Shown: positions 1-64,000 of the stretch, piece by piece | Layout of the letters: every line of letters starts with the position of its first letter | Position numbering within the stretch: position 1 is the first letter of the stretch | Source of the DNA: Deuterostichococcus epilithicus | Lineage: Eukaryota > Chlorophyta > Trebouxiophyceae > Prasiolales > Stichococcaceae | Direction of reading: 5' to 3' | DNA length: 64,000 nucleotides | NCBI GenBank assembly: GCA_033439295.1 | Contig: JAVTLE010000011.1 | Coordinates: 1,984,082-2,048,081, forward strand | Translations under genes and position numbers: made by a program | The notes under the pieces: model-generated | What the model saw: the letters and a program-made list of their open reading frames with translations, nothing else | What the model was told of the DNA's origin: nothing | Databases searched by the model: none

Positions 1-3000
1 GCGTGCAGCCGCCCCCGCAGCGTCGGCGACAGCGCCACCCACACGTGCGCGTCCGCAACCTCCTGCACGAACCTGCTCGCAGGCAGGCACGGATGCGCTG
101 GAGCCTCGATGCAGTCAGCTCCCGGGTGCCGTGGTGACCCAGGCCGGTGCGGCGGCGACTGACTAAAGTCCTCCAATGTGTGGGCTGCCCAGGCAAACAT
201 GTTGGATGCACCGCCCTGGCGGACCGGCGCGGGTGTTGAAGGCGCTGTGTTTTCTAGCGGAGCAGGCACAAAAACCAGCGTTTGGCCCACGCAAAAAGCA
301 GAGCTGCGGCAGGGGCACGAGTGCAGCCGGGCTGCTCACCCGTGCACGGCCTGTCCGGCGCGCAGCGCGGCCAGGTCCGCCGCCGGCGGCACGAGCGCCC
401 GGCGTCGTTGGCNNCCGCCAGCGCCGCGGNCCGGGCGGACAGCTCCAGCACCCCGTGACGGCGCCCCGCGGGCGTCGGCACCGTGCCGAGCACGACGGCG
501 CGCACCGGGCCGTGCTCGGGGAAGGCCTTGGCAAACGCAGCCGCGCTGCCTGCAAGGGTTCAGGGTTCAGGGTTCAGGGTTTGTCAGGAGGTGAACCTGA
601 TGGGAGGGGCTGCCTCTGGCCGGCTGTGGCAGCCGCGCGTTGGCCCCAGCAAGTGTTGTTGGGCAGACGGTCTCGGAGCCGAGGGACTGATTGGATGCTT
701 GCCAGCGGAGAGCCTGCCGACAGACGCAGCAACAGCCCAGGGACACGGATTGCCAGTTCCGGCGCGTTTGGGGTATGGGTAGGTATGCATTGTCGTCCAT
801 GGCATTGCTGGCCTGGCTACAAATGGCGTGGCCCGCTCGGACTTCGAGAGGATTACTGTAGGATTTGCCTTTCTGATTTGCTGATTAACCACTACTGGCA
901 TGCTGCACGCTGCGCAGTGGCCAGGCCAATCTCGCGGGTAGACAGCCAGGCAGCCGGGAACACTTCGGGACGTCAGATGGCTCACCGTCAGGCGCATCTG
1001 AGGCATCGCGCCACTCTGTCGCGTGCAGCCGCGCCCGCTCGCCTGCAAGGCGTGCCGTTCCAGGGTTCGCCACCAAAGCAGGTTCACAGTTGGAGCAGTC
1101 CAAACCCAAAAGCCACACAGCACCACCAGCCACACTAAGAATGCAGCTGAGCCAAGAATGCAGCTCAAGAGGACAAAATAGAATTACAGAGCCCGAATTC
1201 CCACACCGTGATGAGTCTTAAAAAGCACGCACCCGACTCCAGCTTTACATCGGCGGCCAGCGGCGTGACGTGCGTGACGGTGCCGGTCACGATGCGCCCG
1301 GGGCCCGCCTTGCTGGCGACGCGCTTCTCGGCCGCGGCAGAGGCAGCGGCGGCAGCCGCCTCGCTCTGCAGCGCCATGTGCAGCAGCAGCCGCCCGCCTG
1401 CCGCAGATCAGTCCATGGTCGGATGCGCATCGAGCACTGGAAACAAGGCTGCCACAGGGCGCCTGCCAGTTATGCCAGGGGCGGCAGAAGGACTAGCGGA
1501 TATGCATGCTCGTGCAGGCTGGGCCAGAGTCTGCTCAGCATCCGCTGCGAACGACGGGCACAATGAGCCCCGCGCACGCAGAAGCCTGTCAGGACAGCGG
1601 CCAGAGCGACAGGTTGCAGCACACGCTTGCTGGGTTAAAATGTCAAATTTCGTGTTGTGCTTTGCCATCCCCTTCATTGCCAGCCTCCGCTCCCCTTGAC
1701 AAGGGTTCACTCCTGCTGGAGAGAGAAAGTCGTGCTACGGCTGCAGCATCCGTCAGCTTCCTTTCAGACCAGCTTGCAGGCAGGCTCACCTGTCGCCGCG
1801 CTGGGCATCTGCGCGACAGTCGCCTGTAGGGCCTGCCCGATGGCAAAGCGCCGCACGGCGTCGCCCGCCGCCGACGCCAGCAGGTTGTAGTCCCTGGTGG
1901 CCACGAAGCCCAGGGTCGGCGGGTTGGACGGCTTGCGCGCCGGCAGCGACACGACAAGGTAGTCGGGTTTCACCAGCTGCACCGTGACCTCCACCTTGTC
2001 GCCCGACACCTGTGTTGTTTGAAATGTATAGCCACCTTTCACTGAGAGGTGAGGCTTTAAAGAAACACGAGTCGGAGTATGCTGGCACAGGTTGTCCTGC
2101 AGCAGTGGCCGCCGTCTGCTTGGGAGGGACACCTGCAAGCAGAGGATGCAGCAGCTGTCTGGTCGCTGAGAGTCGGAAGAGATCAGACACCGGCAGGCTG
2201 GCCGACACGACACTTGCTGAGCATGGCAGAGCTGTGTGGTAAAAAGCAAACTGGTGCAGAAGGCAGGTTATCCCCGGACGAAGCACAGGCTCCACCCACC
2301 TTCCACTTGTCGCCTTTGGGCTCCTTCTTCTTGCTGCCCGCGGGCGGCAGCAGCGCGGGCGCCAAAGTGAGGTCGACCACACCGTCCGCCTTGCTCACGT
2401 CCAGCACCCGGCCGGTCACGACGGCGCCTACCTCCGGTTTCTCGGCGCCCTCCTGCCGCAGCAACAACCGGGGTGCTCTGGGTCAGCGCGTCTGGTGTCG
2501 CTACCGGCACTGGCTGCCTGTCCAATGGTGACAACGGCACGTCCAGCGCCCGGCTGGCCGCGGCTGGGCACACCTCCGGCTGGACCCCGGCCTCCTGCCG
2601 GATGGAGGTCGAGATGATACATCAGCGCCACATGGGGGAGAGCTGTGCAACTGCATGCGACACATGTAGATATTGCTGTCGGCGCACCTGGCCGGGCGAC
2701 ACCAGGCCGACCACGTTTTCGTCAGCCGCCAGGTCCACAGTCAAACCGAAGTCCTCGTGCGCGTGCGCGGTGCCGGTCGTGGCAGCACCGATGGCAAACG
2801 CATCCCAGGGGATCGCCGCCTCCTCCGCGCTGGCGGCGTTCCTGCGATTTGAAGCAAGCACAAGGCTAGTCCACCAGCTTCGCATGGCCCTAGCTGCTGG
2901 CCATTGCCTGCGATAATGCCATTGTCCATGCTTGTGCCGGAGCCCCGCTGCCTGAATGGCGAAGGTTCTGGGCCGGCGCCGCATCAAAGCTGAAGCAGAA

Positions 3001-6000
3001 GCCCCAGACTAACCGTATCATCATGCCCTGAAGCGCCACTTCCAGGCGGGAGGCCGTCACCCCAGCAGTGCCGCGAGCTGGCCTCGTTACAATATCAAAA
3101 AAATAAAGTATAACAGAACAACATTATAAAGAGGCCAGCAGCCGCCAGGCCACTTCTCCTCCTCGAGCCGACGTCATGCATTCGAGTGGACTGCTGCCCA
3201 GACACAACAGAGTGCCTCACCGCAGCGCCGCCGCGAGCTCCAGGTCGGCAAACAGGGAGGCCAGCAGCGCCGCATCAGGCGACGCCACCAGCGCCGGCTT
3301 GAGCGTCACGCTGAAGCGCCTGCGCTCCTGGTCCACCTGCAGAGCAATGGCTCTCCGACAAAAGGTCATCTTGGATTTCTCTGGTGACACCAAGGTTGCA
3401 GGTGACGCAGTGGCACGTTCGTGTATGCTGGGTGCCCTGTGCAGGCTTCGATGTCGTCGGCAAGACTCAGGAGGCAGAGAAAGGCATTCGATTCCAGTAG
3501 CAGCCCGAGCAGATGTCCGCATTCGGGAATGCCCTGTCCGTGAGCAGCACATGCAAGGAAGGCAGAGTTCACCTGGACGACCTGGGCGCGCACGGACTGG
3601 CCAACGGCAAAGTGGCGCGCCGGGTCGCTCACGAAGCTGTCCGCCAGCTGCGGCAGGCCGGCGCGCCCCGTCAGACCGCCGCCAAACCTGCAAACAGGGC
3701 TGCACGCGTCAGCCACGCAGCCATGCACAGCGTTCCTGTAAGACCGGAGGAGCGGCTGATCCAGAGTGTGGGGAGGCTCGAGGCAGTGCTGCCACGGCCG
3801 CAGGCCTTGTGCCATGCAAAAGGTCCAGCACACATTGCACGCCTGCCCAAGCCACAAGCTAGAGAAGAGCCGGATATGCCCCAGGCCGTGACCCGCACCT
3901 GACGTAGGCGGCGTCGGGGGTGAGCGACGCGATGTAGCCGGAAAGGAGCGCCGACTCCTGCACATCTTCCATCGCCGACGGCAGCTGCCCAACGCCCGCG
4001 GCCGCCAGCAGGCTGGCCTTCCGGCTCAGGCGCACCATGCCGATGCGCTGCACATGTGCGCATTCAGAGACGTCACGTGACACCCAGCGCCAATTCTCCT
4101 GTCTTCACCAAGGAGACAAGGTCGAGGAAGTCACAGCAGCCAGCTCGCAAGCGGACCAGCAGAGAGCTTTGATCTTGGCTGCGCGCCCGCCGCAGCGTGA
4201 TCTGCTTGACAGTCACAGACGCGCCGGCCGTCGGACGGCCGCGACACATCATGAGTTGCTCTACAAGTGCCGTAATCTTTGTCTGCCACGAACTCACCTC
4301 CAGCCGCTCCAGGACAAGCAGTGGGCCCAGCACTGCGCCGGTGGCCACGGTGCCGCGCAGCGCCTCCACCGCAGCCGGGTGGTCGCCCAGCTGCGCCGCG
4401 TCCAGCCGGCCGCGCGCGCCCTCGGGCAGGTCCACCTCGAAGTACTGGGCAGCGCCCTGTGGCGCAGCGGCATGACCAATCAAAACAGATGTGTCAAGCA
4501 GCGGGCGCTGCATTGGTTTGACAGACACAGGCCAAGCGCGCCGCCGGGCAGGTCAAACTTCAAGTCACTGTCCAGCGCCCTGCAAAGAAACTGTGATGGT
4601 GCATCAGAACTAGCGTATCAAAAGTCGAAATGCTGACTTAGAGTTTGCTGAAAAGGGCCTCCGCGCCACTGGACAGGTCCACCCCGAGGTGCTGACCAGC
4701 GCCCTGCGGAAGCATCTGGAGGCATGAGCAGGAGGCTGGATCCTCAGAGCTGGGCACTGGCGAGCTAAGGGAGCCTCTGTCCGCGGATGCTGGCTGGCGC
4801 CCTGGGCCATCAGTGCAAGCCCAAGATGCCTCTGTCACACCTCAGTCAACTCAGGGACTCAGGCCAGTTTCGAGCCGACTGATACGCTTGTCGCCAGGCA
4901 AGCTGCGGGCCTATTACAGGGTCTCATATGTTCAGAACCCTCTCAGAGGCCCTTGCCCTCGCCAGGCAACAGCGCCTCAACTCGAGTCGAGAAGGCAAGT
5001 GGACTGCCAGCACTGCCAAACATCAGGACCGCTCAAGAGCGGAAGGAACAACAGACATGCATCCAGCCATGCTCGCGGCTTCGATTGTGCCGCCCTGGAG
5101 ACAACCGGAGGTCAGATGCGTGGTGAAACCCCCTGTGGAGCTGATGATGAAACAAGACTCGCACCTCCCCGTGCACGGCAGACACTGTGCCACCCTCGAG
5201 CACGTCCCCCGGCTGCAGTACGCCCATCGCGTCGGCAGCCGCGGCGCCATTCGCCGCGGCAGCGGCCTTCTTCTCGGCGGGCGCCGCGGCGGTGGCAAGG
5301 CCCAGGCCCAGGCGGCGGCGTGCCGTGTCGACCGTCAGTATCCGCACCTTGAGCACCTGGCCAGGGGGCATGCGTAAACTCCAGAGATGGGGACTGGACA
5401 CGAGTTGATGCCATTCCATGTAAAGAAACAATTTGCGCTGCAAATTCAGGCACGGCTGAAGCTTCGCCCGCTGACACAGGACCTGCAACCGCTTCCTCGA
5501 AGCTGCGTCGCAGCATCGGCGCCGCTAGCTCGTCACCCGCGCCTGGCCCACTTGCCGGCGTCTGCTTCGCGACCGCAGCGCGCAGACATGGCTCGCGAGC
5601 AGTGCCCCCTGACCGTACATCCTAAAACCCCGCACCCACGCTGCCGCACCTGACCGACTTTGAAGGCGTCCTCCGGCGTCTGGTCCTCCGCCAGGCCCAG
5701 CGCCGAGGCGTGCGCCAGGCCGCGGATGCCGTTGAAGAAGGACACAAAGACGCCCGTGGGCGTGGCGCCGGTCACGGTGCCGTGCGCGCGCGTGCCAGGG
5801 ACGGCGTCCTGCACGGCGCGCGAAGGATGTCGCAACCACGTGTCAGCATGGAAGTCCACAGCATACATGTTGCGACAGATGTTTCGTAAGTACGCCGGTC
5901 TTTGAGAGCGTGTGTGCCCGGGGAGGCGTCCTGCGCAGCGGAGAGAGGAGGTCTGTGTTCGCGAGCTGCCACATGAGCTGGGATCGTTTGTGCCAAAGGC

Positions 6001-9000
6001 ACGCTGCGGAGCGACGCCGGGCTGCTGTGCTGTGCGAGATGCCGCCTCCAGCACCGTGTCACGTCCACAGACGCTGAGGCATCAGAGCCAGAACATGGGA
6101 GCGAATCAAGGCAACTGCACAGACCACATCCCCGCAGAGATGCTATCACTTCGATTACTGCAACAGTTTCTGCAATGCGAGGGAGCACAGTCAATACTCC
6201 CCACTCCTCTACAGCGCCACACAGCAGCAGCTTCGCCCCTTTGTCAACCCAGCACAGCCGGGCGGCAATGCTTTGGCAATGCCGAGCGGGACAGGTGCAA
6301 TGCTCGTGTGACGCTGCAGAAAAATGGAATTTGCGGGGGTCACAAATCCCTGATTCTAACGTTGCAGCCATGACACGACACAGCGATTCGGTATATGACC
6401 CCTGCAGGGGCCTCAGCCGCACAGCAGACATGGACAAGGACTTCTGCGTGATTGATCATCCTTGTCGCCGCAGGCGGCATGGAAGACACCAGCACGGCTG
6501 CATTTGCGCGAATGACCTAGACAAGCGATTCGGAAAAAAAAGGGAAGAGAAAGTCGGGCCGGACTGGTGGCTTGCGGTGCTGCGCAAGTCCCTGACCCCT
6601 GTGAATACCCTGGACTACCCTGCAGAGGCTACTTACCTGCAGGTGCACGATGAGCGGCAGCTTGGAGGCCACCAGCGTCTTCTTCAGCGTCGCCGTCAGC
6701 CGCCGGGCGGCCGCGTCTGCCTCCAGCACGCGAGCTGTCGCCTTCACGCCGACCGCCCACTTGGCCTTGCCCTTGCGGCCGCCGGTGTCCGACAGGTGTG
6801 CCAGCGGCACGAACGCCCTGCGGTTTGCAGACGGACCTCCTTTGACGGGTGGACCCAAGAGGTTTGGAGCTGTGCGATGCCCCGCCCAGCGCCAGTTTTC
6901 AAGGGCGTGCGGTGCTGCAGCAAACAGGTGTCGAGTCAGATGTGGGTTCGGGACCTGGTGTCGGCTGAGCACCTCCACAGATTCAGTGTCCATCGCCCTT
7001 GCAGGCGCCGCACCGCACAGAATATATAGTCAAGGCAGTACTGGGCCTGAGTCACCCTCGTTGACTCCCAATGCGCTGCTGCAGCACTCTCCAGAGGGCT
7101 GCGCCCGCACGAGCATGCTGGGCTGAGGCGCAGCGTTGGCAAGCAAGTCTGGCTATGAGCGTTCAATGCAGAGGCTGCATTGGGCAATGCTGCGCGCAGC
7201 ATGGGTGCACAGACGACTGGAAGTCTCACCCTGGCCCGAAGCTATGACAGCGCTGCAGGCACCATTCTTGTGTATCGACCAATCAGCTGCAGTGCAACTA
7301 ATCCAACCGCCTCGATCCACTTAGCTGGAGTGGATGGAGTGGCTGGACAGCTGCACAACAGCTGTCAGCATTTCACACGGGGCAACAATGCCCCCTCCGG
7401 CGCTGTTCCTCCGGTCACCCCCCCGGGGCCCCTTCCGCGAAAAGCTGTTTCGAAGGAGCTTTCAGACGCACTTGATGCCGGGCGACAGCGTGAGCACCGC
7501 GCCCTTGTCGTCAATTGAGGCAATTGTGCCCGTCACCAGCTGCCCCGGCGCCACGTCTGCGTGCGACATCAGGGCCTGGTCCACGACGCTGGGCTTGAGG
7601 CTCAGCACCGCCAGGCCGTCCAGGGGGCGGGACCCGATGACACGCGCCCGCACTACCTGCCCCGGCTTGAACGCCTGCGTTTGCAGCAGGGATGGCCACT
7701 CTGAGACACCAGGAGGCCTGCACCGCCTGCCCCGGCTTGGGAATGCCTGCAAAGGAGCACCGCAAGGGTGGATCAACAGTCCAAGTCTTCGTCCCACTCC
7801 AAAGTCAGCTGCCTGCTTGTGCAGCCTCGTTGTTTCATCAATCGCTGACGCCAAACCTGGTGGGATCTGGAGCGACTTCTCCGCTGTGGTTTGAAGTCTC
7901 GCTTGCGGTACGGCTGTCGCTGCAGAGCGGTGTACCTCAAACTCCATGAGCGCACTGTGTAGCAATCGACCGAGCCTCGTGCATCGTTTGGGACCCACCT
8001 TCTCAACCTTGTCGATGCGCGTGTCGCTGAGCGCCGAGATGTGCGCAAAGCCTGCCGCCGCCGCCGCATCGGCCCCGCCACCCGGCAGCCGCAGCACGAC
8101 GCCGAGCCCTGGGTCCACACGCCTGACGACCGCCTCCTCAAACACCGTGCCCACCTGCGATATGGCAGAGACGTGAAAGGTCTAGGTGTGCGAAGGCCAG
8201 CGGGACTGCACATGAGGGCTGGTGCCGCTGAGGGTGCGGCGGTAGCGGCGGCCGTCGCCCGCAGACTCAGCTCGGACTCCTGCGACGGAATGCTCCGTGC
8301 TGGACACCGGCAATCCCTTGATGAGGCGTTTCCGCTTCAGCTGCCGTGAAGTTTCGCACACCAAAGCCTCTGCCGCCCTCTGGTGGTGGCTGCTCGCGTG
8401 TGCAGCACAGCGCCAGTCGATCGTCCACGATGCCCGAACGAGGATGCTCAGAAGGAGCTGTTTGCTGTCTGTCGCCGGACAGCAACGCTGTCCAGCTGGC
8501 ACCTCGTTCGGGCAGCTGCCAAAACCTGCGCTTGCGGCGCCTCTGGAGGGGCTGCTGTTGCCAGCAAAGAAGATAGTGCATCGGGTGCAGCTCTGCGCAC
8601 CGGTGGCAGCGCGGCGTTCAACGAGAAGGCCAGCAGGTGACGCTGCAGCGACAGCGCCACAGTTTTTGCCGCCGGGTCCACCGCCAGGATGCGCGCCCGC
8701 AGCCGCTGCCCGACCTCAAACGTGCTCAGCTCCTGCGCGTCAGTAGCAGGGCGCACGCGCATTGGCCTTGGCGGTGCGAGTTGATTCGCTGCATGGCTAA
8801 TGGCATGCGCTGGCATGCGCGGAGTGGGAAGCGCAGACGGCTTCCCTGTGTTGCACTTGTCCAGGGGTGCAAAGGTAGCACACTAGAGCAGCACAAAAAC
8901 AGCAGAGCAGGGTCTGCGCCAAAACGTATGCACCCTTCAATGGGTGTTCAACTACCAGCAGCACATGGGATGCAGGCCCAGGTGCTCTGGAGGGCCAGCC

Positions 9001-12000
9001 GATTGAAGGGTGCCGCAAATCAGAGACGCAGTCCACATGCCCGCCTGCAACGGCGAAGCATGCGGCAGGTCCTGGTGCAATGAACGATGTGCAAGCACGC
9101 ATGACGGCTGGCTCGAACAGCGGACTCCACGGCCACATGGACATGTCTGCCTCAGGTGGCACCCTTCAAAGTGCCGGACAACTCGCAAGGACGAGTACAC
9201 TTGCCATTGGCCCCCATGCCCGGCCATGCTATACCACTCCGTCCCATGCACTGACTTCATGCGGTCTGGTTGCTCCGTTGCTCCCTGCAGCCAGGCGCAT
9301 GCCTGGCCCAGGTGGGGGGGATCAGGTGAGGTAAGTCGAACAAGTTAGTATTAGACAAGGGCAAGTGGAGCGCAATGCCGAATCTGCAAGCATGAGCGGC
9401 ACACCTGTCCCAGGTGGAAGGGGTCTACTGTGCCGGTGAAGTATGTCAGGAAGGAGACCAGCAGCCCGTCCGACAGCACCGCCTTGACGCGGCAGTTCAG
9501 CAGCGCCCCCGGCAGCAGCCCGCCTGGACGGCGTCAGCAGCAGTTTGACTTCAGGTGTGTCCGCTTGAAACATGAATGCCTCACAGACTGCGCCGCCCTA
9601 GTACGAGGAGTGAACAGCGGCCTCCCAGTTTAGTGCCCGTGCGGGTGTCGCAACCGAGTGGCCTGTGCAGCAGGAACATTAGCGGTTTGTGAATGCCATC
9701 AGCATTGCGTCAGACTGCGCCGATCGACAACGACGGCAGCGAGTATCGCGTGCGATGCTGCGGTGCGCTGTGCGTGGACAGCTTCGCTGGCAGTGCCACT
9801 GCGATACTTCCGCACAGCCGCCCTCGATCGGTGAGAGGAGCTGAACCATAGAAAGTCTATGTGACTGATGATGTGGCGGTACGGTGCGAGCCGCCCATGC
9901 AAAGCATGGACATCATTCGACCGTGCACCTGACATCTGGAATGTCGACCAGTCCGCCACAGTTGCGTGCCGGTCGATGCCTCTTCTCAACCGTCGAGGTG
10001 CAGGTTTCGCTGGTGAAAGCATTCATGCGGCATCTTGTCTCACCCAGATACCGCATCCGCTCCAGATCGACCCTGAGTCTTCAACGAAATTTGTGACGGC
10101 GCCATCCTCGAGCGTGTCGCCCGCAATGGCGTCGCGCGGCTTAAATTTCGCTGCTCGAGCTGCAAAGTGCTCAGCAGCAGTCCGACCACCCGTCACAGCA
10201 GCCTGAATACAGCATCACCTGTGCTTGTGTTTAGGGTTTAGGTTTCGACTCACCGAGGTCCGTGACGGCGTCCTCTTTCAGCGCGCCGCCCGCGACGGCG
10301 TCAGGCGCCGCGGTGACGGCCACCATGCGTCGGTCGGACGCCGAGAGGACTGCCACGTCCAGCAGCGCGCCCGTCCTCAGGGTTTTGGGGGCCGGCCCCA
10401 GCGCCGCATCGGCGTCCGCCTTCTTGAGGAAACCGGACACGCCCTGCAGGAAACGAGAATGGCGGTCAGCATTGTCCACAGCATTTCTTGCCCGTTTGAC
10501 ATTCCCCCTCCACAAGCAGGAAGCCCCTGCTGCACGGCAAGCCGCGCTAGTCCCGAAAGGTCCAGGAAAGGTCCCGAAAGGTCGCGTCGCTCACATGACA
10601 AGCGAACCTAATGAGCTTCGGAAAGGCGTCTCAATTCTGAGCACCTTGACGCCAAAGCTGAGCGCGTAGCCGTGGTCCTCGACGCTCTTGACCGCCGCCG
10701 GCAGCACCGAGCCGGCCTGGATGGCATCGGCGCCGCCCGGGCCGTTGAGCCGCGCCACGTGCAGCGACAGCGCCACCCGCCTGCCCTTGTCGCCCTGCGG
10801 GTTTTGAGCAAGGAACAGGTGGATGTCCTGCAAGAGAGTTGTCGAGCCACGCTTCAGCTGGCTGCGACGCGACATCTCGGTTGTTGCAGAGGTGCGCTGC
10901 GGCGCCGGCAGAGGCCGCCAGCGCCTGCGACAACCTGCTGTTTTCTGACAGCCCCGCGCAGTGGCGTGTCGGAAGCGCGCCTGCTAGCAGCTGAATGCGC
11001 ATGGGAGCAGCTGGTGAGGCTGGTGATGTGGGATCGGACGGAGCAGCCAGCCTCAACACGGCTTGGAACAGCCGAAGGACGAGTGTGCCGACAGCGTCCA
11101 AACCCACACACCAACCATAGTAATATGAGGCGCAAGCCAAGTGCAGGGACTCCACTGCTCAGGCTGGCACTTTCGTGCTGCTCTGCAACAATCCACGCTG
11201 ATGTCGGACGCCAGTGCCCGTCGCTGTGGGTTCCACCAGCCGCAGGTGTCCCTCACCCGCTGCAGGCCCACGGCAGTGCAGCGTATGAGCTGGCCAACGC
11301 GGCACACCATGTCAGCGATGTGCCTCGTTGTGGCCCTGTTCGCTGCAAATGATCCCCAAGTACTGCAGGTCCACATCGCTGCAGCGCCCGCAGATCAAGC
11401 TTTGCAGATGTTCTCAGTTTCGACGAGGCCCGGTGCGCGCCATTAGCCCCCTGCGTAGAGTCCCACCTGCTGCAGGCCCATGACGGTGCAGCGCACGAGC
11501 TGGCCTACAGCGAACAGGTCCGGCAGCTGCGGCACGTTGGCAGGCCATGCGCCGCCGGTGCTGAGGTTGCCGTCCGGCGCGCCCGCCTTCTTCAGCAGGC
11601 CCGCCAGCACGTCCGACGCCTGTCATGTCCAAACAGACCCGCTGTTAGAAGAGCCGCTCCGACTACACCAGTGTGACAGCACGTGCCATTGGGAGCTTCG
11701 CGCGCCCGCCTGTTCAGCATTCTTCAGCATTCCCGCCAGCATATTCGACGCCCGCCAAGTCTAAGGAGGGCGCTGTGAACGCGCTTTTGTAGGAAGGAAT
11801 GGAACTGAAGCTGCGCGGGGAATTTCAGGACAGAGGGACAAGGATCCAGGGAACGTCATATGCTAGGTCTGGCCATGCTGCAAGCTGACCGTGAGCCCCG
11901 TGTTACTAGCTGCCTTCAGCGTTCCAACATGCATCTCCAGGGTTTGGTGTTCGCAGCGGCGGGCGAGCCACGAGCAGAGACACAGCGATGCGCGGCTGCT

Positions 12001-12794
12001 TGTGATGCCCGCGTCGAGATCACCAAGGTCGTCAGGAAGAGCTCATTGTTTACTATCCTTGAATCTCTGATGTCACCTCCGCAGGCGCCACATGGCCTCG
12101 CAGGCCGTGCGGCAGGCTGACGACCAGCTGCCGCGGCGTGGCCTCCACGACGGCGCCCCACAGCCGCGTCCCCACCGCCAAGTTCTGCACGACCGAACGC
12201 AGCCACGTCGTCTCAGAACTGTCGGCTGCCGCAGTGCACCGCTGGGACAAAAAAACAGGGCCAGCGCCTTGCAAATGCACGCATCCTTCAGCGGTGCAGG
12301 TCATCACATGGCGCTGTTGGATGTACCTTGAGCTTCAGGAGCTCCACGAATTTGGGCAGCTTGCTGCGGGCCTCGCCGGTGCCCAGAAAGCCGGTGCCCC
12401 CACCGCCCTGCAGCCATGCGCCACCGGCAGCCGTCAGCGGCGGCGCATTGTCAGAAACAGGCCTCGCGGCCTTGTCACGCCGGACCCACCATCGTATGCA
12501 TGTAGAAGTCTCTGGTAACATCTCAGGCGCACAGGACATCGTGCATGCAGGCAGCATCGCGGCTGTTGACGGTGTTCGAGGGGTGCAGGGTCGACTCACG
12601 AGGGTGGTGTCGGCATCCGTGCGCCGCTTCTTGCGGTCGCCTCCGGCTGCTGCTTCAGCGCGAGCCTGCGCCGCTCCCTCCGCGCGCAGCTGCTTCGCCT
12701 CGACCGCCGGCAGCGCGGAGCCACCGCCTCTGGGAAAGCTGGTCTCCTCCTCGACTGGCGCCCCAACGGTGGGAGCCGATCGCTTGGGTGCCAT
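1..12794 (-). CDS. RRP5: RRP5 / PDCD11 rRNA biogenesis protein, N-terminal ~1200 residues (3' end outside window)
   Basis: Nucleolar S1-repeat protein needed for 18S and 5.8S rRNA maturation. The start (12792-12794) opens with a basic leader containing SFPRGGG, a hallmark of the RRP5 N-terminus. Exons, all phase-compatible: 12600-12794, 12327-12407, 12077-12184, 11467-11619, 10645-10794, 10254-10443, 9405-9523, 8526-8732, 7999-8154, 7472-7674, 6637-6817, 5650-5808, 5165-5356, 4298-4456, 3899-4047, 3573-3687, 3221-3336, 2688-2841, 2300-2452, 1790-2009, 1233-1397, 340-549 and 1-62. Diagnostic strings in RRP5 order include LVVSLPHGLRGHV, VEDHGYALSFG, FLTYFTGTVDPFHLGQ, TLKKTLVASKLP and TGTVTHVTPLAADVKL. 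About ten to eleven S1 modules are covered; the C-terminal HAT/TPR part would lie left of position 1. N bases at 412-413 and 430 shift the frame inside exon 22; ALVPPAADLAALRAGQAVH resumes after them. Exon ends are echoed in several introns. Confidence 0.93.
4535..4709 (-). repeat. Two echoes of RRP5 exon 14 start (acceptor side)
   Basis: The true exon edge (4420-4460, protein AAQYFEVDLPEG) is repeated at about 4535-4584 (LDSDLKFDLPGG) and 4661-4709 (GQHLGVDLSSGA). All three share ggcaggtc or gacaggtc, then some 20 bases, then cagcgccctg. Each copy keeps a CAG acceptor before GGCGCTG, so both are potential cryptic splice acceptors. Divergence is roughly a quarter of positions. Confidence 0.85.
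7718..7758 (-). repeat. Echo of RRP5 exon 10 start
   Basis: The true exon edge holds ctgccccggcttgaacgcct (about 7658-7677). The intron copy 70 bases away reads ctgccccggcttgggaatgc, with the acceptor CAG side also retained. Same junction-spanning layout as the other echoes. Confidence 0.75.
10080..10145 (-). repeat. Echo of RRP5 exon 18 end (donor side)
   Basis: The true exon 18 end encodes VAGGALKEDAVTDLGE. The copy in the following intron would encode IAGDTLEDGAVTNFVEDSG in the matching phase, about 150 bases downstream along the gene. Confidence 0.8.
10228..10246 (+). repeat. Isolated telomere-like TTTAGGG stretch
   Basis: A degenerate two-copy TTTAGGG stretch (plant-type telomere unit) within RRP5 intron 18. 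A related ttcaggg triplet occurs at about 560-585. Both are too short for an interstitial telomere claim. Confidence 0.5.
11240..11300 (-). repeat. Echo of RRP5 exon 20 end (donor side)
   Basis: True exon end (11467 onward) shows ctgctgcaggcccatgacgg then tgcagcgcacgagctggcc. The intron copy reads cccgctgcaggcccacggca then gtgcagcgtatgagctggcc. The match spans the donor. Confidence 0.85.
11695..11765 (-). repeat. Echo of RRP5 exon 20 start (acceptor side)
   Basis: The true exon start contains cgcgcccgccttcttcagca and cccgccagcacgtccgacgc (11579-11620). The copy contains cgcgcccgcctgttcagcat, a small internal doubling of the ttcagcat element, and cccgccagcatattcgacgc. This exon therefore carries echoes on both sides. 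Confidence 0.85.
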
Positions 12795-13307
12795 CGCAAA
12801 TTCTTATTTGCTTCGAAAGGTCCTCACTGCATCGCGACAGTGTCAGAACCGCGTCGCCATTGCTAGAACCGTGCGCACGCGGCTGCTTTCGCACAGAAAT
12901 CTAATGAGCGCGACTTGGTGCCTGACGCCAATGCAAAGACTATGAAACAGCAATTCCTCGATACCTGATCAAGTCCGACACTGTTCGCAGGCCGGCCGGG
13001 GCGGCGCATGAGTCGAAGGCTTTTTTCCGATATGGAAGCAGGACGGAGTGGAAGCAGCATCAAAAAGACCACTGCCAAAGAGGTGCAGCAGATAAGCGCG
13101 TTTCAATCTGTTTCGCGATCTCTCGAACGACATTCCATACAGCAATCTGAGGTGCATGCGCCCTATTGCTGAGCGGCAGACTGCGAGTTAACGTTCGCAC
13201 TTCGCGCAGATTTCCGAGACCGACAGCAGGCCTAGAGCTGAATTCTGGTCTATAAGAGACGTCTTTCTGAGCCCTTTTGGCCGTCTCACATACAGCATAT
13301 ATCCTAT
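12795..13307. other. Divergent intergenic region RRP5 / chitobiase
   Basis: About 0.5 kb between two divergently oriented starts, with lower GC than the flanking coding DNA. It must hold both promoters and 5' UTRs. I see no clear TATA box placed convincingly and no RNA gene. A short palindromic AT-rich patch (catacagcatatatcctatatgc around 13287-13310, written here only as a location) lies just before the chitobiase start. Confidence 0.5.
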
Positions 13308-16300
13308 ATGCGTGTCGGAGCCGACCGATGCATGCGACGCATGCGGCTAGTCTGCCTGGCAGCGGCGGCGTTGCAGGCGTCCATCGCCGCCGCGGCCTGC
13401 GCTGACGCAGGCTCCTGCGGCACAGATGAGCCAAAGCTATCAGACATTCCTGAGAAGCGGCCGTGCCCCTGCGAGTCGCCGGAGCTGTGCCGGCCAATCC
13501 TTCACCGGCATGAGCGGGAGGTTGATTTTCAAGCGCCTTCTCTGCCAGTGAATACGGGCCAAAGACGAACACGCGCTGCCACACGTCAATATCCATGGCA
13601 TTCTCCCACAGATCCGAGCGCCGCATCAGGCTGCAAGTCGTCCACGTCCGAGCACTGTTGCCGTGCCAGGTGTTCGGCTTTAGCACCAGGCGGGAGGACC
13701 AGTATGCTCGCTACGACTGGACACAGCTCACCACGGTGTGCATCAACTGAAAACACACCCAGCTGAGTTTGAAGAAAGAATTGCATAGGCCAGGTCATCC
13801 TGCAGCTGACACCAAGGCCTTGGGTATCCACTGCGTGCCCAGAATCAAGTCTCGCAATCCTGCAGGTAGCTTGGAACACGGACCCGGCGCTGATGTGCCT
13901 GGCGCACTCGAAGACCGCGCGCGTGGTGCTCAATGCCGCCGTCGCCGACAAGCGGTGGCTGACCAACACGACGGCAAGGCGGCAGTGGGTGAGCCGTCGG
14001 CCGCGCCCACTAAGGCGCTCCCGGTCCTACAGTTCTGCAACAAGACCAGCGCTTGGGGCCCAGCCGCAGCGCTGAATGCGATCAAAAGAGCAGCGCAATG
14101 CAGCTCCACTTGGCTGTGCCAGCTGCGCCCCGGCCTCGCACGGAATGCCGGTGGCCAGCAGCGCATTTGGCAGAGGCACCGGAGCACTTCGTGCACACGA
14201 CACCCATCTCGACCTTCCTCCTGCTCGCCCGTCCCCCGCTCCATCTGAGGGTTGATGGCCATTCTGGCATCGTGGAGAGTGGCGCAGCTGGCAAGGCGCA
14301 AGCGCGCTCATGCACATGATGACATCACGAACTTCCCTGTTCGACTCTCAAGAAATCGCCGACACAGCTTCGGTGATGCCCGAGCAGGTGGCCGCGCACC
14401 TGGCAGAAGCACAAAAGCACTTCATGGACGGCACCAACTTCGACCTGGAGGTGCCACTGCAGGTGCGTTTTTCAAGTTTTGCTTATATTATTCCAGGAAA
14501 CCGAATTTTTCAGGGCAGAACATTGACTTACCAGGTCCGTTTCCACTGCAGCCCAACTCGCCGGAGGCACTTGCGTACACTGCCCTGGTTGCAGAAACCG
14601 CAGCGGCATTCCACGCCGCCATACCCGGCTCTCAGGTGAGCGGAGGCCGCGCCTTTCCTGAGCTCGTCCTGGTGTCTCGCTCAATCGTGCTTTCGGATTG
14701 CACACCTACAAGGCAGTGCGAAGGTCTATCGTGCGACTTCCGATAGGAGACTGTCTCAGCTGTGCGGCCCCAGCTCGACGCCATCCATTTGCCGGGCGCA
14801 GATCTCAGTGGACTTTGCCTGGTCGCCGCACGGTATCGATGGCCGGCACTTTGACTGGGCGGGCCTCGCGGCGGCGGCGGACGTGCTCTTCGTCATGGCC
14901 TACGATATGCAGTCCCAGGCGAGTCGCCCGATCTGCAAATCTCGGATTTTGAATGCAATTTGACGGAGCCGTGCGTGTTGACGTGCTGCTGGGTGCCGCG
15001 CTTTCACCCCTGAGCGCATGCCTCTTGAGCAGTGCTGCAGAGCGGGGATGCATTCGATAGTGCCAGCAAGAAACTGCAGCGTCTGAACACCAGAAGCCAT
15101 TCGGCCAGCGAGCACCCCACGAGAACGTGCACCCCTGCACCCATGCTGTCTATGACGTGTATGGGGCCAGTGGTCATGCATGGGGCTAGTGGTCGCCTGT
15201 GCCAACACTCTGCTGAGGATCCTGGAACCGACAAAACGGAACCTATTCAGTTCCCCTGCGTAGATCTGGGGCTCGTGTGTGGCGAGTGCCAACACGCCAC
15301 TAGCGCTGACGGAGCGGGGTGTCGACCAGTGGCTGGCGCTCGGCGTCCCCGCCGACAAGCTGGTGCTGGGCCTGCCGTGGTGAGTCTTTGTTTGACGGGA
15401 TCGCCTCTGCTGATGAACTGGTCCTGGGCTGCCATCATGGCGACTTCCTCCGTGCAGCTCGGCCTGCGGGAGTGCAGCAATGTAGGGTGCAGGATGCAGG
15501 ATGCAGGATGCGGTTTGTGCTCGAAGGAGTGTCAAGCGCTGCCAAATGCGGGCTGCCTTGGGACACTTGTCTGAAGGTATATGATCTCTGATATTGTCCT
15601 GGACAATATGTGGTGGTTTCAACACCAGCCCCCTCGCAGGTACGGCTACAGGTACGAATGCATTAACGGCCTGCGGCCAGCGGACGACCAGCACACCGCC
15701 TGCACGCTGGCGCTGGAGTCCTTCCGCGGCTGTCCCTGCAGCGACGCCGTCGGCCGACAGAAGGAGTACCAGGAAATCGTGCAGCGTGAGGCAGTTTCCG
15801 GGCGGGGGGACATGTGACTGTGAGTTTCGGCCGTGGGCTCCAGTAGGGGTGGGAAGAGGCTTGAAACTCCTGGAGGGGCGCCACAGCTTGAACAAGGCGC
15901 CACAGATGTGAACCTGCGCTGCAGCGGCTGCAGCGCTGTTGCACCTTTCTGTGAGGCAGCCGTCCGCAGCGGGCAGGGGGACGGTCGCAACACCTTCCGG
16001 TCGGCATTTGCACTCTGCGGCGGCATGGCGGAGCGTCCTGATGATGAGCTTCGTGTGCCATTTGTAGTGTCGCATGTCCCGCCAATCGATCGAATCGCTG
16101 CCGGCAAGGCGGCCCACCTGCAAGCTGGTACTCAATGGCCACCTGATCGCGGGCGTGCCGTGCCCGCAGTGCTGAAGAACGGCACGCGGCGATGGGATGC
16201 CGCCCAGAAAAGCCCCTTCTTCACCACACACGATGGCAACATCAGCCACCAGGTGCGCTTCGCCGCGGGCGTTTCGAGCGCTGACTCGCGGGCTTGCTCA

Positions 16301-16739
16301 CCTCTGCAAGTGAATCCCCAGAACTCCGAGTGCTGATTCGCCATGCGGCCTGTCACCTCTGCAGACGCCTGTACGCACAGATACAGCTCGAGCAGGGGAC
16401 CTAAATGCGAGTAGTTCAAACCGCAAGCTCTGAACCAAGCTCGGGCATGCGGCAGGTGCCAGCATGCTGACCCCTGATCATTCATGCTGATGCGTCATGT
16501 CACAACCGCAGGTGTGGTTCGACGACGCGGAGTCGTTGCGGCACAAGGCGGCGGCCGCCCGCCGGAAGGGGCTGCGCGGCATTGGCGTGTGGCACCTGGA
16601 CTGCCTGGACTACAAAAGCAGCGACCCGACAGCACGGGACCAGACGCGGCAGATGTGGGCGGCGCTGCAGCCATTCACGAATGCAGGCGGTGCATTGACT
16701 GATGTACTGGCTGATGAAAGCGGGGGCGAGCAGTCATGA
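13308..16739 (+). CDS. CTBS: Di-N-acetylchitobiase-like GH18 glycosidase, secreted
   Basis: GH18 enzyme expected to split the GlcNAc-GlcNAc core of N-glycans or chitooligosaccharides in an acidic or extracellular compartment. Exons: 13308-13520 (donor weak), 13670-13735, 13866-13988, 14388-14462, 14552-14635, 14802-14918, 15264-15379, 15640-15785, 16170-16252, 16512-16739; about 416 residues against about 385 in mammals. The N-terminus has a basic start and a hydrophobic signal peptide, then CPCESPELCRPI, the chitobiase N-terminal cysteine signature. The GH18 catalytic motif DxxDxDxE reads DGTNFDLE, with the last E as proton donor. Further matches are DFAWSPHGIDGR, DVLFVMAYDMQSQ, LVLGLPWYGYRYEC, GCPCSDAVGRQ and KGLRGIGVWHLDCLDY. 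Intron 6 starts with GC instead of GT. Introns flanking exon 7 carry echo copies of its two ends. A plain chitinase is less likely because of the chitobiase-specific Cys motifs. Confidence 0.9.
15160..15230 (+). repeat. Echo of chitobiase exon 7 start (acceptor side)
   Basis: The stretch tggggctagtggtcgcctg followed by tgccaacac resembles the true exon 7 start at 15264, where ctggggctcgtgtgtggcga is followed by tgccaacac. A second partial copy (tggggccagtggtcatg) precedes it at about 15163. Both lie in the upstream intron. Confidence 0.7.
15394..15440 (+). repeat. Echo of chitobiase exon 7 end (donor side)
   Basis: Just downstream of the true exon 7 end (protein ADKLVLGLPW) the intron would read ADELVLGC in the equivalent phase (gctgatgaactggtcctggg against gccgacaagctggtgctggg). 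It is a diverged copy of the 3' end of the same exon. Confidence 0.75.
15483..15514 (+). repeat. Short tandem repeat, unit atgcagg
   Basis: Three to four adjacent copies of the heptamer gtgcagg/atgcagg inside chitobiase intron 7. No coding role is evident. Confidence 0.7.
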
Positions 16740-17118
16740 GGGCGTCGCATCTGTTTGAGGGATCCGAAGGTTTCTGTTTCGAGGCAGCCAAGTGCTGCAC
16801 GATGGCAAGCTGGTTTTTCTGGTTTGTAGTTTCTGGGGAACCTGAAGTCAAAAGGGTCAATTAGCAGACACTGATTGGCATGATCTCGTCTGAATAACTG
16901 TGCACCAATGCAGCTGGCAATCAGAATCACTGGCGGATTGTTGCGTTCGCAAACTTGAGAGTGACAGTCCTGTCACGGGAAGGTTCTGCGCCAACAAATT
17001 CCATACTTCCGACGCAGCCCTGGCACCTCCAAATTGCTGAAACTCCAGCGCGGCCTCATTGCCTGCTGCATCCCACAGCAGTGCTTGCAGTCGCGACAAT
17101 TTGTCACGAGACCAGGTG
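16740..17118. other. Convergent intergenic region
   Basis: Between the chitobiase stop and the stop of the minus-strand membrane protein, so it should hold two 3' UTRs. Composition drops in GC. No RNA gene or repeat seen apart from a doubled gtcacgaga-ccag element near 17104-17127 at the membrane gene end. Confidence 0.5.
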
Positions 17119-18547
17119 TCACGAGATCAGGGACTCCGACTCGCCGCCGCCCTCTGCGTCCTCCGCCGCCGCAGCCTCGCCCACCGGCGCCAGGCCCCCG
17201 CCGGGCTGGCAATACTTCCACTCCGCCGCCGCGAACGAGACAAACACTGCCGCGGCCGCAGTGGCGACGGCCGCCGACGCCGCCATAAGCCAGGGCAGCG
17301 TGCCGGGCGCAGCGCCCGCGAGTGCGACCGCCGCCGCCGCCACGGCGCAGCAGCGCGCCAGGCGCCGCTGCGTCGAGCCGACCGCGCCTGCACAGGAGCT
17401 CCCCAAGGAACGGTTGACATCCTTCTGCACCCAGGCTCTGGCAGCAGGCTTTGGCGGCGGCTGAGAGTGCAGCGGAGATCGTGAGCAGCTGCTGGCAGGG
17501 CCACGCGATGACAAACGGTCATGGCAGCACAGGTCCAGCATGCAGGCCAGGCCAAACGGTAGCTGCTTCGACCCTGGAGAGTCGATTTCAAACCCTGGAA
17601 ACTTGGTTCTGGAGACTCGCCTGCATCGCCGCCCTCCTGCCACCGCTCCATGAGCTGCTGCACCACGGCGCCGAAGGCTGCCCGAGCACCCGCCGCGCCG
17701 GCCAGCGCGACCGCCAGGACGACGTCGGTGGTCCAGCGCCGCCCCGAGGCGTGGGCCACCTCTGCCAGCAGCGGCGCCAGGCCCGCCCACAGGCAGGCGA
17801 CGTGCGCGGCCGCGGCGGCGAGGCCGCACGGCAGCAGGCCTGCAGCAGGCAGGTCGACCGTCCAGGTCGGCGAGCACACTGAAGGAGCATGGCCTTCGCT
17901 TGTGGCATTCCCGGTGTGCAGCAGGACGGAGGACGACTCTCCTGTGCTTGGAGCTTGTGCTAGTGAAGCCCGATAGGAGGAACAGGCCTCGGCAGAGGGT
18001 ATGGGTGTGACAGCCCCGCCAAGCGTGTCCGGGCAGTTGCCGCCGCAGATTCACCGGCGCCGGTCTCCCCCGAGGCGGTGGCTGGCAAAGGGTCCGAGAC
18101 AGGAGACTGACCTCCCGACTTTGCGGACAGCGCGGGCGCGACGGCGCCGCCAAGCGCTGAAGCCACGCCGGCGGTCGCGGCGGCGGCTGCGACTGCCACG
18201 ACCGGCGCCCCCCGCGACGCCAGGAAGGCCAGCGTCAGCACGCCTGCGGGAGGCGCACCGAGGTCACACCGGTGAACACAGCCGCCAGCATGGTCGGCAC
18301 TCACTGCCGCAGGACCGGCCTGTGCCTGCAAGGCGGTCAGGGCGTCCCACTGCAAACACCTTCTGGGGACACGCCCCGGAGCCGCGGCTCTCAAGGATGG
18401 TATGAGGCGCACCCAAGTCCAGCACGGTCGCGTGGAGCAGCGCCGCCGCGGCCGCCGCCGGNGCCGCCGGCTGCTCTGCCCAGCCCTGCAGGCCGGCCCA
18501 CGCGTCCAGCAGCCCACCCCGGCGCTGGCCGGCAATGGACGGCACCG

Positions 18548-18600
<53 letters not shown>

Positions 18601-21531
18601 ATCTCTGAAAGCTCGTCCAAGAAACCGCCCGGCGCCTGCTGCCCGGCGCCGCTCGTGTCGCTGTGGCCATTGCACCCGGGCTGCGGCAGCGCCGGGCTGG
18701 CAGCCGTGAGCTCCAGCTCCGAGCTGCTTGGCGCCACTCTGCAGCAGATGCAACACGATTGAGCTGGAACGCGGCACTCCAGTGCATGAGAGGCGGTATG
18801 ATGGGGGTTTGTCTCGGCGCACGCGCATGTCTTCCCGTCATGACTGCTGTCAAGCTCCCTGTGAGTGCACACAGCCGAAACCGGTGGCGGCCAGCGGTCG
18901 CAGCGAGCAGGGGCCGGCCAGAAAGGCGCGGCAGGCCGCAGCAGGGCCGCTGGCGGGAACGTCAGGACCACCTGAAACGGCTGAGCAGGGCGGCGCTGGC
19001 GAGCCACGCCACCAGGTGCAGCGTCGCGGCGGCGACCGCAGCGGACGCCGGCCCAAAGCACAGCAGCAGCAGGCCGCCGGTCAGCGTGCCGCCCAGCTCG
19101 CAGGCCGCCAGGCCCTGCGCCACGTCTGCAGCGGGGGGAGGGGCGGCATCACGGTGGGGTGCGCGGGAAGCAGCAACGAGTCCAGCGACAGCTCGGTGTT
19201 GCATGATGTGAACGTACCGTCAGTTCAGGCAGGGGGTGCACTGCAAAGCCGGGCGCAGCTCTGCATATCCTCTGACCATTCGCAGCCAGGCGCGCCGCCA
19301 CACTATGTGAATGACGAGCATAAACAGGCGGTGTTCCCTCCATGTCGAAACAGGCCTTAGTAGGAACAGCGGCGCGCCTTGCTCCCGCGGCCAGGGCTCG
19401 GCCGCGCCAGCGCCGCAGCCCAGCAGCTCCCACAGCCAGTCGCGTTGCACCCCCAGCGACTGCGCATCCGCCGCCAGAGATCCGGCCGCCGCAACGAGGG
19501 CAGCCGCTATGGCAAAGACGCCTACGTTGCAAAGCTCCAGTGTTTCGTGGGATGTGCTGGCTGGCTTCAGTAGCGCCAGGTGCGCTTCGGAAAAGGCTGG
19601 GCACCTCCAGCACGCAGGGAGGCGATTGACGGCGCAACACGATAGAGGCTGTGTTGCAGGGAAGATGTGAGGATAAGGGCCAGCAGCATCGGGTACCCAC
19701 CCTCCAGCAGGCCGATGCCGCTGCCGGTGCGCCGGTATAGAGGCGGCGCCAGGCGACAGGCCACCGCGAGGAGCGCCGCCGCGCCACAGCCCGCGGCGGC
19801 GTGCACGGCACAAGCTCGGCGTGTGGCCGACGCGCGTGGCTGCCTGCGCAGTTGGGGGCGTTAGCCAGCGGCTGGACAGGGGAGGCAGGCACGGTGCTGG
19901 CGGAACACTGAAGACTGACAAGTGACGTCAGACTCCTCCAGCAGAGCCCGCAGTCGTGACTGCACGACTGCTTCCTGGGACGACAAATTGCGCTTCCGCA
20001 GCAGGTGCAGCATCCGTGTTCGCTCAGAAAGACTCTGGTGCCCAATGTTCTGTGTCCACAGGCCTGCCTCCGAAACGGACTCCACCGCCTCACCTGGCTA
20101 CCCAGGCGCGCAGCCGCTCGCCGAATGCGGCGCCCGACACGGCCGCCGCCAGCGCCAGCAGCGCTACTAACAGCAGCGGGTTGCCGTGGGCGGCGCCGCC
20201 GCCGCCGCCATGCGGGACCCCCGGCATGGTCGGGTGCTGCGCCGGCACCCTCGTCAGGCGCTGCGAGCCGGGCGGCGCCATGCCCAGTCGCAGCAGCAGC
20301 AACGGCAGCAGGAAGCAGCTGCAGCAGTGGGCCCACAGCGCCAGTGCTGCGGCAGCGGTGCGCGCCAGCCGCGCCGCCCCGAAGCCCTCCGCCTCACCTG
20401 CACCGTGCCATTGGTGGTCAAGTGATGACCACCAGACAGTGGACACTGGCCTGGAGGTCGGAAGCACGAGTGAACGCTGCCAAGTTCACCCGATGATCGA
20501 CGATTTGACAAGCCTCTGAGCGCACGACAGAGCACCCACGCAGCAGCTCTCAAGGCAAGGCGCTCATGCCGCCAAGCGCCGCACCGTCGTCCGGCGGGCA
20601 GGGCAGCACGAAGGAGCCACGGGTGCCGCCGCCGTCCGGGCCCCAGCGCCGCCGCTTGCGCCGCCGGGCGCGCGGCCGGGGAGACACCACGCTTGCCGCC
20701 CACGTCACTCGCCGGCCTGTCTTGCCGCCCAGCTGCGATGAGGCGCCATTCTTGGGGCCGGGCCAGGTGAAGTGAGGTGAAGAGCAGCCGCGGCGCGTGT
20801 GCAGCAACATGTGGCGGGGTACCATGGGCGGTGTTGTGCTGTTGTGTGTCCGGGGGCGCCCATCCAGCGAGCAGACCCGAGGTGAGCAGGCTTTCGTGCT
20901 CCCGACCACGAGCAAGGCGGTAGTGGCAAACTCCTGGGCACATACATCCTGTGTTGGAGCGGACCTGCAATGGCGGCAGGGTCGGTGGCGGCAGGAGGCG
21001 CTCTGAGGACGGCCGCACTGGCGACACAGGAGCGGCGGCCTCCTCAGCGGGTGCCGGCTCGATCTCTGACGCGCTGGCGTCGCCGCCGTGCGCCAGCGCC
21101 ACTAACGCGGGTTGCGCCGTCAGGCAGCCAACCTCGATGGAAGCCGCATGCGCGCTGCTGCTGGGCGGCTGCGGCTGCCAACTATCGCCTAATTCGCCGT
21201 GTGCACCGCCGTCCAGGGGCTCAGTTTCTGCCGTCGCACGCAGAAGCTGCTGCTTGCCGAGCTCGGACGGCCGCGACGGCACAGGCGGCGGTCCCAGGGT
21301 GCTGGGCGCCCGTAGCAGACTGGAGGCACTGCCGTCGATGCTGCCGCTGCTGGCCGCGCCAAAGCTGATCCTGCTGAACGCGGAGCCGCTGACCGGCGAC
21401 GGCGACTCGCTCCGCTGGCTGCCGCTGCAGGCGGAGGCGAAGTCCTCATCGTCGGAGCCCACCGAAGGAGATGCCAGCGGCACTGGTGGGGAGGCCGCTT
21501 CGGCTGCAAGAGCTGCAGTCTGATAGGCCAT
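17119..21531 (-). CDS. Polytopic membrane protein, family not recognised
   Basis: The start at 21529-21531 opens a 189-residue, Ser/Pro/Ala-rich, probably disordered cytosolic domain (exon 20965-21531, containing VGSDDEDFASACSGSQRSES). The next exon (from 20732 down) has a basic cluster, ARRRKRRRW. Later exons encode hydrophobic helices: 20095-20400 (AAALALWAHCCSCFLLPLLL and NPLLLVALLALAAAVSGAAF), about 19700-19870, about 19460-19550, 18975-19140 (GGTLTGGLLLLCFGPASAAV), 18000-18250, 17630-17880 and a last exon ending EWKYCQPGGGLAPVGE then an acidic ESESLIS tail. I count at least eight to ten membrane spans. The exon near 18400-18760 carries a glutamine run. Exact exon joins in 18250-20090 are uncertain. 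Function not assigned; a transporter or endomembrane protein is possible. Confidence 0.6.
18549..18600 (+). repeat. CTG/CAG microsatellite, 17 units
   Basis: Pure trinucleotide run. Read on the minus strand it encodes 17 glutamines after LDELSEM inside the membrane-protein gene, in the frame that is otherwise open across the exon. Other frames give poly-Ala or poly-Ser/Cys, but the Gln frame has the best flanking sequence (QQAPGGFLDELSEM before, AVPSIAGQRRGGLLDAWAGL after). Confidence 0.9.
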
Positions 21532-22188
21532 CACGACGAAACTCTACATGAAGCGATCAATGGTGTCCAATGCAGGCGCGGAGCAGCTGCGGTCTGACTG
21601 TGAAATGTGTGGTTGAGTTGGTGAGCAGCGCTGTCCGTTTCAAGGAGTTCTGTTGCAGTGACCCAGGAGCCATCAGGCAGTGATTAGTGAAGTCTTCTGC
21701 AAGTTCACTGTTGCGTCATCGATGACTTTGACTCCTGCGGTTCAACTCTAGGCGCGATCTGCGGCTGTCAGTCAACAGATCGCAAGAGGTTTCAAAATGA
21801 ATGTGGCTTCGTGGTGCACCTTTATTGAAAATGAGCTGCCAAAAACAGCGACGACATGGCCGATGACTTACTTACCGTGCCGTCCACGGCCTCTTCAGCA
21901 GACGAATTCGGCCGAGTTGGCCTGTCTGCCAAAGCACACGTCAGCAAGCGCATCAAAGTAGGGTTCAGCTCGCTCCGCAAGCCCTCCAAGCTCTGCAACC
22001 TACAGCGAAGCACCAGTACTCCTCCGCAATCCTGCGTCTGCGCGTCGCGATCCGTTGTCTCTACCTCCACTGTAGTGTGAAGCCAGTGGCTGAGGCGTTG
22101 GCTCAGATTTCATCTAGCTCAGTCCCACCAGTTGCACAGTGCAGCCGAGTCCTAGTTGCACGCACGACGCTGGCGGCCTGCTGCCGGC
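21532..22188. other. Divergent intergenic region, membrane protein / NDUFB9
   Basis: About 650 bases of lower GC that must contain two promoters. A 74-codon plus ORF (21856-22080) overlaps an 82-codon minus ORF (21822-22070). Neither resembles a known family or has splice support, so I treat both as chance. Confidence 0.45.
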
Positions 22189-23435
22189 ATGGCATCGCCA
22201 ATGCAGCGGCTGCGGGCTGTCCACCTGTACCGACACGCGCTGAAGAACGTCGTCAGCTGGGCAGTGCGACGAGAGATCTTTTGGGAGGAGGTGAGCTTTT
22301 GCAGCGGGCTCCCGACCCCGGCGCTGCAAACAAGATGATGCTTGATGCAACTCAACACTGTCACGATCGCTCGCATCGCAGCCTGTACTGCCTGTGCTGC
22401 ACCTCTTCAAGCAGTGCGTCGCCGATGTGGTCGCACCGTGCAGAAACAGGCAGCTGTGATCAGTGGCCAGACCAGTGTGAGCAGCTATCAGGGCGCGTGC
22501 AGCGTTCACGAACGAGCGGTTATTAATACAGACCCGTGCTGCTCCTGGCACGCAGGCTGCGCGCATCCGTGGCGAGTTTGACAAGAACAGCGCCTTGGTG
22601 CGCATGCTCTGCCTATGCCTGGTCAATCCTGCAGCCTCTGCTGCGGCTCAGCGCCTGCACGCCGCCCCTCGAGCTGCCGTGCTGCTGCATCAGCAGCATC
22701 TGCTGTGCCTGCCGAGGCTCCAGCCTTGGGCGTGGCTGTCAGACCCAACACTTCTAAGGAAACCTGCCAAACCCAACAAGCATGTTCAGCCCGACCAGTG
22801 TAGTCCTGGCTTTTGTAGCGGGAACCCAAGGTGATCGACGCCATGCTGGCGCGCGGGGAGAAGCAGCTCTGGAGCGTGCAGCACCCAGACCCCTACATCG
22901 GTGCGCCGCTGCTATACCTTGTGCAAGTGCCGTGCGGTGTTTCGCTTCCACTGCTGCAGGCTGCACACGCAGGATCCGGGGCACGGCACAGCCCTGCGAG
23001 GCGAGCTGGCCAGCATCGGGCGGTGGGCAAGGTCTCTGCGCCGGGTCAACATGGGCACTTTCGGGAGTCCTGCGTCCTGCACAAGCGTCGGATGGCATGC
23101 TCCAAAAGCGGCAACCAGAAAATCATCTCCCTTTCCGCATGCCCGCAGTGCCCTACGCATACGGTGGCAGCCTGCACCAGCGCAACCCGCCGCACCCACA
23201 CGTGAGAGCCCGGTCTTGATGTGCTTGAAGTTGCATTGACGACACTGCCCTGCATATCGGCCGGCCACGCTGTGACGGTCCTGCCTGCTGGTCAATGAGG
23301 GAGGAAAGGGCGTAGAGCCCGCTATCATAACGGAATTCGACATCCCGTGAAGCCGTGATTGTGTCATCAGCTACAATCGGCATGCGGCACGTGCAGATGG
23401 AGCATGTGCTGGACTTCGGCCGGGAAGGGCACTGA
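22189..23435 (+). CDS. NDUFB9: NADH:ubiquinone oxidoreductase subunit B22 (LYR family)
   Basis: Accessory subunit of mitochondrial complex I, membrane-arm distal part, binding the mitochondrial acyl carrier protein through its LYR motif. Five short exons: 22189-22290, 22556-22597, 22831-22900, 23149-23201, 23397-23435; all phases fit and give about 101 residues (plant homologues about 115). Signatures in order: VHLYRHALKNVVSWAV (LYR motif and helix), AARIRGEFDKNSAL, LWSVQHPDPYIVPYAYGGS (plant form: HPDPYIVPWAPGGS) and the C-terminal HVLDFGREGH (plant form: DYGRED). The HPDPYIV string is only restored by splicing exons 3 and 4, which strongly supports the model. Exon 2 is only 42 bases. No targeting peptide is needed in this family. 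Confidence 0.92.
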
Positions 23436-24620
23436 GTCCACTCTTGCCGCTGGTTCACGGGGTGAGTGGCTGCGCAGAGTCGTGCAGGCGGTGCATCGCA
23501 GCTGCAATCGGGATGTGCCAGTCCGCTTGCACAATCTGTTGTAGTAAGCGTGAGCCTCCCGTTGCCCGGTGAACGACACCCACAGCTGGCGCACAGCTTT
23601 ACAATTTATTCTGCAGGGCCTGGGGCGGGCGGTAGGTGGCTGTCAGGTGGGAGAGGCAGCTGGACTCCGGTTGAGCATGCTGCAGAGGTAAAAGCGGCAA
23701 GGCTGGGAGGATGAGGGAAAGCGCACAGATGAGCTGCGAAGCCGCATCCGCTTGCAAAGGCCGGCAGCTTAGAGCCGCCTGGGCAGCGACAAGATGTGCA
23801 GCAACAGAGGGATAGTTACCATCTTGAACGCAAGGTGTAGACGTTGTGACAGTCCGTTGTCGATTTTTCCAGCAGGCAGCGATGGATGGAAACAGGTGCA
23901 GGCAAAAACGTCTGAAAGAGCGGTTTGCCCTTCCGAATTACCTAGGTATTTCATGCGCAACGTCAAATTTGTTCAGCCACCTGCGCGCCACCTCGGGAAA
24001 GGCAACAACACATGCATCTGTACGCATGCCCAAGCAACAGCCGCCTGAGTTGAAACTAGAGCCCCGCACCCTCCCCCTGATCCCCGGCCCCCACAGCGCA
24101 GACATGAAAGTCTCGGTTTGAAGACAGGCACCTGTTCCATGCAAGCACACCTAGACACCGCGACTCCATGATCTAAACGAGCTCGAGCCTGATCCTGACA
24201 GACAGAGCAAAGGCGAAAATGCACAAGACAGTGAACTGGTTCACTGACAGGGTTCCTGAGCGCTTCGGTTCTGCTAGCTAGAGCATCAACGAAGGGGATA
24301 CGGCATGCTCTGTGGTGCTTCCCCCTCTCAAAAATTCAGCGCAGCCAGTCTACCACATGGGGCGCGCGCGACACGGCAGTCGCAAGGATCCGCGGCCATG
24401 GTGCTCACTGCCGGCATGGCAACTGCGGCGGCAGCCAGCGGCCGGCAGAAGCTCAATTGCGCGGACCGTGGTCTGCGGGCAGCGCAGGCAGAACACTCTT
24501 ACAGCCAGATCAAGCACGCCATGACGTGTGGACGGCTTTTCTGGTCGTGGTACACACACAAAAGAAGCCTGCATGGCATCAGCCGCGCAGAGCTGCAGCT
24601 GGGTCTCCGAGCGACCGCGC
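23436..24620. other. Gene-poor stretch after NDUFB9
   Basis: 3' UTR of NDUFB9 followed by about 1 kb of roughly balanced base composition. Only short open frames without family features or consistent splice context are seen. No tRNA-like or rRNA-like segment noticed. Confidence 0.45.
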
Positions 24621-25151
24621 TCAACTCATCCCGCACTGCTCGAAAACGAGCAAACGCACTGGCTCGAGCAACACCACACTGACAATGCAACAACCTGCAC
24701 CTGAAGAGTCGCCAGAAAAGGCACAAAAAGGCGCACTGGTCGTGACGGCGGCGGCGTCGTAGTCCGGGTCCTCCCCCAGGTGGCCGAAGGGGCCGCGGTA
24801 TGCGACGCACGTGTTGTTGGCCGGGTCGGCGCCAAGCGACGACAGGCCACTGCCGGTGGAGCTGCCCGCACGGGCAAAGCGGGCGGGGGAGCCCTCCCGG
24901 TGCAGCGGCACGTTGACATCCAGCTCTCCGCTGGAGCTGCGGCGGCTCATGCCGCTGGAGCTCAGCCTGCGTGGGGAGAACTTCCCTGATCCAGAGTCAG
25001 GCCATGCCGGCGGCGGTGTGCCTACCAGCCTTGCGTAGAGCGCCTCTGCTGCCGTTCCGGCGGTCGCTGCTGCGGCAGCGGCAGTGCAGCTGCTGCTGCT
25101 GCCGCTGCAGGGGCTGTCCGCATGCACGAGTGACCGCACTTGCGTCAGCAT
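24621..25151 (-). CDS. Possible exon of an unrecognised Ser/Gly-rich protein
   Basis: Open frame of 176 codons with coding-like GC and biased, non-shadow composition: Ser-rich segments (RRLSSSGMSRRSSSGELDVN) followed by LSSLGADPANNTC and PFGHLGEDPDYDAA. The 5' end lies just after a CAG that could be an acceptor, and a GTGCGC donor-like site follows the DYDAA segment. I do not recognise the family. Flanking exons were not found with confidence, so this may be part of a regulatory, phosphorylated linker, or a chance ORF. Confidence 0.3.
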   Translation of the reverse strand: MLTQVRSLVHADSPCSGSSSSCTAAAAAATAGTAAEALYARLVGTPPPAWPDSGSGKFSPRRLSSSGMSRRSSSGELDVNVPLHREGSPARFARAGSSTGSGLSSLGADPANNTCVAYRGPFGHLGEDPDYDAAAVTTSAPFCAFSGDSSGAGCCIVSVVLLEPVRLLVFEQCGMS

Positions 25152-25908
25152 TGGGAGGAGCCTCGGCGCTCTGGGACTGTCGCCTCACACCCGCAAGGCC
25201 GTCAAGCACCCAAATTGCTGCTCCCCACAACTGCTTCTCAGCAGCCAGGCGCGAGCACCGGAGCCACCACCATGAGAGAGGAAGCAGTGCGACGCGCACC
25301 GCATGAGACTGATGTCCTCGGCAGGGCGGAAGAAGGCGCCACCCGGGCCATGGTGCTTCACGCTGCCGCGGCCGGGCTCCGCATCTGCGCAGGAGTCCAT
25401 GCAGAAACGCCTCAGCAGACGGCTTCGGATGGAAGGCTCCGGACGATTGATGAGGCAGTACCAGTCGAGCCGTATATGTGTCGGGCCCTCCGCTCCGCCG
25501 TCCGCGAGAGGTGCCGCTTGGGAAGGTTTGGCTCTGGGGGCACCGCTCAGCGTTGACAACCATCAGAAGCCAATCTGATTGCTCGAAAACAACATTACTT
25601 GCAAGGTGCTCCTCACCCAAGGCATGACTGTTGCACAACAGGGATTGTTGCACAGACTCGCACCCGCAAACCGGACCTCGTGGTGGGATGTGGTCGCCAT
25701 TATTGAGAGCTGGTGGACCTGCAGCAACATGGTAGCTCATTGGAGTGAGGATGATTGCGTCAGGAAGGCTCAGCGGCACCTACCCGGTGGTTCGTGTCTG
25801 ACAGTCTGCCAGAACGAGCCCGCAAGGTGCTGCAGCGGCCCCGCACGCCGGCTGCGCCAGCAACAGGCTGCAGAGGCATTTTTTAGTGGCCAATGTACTG
25901 TAAACGCA

Positions 25909-26154
25909 TCAGAGACGCGGATCTGCGGAGTTGACCACAGCACAATACTCGTCTGCCACGTCGGACGCCAGGTAACATTCTGAACAGCCGATGACGCCTT
26001 GCTTGGTGATAACGAGACTGTTGTGCTGTGCTCTGTATACATGTTCATACCTCATGGAGCATCGACGGTTGGGTTCAAACAAACTGACGTGCCTCGGAGG
26101 TTTGTCAGGTGCAAGCTGGAAAGGACACTTGACAATGCGGCCATATCCCGCCAT
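25909..26154 (-). CDS. Weak hypothetical exon
   Basis: Short open frame with GVIGCSECYLASDVADEY. Its base composition is near 53% GC, unlike the recognised exons of this window. No domain recognised and no splice model. Listed only because the segment reads like protein rather than like a GC-driven shadow. Confidence 0.15.
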   Translation of the reverse strand: MAGYGRIVKCPFQLAPDKPPRHVSLFEPNRRCSMRYEHVYRAQHNSLVITKQGVIGCSECYLASDVADEYCAVVNSADPRL

Positions 26155-26199
26155 TCAGAGCCAGGGTTCATGCATGAACGAGTCGAACAGCGGAGTGTC

Positions 26200-28340
26200 A
26201 ACAGACGCATTGCAAACAGCCGAGTAGGCTTTCAGGTTCGCAAGAAGAAGTAGGAGGCAACTGTCCTCACCAGCGAGAGCAACGGCAGCGGCGGTCGCGA
26301 TCCCACGCCAGCAAATTTGAGCTGGAGTTGCAAGCAGCAGGAGTGGACAGAAGGGGGCGGCGGGAGGCGGAATTGGTCGCTCGGGGTGCAGGCGTGTGTG
26401 ACGGTTTCTGCGCATCGGATTCTCATAGTTAGGGTATAGGGGAGAGACCGGCACAAGTGCCCAACCACTTCGACAGCCACTGTGAGTATGTGATCACGTG
26501 GCATTGCACTTGTGCGGCCTCGTGCAGGATCTTACCAGGGCAGTGAGGCAGGCATCCGGCTGTCACTCGCATCATCGCTTGCTCGCAAAGCACTCAAATG
26601 GCGCCACGGCACCGCGAAGTGCACCGCTAAAGTGCAAATGTTATGGCGCTGCAGCATACAGTATGGGAACTATTGGGGACGCAGCAAAGTATTAAAGATG
26701 GGCTGCTGCGGAAGTGCAGACGCCGCCTTTGCCGTTTGCACCTTCTAGATTCGCTCGCTTTGGGGGGGCGTTCGTTGGCGCGCAGACAGCACGGGAGGCG
26801 CCAAAAGTTACTGCTCCAGGCAAGTGCAGGCCATTACCACAGGCTTTGGAAGGAAACAAACGCAGCAGTCTGCCACCGGTGTAGGTGGGTATGCAGGATT
26901 TGAAGCCCGGGTGGAACATGCCGCACACCTGATGGCGCCGGCGGATGCCACCTCCAGACGAGCCCTGCAGGTGCACAAGCGTAAAGCAAAGGCGCATGAT
27001 GTGCACATCAGGTAGCCACCGTGCTCTGCCATCAGCTGCGCAGATGGTGAAAGTATATGCAAAGGCACAAGCGCATCAGGCGGCTGCCATCCGCTGCGCT
27101 GACCAGGCAAGAGGAAGGGAAAAACGGGGAATGACCATCACTCAACGTCAATGGACAGGGTAGAAAACTCTTTGAAGCTCAAGAGCACCATGTCAGCAGG
27201 TTGACGCACAAGACACAAACAGCAGGACATGTCACTGGCAAAAAGTTGGGGCTCAGATCAAGTGTAGTTTGGCGCCTCTCTGCAGGGGCGGGCGCAAGGC
27301 CAGCCCCCGCTCAGCAGCCCTTGATCGATGTCATCATCGCCCAGGGTGAATTGTCTCCTCAACACAAACCGTGGCGCGCACACACACAAACACACATGTC
27401 ACGCCGCCCGAGGCTGCAGCTGCGCAGCTGACCGCACAGCGCCGCGCCGTCGGGGGCCCGCCTCAGACTTTCGCCTTCTCAGTTGGATATAATCATGGCA
27501 GCCTCCCGGGGAACGCAGTGCAACCTTGTTCTATCGAAAGGCAGTGTCAGCTAAACCCTCCTGCTACATATCCAGCGCTGCCCGCTGCCGCAAACTGCTG
27601 CTGCGATTGCAGGAGCCGCGAAGGACTCAGATCGGAAGTTGCAGACTGGACTCTCGCGAGTCGCCACATGGGGTGTGCGCAATGCAAGGCTGCAAGGAAA
27701 TTGAGCGCCGGCTGCAAGTCGAAGTCGATCTGCCAAAAGTGCTGGCGCTGTGAGGAAAGTCTGAAAAGCAGAAGGGTGCGAAATTGCACAAGTCGGTGCA
27801 CGAGCTGCCGGCCTTGAACTCTGCCTCTGTCTGACCCCGTTCTGAGAGCGCTGCTGTCGTGTCGGAGCAGCGCCGACCAGCGGCGGCCGGCTCCCAGGAG
27901 CGCAGCAAGCCAGGGCCAGAATGCATGCAGAGCTGGCTGCCCACCTTGTTCTGCGATGCAGGCATTGCAGAGGGTGCAGCAGCGGCTGCTGCATGTCCGG
28001 CCCGGGAGCTGCGGCCGAGCCTGGGACGGCGTGCCGGCAGCCGTGCCGCCCCGAGGCACAGCTGCCTCAAGAGCAGCCGCAGATGCACGTGTCACAGGCC
28101 CCGCATACGAGTGTGCCCTGCAGCACACGCTGTGTCAGCCTGCTGCCTCAGCCTCCTTTGTGGAAACGCCCCGGGACCCCGCCAGCGCAGCAACGCATTT
28201 GCCTTGAGACGGCCGCCTGTCTTTGGCCGGCGCTTTATAGGGCAGTGCACAGCACACCCAGCAGCCAAGCCTCGAGGCCAAGGCCCAGACCAGTAGCATC
28301 CCGCTCAACAGCGGGCGAGCCGGCATCCCACCGATGGCGC
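26200..28340. other. Stretch without supported genes
   Basis: Mixed-composition DNA. Cys-containing short frames occur on both strands (plus frame near 27665, minus frames near 27950-28130), but none forms a consistent zinc-finger spacing or a spliceable model. No structural RNA recognised. Confidence 0.4.
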
Positions 28341-28607
28341 TCAGCACGCTGATGCCAGCCAGGCCTGGCCACACGGGTCCCAGCCGCCTTCACAGCAGGC
28401 GCTGACCTGGTGGCACATCAGGTGGGATCCGACTCGAGGGGCGGCGCAGGCCGGCGCCTGCATCGGCCGCCGACGCCGTGCCATCATGCACGGCACGCGC
28501 TTCCAGCGCATCTGCCATCGCCCCTTGTCAAGGCGTCCCACAAAATCCCCACTGGGAGGCTCCCCACTGGGAGGCACGCCCTCCCCGCCCAAGGTCGCAT
28601 CCGCCAA
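28341..28607 (-). CDS. Weak hypothetical N-terminal exon ending MCHQ
   Basis: Open frame starting MADATLGGEG and ending at VGSHLMCHQ directly before a GTCAGC that could be a donor. MCHQ followed by C is how the Cys-rich domain of some JmjC/zf-4CXXC proteins begins, but the expected next exon (CQR or CRQ) was not found downstream, so the assignment is not supported. A tandem doublet of the decamer cactgggagg lies in it. Confidence 0.15.
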   Translation of the reverse strand: MADATLGGEGVPPSGEPPSGDFVGRLDKGRWQMRWKRVPCMMARRRRPMQAPACAAPRVGSHLMCHQVSACCEGGWDPCGQAWLASAC

Positions 28608-29579
28608 CAGCCGCGGCTCTGGCTCGCTCTTGGGTCAGGGCCATGGGGAGGGCGCAATGCAGAACGGCGGGGAAAGTCCCACCCCTGAGCGGGCATGGAG
28701 CAGGGCTAAGCTCTCCTCAGTGTGCCATCATGCAGCTCGTCAGGCACACCTTAATGCCCGCCCGCCGGGCTGCGCGGGCTGAACTCTCCGTGCAGGGCTG
28801 AGCGGCGTGCGCTCAGCACTGGGAAGCTGGTTCCAGCAAGGCCCGAGAATCCAACCCCTTTTCCCCGCGGGAGAAAAGCACTGACCCTCCTAAGGAGGCA
28901 CCCCGAACTGGCGCAGGACGCACTGGCTGTGCACAGGGCACATGGTGCCACGCGGCTGCGGCGGGGCTGTCACCCGCCCGCGAGGCGGGATTGGAGACTG
29001 TCCGCCGAACAGCTAGATGCCCAAGGAGCACCTCGAACAGCGGCGGGCCATGCTGGAGGCTCCACAGAGACGGCCGCAGGCAGCCCCGTGCGCGTTGGTC
29101 GCAGCGCCCTGTCAGGGCGGCCACTGCCGCCCTGACTCGAGGCGCTGCCGCGCCGATAGGGGACCCGCCCGCGGCGCCCGGACAGTCGGCAGCAGCTGTT
29201 GGCGGGACCCGCGACGGAGGCCGCGGGCCGCGCCGGCTGCTGCCGGTGCCTGCAGCAGAGTACCTGCCGCACTGCGCATGCGGCAGCGCCCGGTGGTGGC
29301 GGCGGCAGCGTCACTACGCGCACTGCACGCCGATCAGGGGGAAGCGACTTCTGCTGGAGAACTGCAGGCCAGGACAGGCTGACGTGCCGCAGGGCACTCG
29401 CATTGGATACGTGTGCCGCGAGCCCTTCAGCGCCGGGGGCGTTTCGAGCCCAGGGTGTGGAGCCCAGCACCCTGGACTGCCCGCGGCGCATCACCAGGGC
29501 ACGCGGCGTGCAGAGCTCGGGGTCAGAGCTCTCGAGTCACAGACAGCTGGCAGCAAAGCGTGCGCACTGCGCTGAGTGC

Positions 29580-30019
29580 GAAGCACAGGAAGCAGCACCG
29601 CGAAGAAAGTGTGATATAGCTCAAACTGCAATGTCTAGATCGCTTGATGAAGGCATCGAAAGGAAAACTGGTCAAGTCTCAAATAGGCGAAGAGGAAAGC
29701 CCAGACGGGCGTCTAGTCAGATGTGGAGGTCGCTTTGTCAGAAGAGTCATGTGTCAAGGTCAGCATCAGCCATAGAGAAAAGCCAAAGGAAAGACTGCAG
29801 AAAAGTGTCGAAAAGTGAAAAGACTGCCGCATCTGGAAGCTGCGGGGGCCGTCGGTGGAAGCTGCGGCCGCACAAGCCGGCGCCGCGATTCGCGGCCGTC
29901 CAGACGCTGCTGCCGCCAGCTGAAGCTCAACCGCCACGGTGGGGGAGCGCGGCGGCACCATCAACGCGCCCTGCGCACTTCGAAGCGGCGCCGCGCGGTG
30001 CACAAGGCAGGGCACACTG
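29580..30019. other. Low-information stretch before the tandem array
   Basis: A-rich purine stretch on the plus strand followed by GC-rich DNA. A long plus-strand open frame crosses it but has no recognisable motif and runs into the repeat array, so I do not call a gene. Confidence 0.35.
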
Positions 30020-31150
30020 CGCGGATGCACTGGATGAGGCGAAGGCGTCAGGCAGGATCAAGGAGGATGGTGGCAGGAGCTGGGGGGAAGCGACGGAGGA
30101 GGCCAGCGCATCTGGATGGTGTCGCGAGCAGGTCGGGCGGGGTTCGTGGCTGAACGAGGGCCTGCACGAGCCCAGACACCAGACGCCCATACGCGCGCAC
30201 AGAAGGCAGCATGGCACCTCTGAAGACTCGAGGAAGGCTTGTGATGCTGTGAGGGGAACCCAAAGCGAGGAGGCAAGAGCCAGCGCATCTGTTGTTGGTA
30301 CAGGGTGGCGCGCCTGAAATCCAAGGCGCCCTACGCGCCGCCAGAAACGAAAGGAGCACGTCCCACAGCACAGAAGGCAGCATGGCACCCACCCAACCTC
30401 TGACATCCAGCCAACTGGCAGAGCTTGGCTGAAGCTGCAGCTGAATAGAAGAGACGGTGCGCCAGCGCATCTGGCTACTGGAAGGCGCCTTGGACCCCAC
30501 AGGGAGCCTCTGAAACTCTGCGCACGGTGAAGCAAGGCGGCGCGCATTCCACAGCACAGAAGGCAGCATGGCAGGTCACCCAGAATCACCTCGAAATGCC
30601 TTGGATAGCAGTAGGTGGCTCGCAAAACGCTGCTGAGAACAGTGAGTAACCCCAAGAACAGAATCCTTCCGCATTCATGTGAGATCAACCAGTTTATAAC
30701 ACAGTTCAAGGGCCAGCGCATCTATGCTTGCCGAGGATCTGGGTCGGCGACGGGCTTGAAGGGCGGCGGGCCCCCGGCACGACCAAGCGACGGCACAGCT
30801 GGGAGCAGGCTGCAGCCTGCGCAGCCTCAAAGACATGGCGCGCGTCTTGCAGGACAGACGGCAGCAAATGGCCCCTAAGCAAAGAGATAGCAGACGCGAC
30901 ACGTTTTCTGGGCCCAGGCAGCCAGCGCATCTGATAGCGGCTGGGCAGCGCCTTGCAACACGCCCTACTGAAGCGCCCCCGCCTGAAGTGTGGCTCGACC
31001 AGGCTCGGTGACCGGGAGCGTTCAGGACCTGCGGCGCGGTGGTTAATGCACGGGCGCGGCGTCCAACGGCAAAGCAAGAAGCCGTTGTTGCAGATTGCAA
31101 GTCAAAAGTGAGGCAGTTGAAGAAGGCAGGAAGCCAGGATCGGACGCATC
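30020..31150. repeat. Diverged tandem array, unit about 180-250 bp
   Basis: The core gccagcgcatctg recurs at 30102, 30279, 30461, 30712 (ending tcta) and 30921, with a weaker form near 31136. Spacing is 177, 182, 251, 209 and about 215 bases. A second box, cacagaaggcagcatggca, recurs at about 30199, 30365 and 30554, with a weaker form near 30855. The order core then box is kept in each unit. Read on the minus strand each unit gives CAG then ATGCGCTGG, and a recurring MLPSVLW, so it may descend from an exon edge. The sequence between boxes is strongly diverged. Confidence 0.85.
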
Positions 31151-31570
31151 TGGCGGCGCGACAGGCGCGTGGCAGTGTGGCAACAAGAAGACACAGAGAA
31201 ATGGGAATTGCGCCTCAGTAAGACTTAACGAATGATGTCACATCTAATCAGGGATTAATCAGGCCATGTAACAGGCTTTCAGCTCCATTATTGGGCACCG
31301 AAAGTGATCGCATCTTGGCAGCCGGGCTGGGGGCGTGGGCTCCATTCCGAAAGTGCTGGTCAGTCCCGCAGTTCCTCTAGCTATCCCAGCGGTGGCCGGC
31401 TGCGGTAGAAGGCTCTCGGCAGGCTCGACAGGTGTTGAACGTCCGGGCTCGAAGACGCAGCCCTGGGACGCAAAAGGCGCGGGCGAACCCGGAAGAAAAG
31501 GCGGCGGCATCACGCCTCGAAAACGTTCAGCAAATGCCAGGTTGAATGCCCATCAGTAAAGGAAGCTTGC

Positions 31571-31966
31571 GTGCTGAAACTGCTAGCGGACAGGCGTCAA
31601 GAAGGCTTCTCGGGTTGCCTCGTCATAGTCGTTGTAGCGCTGTGCGCTGCGCTGTGCACCGCGCTGTGCGTGTGGTCAGCACACGCCGGCTCCAGGCCGG
31701 GGCACGGCGGAAGGGCTCCTCCGCAACCGCCCCCGGGCACTTCATCCAGCTGTCCGCGCCCGGGGGGAGCCCCGGACCTCACATCTCTGGATCTCTCCGG
31801 CCTCCGGCTTCAGGTGCCGCGAAGGGTTCTGCATCTTTCTGAAGTCTACACTGCCGGGGTTTTGTTGCAATGCACATCAGTCGCTCAAAGTCTGTGCCAT
31901 AGTTGGCTTTGCATAGGCCATCACGCACGATTGCTTGACCATACGTGCATACCGATACGGCCATAG
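31571..31966 (+). CDS. Weak hypothetical protein with one membrane segment
   Basis: Open frame of 131 codons. A basic start is followed by a 23-residue hydrophobic segment (GCLVIVVVALCAALCTALCV), a Pro/Gly-rich linker, then LTSLDLSGLRLQVP, which loosely resembles a leucine-rich repeat. A GTCTAC follows the LHLSE codons as a possible donor. It could be the first exon of a type II membrane protein; no further exon was identified. Confidence 0.25.
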   Translation: MLKLLADRRQEGFSGCLVIVVVALCAALCTALCVWSAHAGSRPGHGGRAPPQPPPGTSSSCPRPGGAPDLTSLDLSGLRLQVPRRVLHLSEVYTAGVLLQCTSVAQSLCHSWLCIGHHARLLDHTCIPIRP

Positions 31967-31993
31967 ATACGTACATACCGATACGGCCATGAC
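31943..31993 (+). repeat. Direct repeat of a 17-mer
   Basis: The element cataccgatacggccat occurs twice, separated by agatacgta, in DNA with no gene call. Confidence 0.85.
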
Positions 31994-32299
31994 GCGTATG
32001 CCTTGCCTTGATCGATGCCGCTGCGCGGTGCTCTGGCGGATCGGGTCTCGGCTTGATGCCATGTGTCCATCTGCAATTTGCTTGACCTGCGAACCTGCGG
32101 GCTCCTCTGGCGACCCGGCCGAAGGGCTAATCAGCACAGTCAGGCGACGCTTCATCTAGCTATCCACGTCGCCTGGGGCGCCAGAGTTCTCTGGTGTGCT
32201 CTGCTCGATGTCTCTCATCTGCTTGCCCGATTCTCGACTGCGTCCGTGACTGCATCATCTTCGCTTCTATGTGACCACGACTGCTTTGCCATTTGTATT

Positions 32300-32392
32300 A
32301 CTGCTCTTGCGAGCGCTGTGCGATGCTGCTCTTGCGAGCGTTGCTGCTCTTGCGAGCGTTTTGCGATGCTGCTCTTGCGAGCGCTCGACGCT
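32300..32392 (+). repeat. Minisatellite with tgctcttgcgagcg core, four copies
   Basis: Four copies of gctcttgcgagcg alternate with ctgtgcgatgct/ttgct/ttttgcgatgct spacers. The core contains a short inverted repeat (ctcttgcgag), so each copy could form a small hairpin. Noncoding as far as I can tell. Confidence 0.85.
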
Positions 32393-32891
32393 ACAGACAG
32401 CAGGGCGACAGCAGGGCTGGCAACTGGCCACAGGAGAGGCTGACGTGCGGCAGCGGCCGGCTGCGGTGCCGCACGCGCCGCTGCACAACTGTGCAGCCGA
32501 GGCTGGTCGCCAGAGGCCTACTTGCGACGAGTAGCTGCTTCGGACAGTTGCTGGCGGGCCTGACGGCGCAGCAAACCACAGCCGGCATGCCCAGTGGCTC
32601 AAGACGCCAGGTTCAACAGAGAGGTTGTCCCCGGGAGGGGTGTTTTCAGACGGCCTATATGAGGTCATCAGCAGCAGGAGGACTTGTGCGTGTGAGTGTG
32701 CGCGGCCTTGAATGAGCTTTGAGGAGAAGGAGGGTGAGGGCTCGAGCCGCGCCTTGCAGGGCGGCCGCTGACGGCGATGCAGTCCCGGCGTGGCGGCTGC
32801 CGTCGCGTGACTGCTCGGAGGGAACCTTCTCGCGCCAAGCGTTGCATCGTCATCGCCGTCGCAGGGTGCTCTGCGCAGCAGAGGGAGCTGC

Positions 32892-33101
32892 TCAGTGAAA
32901 GGGGGCGCGCAACCATCCGCGCTGGAGCAGGGATGTGCATGTGAAGCTGGCCGGGCAAAGCGAGTCCTCCAGGCCGTGAGCCAGAAGCAGGGTGACGTCC
33001 AGCACAAAGGCAAAGAAAATTTGCAGTAGCACAGCACGCAGCAGGTCGAGCAGCGAAAGCACTCTGACGTTGTGCGAGACGTTCGAGAGCGCAAGGTTCA
33101 A
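32892..33101 (-). CDS. Weak hypothetical hydrophobic peptide
   Basis: 69-codon open frame with a long hydrophobic segment (LLRAVLLQIFFAFVLDVTLL) after an NVSHNV stretch. No family recognised and no splice partner seen. Could be chance. Confidence 0.15.
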   Translation of the reverse strand: MNLALSNVSHNVRVLSLLDLLRAVLLQIFFAFVLDVTLLLAHGLEDSLCPASFTCTSLLQRGWLRAPFH

Positions 33102-33938
33102 CTCGCCTGGCTCAGATTTGGCTAGTCTTCCGTCATGCGCGACAGCAGCCGCCCCGCCGTGGCTGCGCTGTCAGGGCCGCTCGCTGCAGGCTGCTGTGAC
33201 CCCCACCTCGACTGTCACACCCGCCCATTCTTGAACAGCGTGACACTGGAGGTCAAGGGACGCTTGCACGCGGCTGCGCTGCGGTGAGGCTCAGATTGAA
33301 AACTGTGCCATCATCGAAGCCCGAACGAGGCGGCAGGGCCGGTGGAGCGACCTTCTACACGCACCGCGGGCCCTCAGCGTTGAATTTTGCTCGTCAAGGC
33401 GCAGCGCCGTGCCAGCGTGCAAGGCCCCGTGCAGGGCTACGCGAACGACTTGGAATCACTGGTTGCAAGTGCCAAGCACGTTGCGAGAGCAGCGGAATGG
33501 CACAGCGAAGCGTTTCGCGCTGACTCGAAGCGAACGGGCCTCGGCATTGGCGCCAAGGTTGTTAGAGGGTTTAGACTTCTCAGCGCATCGATTCTTTCAG
33601 TAAATCTTCCTGGATTAATCCGCTGCCTGCCGTTGGTTTCTCGCACCTCCTCAATGAAGTTAGGAGGCGATGCGCAGCTTATTGGAGGCGCAGATTGGAA
33701 GGCGTCTCGGCAGCGCGCAATGCTCATTCCAAGAGCGGCGACGACAACAGCGTAGCTCGTGCTGTAAGACATTGGGCACGCAAACCAGGGATCCACCCCA
33801 TCGAGAGGTACGCTGCTGTGGCACCGCAGTCTGCGCATCCCGTTCTGCGCGTCTGCAGTGCCGCTACCACTGCTGATCAGGTCGCTCGTATCAGCTGCGG
33901 GTGCCCGACACTCGACTCCCGGGAAGCATCACGTCGCC
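33102..33938. other. Noncoding stretch next to the GGCT-like gene
   Basis: Contains the 3' flank of the minus-strand GGCT-like gene. Moderate GC, with no recognised gene, repeat or RNA. Confidence 0.4.
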
Positions 33939-35947
33939 TCATCCGCTGTACCGCGCGGCGAGCGACGGCGGCGGCAGCTCCGTCATGATCCCTGGGTTGC
34001 GCTCCAGGTGCTGCCGCACTGTGGTGACCCGATCCGCCAGGTAGGTCTCGTTCAGGAAGGACACTTCCGCCTCGGGGCCCAGCTTCCTTGCGGCCAGCAC
34101 GCAATGCCTGCGCAGCGTGCACACGCAGTGGCATACGATGTGATGCGTCTAAACATGTACTGCATGTATGCTCGTGCCCGCGCTGTCGCTGACAGCTATG
34201 ATGCGCTTGGTTGCCTCAAAGGAGCAGAGGCGTTGGTGCTCAATGAAGCGGAAGGTGGCTCTTGTTCAACACGAATCCAACACGCCTGGCCATGGAATAC
34301 TGCGGCAGCACTGCGTAGTGCAGCGCCCCCAGCAACTCGTGGCCTGCGCCGGCAGAGTCGTTTCTGAAGGCTGCGCACCTGAGATACGTCCGGCAGGGCA
34401 GCACGTCGTCCCTGCAGCCACCCGGCAGGCAGATTTTCAAAATGCCGCAGCCAACTCGGACCCGGAAAAGCTGGTGTGCCCTACCATCACCTTTGCAGAA
34501 ACGCCTTCGCGCAGCTGCCAGCTGGACACCCATGGCAGGACACCCCCCTGAAACGGCGCTGAAACGGCACACAGCGACAGCAAAACGGCCAGCGCACCTC
34601 CAGACGCGGTCGACGCCGTGCGCCCCGAAGCGCCGCTCAAACTCGGCCGGCGGGCAGCGCCGCGCTTTGTACGAGGCGTCGTCCCACCGCCCGCATATCA
34701 CCTGCCGACCGGGTGTGGCATGCTGAGCGGGCCGCTGAGCAGAGTGCAGCTGTGGCGCCCGGCTCGGACTTTGGGGGAAAACACGCGGTGGCAACCGCCG
34801 CTGCGCGCGGTCTGCAGCTCATGATGCACTGTGGCACGATTCTTTGTAATGAACTGGAAATCCTATGTTTTTTAAATTCAATTGCCAAATAGATTTCTTC
34901 AATTGACTATTTCAATCCAATCTAGATCAACAAGCCCCAGCAGGGGTGGAGCACGCAGCATCTGCTTCTGTGAGGCGGCCGCATGTGCCGCCAGGAGCAG
35001 GACAGCTCACCGCCAGGGGCTCGGGCCGCGCGGCCGCATCAGGTTCGTCTGCCAGCGGCTGCGTCTGGACTGCCAGGAATCGAAACTCATGTTCTCGGTC
35101 CAGCACTGCCTGCGGAGCAGAGCGGCATTCCCCATGTGTTGAGCGTATCCAACTGCACGCTTCCACCCACTCGCGGCCGATGCTGACCCTCGGGCCCCCT
35201 CCACACGCGCTGTGCCATGGCAGCGCCTGACGCCATGCGCACATCGTCAGCGTGGCGTGACGCAAGCGATGACAAAGTTGCAGCGCTTTTGGCGCCCCGC
35301 ATCACCGACAGCAACCCACCGCTGTGGTCTCGGGTGTGTGCGGTATCTCGAACACCGACACGACAATACTGTGCCCGGGGGCCTCCTCGCAGCTGAGGCT
35401 GGAGATCTCGCCGGTCTCCGGGCGTGCGATGCTCCGCTCGAAGAAAATGGGAGCAGTATGCGCAAAGACGCGCCTGTAGCCTTCCACCTGTTCTTCAGTG
35501 CAGTGTTGCCCAACTACGACTTCGACCAGCCAGCAGGGGCACTTTCTCAAACAGCAAGGCACCTGCTGCCGTGACAAGATGCACTCTTCTGTGCACCGCA
35601 CCAGGGCGTGTTCGCGAGCTCACCTTTCGCACGCGAAAGTTCTGCAGGTCGGGGAACGTTGACCTGGCGCTGTCGATGGACAGTAGGGAGCCAAAGCCAG
35701 CCATCGACATCATGCCGCTGCCGTCCTGAGGCAGACGTCACATGCTGCTGAGTACACATACCTTGGGCCTGTACGATAACAGTAGTTCGCGTGCATCTCT
35801 ACGCACCAAAAGCCCTGAGAAGGCATCGTCAAGCTCCTGGCCGTGCTGCAGGGGCGCAGCAGCGGTCAGCCCATCGCGGACAGCGGCGTCCCCAGGAGAC
35901 CTGCGCGAGTCGAGGTGCTCGGCACTCGCAGGTCTAGTGGCTGACAT
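33939..35947 (-). CDS. Gamma-glutamylcyclotransferase-fold (GGCT-like) protein
   Basis: Seven phase-consistent exons: 35762-35947, 35624-35725, 35320-35487, 35011-35109, 34598-34701, 34379-34411, 33939-34107; about 286 residues. The N-terminal third ends before GFGSLLSIDSAR, matching the glycine-rich substrate loop (G-[YF]-G-S) of the GGCT fold. Next come NFRVRKVEGYRRVFAH, FFERSIARPETGEISSLS, HSIVVSVFEIP, REHEFRFLAV, VICGRWDDASYK, RRFGAHGVDRVW, DDVLPCRTYLRHCVLAA and SFLNETYLADRVTTVR. This order is that of a plant/algal GGCT-like family; family members can act on gamma-glutamyl peptides, but activity here is an inference. One exon is only 33 bases. A cytosolic protein is likely, since no signal or membrane segment is visible. 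It lies downstream of, and on the same strand as, the GPX-like gene. Confidence 0.6.
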
Positions 35948-36763
35948 ATGAGTTATGCGACCTTTTCCGGGTTGCTGATGCACGAGGCCGGCGGTTGTGC
36001 GAGTGACGGAAGGAAGGGACAATCCTAGATGGCCAAGGTGCACACTGGTGGGCGCTCCACAGCGCAAGCAGATTGGAAGACGGATCATTCAAAGATATGC
36101 GCATCGGCTGCGCCTTGCAGACGTCAGACTGGCGAGATTGACCGGTTTATTATTGAAGCTGGATTACCTACAATGCCCTTGACCTCACCTAGGGTGGTTC
36201 ACCTGTACTGAGGACTGTGACAAAGCACAGTCTCCCCACCGGCATCCTCCGCACCTCCAGGACAGGACACGGATGCTGTGCACGGCGCAAATTCTAGGGC
36301 CATCCACTGATATTGGCAGGCCCAACTTTGCGTCCGCGCGCTGCCAGTGCGACTTGCATTCCAGCCGTCAATGTCCGTACCAGTGCCATGAACCAATCCG
36401 TCCGATGCTGCTGAGCTTGTGGCCGGACGGGGGTCTGCAGCCTCTGCAGGCCCCACCAAGGCAGCGGATGCTGTTTTTGGCGCCAGCAGGCGCGCACGCT
36501 CTGACAGGCTCAGAGATTTGCCCTGCACCAGACATGGCCATCTCTCGATCCTCTCAGCACAAAAGGAGGCATCAGGCACGGGGGCTTCCACTACGCTCCG
36601 AGGTTGTGGGAGCAGGCTGAGGTGCGGACCGCAGATCGGCGCACCAGCCACCGGGGCTCAACTGACTGACTCAAGGTTGTCAGAAGGGTTTCGCTGACAT
36701 GACATCGTGAGGACGAAGTTTTGGCAATGCCAAAGTCAGCAGGAAGGCGCACACACTCAGCCC
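35948..36763. other. Intergenic region between GPX-like and GGCT-like genes
   Basis: About 0.8 kb on the same-strand gene pair. It should hold the 3' UTR of the GPX-like gene and the promoter of the GGCT-like gene. A GC-rich open frame (36199-36651, minus) lacks recognisable features. GNDEDLLGVEG-stop just beyond 36764 looks like a fragment copied from the GPX-like end (DDEDLEGIEG). Confidence 0.45.
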
Positions 36764-38260
36764 TCAACGCCCAGCAGGTCCTCGTCGTTGCCACAGGAGA
36801 CATGAAGTGGTACGACAGGAAGGCTCAAATTCGACAAGGGGGGCGCACGTGATCCAGCCCTCGATGCCCTCCAGGTCCTCGTCGTCAAATGTCAGCGGGT
36901 AGCGCACCAGCGGCCAGCCCATCTTGCTGACCACAAACCTGTGGACCGCGCGAGAAACCCCGACTCCTTTTCCGTTTTGGCTGAGCAGCACTTGAGCAGC
37001 ACGGGCGGCCGACAGCACGATGATTGCGCCTCGGCTTGCCGACATGCGTGCAACGGGCTGTTGAAGGCCATGCACAGCGTGCGGCGGTCGGCAACCCATC
37101 GGCAATGGGTATGTTGACCAGCGGACACGGGTTCGAAGATGCTCACTTGTTGAAGTTCCAGTCCACCTCAGCTGCAGGGAAGACCACACAGCAAGCGTCA
37201 TCAATAGCGCTGGTGATGGGTCAGGCGCAATATTGCAAGGCTCTGCATACTGAACATGCAGTCAATCGCTGATCAGCATCAGCAGCGGCCCCGGCCCGCC
37301 CCCTTCAATCACGACCGTCAGCGGCACCTGGATACCCGTGGTGGCTGGGCTGGTTTGCGATCAGGAAGCGCCACACCGGGTGAGCCCCAGGCCCCTTCAC
37401 ATCCACCTGAACACGAGGGTTTGCAGGAGTTCAACAGGTAGACTGAGGCGGCCGCAGCGCAGCCAGAGCGCATTGGTGCAGAGTCCACTTCCAGCTCTGA
37501 TGACGACATGATGCCACGCTTGTTGGATGGGAGGGAAAAAACTACACCCCAAAGACAGCACACAGGGTGGCTCCACGATCGTACCTTGGAGAAGATGGGG
37601 AAGGTGGTGTTGTAAGTGTTGCGCATGATGTCTTTGATCTCCGCGTTGCTGCCCGGTTCCAAGCCCCCATACTGATTGCACGGGAACGCGATGATCTGCG
37701 GATCACGGCACATCGTCACGTCAGCAGCTGCCCCCGCCGGACCTCTGTCACCGTTTCCCGCCTTTGCACCACGAGAAGCGTCCTGTGACCAGCGATGCAC
37801 GCGGCGGCAGGCAATTGCAGCGTGCACGAAGCATCAGCATGTGACACGGTCACGACTGAACTGCACTTCCGAAGAGCCGGTGGCGCCGCGCCACCAGAGG
37901 CGCGAGAGCTCCGCATCAAGTCATAATTCAGCCGCACCGCCTCATCCACTCGAGCATCGAGCAGTATTGAGGAGCTCGTCAGCAAAGCGGCAAAGGGCTG
38001 GCCGCTGGTCTCGAAGGGAGCACCGGCGGCTGCCCGAAATGTGGACGTCTGTCCTTGTGACCTGTCATGGGTATGGAACCCACCTCCATGCCGCGCGGCT
38101 TGTACTTGTCGTAAATGTAGTTGAGCCGCGCATAGTTTTGCGCCGTGTAGCCGCGCTCGTGGTCGTTGCTGGCCACGTTGACAACAACGACGAGGCGGCC
38201 CGCGTAGCGGCTCAGCGGCACGTGCGCTCCGTCGATATCTGTTGCGCTCTGCGGGAACAT
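36764..38260 (-). CDS. Glutathione-peroxidase-like protein lacking the catalytic Cys/Sec
   Basis: Exons 38084-38260, 37585-37695, 37328-37406, 37147-37171 and 36764-36938 join in phase to about 188 residues. The fold signature is complete: SATDIDGAHVPLSRYAGR, VVNVAS, FPCNQYGGLEPGSNAEI, FPIFSKVDVKGPGAHPVW and DWNFNKFVVSKMGWPLVRY. In GPX enzymes the VNVAS motif is followed within two residues by the peroxidatic Cys or Sec. Here it reads NVASNDHERGYTAQNY, with no Cys and no in-frame TGA. The usual resolving Cys before FPIF is also absent. The Gln (FPCNQ), Trp and Asn (WNF) of the tetrad remain. It is either a non-peroxidase paralogue or uses another mechanism. The start is the first in-frame ATG; an upstream exon with a targeting peptide cannot be excluded, since a CAG precedes SATDIDG. 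Confidence 0.85.
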
Positions 38261-38688
38261 GTCACGGAGGCATGGACATTTCGCGTGATGACAGGCTATG
38301 AAACTGGTGCTTTGACGTCATCCGCAAAGCGGCTGAGCAACACGTCCCTGACGTCCAGGTTCGCCGCGCTTCTGTGGCCGGAACACTATGACGTCGAGCT
38401 GGCGCTGGCAGTACTAGCTCGTGATCCAAGGAGCCACTCTTCCTGGCGGAGCCAGTCTTTGTGGCCCAGCCAGGAAGCCACCACCGACTTCGAAACCGGG
38501 CCCGCGTCCCAGTCGCACGCCACAGGTAGCGGCAGTCGACATCGAATGTGCAAACTACGCCTCAGTTGCTGACGGTCCGGCAGGACAGCGGCGGTGTGCG
38601 ACGCACTGCTCAGTGTGCGTCATGACATCCTGCACTGGGAGGGCGCAGCGCGACAGCCCATCGGGAACACCACTGTTATCACTGTTAT
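38261..38688. other. Intergenic region upstream of the GPX-like gene
   Basis: About 0.4 kb between same-strand genes. It would hold the GPX-like promoter, possibly an undetected leader exon, and the 3' UTR of the membrane-anchored protein. Nothing else seen. Confidence 0.4.
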
Positions 38689-39454
38689 TCATTTACCCAC
38701 CAGTGCGAACAGGCCCTGCAGGCCCGCGCCGGCGGCGGGCGCCACCAGCGCCTCGAGCGTGCCCTGCAGCTGCCCCCTGCGCGCCAGGCTCACGGCGCCG
38801 CCCAGGCAGCCCAGCAGCGCCAACAGCACAAGGCTGTTGCAGACGCTGAGCACCAGCGCCACGTCCGTCGGACGCCGCGCCGCCTCCTTCGCTGCCTTCT
38901 GTGCCTGTGTTGGGTTGAAATGGGGTTTGAGGCAGCATGTGCCAATGCTCAGCGTGAGGCACGGACGACCTGGGACAGCGAGCAAGACGCAGCGTGAGGC
39001 GTTCGTGCGCTCATCGTTGCAGTCTGGGCTTCGTCAGACTCGCGCAGTGGGCGCAGCCTCGCTCCTGGCCATGCACCCCTGCCCCCAGGCAGCCCCCCAG
39101 CGTGCGTCACAGAGCTTGCACTGCGCTGACGCCATGCCCTGCTGCTGGCCCTGTCCACGGACCTCACGTGCACACGGGATCTGCACGCAGTCTTCCCAGG
39201 CCTACCTGAGTTGTGACCTTCGCTGCTGCCCCCTTTACCGCCTCTACTGCGGCAGCGGGCGCCTTGGCGACCTCCGCCGCCGCCGCCTTGACCTCCGCCG
39301 CTGCCTTGCTGCCATTGTTCTCTGCCGGAGCTGCCTTGGACGCCGTGTCCTTTTGCTTGCTTTCTCCTTTGGTGGCCTCCGACGCTGAGGATTCCTCAGC
39401 GCCCTCCGCCACCGGCCCGTCCTTTTTCGCAGCGGCGTCTTTGCGTTTGGCCAT
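38689..39454 (-). CDS. Small Lys/Ala/Glu-rich protein with C-terminal membrane anchor
   Basis: Two exons (39206-39454 and 38689-38904) join in phase to 154 residues. The first 85 residues are low complexity, charged, Ala/Lys/Glu-rich (MAKRKDAAAKKDG, AAAEVKAAAAEVAKAPAAAV) and probably helical or disordered. Residues around 100-125 form one hydrophobic helix (VALVLSVCNSLVLLALLGCL), followed by a short basic, Gly-rich end (SLARRGQLQG ... LFALVGK). The layout resembles an organelle- or ER-anchored protein exposing its N-terminus to the cytosol. No named family recognised. The intron (39205-38905) is flanked by GTAGGC and CAG. Confidence 0.7.
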
Positions 39455-40081
39455 GTCTCTGCTGGTTCCGTGCCACGGCCAGCGCCGCACGCCCCTCGCC
39501 GGCCGCTGCACCTGGTAGGCGACCCCTGCGCCCCTGCGGCCTTTGAGCGGGGGTGCACCTGCGCCATGATGATGCCTGGGGTCGCTCTGCTGACTGCCCG
39601 TGCTGTGTGGGAGGCTGGCATCGGCTTGCTGGCATGAAAGGGGCCCGGCTACACCTTCAAACACCCCTAGACGGAGCTGATCACGCGACCGCATGCTCCC
39701 ATGGGCGTGCGGACGGTTGTTACCGTCTCAACTGCAAGCCATCAGGCGAGGGGGACTGACTGCGATAGACCGGGCAAAGACGCAGCGCCTGCTCGGCGGG
39801 ATGGTGCTTCACACATCAACAGATACTGCCTAAGATCTTCCGCCCTAGTGACTCGCGCAGACACCTCGTGGAGGCTCGCGGGGTCGGCACAATCCGGAGT
39901 AATCCCGGCTACGCGCACCTGGACTACAACGCCTTCGCCACCGCTTTGATGGTGTCACGACATTGGAACGAACCGATCGCACAGTATGGATCAAGCAGCC
40001 TCCTGCCGCAAGCGCGGTACGTCCCTCGCAAGCTGATGTTTGGGTGAGCGTCCTGCGCAGTCAGCATCGATGCACGACACC
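39455..40081. other. Divergent intergenic region
   Basis: About 0.6 kb, GC-rich near the membrane-anchored protein start and lower towards 40081. It must contain the promoter of the minus-strand gene. No RNA gene or repeat noticed. Confidence 0.4.
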
Positions 40082-40945
40082 ATGGGGCGAAGAAAAAAGT
40101 CCTCTACCGTGAAGACTTCGGCTCCCCCGGCCAAACGCCTTGCTGCATGGCTGCGGCAGGCACAAGAAGCACGAGGTGTAGCACGAACCGGTCGCTGCTG
40201 CAGCGGCAATTTCGTGCACCGCTGCCGCCGGCGCCGTCCCGTGCGTCTGCTGCATGCAGCAGCGCCACTTTGCGACCGCCGTCGTTTTGGGAGCGGCGCC
40301 ACGGTGCCGTGCGGCAGGGACGAGGTGGCACCTGCTTAGCTGGGGTGCGTGGGCAAAATTCTTGCGGCGCTGTAAGCGGCAACGCTGCCGGTTCAACGAC
40401 GGCAGCGGCGGCGGCGGCATGTGGTGAAGGGGTGCCTAAGTTTATGCAGAATAAGCAGGGAATGGAGGCCTGCCGCCTGGCTTACCTGAGAGCACTCTCT
40501 GCCAGGGAGGCCACAGGCAGGCAGCTCGAACCATCTCAGAGAAGGCAGTTGGCCGCGGATCGGACCGTGGCGGGCTCTGCAGCTGCTCCATCACGTCACT
40601 CCCACGATTCTTTTTAAGGGGCAACACAGCCCCGCTGTGTGTGCAGGCGAGCACTGGGCACTTGATAAACGACTTTTGCTCCAAGATAGTACTGTGCCCA
40701 GAGGTCGACATTGCCTCGAAATGAAAGACGATTTACCGTACACACGCGGCAGGCCTAACAACAATTCCAAGAAGTCGGGGCCTAATTCGAAATGCGGAGG
40801 CACGAGGGTCGCATCAGAAAACGAAACACAGAAATCAACTCGGAAACGATGGTGCAAACTTCGAGCTCTGCAGCTCGCAATCGCATGCGCCAGCATGGCG
40901 CATGCACGTCTGCGACGGTGCATTGCGAAACCCGAACAATACTGA
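40082..40945 (+). CDS. Hypothetical protein, two-exon model
   Basis: First exon from 40082: MGRRKKSSTVKTSAPPAKRL then AAWLRQAQEAR, ending at a GTGTAG donor (about 40175). A CAG acceptor at 40646 joins in phase to a frame open to 40945 (GEHWALDKRLLLQDSTVPRG, DDLPYTRGRPNNNSKK, WCKLRALQLAIACASMAHAR). The product would be about 130 residues, strongly basic. Codon use in exon 2 is far less GC-biased than in the neighbours. No family recognised; a different exon at 40460-40617 (MEACRLAYLRALSAREATGR) is an alternative. It could be a young or horizontally acquired gene, or chance. Confidence 0.3.
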
Positions 40946-41184
40946 AACATCTCGAAGTCCTTTAATCAGGTTCATTGAGATTGCAGATGCATGGCATGCG
41001 AAACTGGGGCGCTGCACCCAATGGTTTGCAGTCCTCCTGGAGTAGCCGCCTGCTGCTGAATGAGGGCCTTGCTCAGTCGGCAAAGTCTGGCGCGAGGTAG
41101 AACGGCATCACTTCGCCGTCGTGTGAGGCTGGGCGCCGGCTTCAGCGGCGCACACTGGCAGCAGCGCTTCGAAGCACACCTGTC

Positions 41185-43202
41185 CTAGAGGCGTTGCCTG
41201 CGGTCGGCACCAAAGAGCAGCGTCAGGCGGCTGACGCACCCATCAGCAGGGACTAATGCAGCTGCTAGCATGCAGATCGCTGGAGCACTGGACCAGCACC
41301 AGATTTGCAAGGGCCCGACGCACCAAAGAGAGGCTCTCCGCGCAGTCCTCCTCGAGGGTTGAAACCACGATGCTGATGGTACAGATAACTGGCAAGGGAC
41401 TTCCGGCGGCAGGGTACGCACCTGGCGCAAACTGCCGACGAAACGCACGTTGCGGCCTGCATGTTTTCGAAGCGCGCCGCCGGCGTCCTCAAAGTCGACC
41501 ATGATGCCTGGCGAGCCGCCCGACAGCCTCAGTCGGTAGTCCGCCTGCCCGTCGCCACCCGTGCGTGGCTTCGAGCCTGCCACACCATGAGCAGCAAGGA
41601 CGTCTCAGTCACTGTCCTCGCGAGGCACCGTCACTCGTCGGTATCTTGCGTGACATACCATGGATCGAAACCGGATCACAAATTCTGCACATGTGTTCAT
41701 AAATTGATGTGCTTGGAAGCTGTGCTCACGACTTGCAAGATCAATTCGTGCACGGGCCGCAACACAGATGTAACGAAAGGAGCCCCATGACCTGCGAGCT
41801 GCAGGCTGGCCAGGTGGTACGTGCGCCAGGACAGCTCCGGCATGGCGCGCGTCCGCAGTGGCAGGACGACCGACTGCTGTGCGGCCTGCGGCTGCAAACA
41901 AGGGCGCGCCCCCAGCAGCGCCTTGCTGCCGTGCACTGCCACCTGAACCAGTGCAGATGCGGCCCATCAGTGGCGGGGCCACGCGGAGGACCAGGCCACA
42001 GTCTTCCCAGGCGCCTTTTCTTCCCGAGGTGGGTCATGCGGCATGCTCCCACCACAAGCTGTGTGAGCGAGACACAGCATGAAACAAACGAGGCTGCATG
42101 CTGTGACAGATGCAGCACTGCGATGGGCAGCTGCTGTGTGGGCAGCATTCGGATCTTCAGTTGAAATGCTGAATGCAGTATTCACCTCCAGCCGCATGCA
42201 TTCCGGCGTTCCGGGCTGCCTGCTGTCCTGCGGCAAATCGCACTCCATGTCCGCTGCGTAGCGGCCACACAGCGGCGCAATGTCTGTCCGCACCTCCACC
42301 TGCACCACAGAACAGCGGGTCGGAATCCCCACGCAGGCGCCGACACGAGCATTGCAAGCACTACACGGCATGTCATGCGGCGAGCAGCAGCAGCAGCATC
42401 ATCAGCAGCAGCAGCATCCAGCCACCGGAGCCAGACAAGAAGAGACCTTCGTGGCCAGTCAAGGCAGATTGTGTGGTGTTGAAAAGGGCATGGTCACATC
42501 AGGGGTTCAGAGGTGTGATGATCACACCTCAGAGATGCCGCGTGAAGAGATGGGTCCATTGCCGTAGTGACACTCGATCGCATGCGCGCCCGGCGCCAGG
42601 GGTCCCATCAGGATGTTGAACTCGCCGGTCCCGGACGCCGTCAAGCCGCGGCCCTGCAGTTGAACCCGTATCCTGTGAGTGCGGTGCGACGCTGTGCCAC
42701 AGGCGGCCAGCGGCAGCGCTGCGGGCCGCTCCCTGCATGCACTTCCTTCTTGGGGTGCTGCTCGGCATGGAGTGGAGCCACTCGCTGTGTCACACAGGCA
42801 ACGCTGTCGACGCTCACCCGTGTCGATTCGGTCACGTTGTCGGCGCAGGACACCTCCTGGCCTGGCGCCGGCGTCCAGCCTTCGTCGCTGGCAGCGACCG
42901 TAAAGTCCAGAACGCCTGCGGAGGCGCACGGTCCATCTCAGAGTGTACTGTGATCTGCTACTCAGGCGCTGCGTAGCATACATCCAAATTGTCTGGGCAG
43001 GTCATGGGGTGCTGTTCGCGGCGATACGGTCTGAACACTTGCCTGTGACATTCACATAGCTGTGCGTTGGGGCCGGCATGGGCGTCACGTCGACTGTGCG
43101 TATCCTCGTGCGTGCAGCAGCCGCATCTGTCGAGGCTGGGGCCAACAAGAGAATGACAGCTGCTGCCAAGTGTGCCACCGCTGGCACCGCTCCGTGACTC
43201 AT
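41185..43202 (-). CDS. Secreted or lumenal protein of unknown family
   Basis: Starts with a clear signal peptide (AVPAVAHLAAAVILLLAPAS). Phase-consistent exons: 43043-43202, 42818-42915, 42528-42653, 42186-42299, 41792-41942, 41422-41576 and an uncertain last exon ending near 41185 or further right-to-left (a GEVMPFYLAPDFAD-stop frame ends near 41070). Mature strings: VDVTPMPAPTHSYVNVTG, EGWTPAPGQEVSCADNVTES, GLTASGTGEFNILMGPLAPG, AHAIECHYGNGP, VRTDIAPLCGRYAADMECDL, PLRTRAMPELSWRTYHLASL and YRLRLSGGSPGIMVDFED. Beta-rich spacing, N-glycosylation sites (NVT twice) and several Cys suggest a disulfide-bonded extracellular or cell-wall protein. The first intron begins with GC. No family assigned. 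Confidence 0.6.
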
Positions 43203-44151
43203 GTTACACTACGAAGCCCCAAGGGCTGGACTGCTGCGACAACGACGAGGCGGATTGTGTTGCGTGTGTTGGACCGCCACGCCTAGAAGCTCTGTCGGAG
43301 CTCTGCTGTTGGAGGCAAAGCTGCTGACTTGTACCAGATTGAAAATCGCCGCTGCAGACCGCGTGTCCTGCATCATAGGCAGCGACACGCCGTCAGCCAG
43401 GTGTTTCGCACTGCTAGGATCTGAGACTGAAGGCTCACGACCGCGTTACACGCCAAAAGTGGCAGGAATGACGCAGCATTTAACGCCAACGCGCGTCTCA
43501 GGTGAAATGCTCGGTAGACGCACCCAGCACCAGCGTCCCCTGCCTCACAGGATCTCAATGTGCCCCGCGTCAAGACGGCCCGACGGATGCGAGGCCGGAG
43601 GAGGACAACTGCCGCGCGCCAGTTGAACAACAGCACTGTTGGCGCAGCTGCTGGAACAGCCCTGCGAGCTGCGAAGATGTGAAGGCCGCTGAAAAGTTTC
43701 GCTGAAAAGCTTCGCAGCAACAGAGCGGTAACGGATGTGTGTTCCTGGTTCCCTTGAATGAAACGCGGTGAGGTACAACATCACCAGCTGGATTTGTCAT
43801 CCCTTGTTTGATAGTTCAGCCACGGTACGACTCCCTGACCTTCTCCCCGTGAATGGGGTCAATGCCAATCATGCTTCCCGTAAGGGGCGCTTGTTCTGGC
43901 CTCCTCGGGCGGCCAGTTCGCCAATGTTGATGCGGTGAAGGCGCTTGCTGTGGGCCCCCGCCCGCTATGCCTGACTCGCCCGAATCAATCCGACCTGGTG
44001 CTCACTGGCCGAGGCCTTTCCTCCACCGGGGGCGTCAGCGGCGGCGAAGGCGAACGTGCCTGATCCTGCACCACACACGCGTGCGCATGAGCATACTGAT
44101 CCTGTGTCAGTGGTCCGAGCAGTCTCCCCGGATGCTGCAGCGCCTGGCGGC
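43203..44151. other. Intergenic region between secreted protein and PNPase
   Basis: About 0.95 kb between same-strand genes: promoter of the secreted protein and the 3' UTR of PNPase. Only short, feature-less open frames. The PNPase model may extend into it if a further 3' exon exists. Confidence 0.45.
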
Positions 44152-47100
44152 TCAAACCATGTTTCGCATTGGTTGGCTGTGCAGCTTGGAAGTTGGGCAG
44201 ACCGGCCGGCAGTGATGGAGCCCAGAGGCAGGATTGCTGACCTCTCGCCACTGCTGCCGCGGCGCGCGGCCGCGCTGGTCCCCTCGGCCGCCGCGCCCGC
44301 CGCGCGCGCCGCCGCCGCCGCTTCGGCTGCCGTCCTCGCTGTCGCGATAGGCGCTGCCGCCGCCGCCGCCGCTGCCGTTGCCGCCGGCAGGCTGTGCGCG
44401 CACCATGTTGGGCCGTCGCCCGTCGTCGCCGATCACCGGGCCGTCGGCGCCGCCGGGCCACTGCCAGTTGCCCGGCTCGCCCGCATCCCGCAGCAGCACC
44501 TCCTTCCTGCGGGTTCCAGCAGCAGCAGGGACAGAGTCAGCAGGGTGTTCTGTTAGAAGGGGCATCGTGCCACAGCCCGATCGGCGGACGGTATCTTAGA
44601 TGATCCAGGGGGCTGCACATGTCGTCGCCAGAGACAGTGCAATCGGGGCCAGGTCCCTGCCCAATCTCGAGACAAGACATCAAGGAAAGCTGCGCCTGCT
44701 GGTTCTGGGCTTGCCGTCAAAGACGTCGACGCACACGACGTCGCCGGCGCGACATCACGCCTGAAACCACGTCCACAACAAGGCGCGCCTGCTGAGCTTG
44801 GGCTTGCCGTCGAAGACGCCGACGCACATGACGTCGATGGCGTCGCCCGACTTCCAGTCCGCCGCGGGGTCGTCGACGCGCTCCAGCGCCAGCTCGCTGA
44901 CATGGACCAGGCCCTCCTTGCCGGGCAGCACCTCCACAAAGCAGCCGAAGGCCTGGATGCCCGACACCTTGGCGCCCCTGCACGCGTCGGGTTTGGTTCG
45001 AGATAAAATTTGTCCCATGATGAGGGAAGGTACCCAGCGACAGGCGCCGGTGGATCACCAGGGTGGAGGGCCCCTTGGGGGGCGCCACAGCAGCAGCACC
45101 ATCGACGCGCGCCCAGACGCATCAACAGGGCGATCCTAGCTCAGAACGTCAAAACTGGCCTGGCACGTGTCGATTCAATGCAGGCTTCTGATCTCGCAGC
45201 AGCAGGCTGGTTGCAACACGAGCGCTGGTGCAAGTGCAAAATTCAACGTTGCACAAGAGGTTTCATGACCACGTAGCCCCCGCATGATCGAGGCTGCAGC
45301 CGCCGTCAGCTCGCGACCAGCGCTTGCGGCGCTTCGTCAGGATGCAAACGGGGCATCACAGGTCGCAACGAGCGGTACCTGTACATTTGTCCGGACTCGA
45401 TCTCCGCCACCATGTCGCGCACTATCTGCATCGCGGCGGCGAGCGCGGTGTCTGACGGCGCCACAATCGTCACCCAGCCGTCCTGCTCGATCTGCAGGGA
45501 CATGCAGCCGGGGCATGGAAGTCCGAGCAGTTTGCTGCCCTTTGAGCCCGAGGGTGTGCTGGTGACCTGAAGCTGTTGCAATACAAAGCTGACTCACTGC
45601 ATTGAACACATTGGAAAGGGGCATGCCCGCGCCCGTTTCCATGCCCGTCACGCATGTGACTGCAACTTCAGCGGCGTGTTGGCCAGGGTGGGTAAGCCGA
45701 CCAGCCGCCAAGGGTCACGCGTTGCTGGCACTGGCAGTTTGCAACACATGCATGGGCGGGCACGCACGTTGATGCTGGAGGCGCCGCTGGCTTCTGTCGT
45801 GGCGTGGATGTTGCGGCCGCCGGGGCCGATAACCGCTCCGATCTTGTCCACAGGCACCTGAGGCCATGCACGATCGACAGCGCTCAGCAGAGTGCGTCCC
45901 CATGACCTGTGCTTGGCATCGTGACAGCGCGCAATGCGCAACCCTGAACAACCTGCCGCGCACAGACACCAGGGCTTGCATCAGCAGCGTGCGTGCACTC
46001 CGGATGCCGCCGCAGCCGCATTCCGTGACCTGAGCCTACAGCGCGTCACCTGCAGGCGGCCAATGCGGGGGGCGTGCTCCGACAGCGCGCCCCGCGGCGG
46101 CGGGCTGCAGGCGGCCATGGCGTCCAGGATGTCGCGTCGCCCATCGCGCGCCTGCGCGAGCGCCTGCTCCATGATCTCCAGCGTGATGCCCTCCACCTGC
46201 CGGTGACGACGGAGACAAGGATGAGTGTGTTGTGTATGGTGCAGGTGGCGAAGAGCGAGTTACAGGATCGCAGCACGAGCAGCAGGGTGGGCGGAAGCGG
46301 CTCGCCGCGGAGGGTGCGGGCTTGCAACGGGTCTGACGGCGCACTTGCATCGGGACCTGCTTCCCTGCAGCGATCCAGACACCAGGCGCACTCGCGAGCA
46401 GTACTCGAGCTCTGAGGGCGCTCGTCGCCAGCTGCTGGGCCTTCACAACACCAAGCAGCAGGGCAGGGGAGGGCTCTGGCGGCGGCAAGAGCAGCCCAGT
46501 GCGCGCGCCAAGCGCGGCTCGCCACCAACTTCGCTGTCTTAAGCGGCACTGCTCCCAGCTGGTCTCGACTCAAGACGGTCTATGACACACGCATATCTCA
46601 TACATACAAGGACGCATATCCATCGATCGAATCGCAAGCTGACAAGCAGCACAAGCATTGTGATGTCCATCTAGGAGGCGATCCTGCCGTCAGCTGCCGT
46701 CGGCTGAGCCGGCGACATCGAGGTCCGTTTCGCCGAGCATCCTCGGAGGGACGAACCTGAAAGGACTAGAAACTGAAGAGCAGGGAAAGATTGAGCGGGG
46801 TTGAAAGGCACCTTGATGTCCATCTGGAAGGCGGTCACGCCGTCCGCTGACCCCGCGACCTTGAAATCCATGTCGCCGAGGGCATCCTCTGAGCCCAAGA
46901 TGTCGGTGAGCACCACGAAGCGTCCGTCCGCCTCCATGATGAGGCCCATCGCCACGCCCGCAACCGACTGCTTCAGCGGCACGCCTGCGTGGGGGACCGC
47001 AGTGCGGTAAGCCCCACGAAGCCCCGCGAAGCGGCCGAGCGGCTCCACCGTGAGACTGTTTCAGCGGCACACCCGCCACAGTACGCAGCCTCGCATCGTG

Positions 47101-50100
47101 GTGCGGTCGCATGTTGTGATCCAGTGCAGGATGCCGCCGGCAGCGGAGGCAGGTGCTCCGGGTTGCAGCAAAGGCGCCCGCGTCAGTGCCAGAAGGCCGC
47201 CCACGCCCAGGAAGTGCACAGCTGCTCCGGAGGAGGAGTCCTCCTGGCAGGCGGCCGCATGCTCGGCCTGTGGTGCCTGCACCCGGGACCTCTGCAATCA
47301 TCGTCCTCAGCGACCCCACCCGCGTCGAGCATGGCGAGGCAGCCGCCGCAGACGGAGGCCATGGAGGAGGAGCCGTTGGACTCCGTGATGGTGCTCTCCA
47401 GCCGCACGGTGTAGGGCCACTCCTCGCGGGGCGGCACCACGGGCGCCAGCGCCCGCTCCGCCAGGTGCCCGTGGCCCACCTCTCGGCGGCCCGCCGCGCC
47501 CACGCGCCCCGTCTGCAGTAAACCGATGGGATTCGGGGCTTGTGGGATCCGGAGTCGGGGGTTGCTGAGGTCCTTGAGACTTGAGGGACCGGCCACGGCG
47601 CTCCGCAGGGCGCCCTCGGCCCCTGACTTGTGCCGCCCCGCCGCGGGCCCCCACCTTGTCTGGTGGCGGCGATCGCGGGCAGGAGGTGCGCAGAGGTCGA
47701 TCGCATCCAAGGTGCGACATGCAGCCAGCGCACCGCGAGGCTCCCGTGGCCCAACTCCCGCCCGGGAGCAGCGACGACCGGCCGCTTTGGACTGACACAG
47801 TGGGGGAACCGCCTCATGGGGAACCGCCTCATGCCTGCAAGGAGCGATGTCAGGACGAGATCTGTGCCGATGTCAGGACCAAAAGGGCTCACCTCGCCGA
47901 CGGAGGAGGGCGGGAAAAAGTACTGCAGGTAGAAGTGGCGGTACTCCTCCTCCTCCGTCACTGCGTCCATGCGCTGCGCCGACGACTCGGAGCCTGCGGG
48001 CGCCGAACACACACTAATTGTCACCCTTTCATTTCATTGTTTTTTCCTGGTCCAATGCTGCATTCGCGCTCAGGCAGTTCACACATGGCAGCACAAGGAG
48101 CAGGCAGCAGCGGACCTCGCGGTTGCAGCAGGGCGCAACACCGTGGCACATGTCACGGAGACCTGGTCCGCAGGGGAGCCCCTTGCCGTGGGGCAGGACC
48201 CTCCTTCCTCCCTCGACCCCCTGCGGGTGCCGCTTTCTGGAGCAGCCCCGGCCAGAGTCTTTGGAGGTGGCGCACCCAGGGTGGCGACCGCTATGGCCTG
48301 CGTCTCGCCGCGCGTGAACAGCGCGCAGCCGTGCGTCCGCGGCAGGAAGCCCGCGCGGCTGGCTATTGGCCGCACCTCCGTCGTCGACCGCCCGTCCGCG
48401 CGCAGGTTCTCGTCAACCACGATGGAGCGCATGATGCCACTCTCCACCCGCTGCAGTTGGCAACATGCCAAAAGCATGTTACACAGCATGTTGTGTAGGT
48501 ATTGTAGCTTTTCGATCGGCACTTCCGTCGGCAACTGCCCATCTGCGCAGGCCGGTTTCCGTCCGCGATGATTGGGCGCATCATGTCGCTCTTCACCCGC
48601 TGCAGCGCCGCACAGCGAAGATGGATTTGAGGCGTTTGGGTAAGCACCAGGACGGTCTGCATGATGCCTAACTCCACCCCTGGTCTGAACCGTGCCTAGG
48701 GGTTCAAATCAGTATCGGCATGGCGCCCTGAATTGCGCACTGCGCGCAGGGCCGGCTGGCCGGCGACCTGCGACGCCACCGCCGCCACAGCAGCAACGGC
48801 GGCGAGGCGTGTCCCGGCGTCGCTGGCACTGGCGCAGTGGCCGGTGGTCACACACCCCTTCTCGTGCATGCGCGCCGGGGGCCAGCTGCGGTACGCCCGG
48901 CTCGTTCTGACGGTAAGCAGCAGCCGTCACAATGAGGCACTGCCCCGCAGAACCCACCTTGAGCGCCTGGTTGACGGCGGTGGCTGTGACGGCCCCCTCC
49001 GGCGCCGCGCCATTGCCGCAGTTGCCATTGCCGTCGCTGCCTGACACGGTTGTGAGCGACGCGCGGGCCTCCTCCCACAGGGGGGCCACCACCGCCGCCC
49101 GCTGCTGCTTGCCGACGCTGCTGCGGTAGGCGTCCCGCAGCCGCTCGCCCACCAGCTCCTGTTTGCGGGCACCATGGCGTCATGTTGGGCGGAGATGCCT
49201 TCCGATGCTAGGCAACCATGTGCTGTTCGAGACGCTTCCATCGGCGGGGCGCCAGTGCCCCCCCTGGCTGCGGGGTTCGTCATCGGTGTCACAGAATCGT
49301 GATGCAGGCGACGCATTGCCAATCCTTTCAGTCGTATGCCTGATGACCACGCTGCAACATTGTCAGCCGGCGCCGCACCTCGATGCGGCTGTCCAGCTCT
49401 CGCGATGGCGGCGCAAAGTCTGTGCGCTTGGGCTTGCCGACCGCGGCCGCCCAGTCCTGGATGGCGACGCACTGCGTCTGCACCGCCTCGTGGCCCACGC
49501 GGATGGCCTGCGCGGCAGGGTCTTGGGGTCAGGCGGGCGGCGTGGTGTGGGGTCTGCACTGGGCTCCTCGGGCGTGCAGACGGCCCTTGCCGAGGTGCGC
49601 CGCCTGACATGCGGCTCAGCTACGAAGATCGTGAGGGAAAAGGACAATCTGGAAGCCAGGCGGTCAAGTCCCTGCGACAGGAGCTGAATCAGGAGCAGCA
49701 CCCGCCACCTATTCTCGCTACTGCTCAGCTTCACCACACTGTCAGAGCCGCGCGCCTCCAGCAGCGATCCTCAGGCAGGAGGGCGTGAGAGCCCTCAATG
49801 ACGAGCATCATCTTCTCGCGACACATCACACGAGTCTTCCAGCGTCACCGTCCCTCCATAGCAGCCGCGACGGAAGCCGCACGCACTTCGAGCAGCCGCT
49901 GCTCGGGCAAGAAAGAAAGAAAGAAAAGTCGTGAAAGCCCTCCGTCACAACCCCGTGCTGCCGCAGCACATCACCAGCACCCCCAACACCCTGTCTCAGT
50001 CCAGGGCCTCCAGATGAGATGCACACCTCCAGGAGCCGCTCCTCGGGCAGGAAGTCGCAAAAGCCCTCGATCATGAGCACCGCTGAGGCTGTGCCGGCGA

Positions 50101-52154
50101 TCAGCAGGTCCAGGGCGGAGCTCTCCATCTCCTCCACGGTAGGGTTTACAACGAAGCCGCGCCCCTCCAGCAGCCCCACGCGCACGCCCGCCACCACGCT
50201 GCTCGCCGGGATGTCTGCGCCGGAGGGCAGTTGCATGTTTGATCTGCGCCAACCAGCGCAACAGGCCCGGCTGGGTAAGCAGCCGCCTCCGCTGTTGTGG
50301 CGACTCAGCATACTGACCGCCGATGTTGGACTGCCAAATTTTTACAAATTGTTGGCACAGCCTTTCAGCTTATCAACGCAGCATCCAAACTGGCGTTGGC
50401 ACAGCCCCGATAACACATATCTCCACACATGCTTCAAGCAGTTTTGCAGTCTGCAAGTCAGCCCACCTGACACCGCAAGCGCGGCGCTGGCGGCCGTGAT
50501 TGCCAGTGCCTCGGTCGCGTTCTCGTTGTCATACGACATCACCCACTGCAGCACCTGCAGCATGCAGGGAGCCGAAATGCTGGGCACCAGCACCAGACCT
50601 TTGAGCGGCATCATCAAGCAACCGTCCCGTGGCTGCAGGACGCGGCAGCGGGCACATGATGGCCCCAGGTGGTGGGCAGCAGGCAAGGGGGATGCAGCGT
50701 CGGGCTCTGCTGCAGCACGCCGCCGCAAGGTGCAGCGCCGGTCTCAGGGTGAAAACACCACAACAAAGCATCAATGCATGAGCGCCTGGGAAACCCTGAA
50801 TGTTTTGGGGTTAACAAGTCCTTGGGCGTCGGAGACGAAGGAGACGAAGGCGGGGCGCAGGGTGCGGGTTCACGAGGCGCGGCATTTCGATCCATTCTCA
50901 GAGTGCGACATTGCAACAGCACTGCTGCATGGCAACCGACCTGGGTGTCGGCGAACCAGCCGGAGGCGAAGGCGGGGCGCAGGGAGCGGTCCACCAGGCG
51001 CGACACCAGCGTCTCGCTCTCCTTTGGCCGCCCGTCCCGCTTGATGAAGCCCGCGCTGCGTGTGCGGGGACGCAGTAACGTGTCAGCCGTCATGTGCATG
51101 GGAGCGAATGCTTCTTCCGCTATTCTTGGCTGACACTGGCCGGTGGAACAAGCTTGTATGCTGGCTGACGTGCACCTGCACGATGTACTGACTGCATCAG
51201 CACAGGCATGCGGCGGCGCCACCCGGGGAGATTTGCTCTGCGGCTGCGGCCTGACCTGGTGCGGCCGGCGGAGGAGAAACGCTCCGAGTAGTGCACTTGC
51301 AGCGGCAGGAAGCTGCCGTCGCCCTCCGGCTGCTCCCCGCAGCACGCCGTCGTGTACAGCATCTGCAGATGCCAGCGGCAGCGGCCAGCTCGAGAGATGA
51401 TTCTGCCCACAGAGCACCATCGGCATTGATATCATGCAAAGAGGGCGCGGTGCACAAGTGCAGGGCCACGCGAGAAGGCAGGCATCGGCAGGCTCCGAGT
51501 CTTCAGCAAGTCTGGAAAGCGCTGGACGGCTGAGGCCGCAGCATCTATCTGTTGGGCATCGCGCGGAGCCGACTCACCGTGTCCCCCAACCTCGCCATGA
51601 CAGCGCCGTTCGCCTGGCGGCCGATCTCGCCGGTCTCCAGCGTGACCTGCGCAATGCATTTGCATGATGATGCCGCCATTCGAGTGCGACGTGGGCATGC
51701 ACACGCCGCGTGTGTGCCGTCGAGAGGACCTGAAATGCCTCAGCAAGTGCGCAGCACGTGCATGCAGTCTGGCGAAGGGCTCCAGAACACCGTCGTGCAT
51801 CATCAATCATCGCACATGCACAATGTGTGGCTGATGAGTCGCGCCACCGCGTCAGCGGACCTGTCTGCCGCCGACTGTCATCGAGAGGGTCTGCGGCTTG
51901 GGCGGGGCGGCGGGCTCGACGGCAGTGCCAGCCTCGCCGCGACACTGCAGGCGGCACCTGCTGCGCCTGCAAGCGCCTAGAACGCCGCCTGGCGCGCCGT
52001 GGCGCCGTCTGCTGGGGTGCAGCAACTGCTGGGGAAGGCCCCTTCGCCGCCATTCGGGGGTCTCTGTCTGGGATGGCGAGTTGCTGACGAGCTTTGAACG
52101 GTCGTTGCAGCCGCATGCGGCCGCAAATGACCTGTTCAGCAGTGAAGCCTGCAT
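44152..52154 (-). CDS. PNP: Polyribonucleotide nucleotidyltransferase (PNPase), organellar
   Basis: 3'-5' phosphorolytic exoribonuclease and poly(A)-adding enzyme of chloroplasts or mitochondria. Seventeen exons in phase: 51861-52154, 51578-51646, 51256-51362, 50941-51055, 50467-50554, 50027-50214, 49379-49507, 48958-49158, 48276-48450, 47893-47993, 47320-47512, 46812-46984, 46050-46196, 45768-45857, 45379-45491, 44771-44977, 44152-44506; about 914 residues. About 80 residues rich in Arg, Ser and Ala precede the core, as in a transit peptide. First RNase PH core: [40 protein letters not shown]. Second core: SSMASVCGG phosphate loop and [10 protein letters not shown] with the two catalytic Asp and the Lys. 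KH domain: [15 protein letters not shown]1 domain: [19 protein letters not shown]. The tail is Gly/Arg-rich ([18 protein letters not shown]). Many introns carry echoes of adjacent exon ends. Confidence 0.93.
44685..44760 (-). repeat. Echo of PNPase exon 16 end
   Basis: True exon end: gagcttgggcttgccgtcga then agacgccgacgcacatgacg (44798-44840). Copy: gttctgggcttgccgtcaaa then gacgtcgacgcacacgacgt (44702-44742). It covers the S1-domain codons before the donor. Confidence 0.85.
46660..46755 (-). repeat. Echo of PNPase exon 12 end (catalytic DMDFK region)
   Basis: True exon 12 (46810-46905) and the copy share tgatgtccatct, then g(a/g)aggcg, ccgtc, the gacat and tcgccgag landmarks and gcatcctc in the same order. 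The copy is about 150 bases downstream along the gene and has lost the reading frame. It is a decayed duplicate of the part coding for [16 protein letters not shown]. Confidence 0.85.
47050..47085 (-). repeat. Echo of PNPase exon 12 start
   Basis: The exon edge gactgcttcagcggcacgcc (protein GVPLKQS) recurs upstream as gactgtttcagcggcacacc, again GVPLKQS, about 80 bases away. The exon is thus echoed on both sides. Confidence 0.75.
47715..47785 (-). repeat. Echo of PNPase exon 11 start
   Basis: The true exon start encodes [17 protein letters not shown]. The copy 200 bases upstream would encode [17 protein letters not shown] in one frame (cgtggcccaactcccgcccg against cgtggcccacctctcggcgg). Confidence 0.75.
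48540..48690 (-). repeat. Two echoes of PNPase exon 9 start
   Basis: True exon 9 start: [20 protein letters not shown]. Copy 1 (about 48545-48605): [20 protein letters not shown], with the CAG acceptor kept. Copy 2 (about 48655-48685): [12 protein letters not shown]. Both are in the upstream intron; the second is shorter and more decayed. Confidence 0.85.
49745..49970 (-). repeat. Two echoes of PNPase exon 6 end, one with an AAGA expansion
   Basis: True exon end: [19 protein letters not shown] then the donor. Copy nearer the exon (about 49887-49965): [20 protein letters not shown], where the strand holds four consecutive AAGA units (49911-49927). Farther copy (49749-49811): [19 protein letters not shown]. 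Order and spacing match the exon, so the tetranucleotide microsatellite arose inside an echo. Confidence 0.85.
50800..50885 (-). repeat. Echo of PNPase exon 4 end
   Basis: Exon: ggcgaaggcggggcgcaggg then agcggtccaccaggcgcg. Copy: gacgaaggcggggcgcaggg then tgcgggttcacgaggcgcg. A further ggagacgaa doublet has arisen inside the copy. It lies in the downstream intron and includes the donor area. Confidence 0.85.
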
Positions 52155-52921
52155 GGCGAGGATGTGCCAAAACCGCCGGCAAGGCCGCGCTACTGGAGGA
52201 TCGCCAGCCTCGCTGAAAGATCAGTCTTTGCGACGAATAGACTATGGACCTATGTTGAATAGCAAAAAGTGGGCGCATAGCCGCGGCAGCGTGGCCTGCT
52301 GCTGACGGGATCCCCGTTTTGCAACGACACAGCCTGCACAACACCTCTGCGTTGCTTTCAAGCTCGGACCCGCCACCGGCCGGTGGTTGGCATTCCTTAC
52401 ATCGTGCAACAGTCTCGTCCGTGGCATATGCCCGCTGGTGTGGCCGTTTAGGCGCGCGCGCATCCCGCCGGCTCTGATCCGCCACTTAACGCGGCTTCAA
52501 ACCGTGTTGTTGCACGGGCAGTGCAGACGCAAGACGCGCATTGCCGACCGTGCTCGCGATCAGAGCGGGAGCTTCCTAAACCGTCAAAAAAATCGAAGCT
52601 TGACGCAGCCAGCGACAGTGTGGCTTGTGCACTTTGCAGTGTGGTTTCGACTGCCACCTCAACACCTGCGTCGGTTCTCTATGTGAGATCGCAGCGGAAT
52701 CGCTGAATCAGGTTGCAGAGCTTGATACAGGCATTCGGCTGTGCTTGATAGGTCGTCACATCCGTAGCCTGGTCGCGGGGCGACGCAGCAATCTCGGCTG
52801 CCATTCAAACTTGGCGCAAGCAGTTTAAAGCTGGAGCAGCCAGCAGCGTCCAGGCCGTTCATGCAGTCCGCCTTCTTGACGGCTGTGGACCAGATATCAG
52901 TCTAGAGCGGCTGTGAGGCAC
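52155..52921. other. Divergent intergenic region PNPase / RIF1-like
   Basis: About 0.77 kb between two divergent starts, of distinctly lower GC than the coding flanks. It probably holds both promoters and 5' UTRs; no confident core promoter element and no RNA gene seen. Confidence 0.5.
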
Positions 52922-55900
52922 ATGGCCAGCGCCACGACAGCTGGCGCCTCCGCCGCGCCGCGGCAGGCGAGTGGCATGATCGGCGCGGCGTCTTTGGCGG
53001 CCTCGCACGGCAGCCTGGCACTGCCGCACGATGAACACATGCCGCTCTTCTGCCGCCTGGAGCTCCCTGAAAACGGGTAGGTCTTTGCCATTGACTCTTC
53101 GTGAGTGCAGGGCTCTGCATCCTTCACAGACCGTCTGGTTTCTGTGCTCTCATGAGTGCTGACGTGCGCATGGAACCTGTCAGGGGCGCCAGCGAGGCGG
53201 CGGTGCTGCTGCGGAAGGCCACGCAGCAATTTGGCGCTGGAAAGCCGGTGGCAGCGAGGCAAGAGGTGCTGGCCGATGCCTGCCGCGCACCGGCGGCGGC
53301 GGCAGCCGTGCTGCCGCGCTTCCTTGCCGGCGAAAACCTCGTGCTGTGAGCGCCCGACCACTTCCATAGCGCCACTGCCCTGTCAAATAGCCGTTGCGTG
53401 TGCCGCCGACACGAATTTTTATTCTTGCATATAGCACCTTGCGAGCAGCAAGCGTGCCAAACTCCCACCTCACTTGCATCCGACTGCAGACACTCACAGC
53501 AAAGCCCGCTGCCTGCATGCAGGCTGCAGGGCGCAATGGAGATGACAGGGTGGCTGCTCAGCCACCGTAACTTCATTGCCGCCTGCTCAGGCACGACCGC
53601 ACCCTGAGACTCCTCGCCTGCTTGTGCAACGGCATTCAGTCGTGCACATAGTAAAGCCCAGTCACCAGAGTAACAGCATCACTGCCGCCTGTCGCCATGC
53701 TGTGCACGCCATCACCTGGAACTCTCCGCAACATTGGATTCACCTCGATGCCGGCATCTCGACCTCGTGGAGCGTGCACCTGCAGAGGCGCAGACGGCGG
53801 CCATTCTGGACGCTGTTCTGGAGGTGCTGCTGACGACTGACGACAAGGTGAGCGCCCTGGAGGGTGCCACCGGCTCCAGCTGCCGTGACTCTGCCGCGCG
53901 CCGCTGCTCGGCATGCAGACAACGCATCGCATTGCAACACACTATTGCAAATGCACTCTTGAAGCAGCTCACGACTGCAGCCTTGGGTCTGCGCCGCGCA
54001 GCTGGCGGCCAAGCTGGCGCTCTGGGGCCTGTCTCGCCAGGAGCTGCCTGCCTCGCTCGCCGTCGACCGCTGCAGCGCCATCCTGCGCCCGCTGGTGCCG
54101 GCACTCGCGCTGGACAACCGGTGGCAGGTGCGTCCGGCCTGCAACATGCATCCTGCCACGTGTGCATCGGGCCGGGCGTTGCGGTTGCAGGGCCACGCAG
54201 TCCGAGGCTTCGTTCATGTCCAGCGCGTGACTGCGAAGCTGTCCTGCGTTGGCCGCTGCGAAGGAGGAACGTCGAAGGTCCGGCGCCAGCTGTTGCTTGC
54301 CTCGAGGTCGTGGCATCGCATGCGTCTCGTGGCTGTGCACCCGTCTGTGTGCTGTGCATCTTTCGAGCCAAGCATACAGCCAGTGGCTCTGCCGCATCAT
54401 GAGCCATCAGCCGCAAGGGCTTCACGTGGTGTCGACTGTGCTGTGCGACTGGAGCCTGGTGCGATGCCTGGCCCGCTGCTTGCGCAGTCCTTCGAGTGCG
54501 TGCTGTTTGGGGCGACTGCGCTGTCGAGGCTGGGAGACCGCTGCTGGGCCGCTCTGGCTCCGCGGGCTGGCGACTGGCTGCGACCCTTTGCGGCGCTCCT
54601 GCTCGCCGCGCCGCCGCCACACCGGATGGAGGTGCACAGCGCCTGCGTGACGGTTTTACACAAGTCTGTTTCACGGCAATCGGCGCTGCCGCCGACTGTC
54701 GACCGGCTCACTTTCTGCCCCGCTGTGCCACACACACTCACAGTGCTGCTCGACCTGCTAGGGCTGTCAGTTGCTGGTCCAGTCCGCTGATCTTGCGACA
54801 TTGCCCATTTCCACTTGCTGACACGCGTCGTGGAACGAACTCGACATGGCAACGACTGTGCTCCCATGCAGCTGCCGGAGGCGCACCGGTGCTTCGTGCA
54901 GCTGCGCGGCATCGCCGCGGCCGCGCTCGGCCGCTGGCTTGCCGCCGGCCCGGCAGGCGGCGCGGAGCCGCTGGTGCCGCTGCCGGCGCCGCTGGAGGCA
55001 GCGTTCGCGTCAGACGTCACCTCGAAGCTGGCACCGAAAGCGCAGGCACGTGACACGCAGGAGCCTCGGCGCCACTTCCTGACGCTCACGCCGGCACTTC
55101 GTGCGCCAAAGTGCAGCCTCGTTTGTATGCTCTGGCCAAGACCCAAAGCTCCTGAGGCATCCATGGTGGCTTTCAATTCTGTTTCATAGCACCCGAGCAG
55201 AGGTGCTTGCGTTCCTTTGTATGGCGCTGTTATGTCGTCAGAGGCCACTGCTGCTGCGGTGCACCCTGTGCCCGCGTGACCAAGTCAAATCCACGAGGTG
55301 TGCATTCATGAAAGCACCAGTGTATCCCAGGGACAGACACGACCACTGCCCCCGCTGCGATCTCGGTTCGCCAAGTCTGAATGCGCCGCAGGGTCGACAG
55401 GCTCACAAATGAGAAAGAACTATGACTGCGCCCGAGCCCAGCCCACCTGGCCTATGATGGCCTGCTGCAGGAGTTTCTGGACGCGCTGCTGGAGCCGAGA
55501 CTGCGGCCCCCGGCGTCGCCCGGCGCCCCAAATGCTGCGGACGTGCGGCGGCTGGCACAGGGGCTGGCGGTGGCGGGCGCTGACGCCTGCGGCACCTTCT
55601 TCCAGCTGCTCGGCCGCAGCAGCTTCTCACGCCGCGTCGGCCAGCCGTTGCTCACGCTGCTCGAGAAGGTGTGATGGAATTCAAGGATGTCTGGGGGACA
55701 CCCTGTGTTTGCGGCGCATGTCCAGTGCATCCCCACACAACAGTGGCCGCGTGGCTCCTGCAACATCCAGAGGTTCCCCAGTGAGCAGGGGCAATGTGCT
55801 CGGTGCCCCTTGCTGGCGCCTTCATGCAGATCGGACATGGCAGAGAACTGAGCAGGCCCACCGCATCGACGCCGCCACGCTGCAGGCCTGTGCCGCAGCC

Positions 55901-58900
55901 AGGCTTGCGACCGTCCTCCGACCACCCAAGGAGGAGTGATGCCTTGGCCCCACAAGTCGTTCTCTTGGCCCCGTACAGCCTTACGAGACCCTCGCGAGGA
56001 CTTCAAACTATGGTTGCGGCCCTTCCAGTACCACGACCACGCGGCGCTGCCAGCGGGCGTCGTGCGCCTGCTGCTTTGGGCGCGCCAAGCTTCAGAGAAA
56101 GACCCCAGCACCCCACGCGCAGGCCTTCGAGCTCCCGTGTGGACGCCGCGCTGCCGGCCGCAAGTTTCGAGGCCTCCTTTGGTCGCCAGAAACACTGGAC
56201 AAATGCCTGGCACCCCGCGCGCAGGCCTTCCAGTACCGTGAGGACGCTGCGCTGCCGGTGGCGGCGTTTGGCGCCTGGCGGGGCCTCATGCGCGCTGCGG
56301 CCACCGGCGACCTGCTGGTCGCCAAGGCGCGGCTGCTGGCGCAGCCGCTGCAGCACGCGCTGGCGGCAAGCAGCCGGCCGGAGACGCTGCAGGTGCCTTT
56401 ACTCATTCATTCGATCGGGGACGTGCCAGAGTCGTCTGTTCCAACGGTCCAGTGTCGCGCCTCGTGTTGCGGGCTGCGGGGGCGGGCCGATGCAGTCTCT
56501 GGGTTGCGCACGCCGCGACAACTGCTGGTCGTTGCAAATCGCTGCCCTTCGGCCACGAGGCGTGCCGCGACATGAAGCGCGAGATGCACCTGCTGCTGCG
56601 CAGGCCATGTTCGATGCCTGGACCCTGCTGGTGGCCCTCGCCGCGGCGGCGCCCNCNNGCGCCGCGCCGGCGCTGGCGGCGCCGCCCGCGATGGAGGCCT
56701 ACGTGGCGGCGCCCCTGCGGACCGCCGCCGGCCGGCGGGCGCCCGGCAGCAGCCGCCCGGCACGCTGCACGCGAGCCTGCTGGAGCCAGTGAGCCCCCGT
56801 CGCCGACACACTGCCTCCGGTGTTGCCGTGTCTGCAGCTCGAAACATGAAGAGGGAGCCTCGGGAGCACCGACCCTGCATGTGTCTACACCATGGGCTGT
56901 TGTCATGGTCGAACGCGTCCGAGTTGCTGTCACCCTGCTTGTGCTCCCGTCACAGATGCTGGCGACCCTGGAGCAGCAGCTCAGCGCGAGCGATGCCACG
57001 AGGCGGGCGCTGGCGGTGCCGCTGGCGGCCACAGTCTGCACCTCGCTGCTGGAGCACCCCGCCGAGCCGGCGTCCCAGTCGCCGCAGCAGCCGCAGAACA
57101 AGCCCGGCCCCAACGGCTCCCAGGACGCGGACAGCGGCGCGGGGCCCGGCAAGTCGCTGCAGGGCCTCCTTCCGGCGGCGCTGCAGCTGGCCGCGGCACT
57201 GCTGCCACAGGCGGGCCGCCTGGCGGCTCTGCTCGGCGGCAGCCTGTCGCACCTCGTCGCCCAGCTGGAGGTGGGTACTCTTAGACAACACCAAGTAGTG
57301 CATGCATGCATTTCATGTCTGGGCAGTCAGCGACAGGCCCCGCATGGCCTGGTGACTGGGGTTGACGGCTGTCAGCAGCAAGAGTTTGGAAAGGATGCAG
57401 AAGTAGTCGACTTCCGGTGGTGTGCTTCCGGCCCCCGCTATGTCCACCCGCATTCAGCATGGCGCAGCCGAGCCGGATTTGTCTCCTTCTGCGGCGGATA
57501 TATAACAACAACTATGAGGCGGCTATATCGCCCTCTGCAGGAAGCCGATGGCGAGCTCAGCTCGGCACTGCAGGAGCAACTGGCGGCCCCGGCCACGCAG
57601 CTGCGCTCGCTGCTGATGATGCTGGCGGCAGCGGCGGAGCATGCTGCTGGGGAATCACCCGCTGCCACCTGGCTGGCGGCATGCCTGCGGCCGGTGCTGG
57701 AGTCGACTGACAGGCGCGCCCTGCACAGACTTGAGATGGATCAGATGTTCTAGTATGTGGCTGCCGTGCCGCTGATTGAGTGCCTGGTGCAGGCTGCCTC
57801 GCTGCTGACCTGTCGTGCTGCGCCTTGACTGCACCGGCGGTCCTCTGCTGCTAGCCACCACCTTGCCCGCCCAAGATCGCTCGGTGGCCGTTTTGACTCC
57901 TGAAATCGTGTCGACCCCTGACCCGCAGGTTGGCGGCCGTCGCGGCCGCCGGCTCGGGCGCCTCCGCAGCCGCCGGCGCACTGCTGGCCGGCCTGCTCAA
58001 GGCGGTCCATGACAGCACGCCCCTGCCGGCGCTGCTGGACGACGCTCACGCCGCGCCGCTGTTGCAGGCGTGGGCGCCTGGCGGCGACGACTCCAAGGAC
58101 ACGGGGTAGGAAGAAGAACATGTGTGTTGCCGACAATGTGTATGACAAGCACACCTGCACCGCTGCGGCGCTCACCGCTTCGCGGACCTGCCTATTGATG
58201 GGTGCGGCCTGCATCGCTGATCCAGGAGCACTGCAGCGCCGGCGGCCGTCGCACTGGCCATCGCAGCGTGGCGTGCGGCGCCCGCTCTGCAGCCCGCCGC
58301 CGCTGATGTGGCGGTGCTCGTCGGCGCGGCGTGCATCCGCCAGGCCCTGGCGGACAGCAGGCCTGCCGGTGCGTGTCTCGGGGGCTCCTCACTGCCAGAA
58401 CACTGCTTCTGTAGGGCACGACCACAACGGCGACATCGGGCTGAGTCTCCTCAATGCATCACATGTAAGCCTGGAGACCATGCACCACGCCGCAAGATCG
58501 TACATGCAACAGCGTTGACGCTCTTGCCGCGGCTGCAGGCGCACGGTGGGCGGCTCTGGCGAGCCTCAGGGCCGGCGTTGCCGGCGCGCCGCAGGCGAGG
58601 TCGCCGACCGCGGCGCGTATGCCGCTGTGGGAGGCGCTGGCCCGCGTCACCGCGGCGCTGCTGCAGGTCGGACCTCTGCTGCTTGCTGTCCTTTGCATCT
58701 GCCAGCCCCTTCCAGCATCGGCGTGTTGAACATCGCGTCAGGGCACCCGTGACCCGGGCCATGGCTGCAATGTCGCGACATTCTCTACCGCCCTCGCTCT
58801 CGCCTGCAAAGGGACACGCGGCACGACCCGAAGCACTGCAACAGGCGCCTCTCACCGGGTGTCCTGTAACGAAACAGGAGCAGCATGCACACGGCGGCAA

Positions 58901-61900
58901 GGGCTTCCCGGATGTGGCAGCCGGCGCCGACGCCGGCCGGTGGGTGATCCTGCTGCCAACGGCGGCTCTGCAGGGTGCCGAGGCCGCGAGCCTGCGCGGC
59001 GGCGAGGGGCCGCAGCAGGCGCTGCGCGGCTGGACGGCTGCGTGGGGCACGCTACACGAGGCACTGGCTGCGTGAGCGCCTCTCCTCCCCTCAGACGTCT
59101 GATCACACTGCCATTCCTTGTGGTCGCCTCTTGTGTTCCCCGCCAGGGACGCGACGACCAAGTGCACGACCTGCAACCAAACAGCTCCCCGCGCAGTCAC
59201 TCGGTGGACTGCTCTAAAACTCCCGCTGTGGCCTGCTGGTCAAGCGTCGGTGGGTTCGGAAGCAGACGTGGCTCCTCGGCTCATGCACTTGGCAAGAGGC
59301 AGCCATGACTGCAAAGGCCGTGAGACCTCACTGCAGCTCTGCCTGCCGCTGCGCAGGCTCGGCACGGACCGGCCGCACGGGCACCGCAAGAAGCATGCCC
59401 AGCGCGACAGCGGCCAGGCCGATTCCGGCCTCGCGGCCGCGGGGGCAGCGGTCGCCGCCGCGTGCGACGCCGGCAGCGCGGGCGTGCTGGCAGCGCTCCG
59501 GGAGGCGGCTGATCCGCCCGCGGCGGACGCGGCGCTGGCCTTCTGGGCTGCGGCTGTCGCCCCGCTCAACACTCAGGTGTGGAGGGAGTGGACGCTGTGT
59601 CCGATGATGGTCAGTGCGCCCCGCGCCGGTGCTGGAGTCTGGTCCATCCCCGAGGCTGTCGCGCGACTTGTTCAAACAAAGGCAGCCCGGCCTCTGGTCA
59701 TGTGACAGCGCTCAGCAGTGGTGCGTGCGCCTGCGGAAGTCGGCCACCTCCCCCGACGACCTCTGCTGCCGCTGCCAGTGCCCAGCAGTCGCCCCCGTGC
59801 CGCCTGCAGTTTTCGCACAGCCTGGACCAGTCGGCGGACGCTCGGCGGCGGAGCATGGGCGCCGGCAGCGAGGCGGCGGACGCAGCCCGGCTAGCGCAGC
59901 TGCTGTCCGTCATCGGTGCGGCCGTCTGCTTGCTGGAGACACTCGCAAAATTGATGTAGCACCCCTGCCGACACGCACAGCCGTTCACTGCGAATCAGAA
60001 GAGCGAATGTGAAATTTGCAAGGCCCTTGTGGGGCGCGACGTCGCTGTGCCGCCCTGCTGGTTGCGAGCCTCTCCCCCTGAGGTCTCGCGCCGCGGCGCA
60101 GGCGCCGCACTGGACAGCCAGGAGAGGCGGCTCGCGGCGCTGCCGAAGCCGGCGCTGCCGGGCTGCATCGTGCCGCCCAGCCCCGAGGGCTGGCGCCAGC
60201 AGCCGGGCGACGCGGCGATGGACGCGCTGCACGGCTGGCTGTCGAGCGCCGCCATGGAGCGCCTGCTGCGCCTGCGCATCGGTGCAGTGTTCCTGCCCAC
60301 ATTATTCTTTTATCAACTTTCCTGGTCTCTGTGCCCGCTGCCCCTGCTTGCGCCCGGTGTCTGTGCTCTGATTCGATCCTGTGCTGCGGCCCAGCCTCCG
60401 CATCTGCAACTGGGGTTCTCCTCTTTTAGCATGCTGCGGAACCCGGCGGGGGTGCCTGCCACAGCAGGGCAAGGCAACTGCTGCGCTGCTGCTGTCGGAT
60501 GTTCTGCTTGCTGAACCTTCAGCAGTGCATGTGTGCATGGTCGTAACAGGATAGTTTGGGTCCGTCAAGGCCAAGCACCTCAAGCAGGACGCACAGAAAC
60601 CTGATGGACGTCAAGTTCTGCAAGTCCCGCCTCATATACATATAAGACCTGGTCTCCTTGCACACTGCCCCTTCCCTTTTGCAATGCAGTCGACGGCGAC
60701 GAGGGCGCGCGGGCGCTGCTGACGCGCCTCGTGCCCCCCCTGGGGCGGCTGGCCGCCTTTGTGCTGCGCTACTGGCCCCACCTGCAGGCGCATCGCTCCG
60801 GCGGCCCCTTTGCCCGATCGGTGGTCTCCGTGTGGCGCCAGACGGCAGACTTCCTCATCGCCCACCGCCCCTGCATCTCCAGGTGCGTGACCGACACTGG
60901 CGCACACCTGCCACCCGCAACTCTGGCCTGGCTACGTGTGCTATGTCCATGACTAAGCGCCCTGATCGGCGTCTGCGGGCGCCGCGCCTGGGTTGCAAGG
61001 GTTTAGGGTCACATAGGCGATGCACCTGGCTGCGCAAGGACTTGGTTTTCCCACGAGGCCGCTGCTGCCCCTGGTAGCGACTGTGCCGCTGTGAACAAGG
61101 CCAGAGGTCTGTGACCACAGGGACGATCTGCCGGCGCTGGTGGTGCCACTGGACGCTATGGAAAAGCGCGCCGCCGCCGACGTCGACGCCGCCGCCTCCT
61201 CCGCCACCCTGTGGGACGACGTCTGCGCCCTCGCGGGCGGGGGCGGCGCGGGCATCGACATCTCGCCGGCGCTGCGCGACCGCATGCCCCCCGGTGAGCG
61301 CTGGGGCGTGCGCCAGGGCTGCTTGCTGTGTTGGCATATGTCTTCTGTGCAGGATTTCACTCGGTGGTCTTGCGACATGCTGCTGTGCATGCCTGAGCAG
61401 CCGCACACGCGGGCTGCCGTGCTGACGATGTGTCACCTGATCACACAGAGCTGCGACCGCGCAAGCAGCCCAAGGCGCCGGCGCCGGTGCCGCGTCTCGC
61501 AGCCCTGGACAGCTTCCTGCCCGGCACCGCCGGCGGCCCGGATGCCGCCTCCCCTGCCGCTGGCGCCGCCGCCGCCTCGCAGACGGCGGCTGCCGCCGAC
61601 ATGAGGCCTCCACCGTCATCGCCCAAAGCGGCAGCGGAAGCAACAGAGGCGGCGGCGGCGGCGGCGGCGGAGCCGTCCCCTTCGGCGACAATAGTGGCAA
61701 AGCAGGCGGCGGCAACGAGGCCAGCGGCTGCGCGGCCGGCGAAGCGCTCGTTCCTGGACTGCTTTGCGGAGTCGCAGACGGAGTATGTCCAGATGCCCAC
61801 GAGCGTCAAGAAGCGCTCTGGTGAGCTGCGCTGGGAGGCTTGACGTCCCAAGGCCAGCTGCGGCAGCAGGAACAGCAACCTTTTTGGTGTGAACGGCTTG

Positions 61901-63430
61901 CCGCATTCGCATGCTGCACCTCGCTCTTCAGCGTTGGCCGCCCGCCATCGCCATGCACAGCAATGGAGTTGAGGGTTTCTGAGGCTTGTGCACGTCCAGC
62001 ACACTCAAAACAGGGTCATGGTCCACCCCAGCATGCGTTTCCAAAGGAAGCAACCGCACCATTCTGGCAACGACCACCACTTGATACGTGCGCTGTTCGT
62101 CGGTCCTGCAGGCGTGCTGACGGAGCGGCAGAGGGAGGTGGCGGCGGAGCAGCGGCGGGGGGCGGCGCGCCACGGCGTCACCACCGGCACCCTAGCGGAT
62201 GCCTCCCAGTCTGCTTGGTCGCTCGCGCAGTGCGCCCCTCTGCTGCTCTGAGGGCTCCTGTCGAGCATCTGCTGTGGTGTTCCATGGTGCTTTGGCTCAG
62301 CTCCGCTGCACGTCCTGCTGCCCCCCCCGACCCCCGGGTGGCTGGCACCGCCGTGCCGCATCCCAGACCTTCTAAGGGTGTTGATGTGGCGCCGCACTGT
62401 GACAGGGCGGGTGCGGCGCCACAGGAGCAGTATTGATATGGCATGATGGCTCTCAAGTCCCTCACCTCGTGGCTGTCCGGCCCTGCAGCGAGGCCACCCA
62501 GGAGAGCAGCCACCCGCCGAGCGGCGCCGAGGCGGCGCAGGACCGGGCGGGAGACGGCGAAGACGCCGCCCCTGCGGCCGCCGCGCAGCCCGGCGCAGCA
62601 GNGCCGCCGCCGTCAGCTGTGCGCGANGCGGTCCTGTCCGCAGCCGAGCGGCTGCCGGCCGCGTCAGAAGAGGCCGCGCAGCAGGGCGGCGGCAAGGATG
62701 TGGCGGAGGAGGCCGCAGAGGCACCGCGTGACAAGGAGAACGTGTCCCAGAACCCTTCGCAGCCGCCGCCGCAGCGCGCCGCTGCGGGCGAGGCGCCGCC
62801 TGCGACGCCGACGGGCGCCGCCGACAAGCAGCAAGCAGGCGCCGCTGCGGGCGCGGCAGATCCGGGAGAGGCGGCCTCCGACCTGGGCGACCAGCCGGCT
62901 GCCGGCAAAGGCGGCGCCGCCGCCGCCGACGCTGCCGGCGGCACCCTGCTGCCTGCGTCTTCCAGCCCGGTGACGCCCGCGCCGCGCGCGGCCTCCAGCG
63001 GCCCCGCGGCGGCGCGGGCGGCAGCAAAGTCCGGCGCGGCGGCGGGCACGCCCTCGCGCGACCGCACCCGGGCGGCTGACTCTGGCGACGCCGCCGCCGC
63101 TGCAAAGGGCACCAGCGGCGCCGGCAGAGCGGCGGTCGAGCCCGCGGAGCAGCAGGGCGCCGCCGCGACGCCGGAGGCTGACGCTGCGGCGGCCGCGGCG
63201 GCGGCTGCGGCCGGCGGCGCTCCGGCGAGCTGGTGATCACGCGGTCGGGTCGGCGGGCGCACATCACGCCCATCCCGCTGGCGCCGCTCGACCCGCAGGC
63301 AGGCCACACCGCACGCAGATGTCGGTCGGTCGGGACCATTCCGGAAGTTGACGCTGGCTCCTCGCCTCACGACACCTTGAGCCATCGCAAGTGTCACTCT
63401 GCGTTTTCACCCGCTAACTACACAACTTGA
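52922..63430 (+). CDS. RIF1: RIF1-like protein (Rap1-interacting factor 1 family)
   Basis: RIF1 controls replication timing, telomere length and repair-pathway choice. Well-supported exons: 52922-53076, 53184-53345, about 53735-53847, 54002-54127, from 54488, from 54872, 55442-55668, 56225-56392, from 56604, 56956-57270, from 57541, 57929-58105; further coding blocks lie up to 63236. The helical-repeat body is Ala/Leu-rich (AAKLALWGLSRQELPASLAV, GTFFQLLGRSSFSRRVGQPL). The block AFQYREDAALPVAAFGAWRG followed by ARLLAQPL matches the conserved RIF1 N-terminal segment (F.AWR.L ... KRL.LLMQPL). Near the end of the folded part, SVKKRSGVLTERQREVAAEQ matches the RIF1 LT(E/D)HQKEV motif in the same relative place. 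The tail (62480-63236) is Ala/Pro/Gln low complexity. N bases at 56655-56658, 62602 and 62627 and a frame change near 63233 (to ITRSGRRAHITPIPLAPL) make the last exons uncertain. Confidence 0.65.
56010..56185 (+). repeat. Two echoes of a RIF1-like exon start
   Basis: True exon start (56225): gccttccagtaccgtgagga then cgctgcgctgccggtggcgg. Copy 1 (56024-56068): cccttccagtaccacgacca then cgcggcgctgccagcgggcg. Copy 2 (56121-56165): gccttcgagctcccgtgtgg then acgccgcgctgccggccgca. Copies sit about 100 bases apart upstream of the acceptor; copy 2 keeps a CAG. This is one of the clearest echo sets. Confidence 0.9.
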
Positions 63431-63648
63431 GACAGCGAAGCTTGAGCATCCCTGAAGCTGAAGCGCCGAAGCGCCGCCACCGGCTGCACGACAGCGTTGC
63501 TCGCACCGCCACAGGCGCAGCTGCGGCGCCTGTGGCTGTGGACCGACACAGCGAGAGTGCCTCTGCCGCAGGTGAGCCCGCCGGCGCGCGGCAGGGCCGG
63601 CGAGAGGGAAGCGGACAAAGCCGCGCAGTGCGACAGGGGCTCGGCCGA
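63431..63648. other. Probable 3' flank of the RIF1-like gene
   Basis: Short GC-rich stretch after the last plausible RIF1-like codons. No independent feature seen. Confidence 0.35.
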
Positions 63649-63951
63649 CTAGGCGGCCGAGCGCGGCGCGCCAAGCGGCGGCGGCCGGCGGCCGGCGCAG
63701 CGGCAGTCCGCTGCCAAGCGGTCGCTCAGCTCGCGCGGCGCCCGGATGGTGCGCTCGCCCAAGTCTTTGGCACGATTCACGAACGCGACCGCCGCTGCCC
63801 TTCCCAGCCAGCTGCCGTGACCGGCGCAGGAGCAGCATGCAGCGGAGCGGTGTCCTGCAGCCAAGCCGCTGCATCGGCCGCAATGCGGGGTAGCTGACTT
63901 CCTGCAGCGGTGACATGCTGTGGCGGCCCTATTCGCCGCCAAATCCTGCAA
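63649..63951 (-). CDS. Possible exon of a minus-strand gene entering from the right
   Basis: Within an open minus-strand frame, the block WLGRAAAVAFVNRAKDLGER followed by TIRAPRELSDRLAA reads like real protein and is followed by low-complexity Arg/Pro codons. A CAG (acceptor) precedes the Leu-Gly codons. No family recognised, and upstream exons would lie beyond 64000. Confidence 0.25.
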   Translation of the reverse strand: MQDLAANRAATACHRCRKSATPHCGRCSGLAAGHRSAACCSCAGHGSWLGRAAAVAFVNRAKDLGERTIRAPRELSDRLAADCRCAGRRPPPLGAPRSAA

Positions 63952-64000
63952 TGACCCGTAGCACCAACTGGTGCATTGCTGAGCTGCGGCCAGTGAACGG

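What the first reader, a model, noticed from the sequence alone, without database searches (positions are those of the whole stretch)
1..64000. Splice-junction echoes: introns repeatedly contain diverged copies of the adjacent exon edge
In at least four unrelated genes (RRP5, chitobiase, PNPase, RIF1-like) I find more than a dozen cases where the last or first 30-90 bases of an exon, including the splice site, recur once or twice in the neighbouring intron. Divergence is about 20-30% and the reading frame is often broken. Acceptor-side copies lie upstream of the exon and donor-side copies downstream. The pattern implies recurrent local tandem duplication across exon/intron borders as a general process in this genome. 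It would lengthen introns, generate decoy splice sites and could seed new introns or alternative exons. Intron gain by tandem duplication of AGGT-containing exon segments has been proposed before; a genome-wide, multi-copy, edge-biased form is, to my knowledge, not a standard description.
Basis: partly seen in the sequence, partly recalled or inferred. Interest (0 to 1): 0.88.

Follow-up and report, generated by a model that had tools for sequence, protein, structure and literature searches.

The report
Exon-edge copies inside neighbouring introns
In this intron-rich algal genome, about one sampled exon edge in twenty has a worn, non-coding copy of itself, usually 70-170 bases away in the neighbouring intron, which points to repeated local duplication at exon borders that probably lengthened introns and left decoy splice sites.

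Summary
A gene finder trained on the window plus 160 kb from 16 contigs, then run on 50 kb of fresh sequence, finds copies at 44 of 909 exon edges (53 copies; 15/203 window, 25/490, 4/216 fresh). Without gene models, repeats 50-300 bp apart at 40 bits number 40 direct and 0 inverted in 274 kb. Exon-start copies lie upstream, exon-end copies downstream; controls are 0 at score 120. PNPase homology confirms which copy is the exon.

New facts: the first copy lies 72-169 nt away at 39 of 44 edges (median 121.5); second copies lie at about twice that. Copies are non-coding: 33/49 are frameshifted. Similarity reaches the splice junction and mostly ends just beyond it, more sharply than neutral whole-unit duplication predicts. 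Divergence fits a single age, about 25%; 0 of 53 reach 88% identity.

Best reading: a past burst of ~120-bp tandem duplications across splice junctions, visible because the exon stays conserved. Part of the edge bias may be this visibility. I found no evidence of new introns or exons in use. The sharp splice-site boundary is unexplained.

The parts
4528..4582 (-). RRP5: acceptor-side echo 1 of exon 4298-4456 (offset 123)
   Evidence: score 155, identity 0.80
4656..4730 (-). RRP5: acceptor-side echo 2 of the same exon (offset 252, about twice the first)
   Evidence: score 164, identity 0.80; 22 nt of intron also align
5904..5953 (-). RRP5: acceptor-side echo of exon 5650-5808
   Evidence: score 115, identity 0.70
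7716..7750 (-). RRP5: acceptor-side echo of exon 7472-7674
   Evidence: score 109, identity 0.88, short (below the 115 cut used for statistics)
10081..10140 (-). RRP5: donor-side echo of exon 10254-10443
   Evidence: score 147, identity 0.72
11703..11775 (-). RRP5: acceptor-side echo of exon 11467-11619
   Evidence: score 160, identity 0.71; intron side also aligns
11252..11391 (-). RRP5: donor-side echo of exon 11467-11619
   Evidence: score 180, identity 0.74
14147..14215 (+). GH18 gene: acceptor-side echo of exon 14388-14462
   Evidence: score 150, identity 0.79, offset 237
36731..36788 (-). Glutathione peroxidase gene: donor-side echo of exon 36849-36938
   Evidence: score 141, identity 0.78; about 22 nt of intron also align
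44687..44749 (-). PNPase: donor-side echo of exon 44789-44977 (GC donor copied too)
   Evidence: score 216, identity 0.83; donor
46651..46748 (-). PNPase: donor-side echo of exon 46812-46984, with frame-breaking indels
   Evidence: score 194, identity 0.80; alignment
47020..47081 (-). PNPase: acceptor-side echo of exon 46812-46984 (does not reach the splice site)
   Evidence: score 118, identity 0.72
47599..47662 (-). PNPase: acceptor-side echo 1 of exon 47320-47512
   Evidence: score 121, identity 0.74
47722..47804 (-). PNPase: acceptor-side echo 2 of exon 47320-47512
   Evidence: score 147, identity 0.66
48505..48605 (-). PNPase: acceptor-side echo of exon 48276-48450, intact CTGCAG acceptor
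   Evidence: score 238, identity 0.76; alignment
49882..49913 (-). PNPase: donor-side echo 1 of exon 50027-50214
   Evidence: score 106, identity 0.81 (below the 115 cut)
49745..49809 (-). PNPase: donor-side echo 2 of exon 50027-50214
   Evidence: score 165, identity 0.75
50821..50884 (-). PNPase: donor-side echo 1 of exon 50941-51055
   Evidence: score 176, identity 0.83
50618..50738 (-). PNPase: possible donor-side echo 2 of exon 50941-51055
   Evidence: score 118, identity 0.63 (weak)
56104..56175 (+). RIF1-like gene: acceptor-side echo 1 of exon 56225-56392; the filler is similar as well, so this looks like a tandem unit of 102-103 nt
   Evidence: score 195, identity 0.77; filler z 4.1-4.2
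56016..56070 (+). RIF1-like gene: acceptor-side echo 2 of the same exon (offset 205)
   Evidence: score 147, identity 0.78

Best explanation
The echoes are decayed remnants of short local tandem duplications, with a unit of about 120 bp, that straddled one splice junction. Such an event leaves a complete exon with an intact junction nearest the exon body and pushes the spare half-exon into the intron, so the protein is unchanged. Shown: direct orientation, side rule, preferred spacing, second copies at about twice the distance, non-coding decay, genome-wide spread. Inferred: the mutational origin (end-joining repair of offset nicks or breaks is a known route to small tandem duplications), a burst in the past rather than steady input, and survival because exon recognition uses the inner splice site. 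The constrained exon keeps its half recognisable, while the two intron halves drift apart and vanish.
For: 40 direct vs 0 inverted repeats at 50-300 bp, 40 bits, in 274 kb (59 vs 1 at 32 bits). Side rule and controls. First-copy offset: 39 of 44 edges at 72-169 nt, median 121.5. Two-copy arrays have matching periods (12 arrays, median difference 11 nt; permutation p 0.002; against random first offsets p 0.03). Echo-echo identity (mean 0.71) is on average below exon-echo identity in the same 12 arrays (0.78 and 0.74; means of the values printed). Mismatch by codon position 0.237/0.215/0.288 vs third-position excess in all six paralogue alignments. Filler similarity z of 2.5 or more in 5 of 36 pairs, one of them low-complexity. 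A whole-unit tandem duplication, 80 nt, period 83, 89%, exists in intergenic L009. Echo introns are longer.
Against: The intron half is missing far more often than equal decay allows: tail-window z 0.08 +/- 0.07 (n=217) against 1.61 simulated at t=0.25; 18+ nt of intron aligned in 25% of 53 copies vs 68% simulated. The most similar exon-edge pair (L003, 95% over 41 nt, offset 127) loses strong similarity 11 nt into the intron (a lenient alignment runs on with many gaps). Duplications wholly inside introns are nearly absent: 3 of 328 introns, power 0.59 at t=0.25. A fixed unit is only weakly backed by the anticorrelation of exon part and filler: -0.41 in 36 pairs under 180 nt, but -0.05 over all 44, and trimming alone gives -0.11 (p 0.02-0.03 after trimming). 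Five of 44 first copies lie at 195-314 nt. The fresh sample had fewer echoes and no donor-side ones.
Confidence: 0.5

Rival explanations
1. Splice-bounded copying: a process that recognises exon ends (RNA-templated repair, or copying tied to splicing intermediates) writes exon edges into the neighbouring intron, so the intron half was never copied.
For: Identity falls from 0.81 in the first exon bases to 0.38 six to ten bases into the intron. Simulations in which only 12 nt of intron were copied (my choice of length) match the observed extension (0.21-0.24 vs 0.25); those with the whole intron half copied do not (0.60-0.81). The most similar exon-edge pair shows the same boundary.
Against: 48 of 53 copies reach the junction within 2 nt, but both simulated models also give 0.97-1.00, so this does not discriminate. 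No spliced-mRNA or exon-circle junction beside the echoes (its one z of 9.2 fits the self-overlap seen). No inverted copies at 40 bits. Same side and near. Matching periods within arrays point to a DNA unit. 5 of 36 fillers are similar.
Confidence: 0.23
2. The echoes are, or recently were, functional: alternative or regulatory exons kept by selection, which is why they outlast the intron around them.
For: Echoes stay recognisable where the adjoining intron does not. Some keep good splice sites (8 of 28 acceptor copies score 4 or more). The L003 echo has an acceptor and a donor.
Against: 33 of 49 frameshifted; nearly flat codon-position pattern. Usually only part of an exon is copied. Splice dinucleotide kept in 22 of 41 aligned, about what 75% identity predicts.
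Confidence: 0.12
3. Classical intron gain by tandem duplication of an AGGT-containing exon segment (Rogers model).
For: Same class of mutation. The learned splice signals CAG|GTG and GCAG|G share CAGG.
Against: That model puts the copy of the downstream exon start at the very 5' end of the intron; only 3 of 53 echoes lie within 20 nt of the far end, median 255 nt. Flank of echo vs neighbouring exon gives mean z 0.07, n=45.
Confidence: 0.06
4. Assembly or haplotype artefact, or chance.
For: Scattered Ns (9 in the window). The lack of very similar copies could reflect collapse of near-identical repeats in assembly.
Against: About 25% divergence with many frameshifts and a nearly flat codon pattern. 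Reverse-complement and other-intron controls at zero. Seen in 15 of 22 stretches, the window included.
Confidence: 0.02

Closest known systems
[quoted passage not shown] abstract and passages seen)
   Same: A tandem duplication crosses an intron-exon boundary, leaving a small former exon segment inside an intron.
   Different: One recent case, with a new intron in use. Here about 5% of sampled edges, on acceptor and donor sides, old, and no new intron is shown.
Tandem genomic duplication and internal gene duplication as intron source (PMC3443670, passages seen; Gao & Lynch 2009 and Hellsten 2011 only as cited there)
   Same: Same mutation class; the review's table lists 188 events in several species.
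   Different: The model there duplicates an exonic AGGT segment so that a new intron arises; here half-exon copies sit in existing introns at a preferred spacing and decay in place.
Small tandem duplications from end-joining of breaks with protruding ends (PMC8355091, passages seen; rice work of Vaughn & Bennetzen 2014 only as cited there)
   Same: Local, direct, short (under 100 bp in that paper): a plausible mutational source.
   Different: Those are adjacent tandem copies; most echoes here lack a recognisable intron half. No repair test was possible.
Tandem exon duplication and mutually exclusive exons (PMC6071210, passages seen)
   Same: Exon sequence repeated beside itself; exon similarity is held by coding constraint while introns are under weaker selection.
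   Different: Functional exons there; mostly partial, often frameshifted copies here.
Introners (PMC9860276, search listing only)
   Same: An effect on introns across a whole genome in some species.
   Different: No shared element: fillers match essentially only themselves in the 224 kb tested.

Membership tests
Local tandem duplication across a splice junction | Direct, nearby, same-side copies | tested here: met
   40 direct vs 0 inverted at 40 bits; side rule
Local tandem duplication across a splice junction | Whole unit, intron half included, is copied | tested here: inconclusive
   z of 2.5 or more in 5 of 36; group mean z 0.08 +/- 0.07 where equal decay predicts 1.6
Local tandem duplication across a splice junction | Arrays with a constant period | tested here: met
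   12 two-copy arrays, permutation p 0.002, two of them with clearly unequal periods
Intron gain by AGGT exon duplication | Echo at the far end of the intron, next to the other exon's edge | tested here: not met
   3 of 53 within 20 nt of the far end; mean z 0.07
Intron gain by AGGT exon duplication | Intron absent from orthologues | not testable with these tools
   No relatives of this genome held
Introner | Repeated element shared by many introns | tested here: not met
   37 fillers match only themselves in 224 kb, apart from one low-complexity filler and one that spans another echo
Mutually exclusive or alternative exons | Complete copy with the frame kept | tested here: not met
   33 of 49 frameshifted; exonic extents 27-120 nt
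Mutually exclusive or alternative exons | Inclusion in mRNA | not testable with these tools
   No RNA data

The most novel reading that the evidence does not exclude
A single past burst copied exon edges, with the copy ending at the splice junction, into neighbouring introns across the genome at a preferred spacing of about 120 nt. A mutational process would then have sensed exon borders, as no small-duplication mechanism known to me does.
Probability: 0.16. Interest if true: 0.88.

Novelty: new variant of a known kind. Interest (0 to 1): 0.62.

Why it matters
Border-crossing duplications are discussed mainly as sources of new introns. Here about 1 in 20 sampled exon edges carries what looks like the fossil of one, which gives a countable record of how often splicing absorbs such hits, how introns lengthen and how decoy splice sites die. 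The sharp limit at the splice site and the uniform age make concrete tests possible in related algae.

Tried and rejected
Spliced-mRNA insertion and exon-circle insertion: no neighbouring-exon sequence beside echoes on average (mean z 0.07 and 0.04). The one z of 9.2 there, and high 'same intron head' scores, fit self-overlap where an echo lies near the far end of its intron; one search shows this for the top-scoring cases.

Mobile filler element: no family.

Neutral decay of a whole unit at one rate: simulated through the same pipeline and rejected. Faster intron decay alone would need roughly 2.5-3 times the echo rate. Paralogous introns in L012 suggest a smaller excess (window z 0.43, n=84 windows at 12 splice edges, against 0.78-1.61 simulated at t=0.35-0.25), a rough calibration. 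The echo-echo control (z 1.6, n=69) used positions already aligned to the exon, so it is favoured over the tail windows; the simulation is the fairer yardstick.

Fixed unit length from the exon-part/filler anticorrelation: the -0.41 was computed after dropping 4 first copies beyond 180 nt. Over all 44 it is -0.05, and trimming alone gives -0.11.

Frameshifts: 36 of 49 included gaps on the intron side; within the exonic part it is 33 of 49.

Selective loss of decoy sites: a first count (AG kept 10/28, GT/GC 7/16) suggested it. The gap-aware count (22/41, with 12 outside the alignment) does not; claim dropped, and the notebook entry is superseded on this point.

Intron-only duplications: one search was faulty (masked letters matched each other, overlapping windows matched themselves) and is discarded; one search replaces it.

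Literature: the searches listed no paper that I recognised as a genome-wide description of intronic copies of exon edges; I judged most by title and start of abstract. The passages that I saw of PMC3446292, PMC4111847 and PMC3488318 say nothing of it. The paper asked for under PubMed id 20852019, which I recall as the Chlorella NC64A genome paper, is not held, so a description there cannot be excluded.

The species is unknown. 39 light-harvesting (PF00504) matches show a photosynthetic eukaryote; 'green alga' is inferred.
Full report
WHAT WAS TESTED. The window is C10:1984082-2048081 of a 46.79-Mb, 21-contig genome, an intron-rich photosynthetic eukaryote (39 light-harvesting matches). A hidden-Markov gene finder written here and self-trained on the first 224 kb converged on 443 exons and 392 introns with clean learned signals, donor CAG|GTG and acceptor GCAG|G.

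ARE THE GENE MODELS GOOD ENOUGH? The PNPase protein built without homology aligns to solved bacterial PNPases from residue 4 to 717, E 6e-173. Six of its exons carry echoes, at seven edges. Five of those junctions (residues 104/105, 196/197, 407/408, 471/472, 529/530) run through the alignment without a gap at the junction; 708/709 is also gap-free but near the end of the alignment, and 315/316 lies next to a variable stretch. RRP5 and GH18 are confirmed by Pfam, glutathione peroxidase too; RIF1 is only suggestive.

THE SIGNAL WITHOUT GENE MODELS. Self-comparison at 40 bits or more, offset 50-300 bp, counting aligned pieces: window 13 direct and 0 inverted; L002-L017 24 and 0; L018-L022 3 and 0. 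At 300-550 bp: 0, 2 and 1 direct, 1, 1 and 0 inverted. At 32 bits, offset 50-300: 59 direct and 1 inverted in all.

THE SIGNAL WITH GENE MODELS. At score 120, exon starts match the upstream intron in 18 of 347 cases and exon ends the downstream intron in 14 of 343. Wrong-side matches are 3 of 347 and 1 of 343; reverse complements 0; other introns 0.0. Over all sequence, 44 of 909 edges carry 53 echoes of score 115 or more: window 15/203, L002-L017 25/490, L018-L022 4/216. The fresh set shows the acceptor-side pattern at a lower rate and no donor-side case in 105 tests. No echo of that score was found in 7 of 21 sampled stretches: L005, L007, L009, L013, L018, L021, L022. L021 does hold two gene-free direct repeats that I did not follow.

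ANATOMY. Of 53 alignments, 48 reach the splice site within 2 nt. The first copy at an edge lies 72-169 nt from its source at 39 of 44 edges and 195-314 nt at 5; median 121.5, quartiles 102 and 145.5. For the 36 discovery pairs under 180 nt the mean is 122.5 +/- 22, the exonic part 61 +/- 20 and the spacer 60 +/- 20. Their anticorrelation (-0.41) is only partly due to the trimming (-0.11 expected, p 0.02) but vanishes over all 44 (-0.05). Twelve edges have a second copy at about twice the distance (score 100 or more); the two periods agree better than permuted ones (median difference 11 vs 25 nt, p 0.002) and than random first offsets (p 0.03). Echo introns are longer (397 vs 228 bp median).

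THE COPIES LOOK DEAD. Within the exonic part, 33 of 49 carry a frameshift, with 62 indels against 738 substitutions. Mismatch is nearly flat over codon positions, 0.237/0.215/0.288. Paralogous exons in L012 show a third-position excess in all six alignments (46/249, 40/250 and 93/248 summed). Splice dinucleotides survive in 22 of 41 copies aligned there.

TWO SURPRISES. (1) Similarity collapses at the junction. Identity is 0.81 in the first three exon bases, 0.63 in the last three intron bases, then 0.47, 0.38, and background beyond 20 nt (the intron side there is ungapped). A shift-tolerant test gives z 0.08 +/- 0.07 for 217 intron windows, against 1.61 for tails simulated at t=0.25; t near 0.7 (z 0.10) would fit. 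Echo-echo windows give 1.6 (n=69), though from pre-aligned positions. Extension of 18 nt or more is seen in 25% of copies; simulations at t=0.25 give 68% with the intron half copied and 22% with only 12 nt copied. Against this, 5 of 36 pairs have a recognisable intron half, one of them low-complexity, and one RIF1-like array looks like a plain tandem repeat of 102-103 nt. (2) One age. Mean identity is 0.755 with sd 0.051; a single divergence of 0.25 gives 0.756 and 0.048. A steady process gives sd 0.09 with about a quarter of copies at 0.88 or more; observed 0 of 53. Young copies could be called as exons and missed. The gene-free list does hold 6 of 40 pieces at 90% or more, but all are 51 nt or shorter. 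Collapse in assembly remains possible.

EDGE BIAS. Duplications inside introns decay in both copies. At t=0.25 my power to see one is 0.59, at t=0.4 only 0.05; I see 3 in 328 introns. If introns decay somewhat faster than echoes, their absence is expected. So an edge-seeking process is not required by this count, though it is not excluded.

MECHANISM. I favour tandem duplication of about 120 bp across one junction. The cell keeps using the inner junction, so the event is silent, and the outer half-exon decays. The source could be end-joining at offset breaks, known to make small tandem duplications (PMC8355091, passages). This is inferred by analogy. The weak point is the missing intron half. 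Splice-bounded copying explains that better, but not the matching periods or the direct orientation.

KNOWN OR NEW. The nearest published case I found is a single potato gene (PMC4974935, abstract and passages). A review treats tandem duplication as an intron source (PMC3443670, passages). The nine searches of the held library listed no genome-wide record of this kind that I recognised; one relevant algal genome paper is not held. Hence: new variant of a known kind.

Noticed in passing
L003:9767-9934: Most similar exon-edge pair (95% over 41 nt): the downstream copy has its own acceptor and donor and was called a 35-nt exon; a candidate alternative exon.
   Followed up: partly
L012:5522-9358: Array of related exons in three repeats (72-83% alike), alignments stopping a few bases into the introns; probably tandem genes.
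   Followed up: partly
L009:4019-4181: Intergenic whole-unit tandem duplication, 80 nt, period 83, 89% identity.
   Followed up: no
L013:1-1759 and 7342-9125: Duplicated block about 7.3 kb apart, 40 substitutions and 3 indels in 1759 aligned bases; nature not examined.
   Followed up: no
L021:3715-4070: Two overlapping direct repeats at offsets 212 and 278 (72-78%) outside the echo set.
   Followed up: no
window 18549-18600: Pure CTG repeat (17.3 copies) coding a glutamine run in a ferroportin-like gene (PF06963) on the minus strand.
   Followed up: no
window 30197-30573: Exact 20-25 nt direct repeats at spacings 171 and 186 in a predicted long intron.
   Followed up: no
window 32761-32807 and 33138-33180: Inverted repeat, 81% over 47 nt, in a stretch called intergenic.
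   Followed up: no
window 555-581: AGGGTTC repeated 3.9 times inside a predicted intron, resembling a telomere-type motif (resemblance recalled).
   Followed up: no
whole sample: About 10% of predicted donors are GC rather than GT (learned profile), and one PNPase GC donor is copied in its echo.
   Followed up: no
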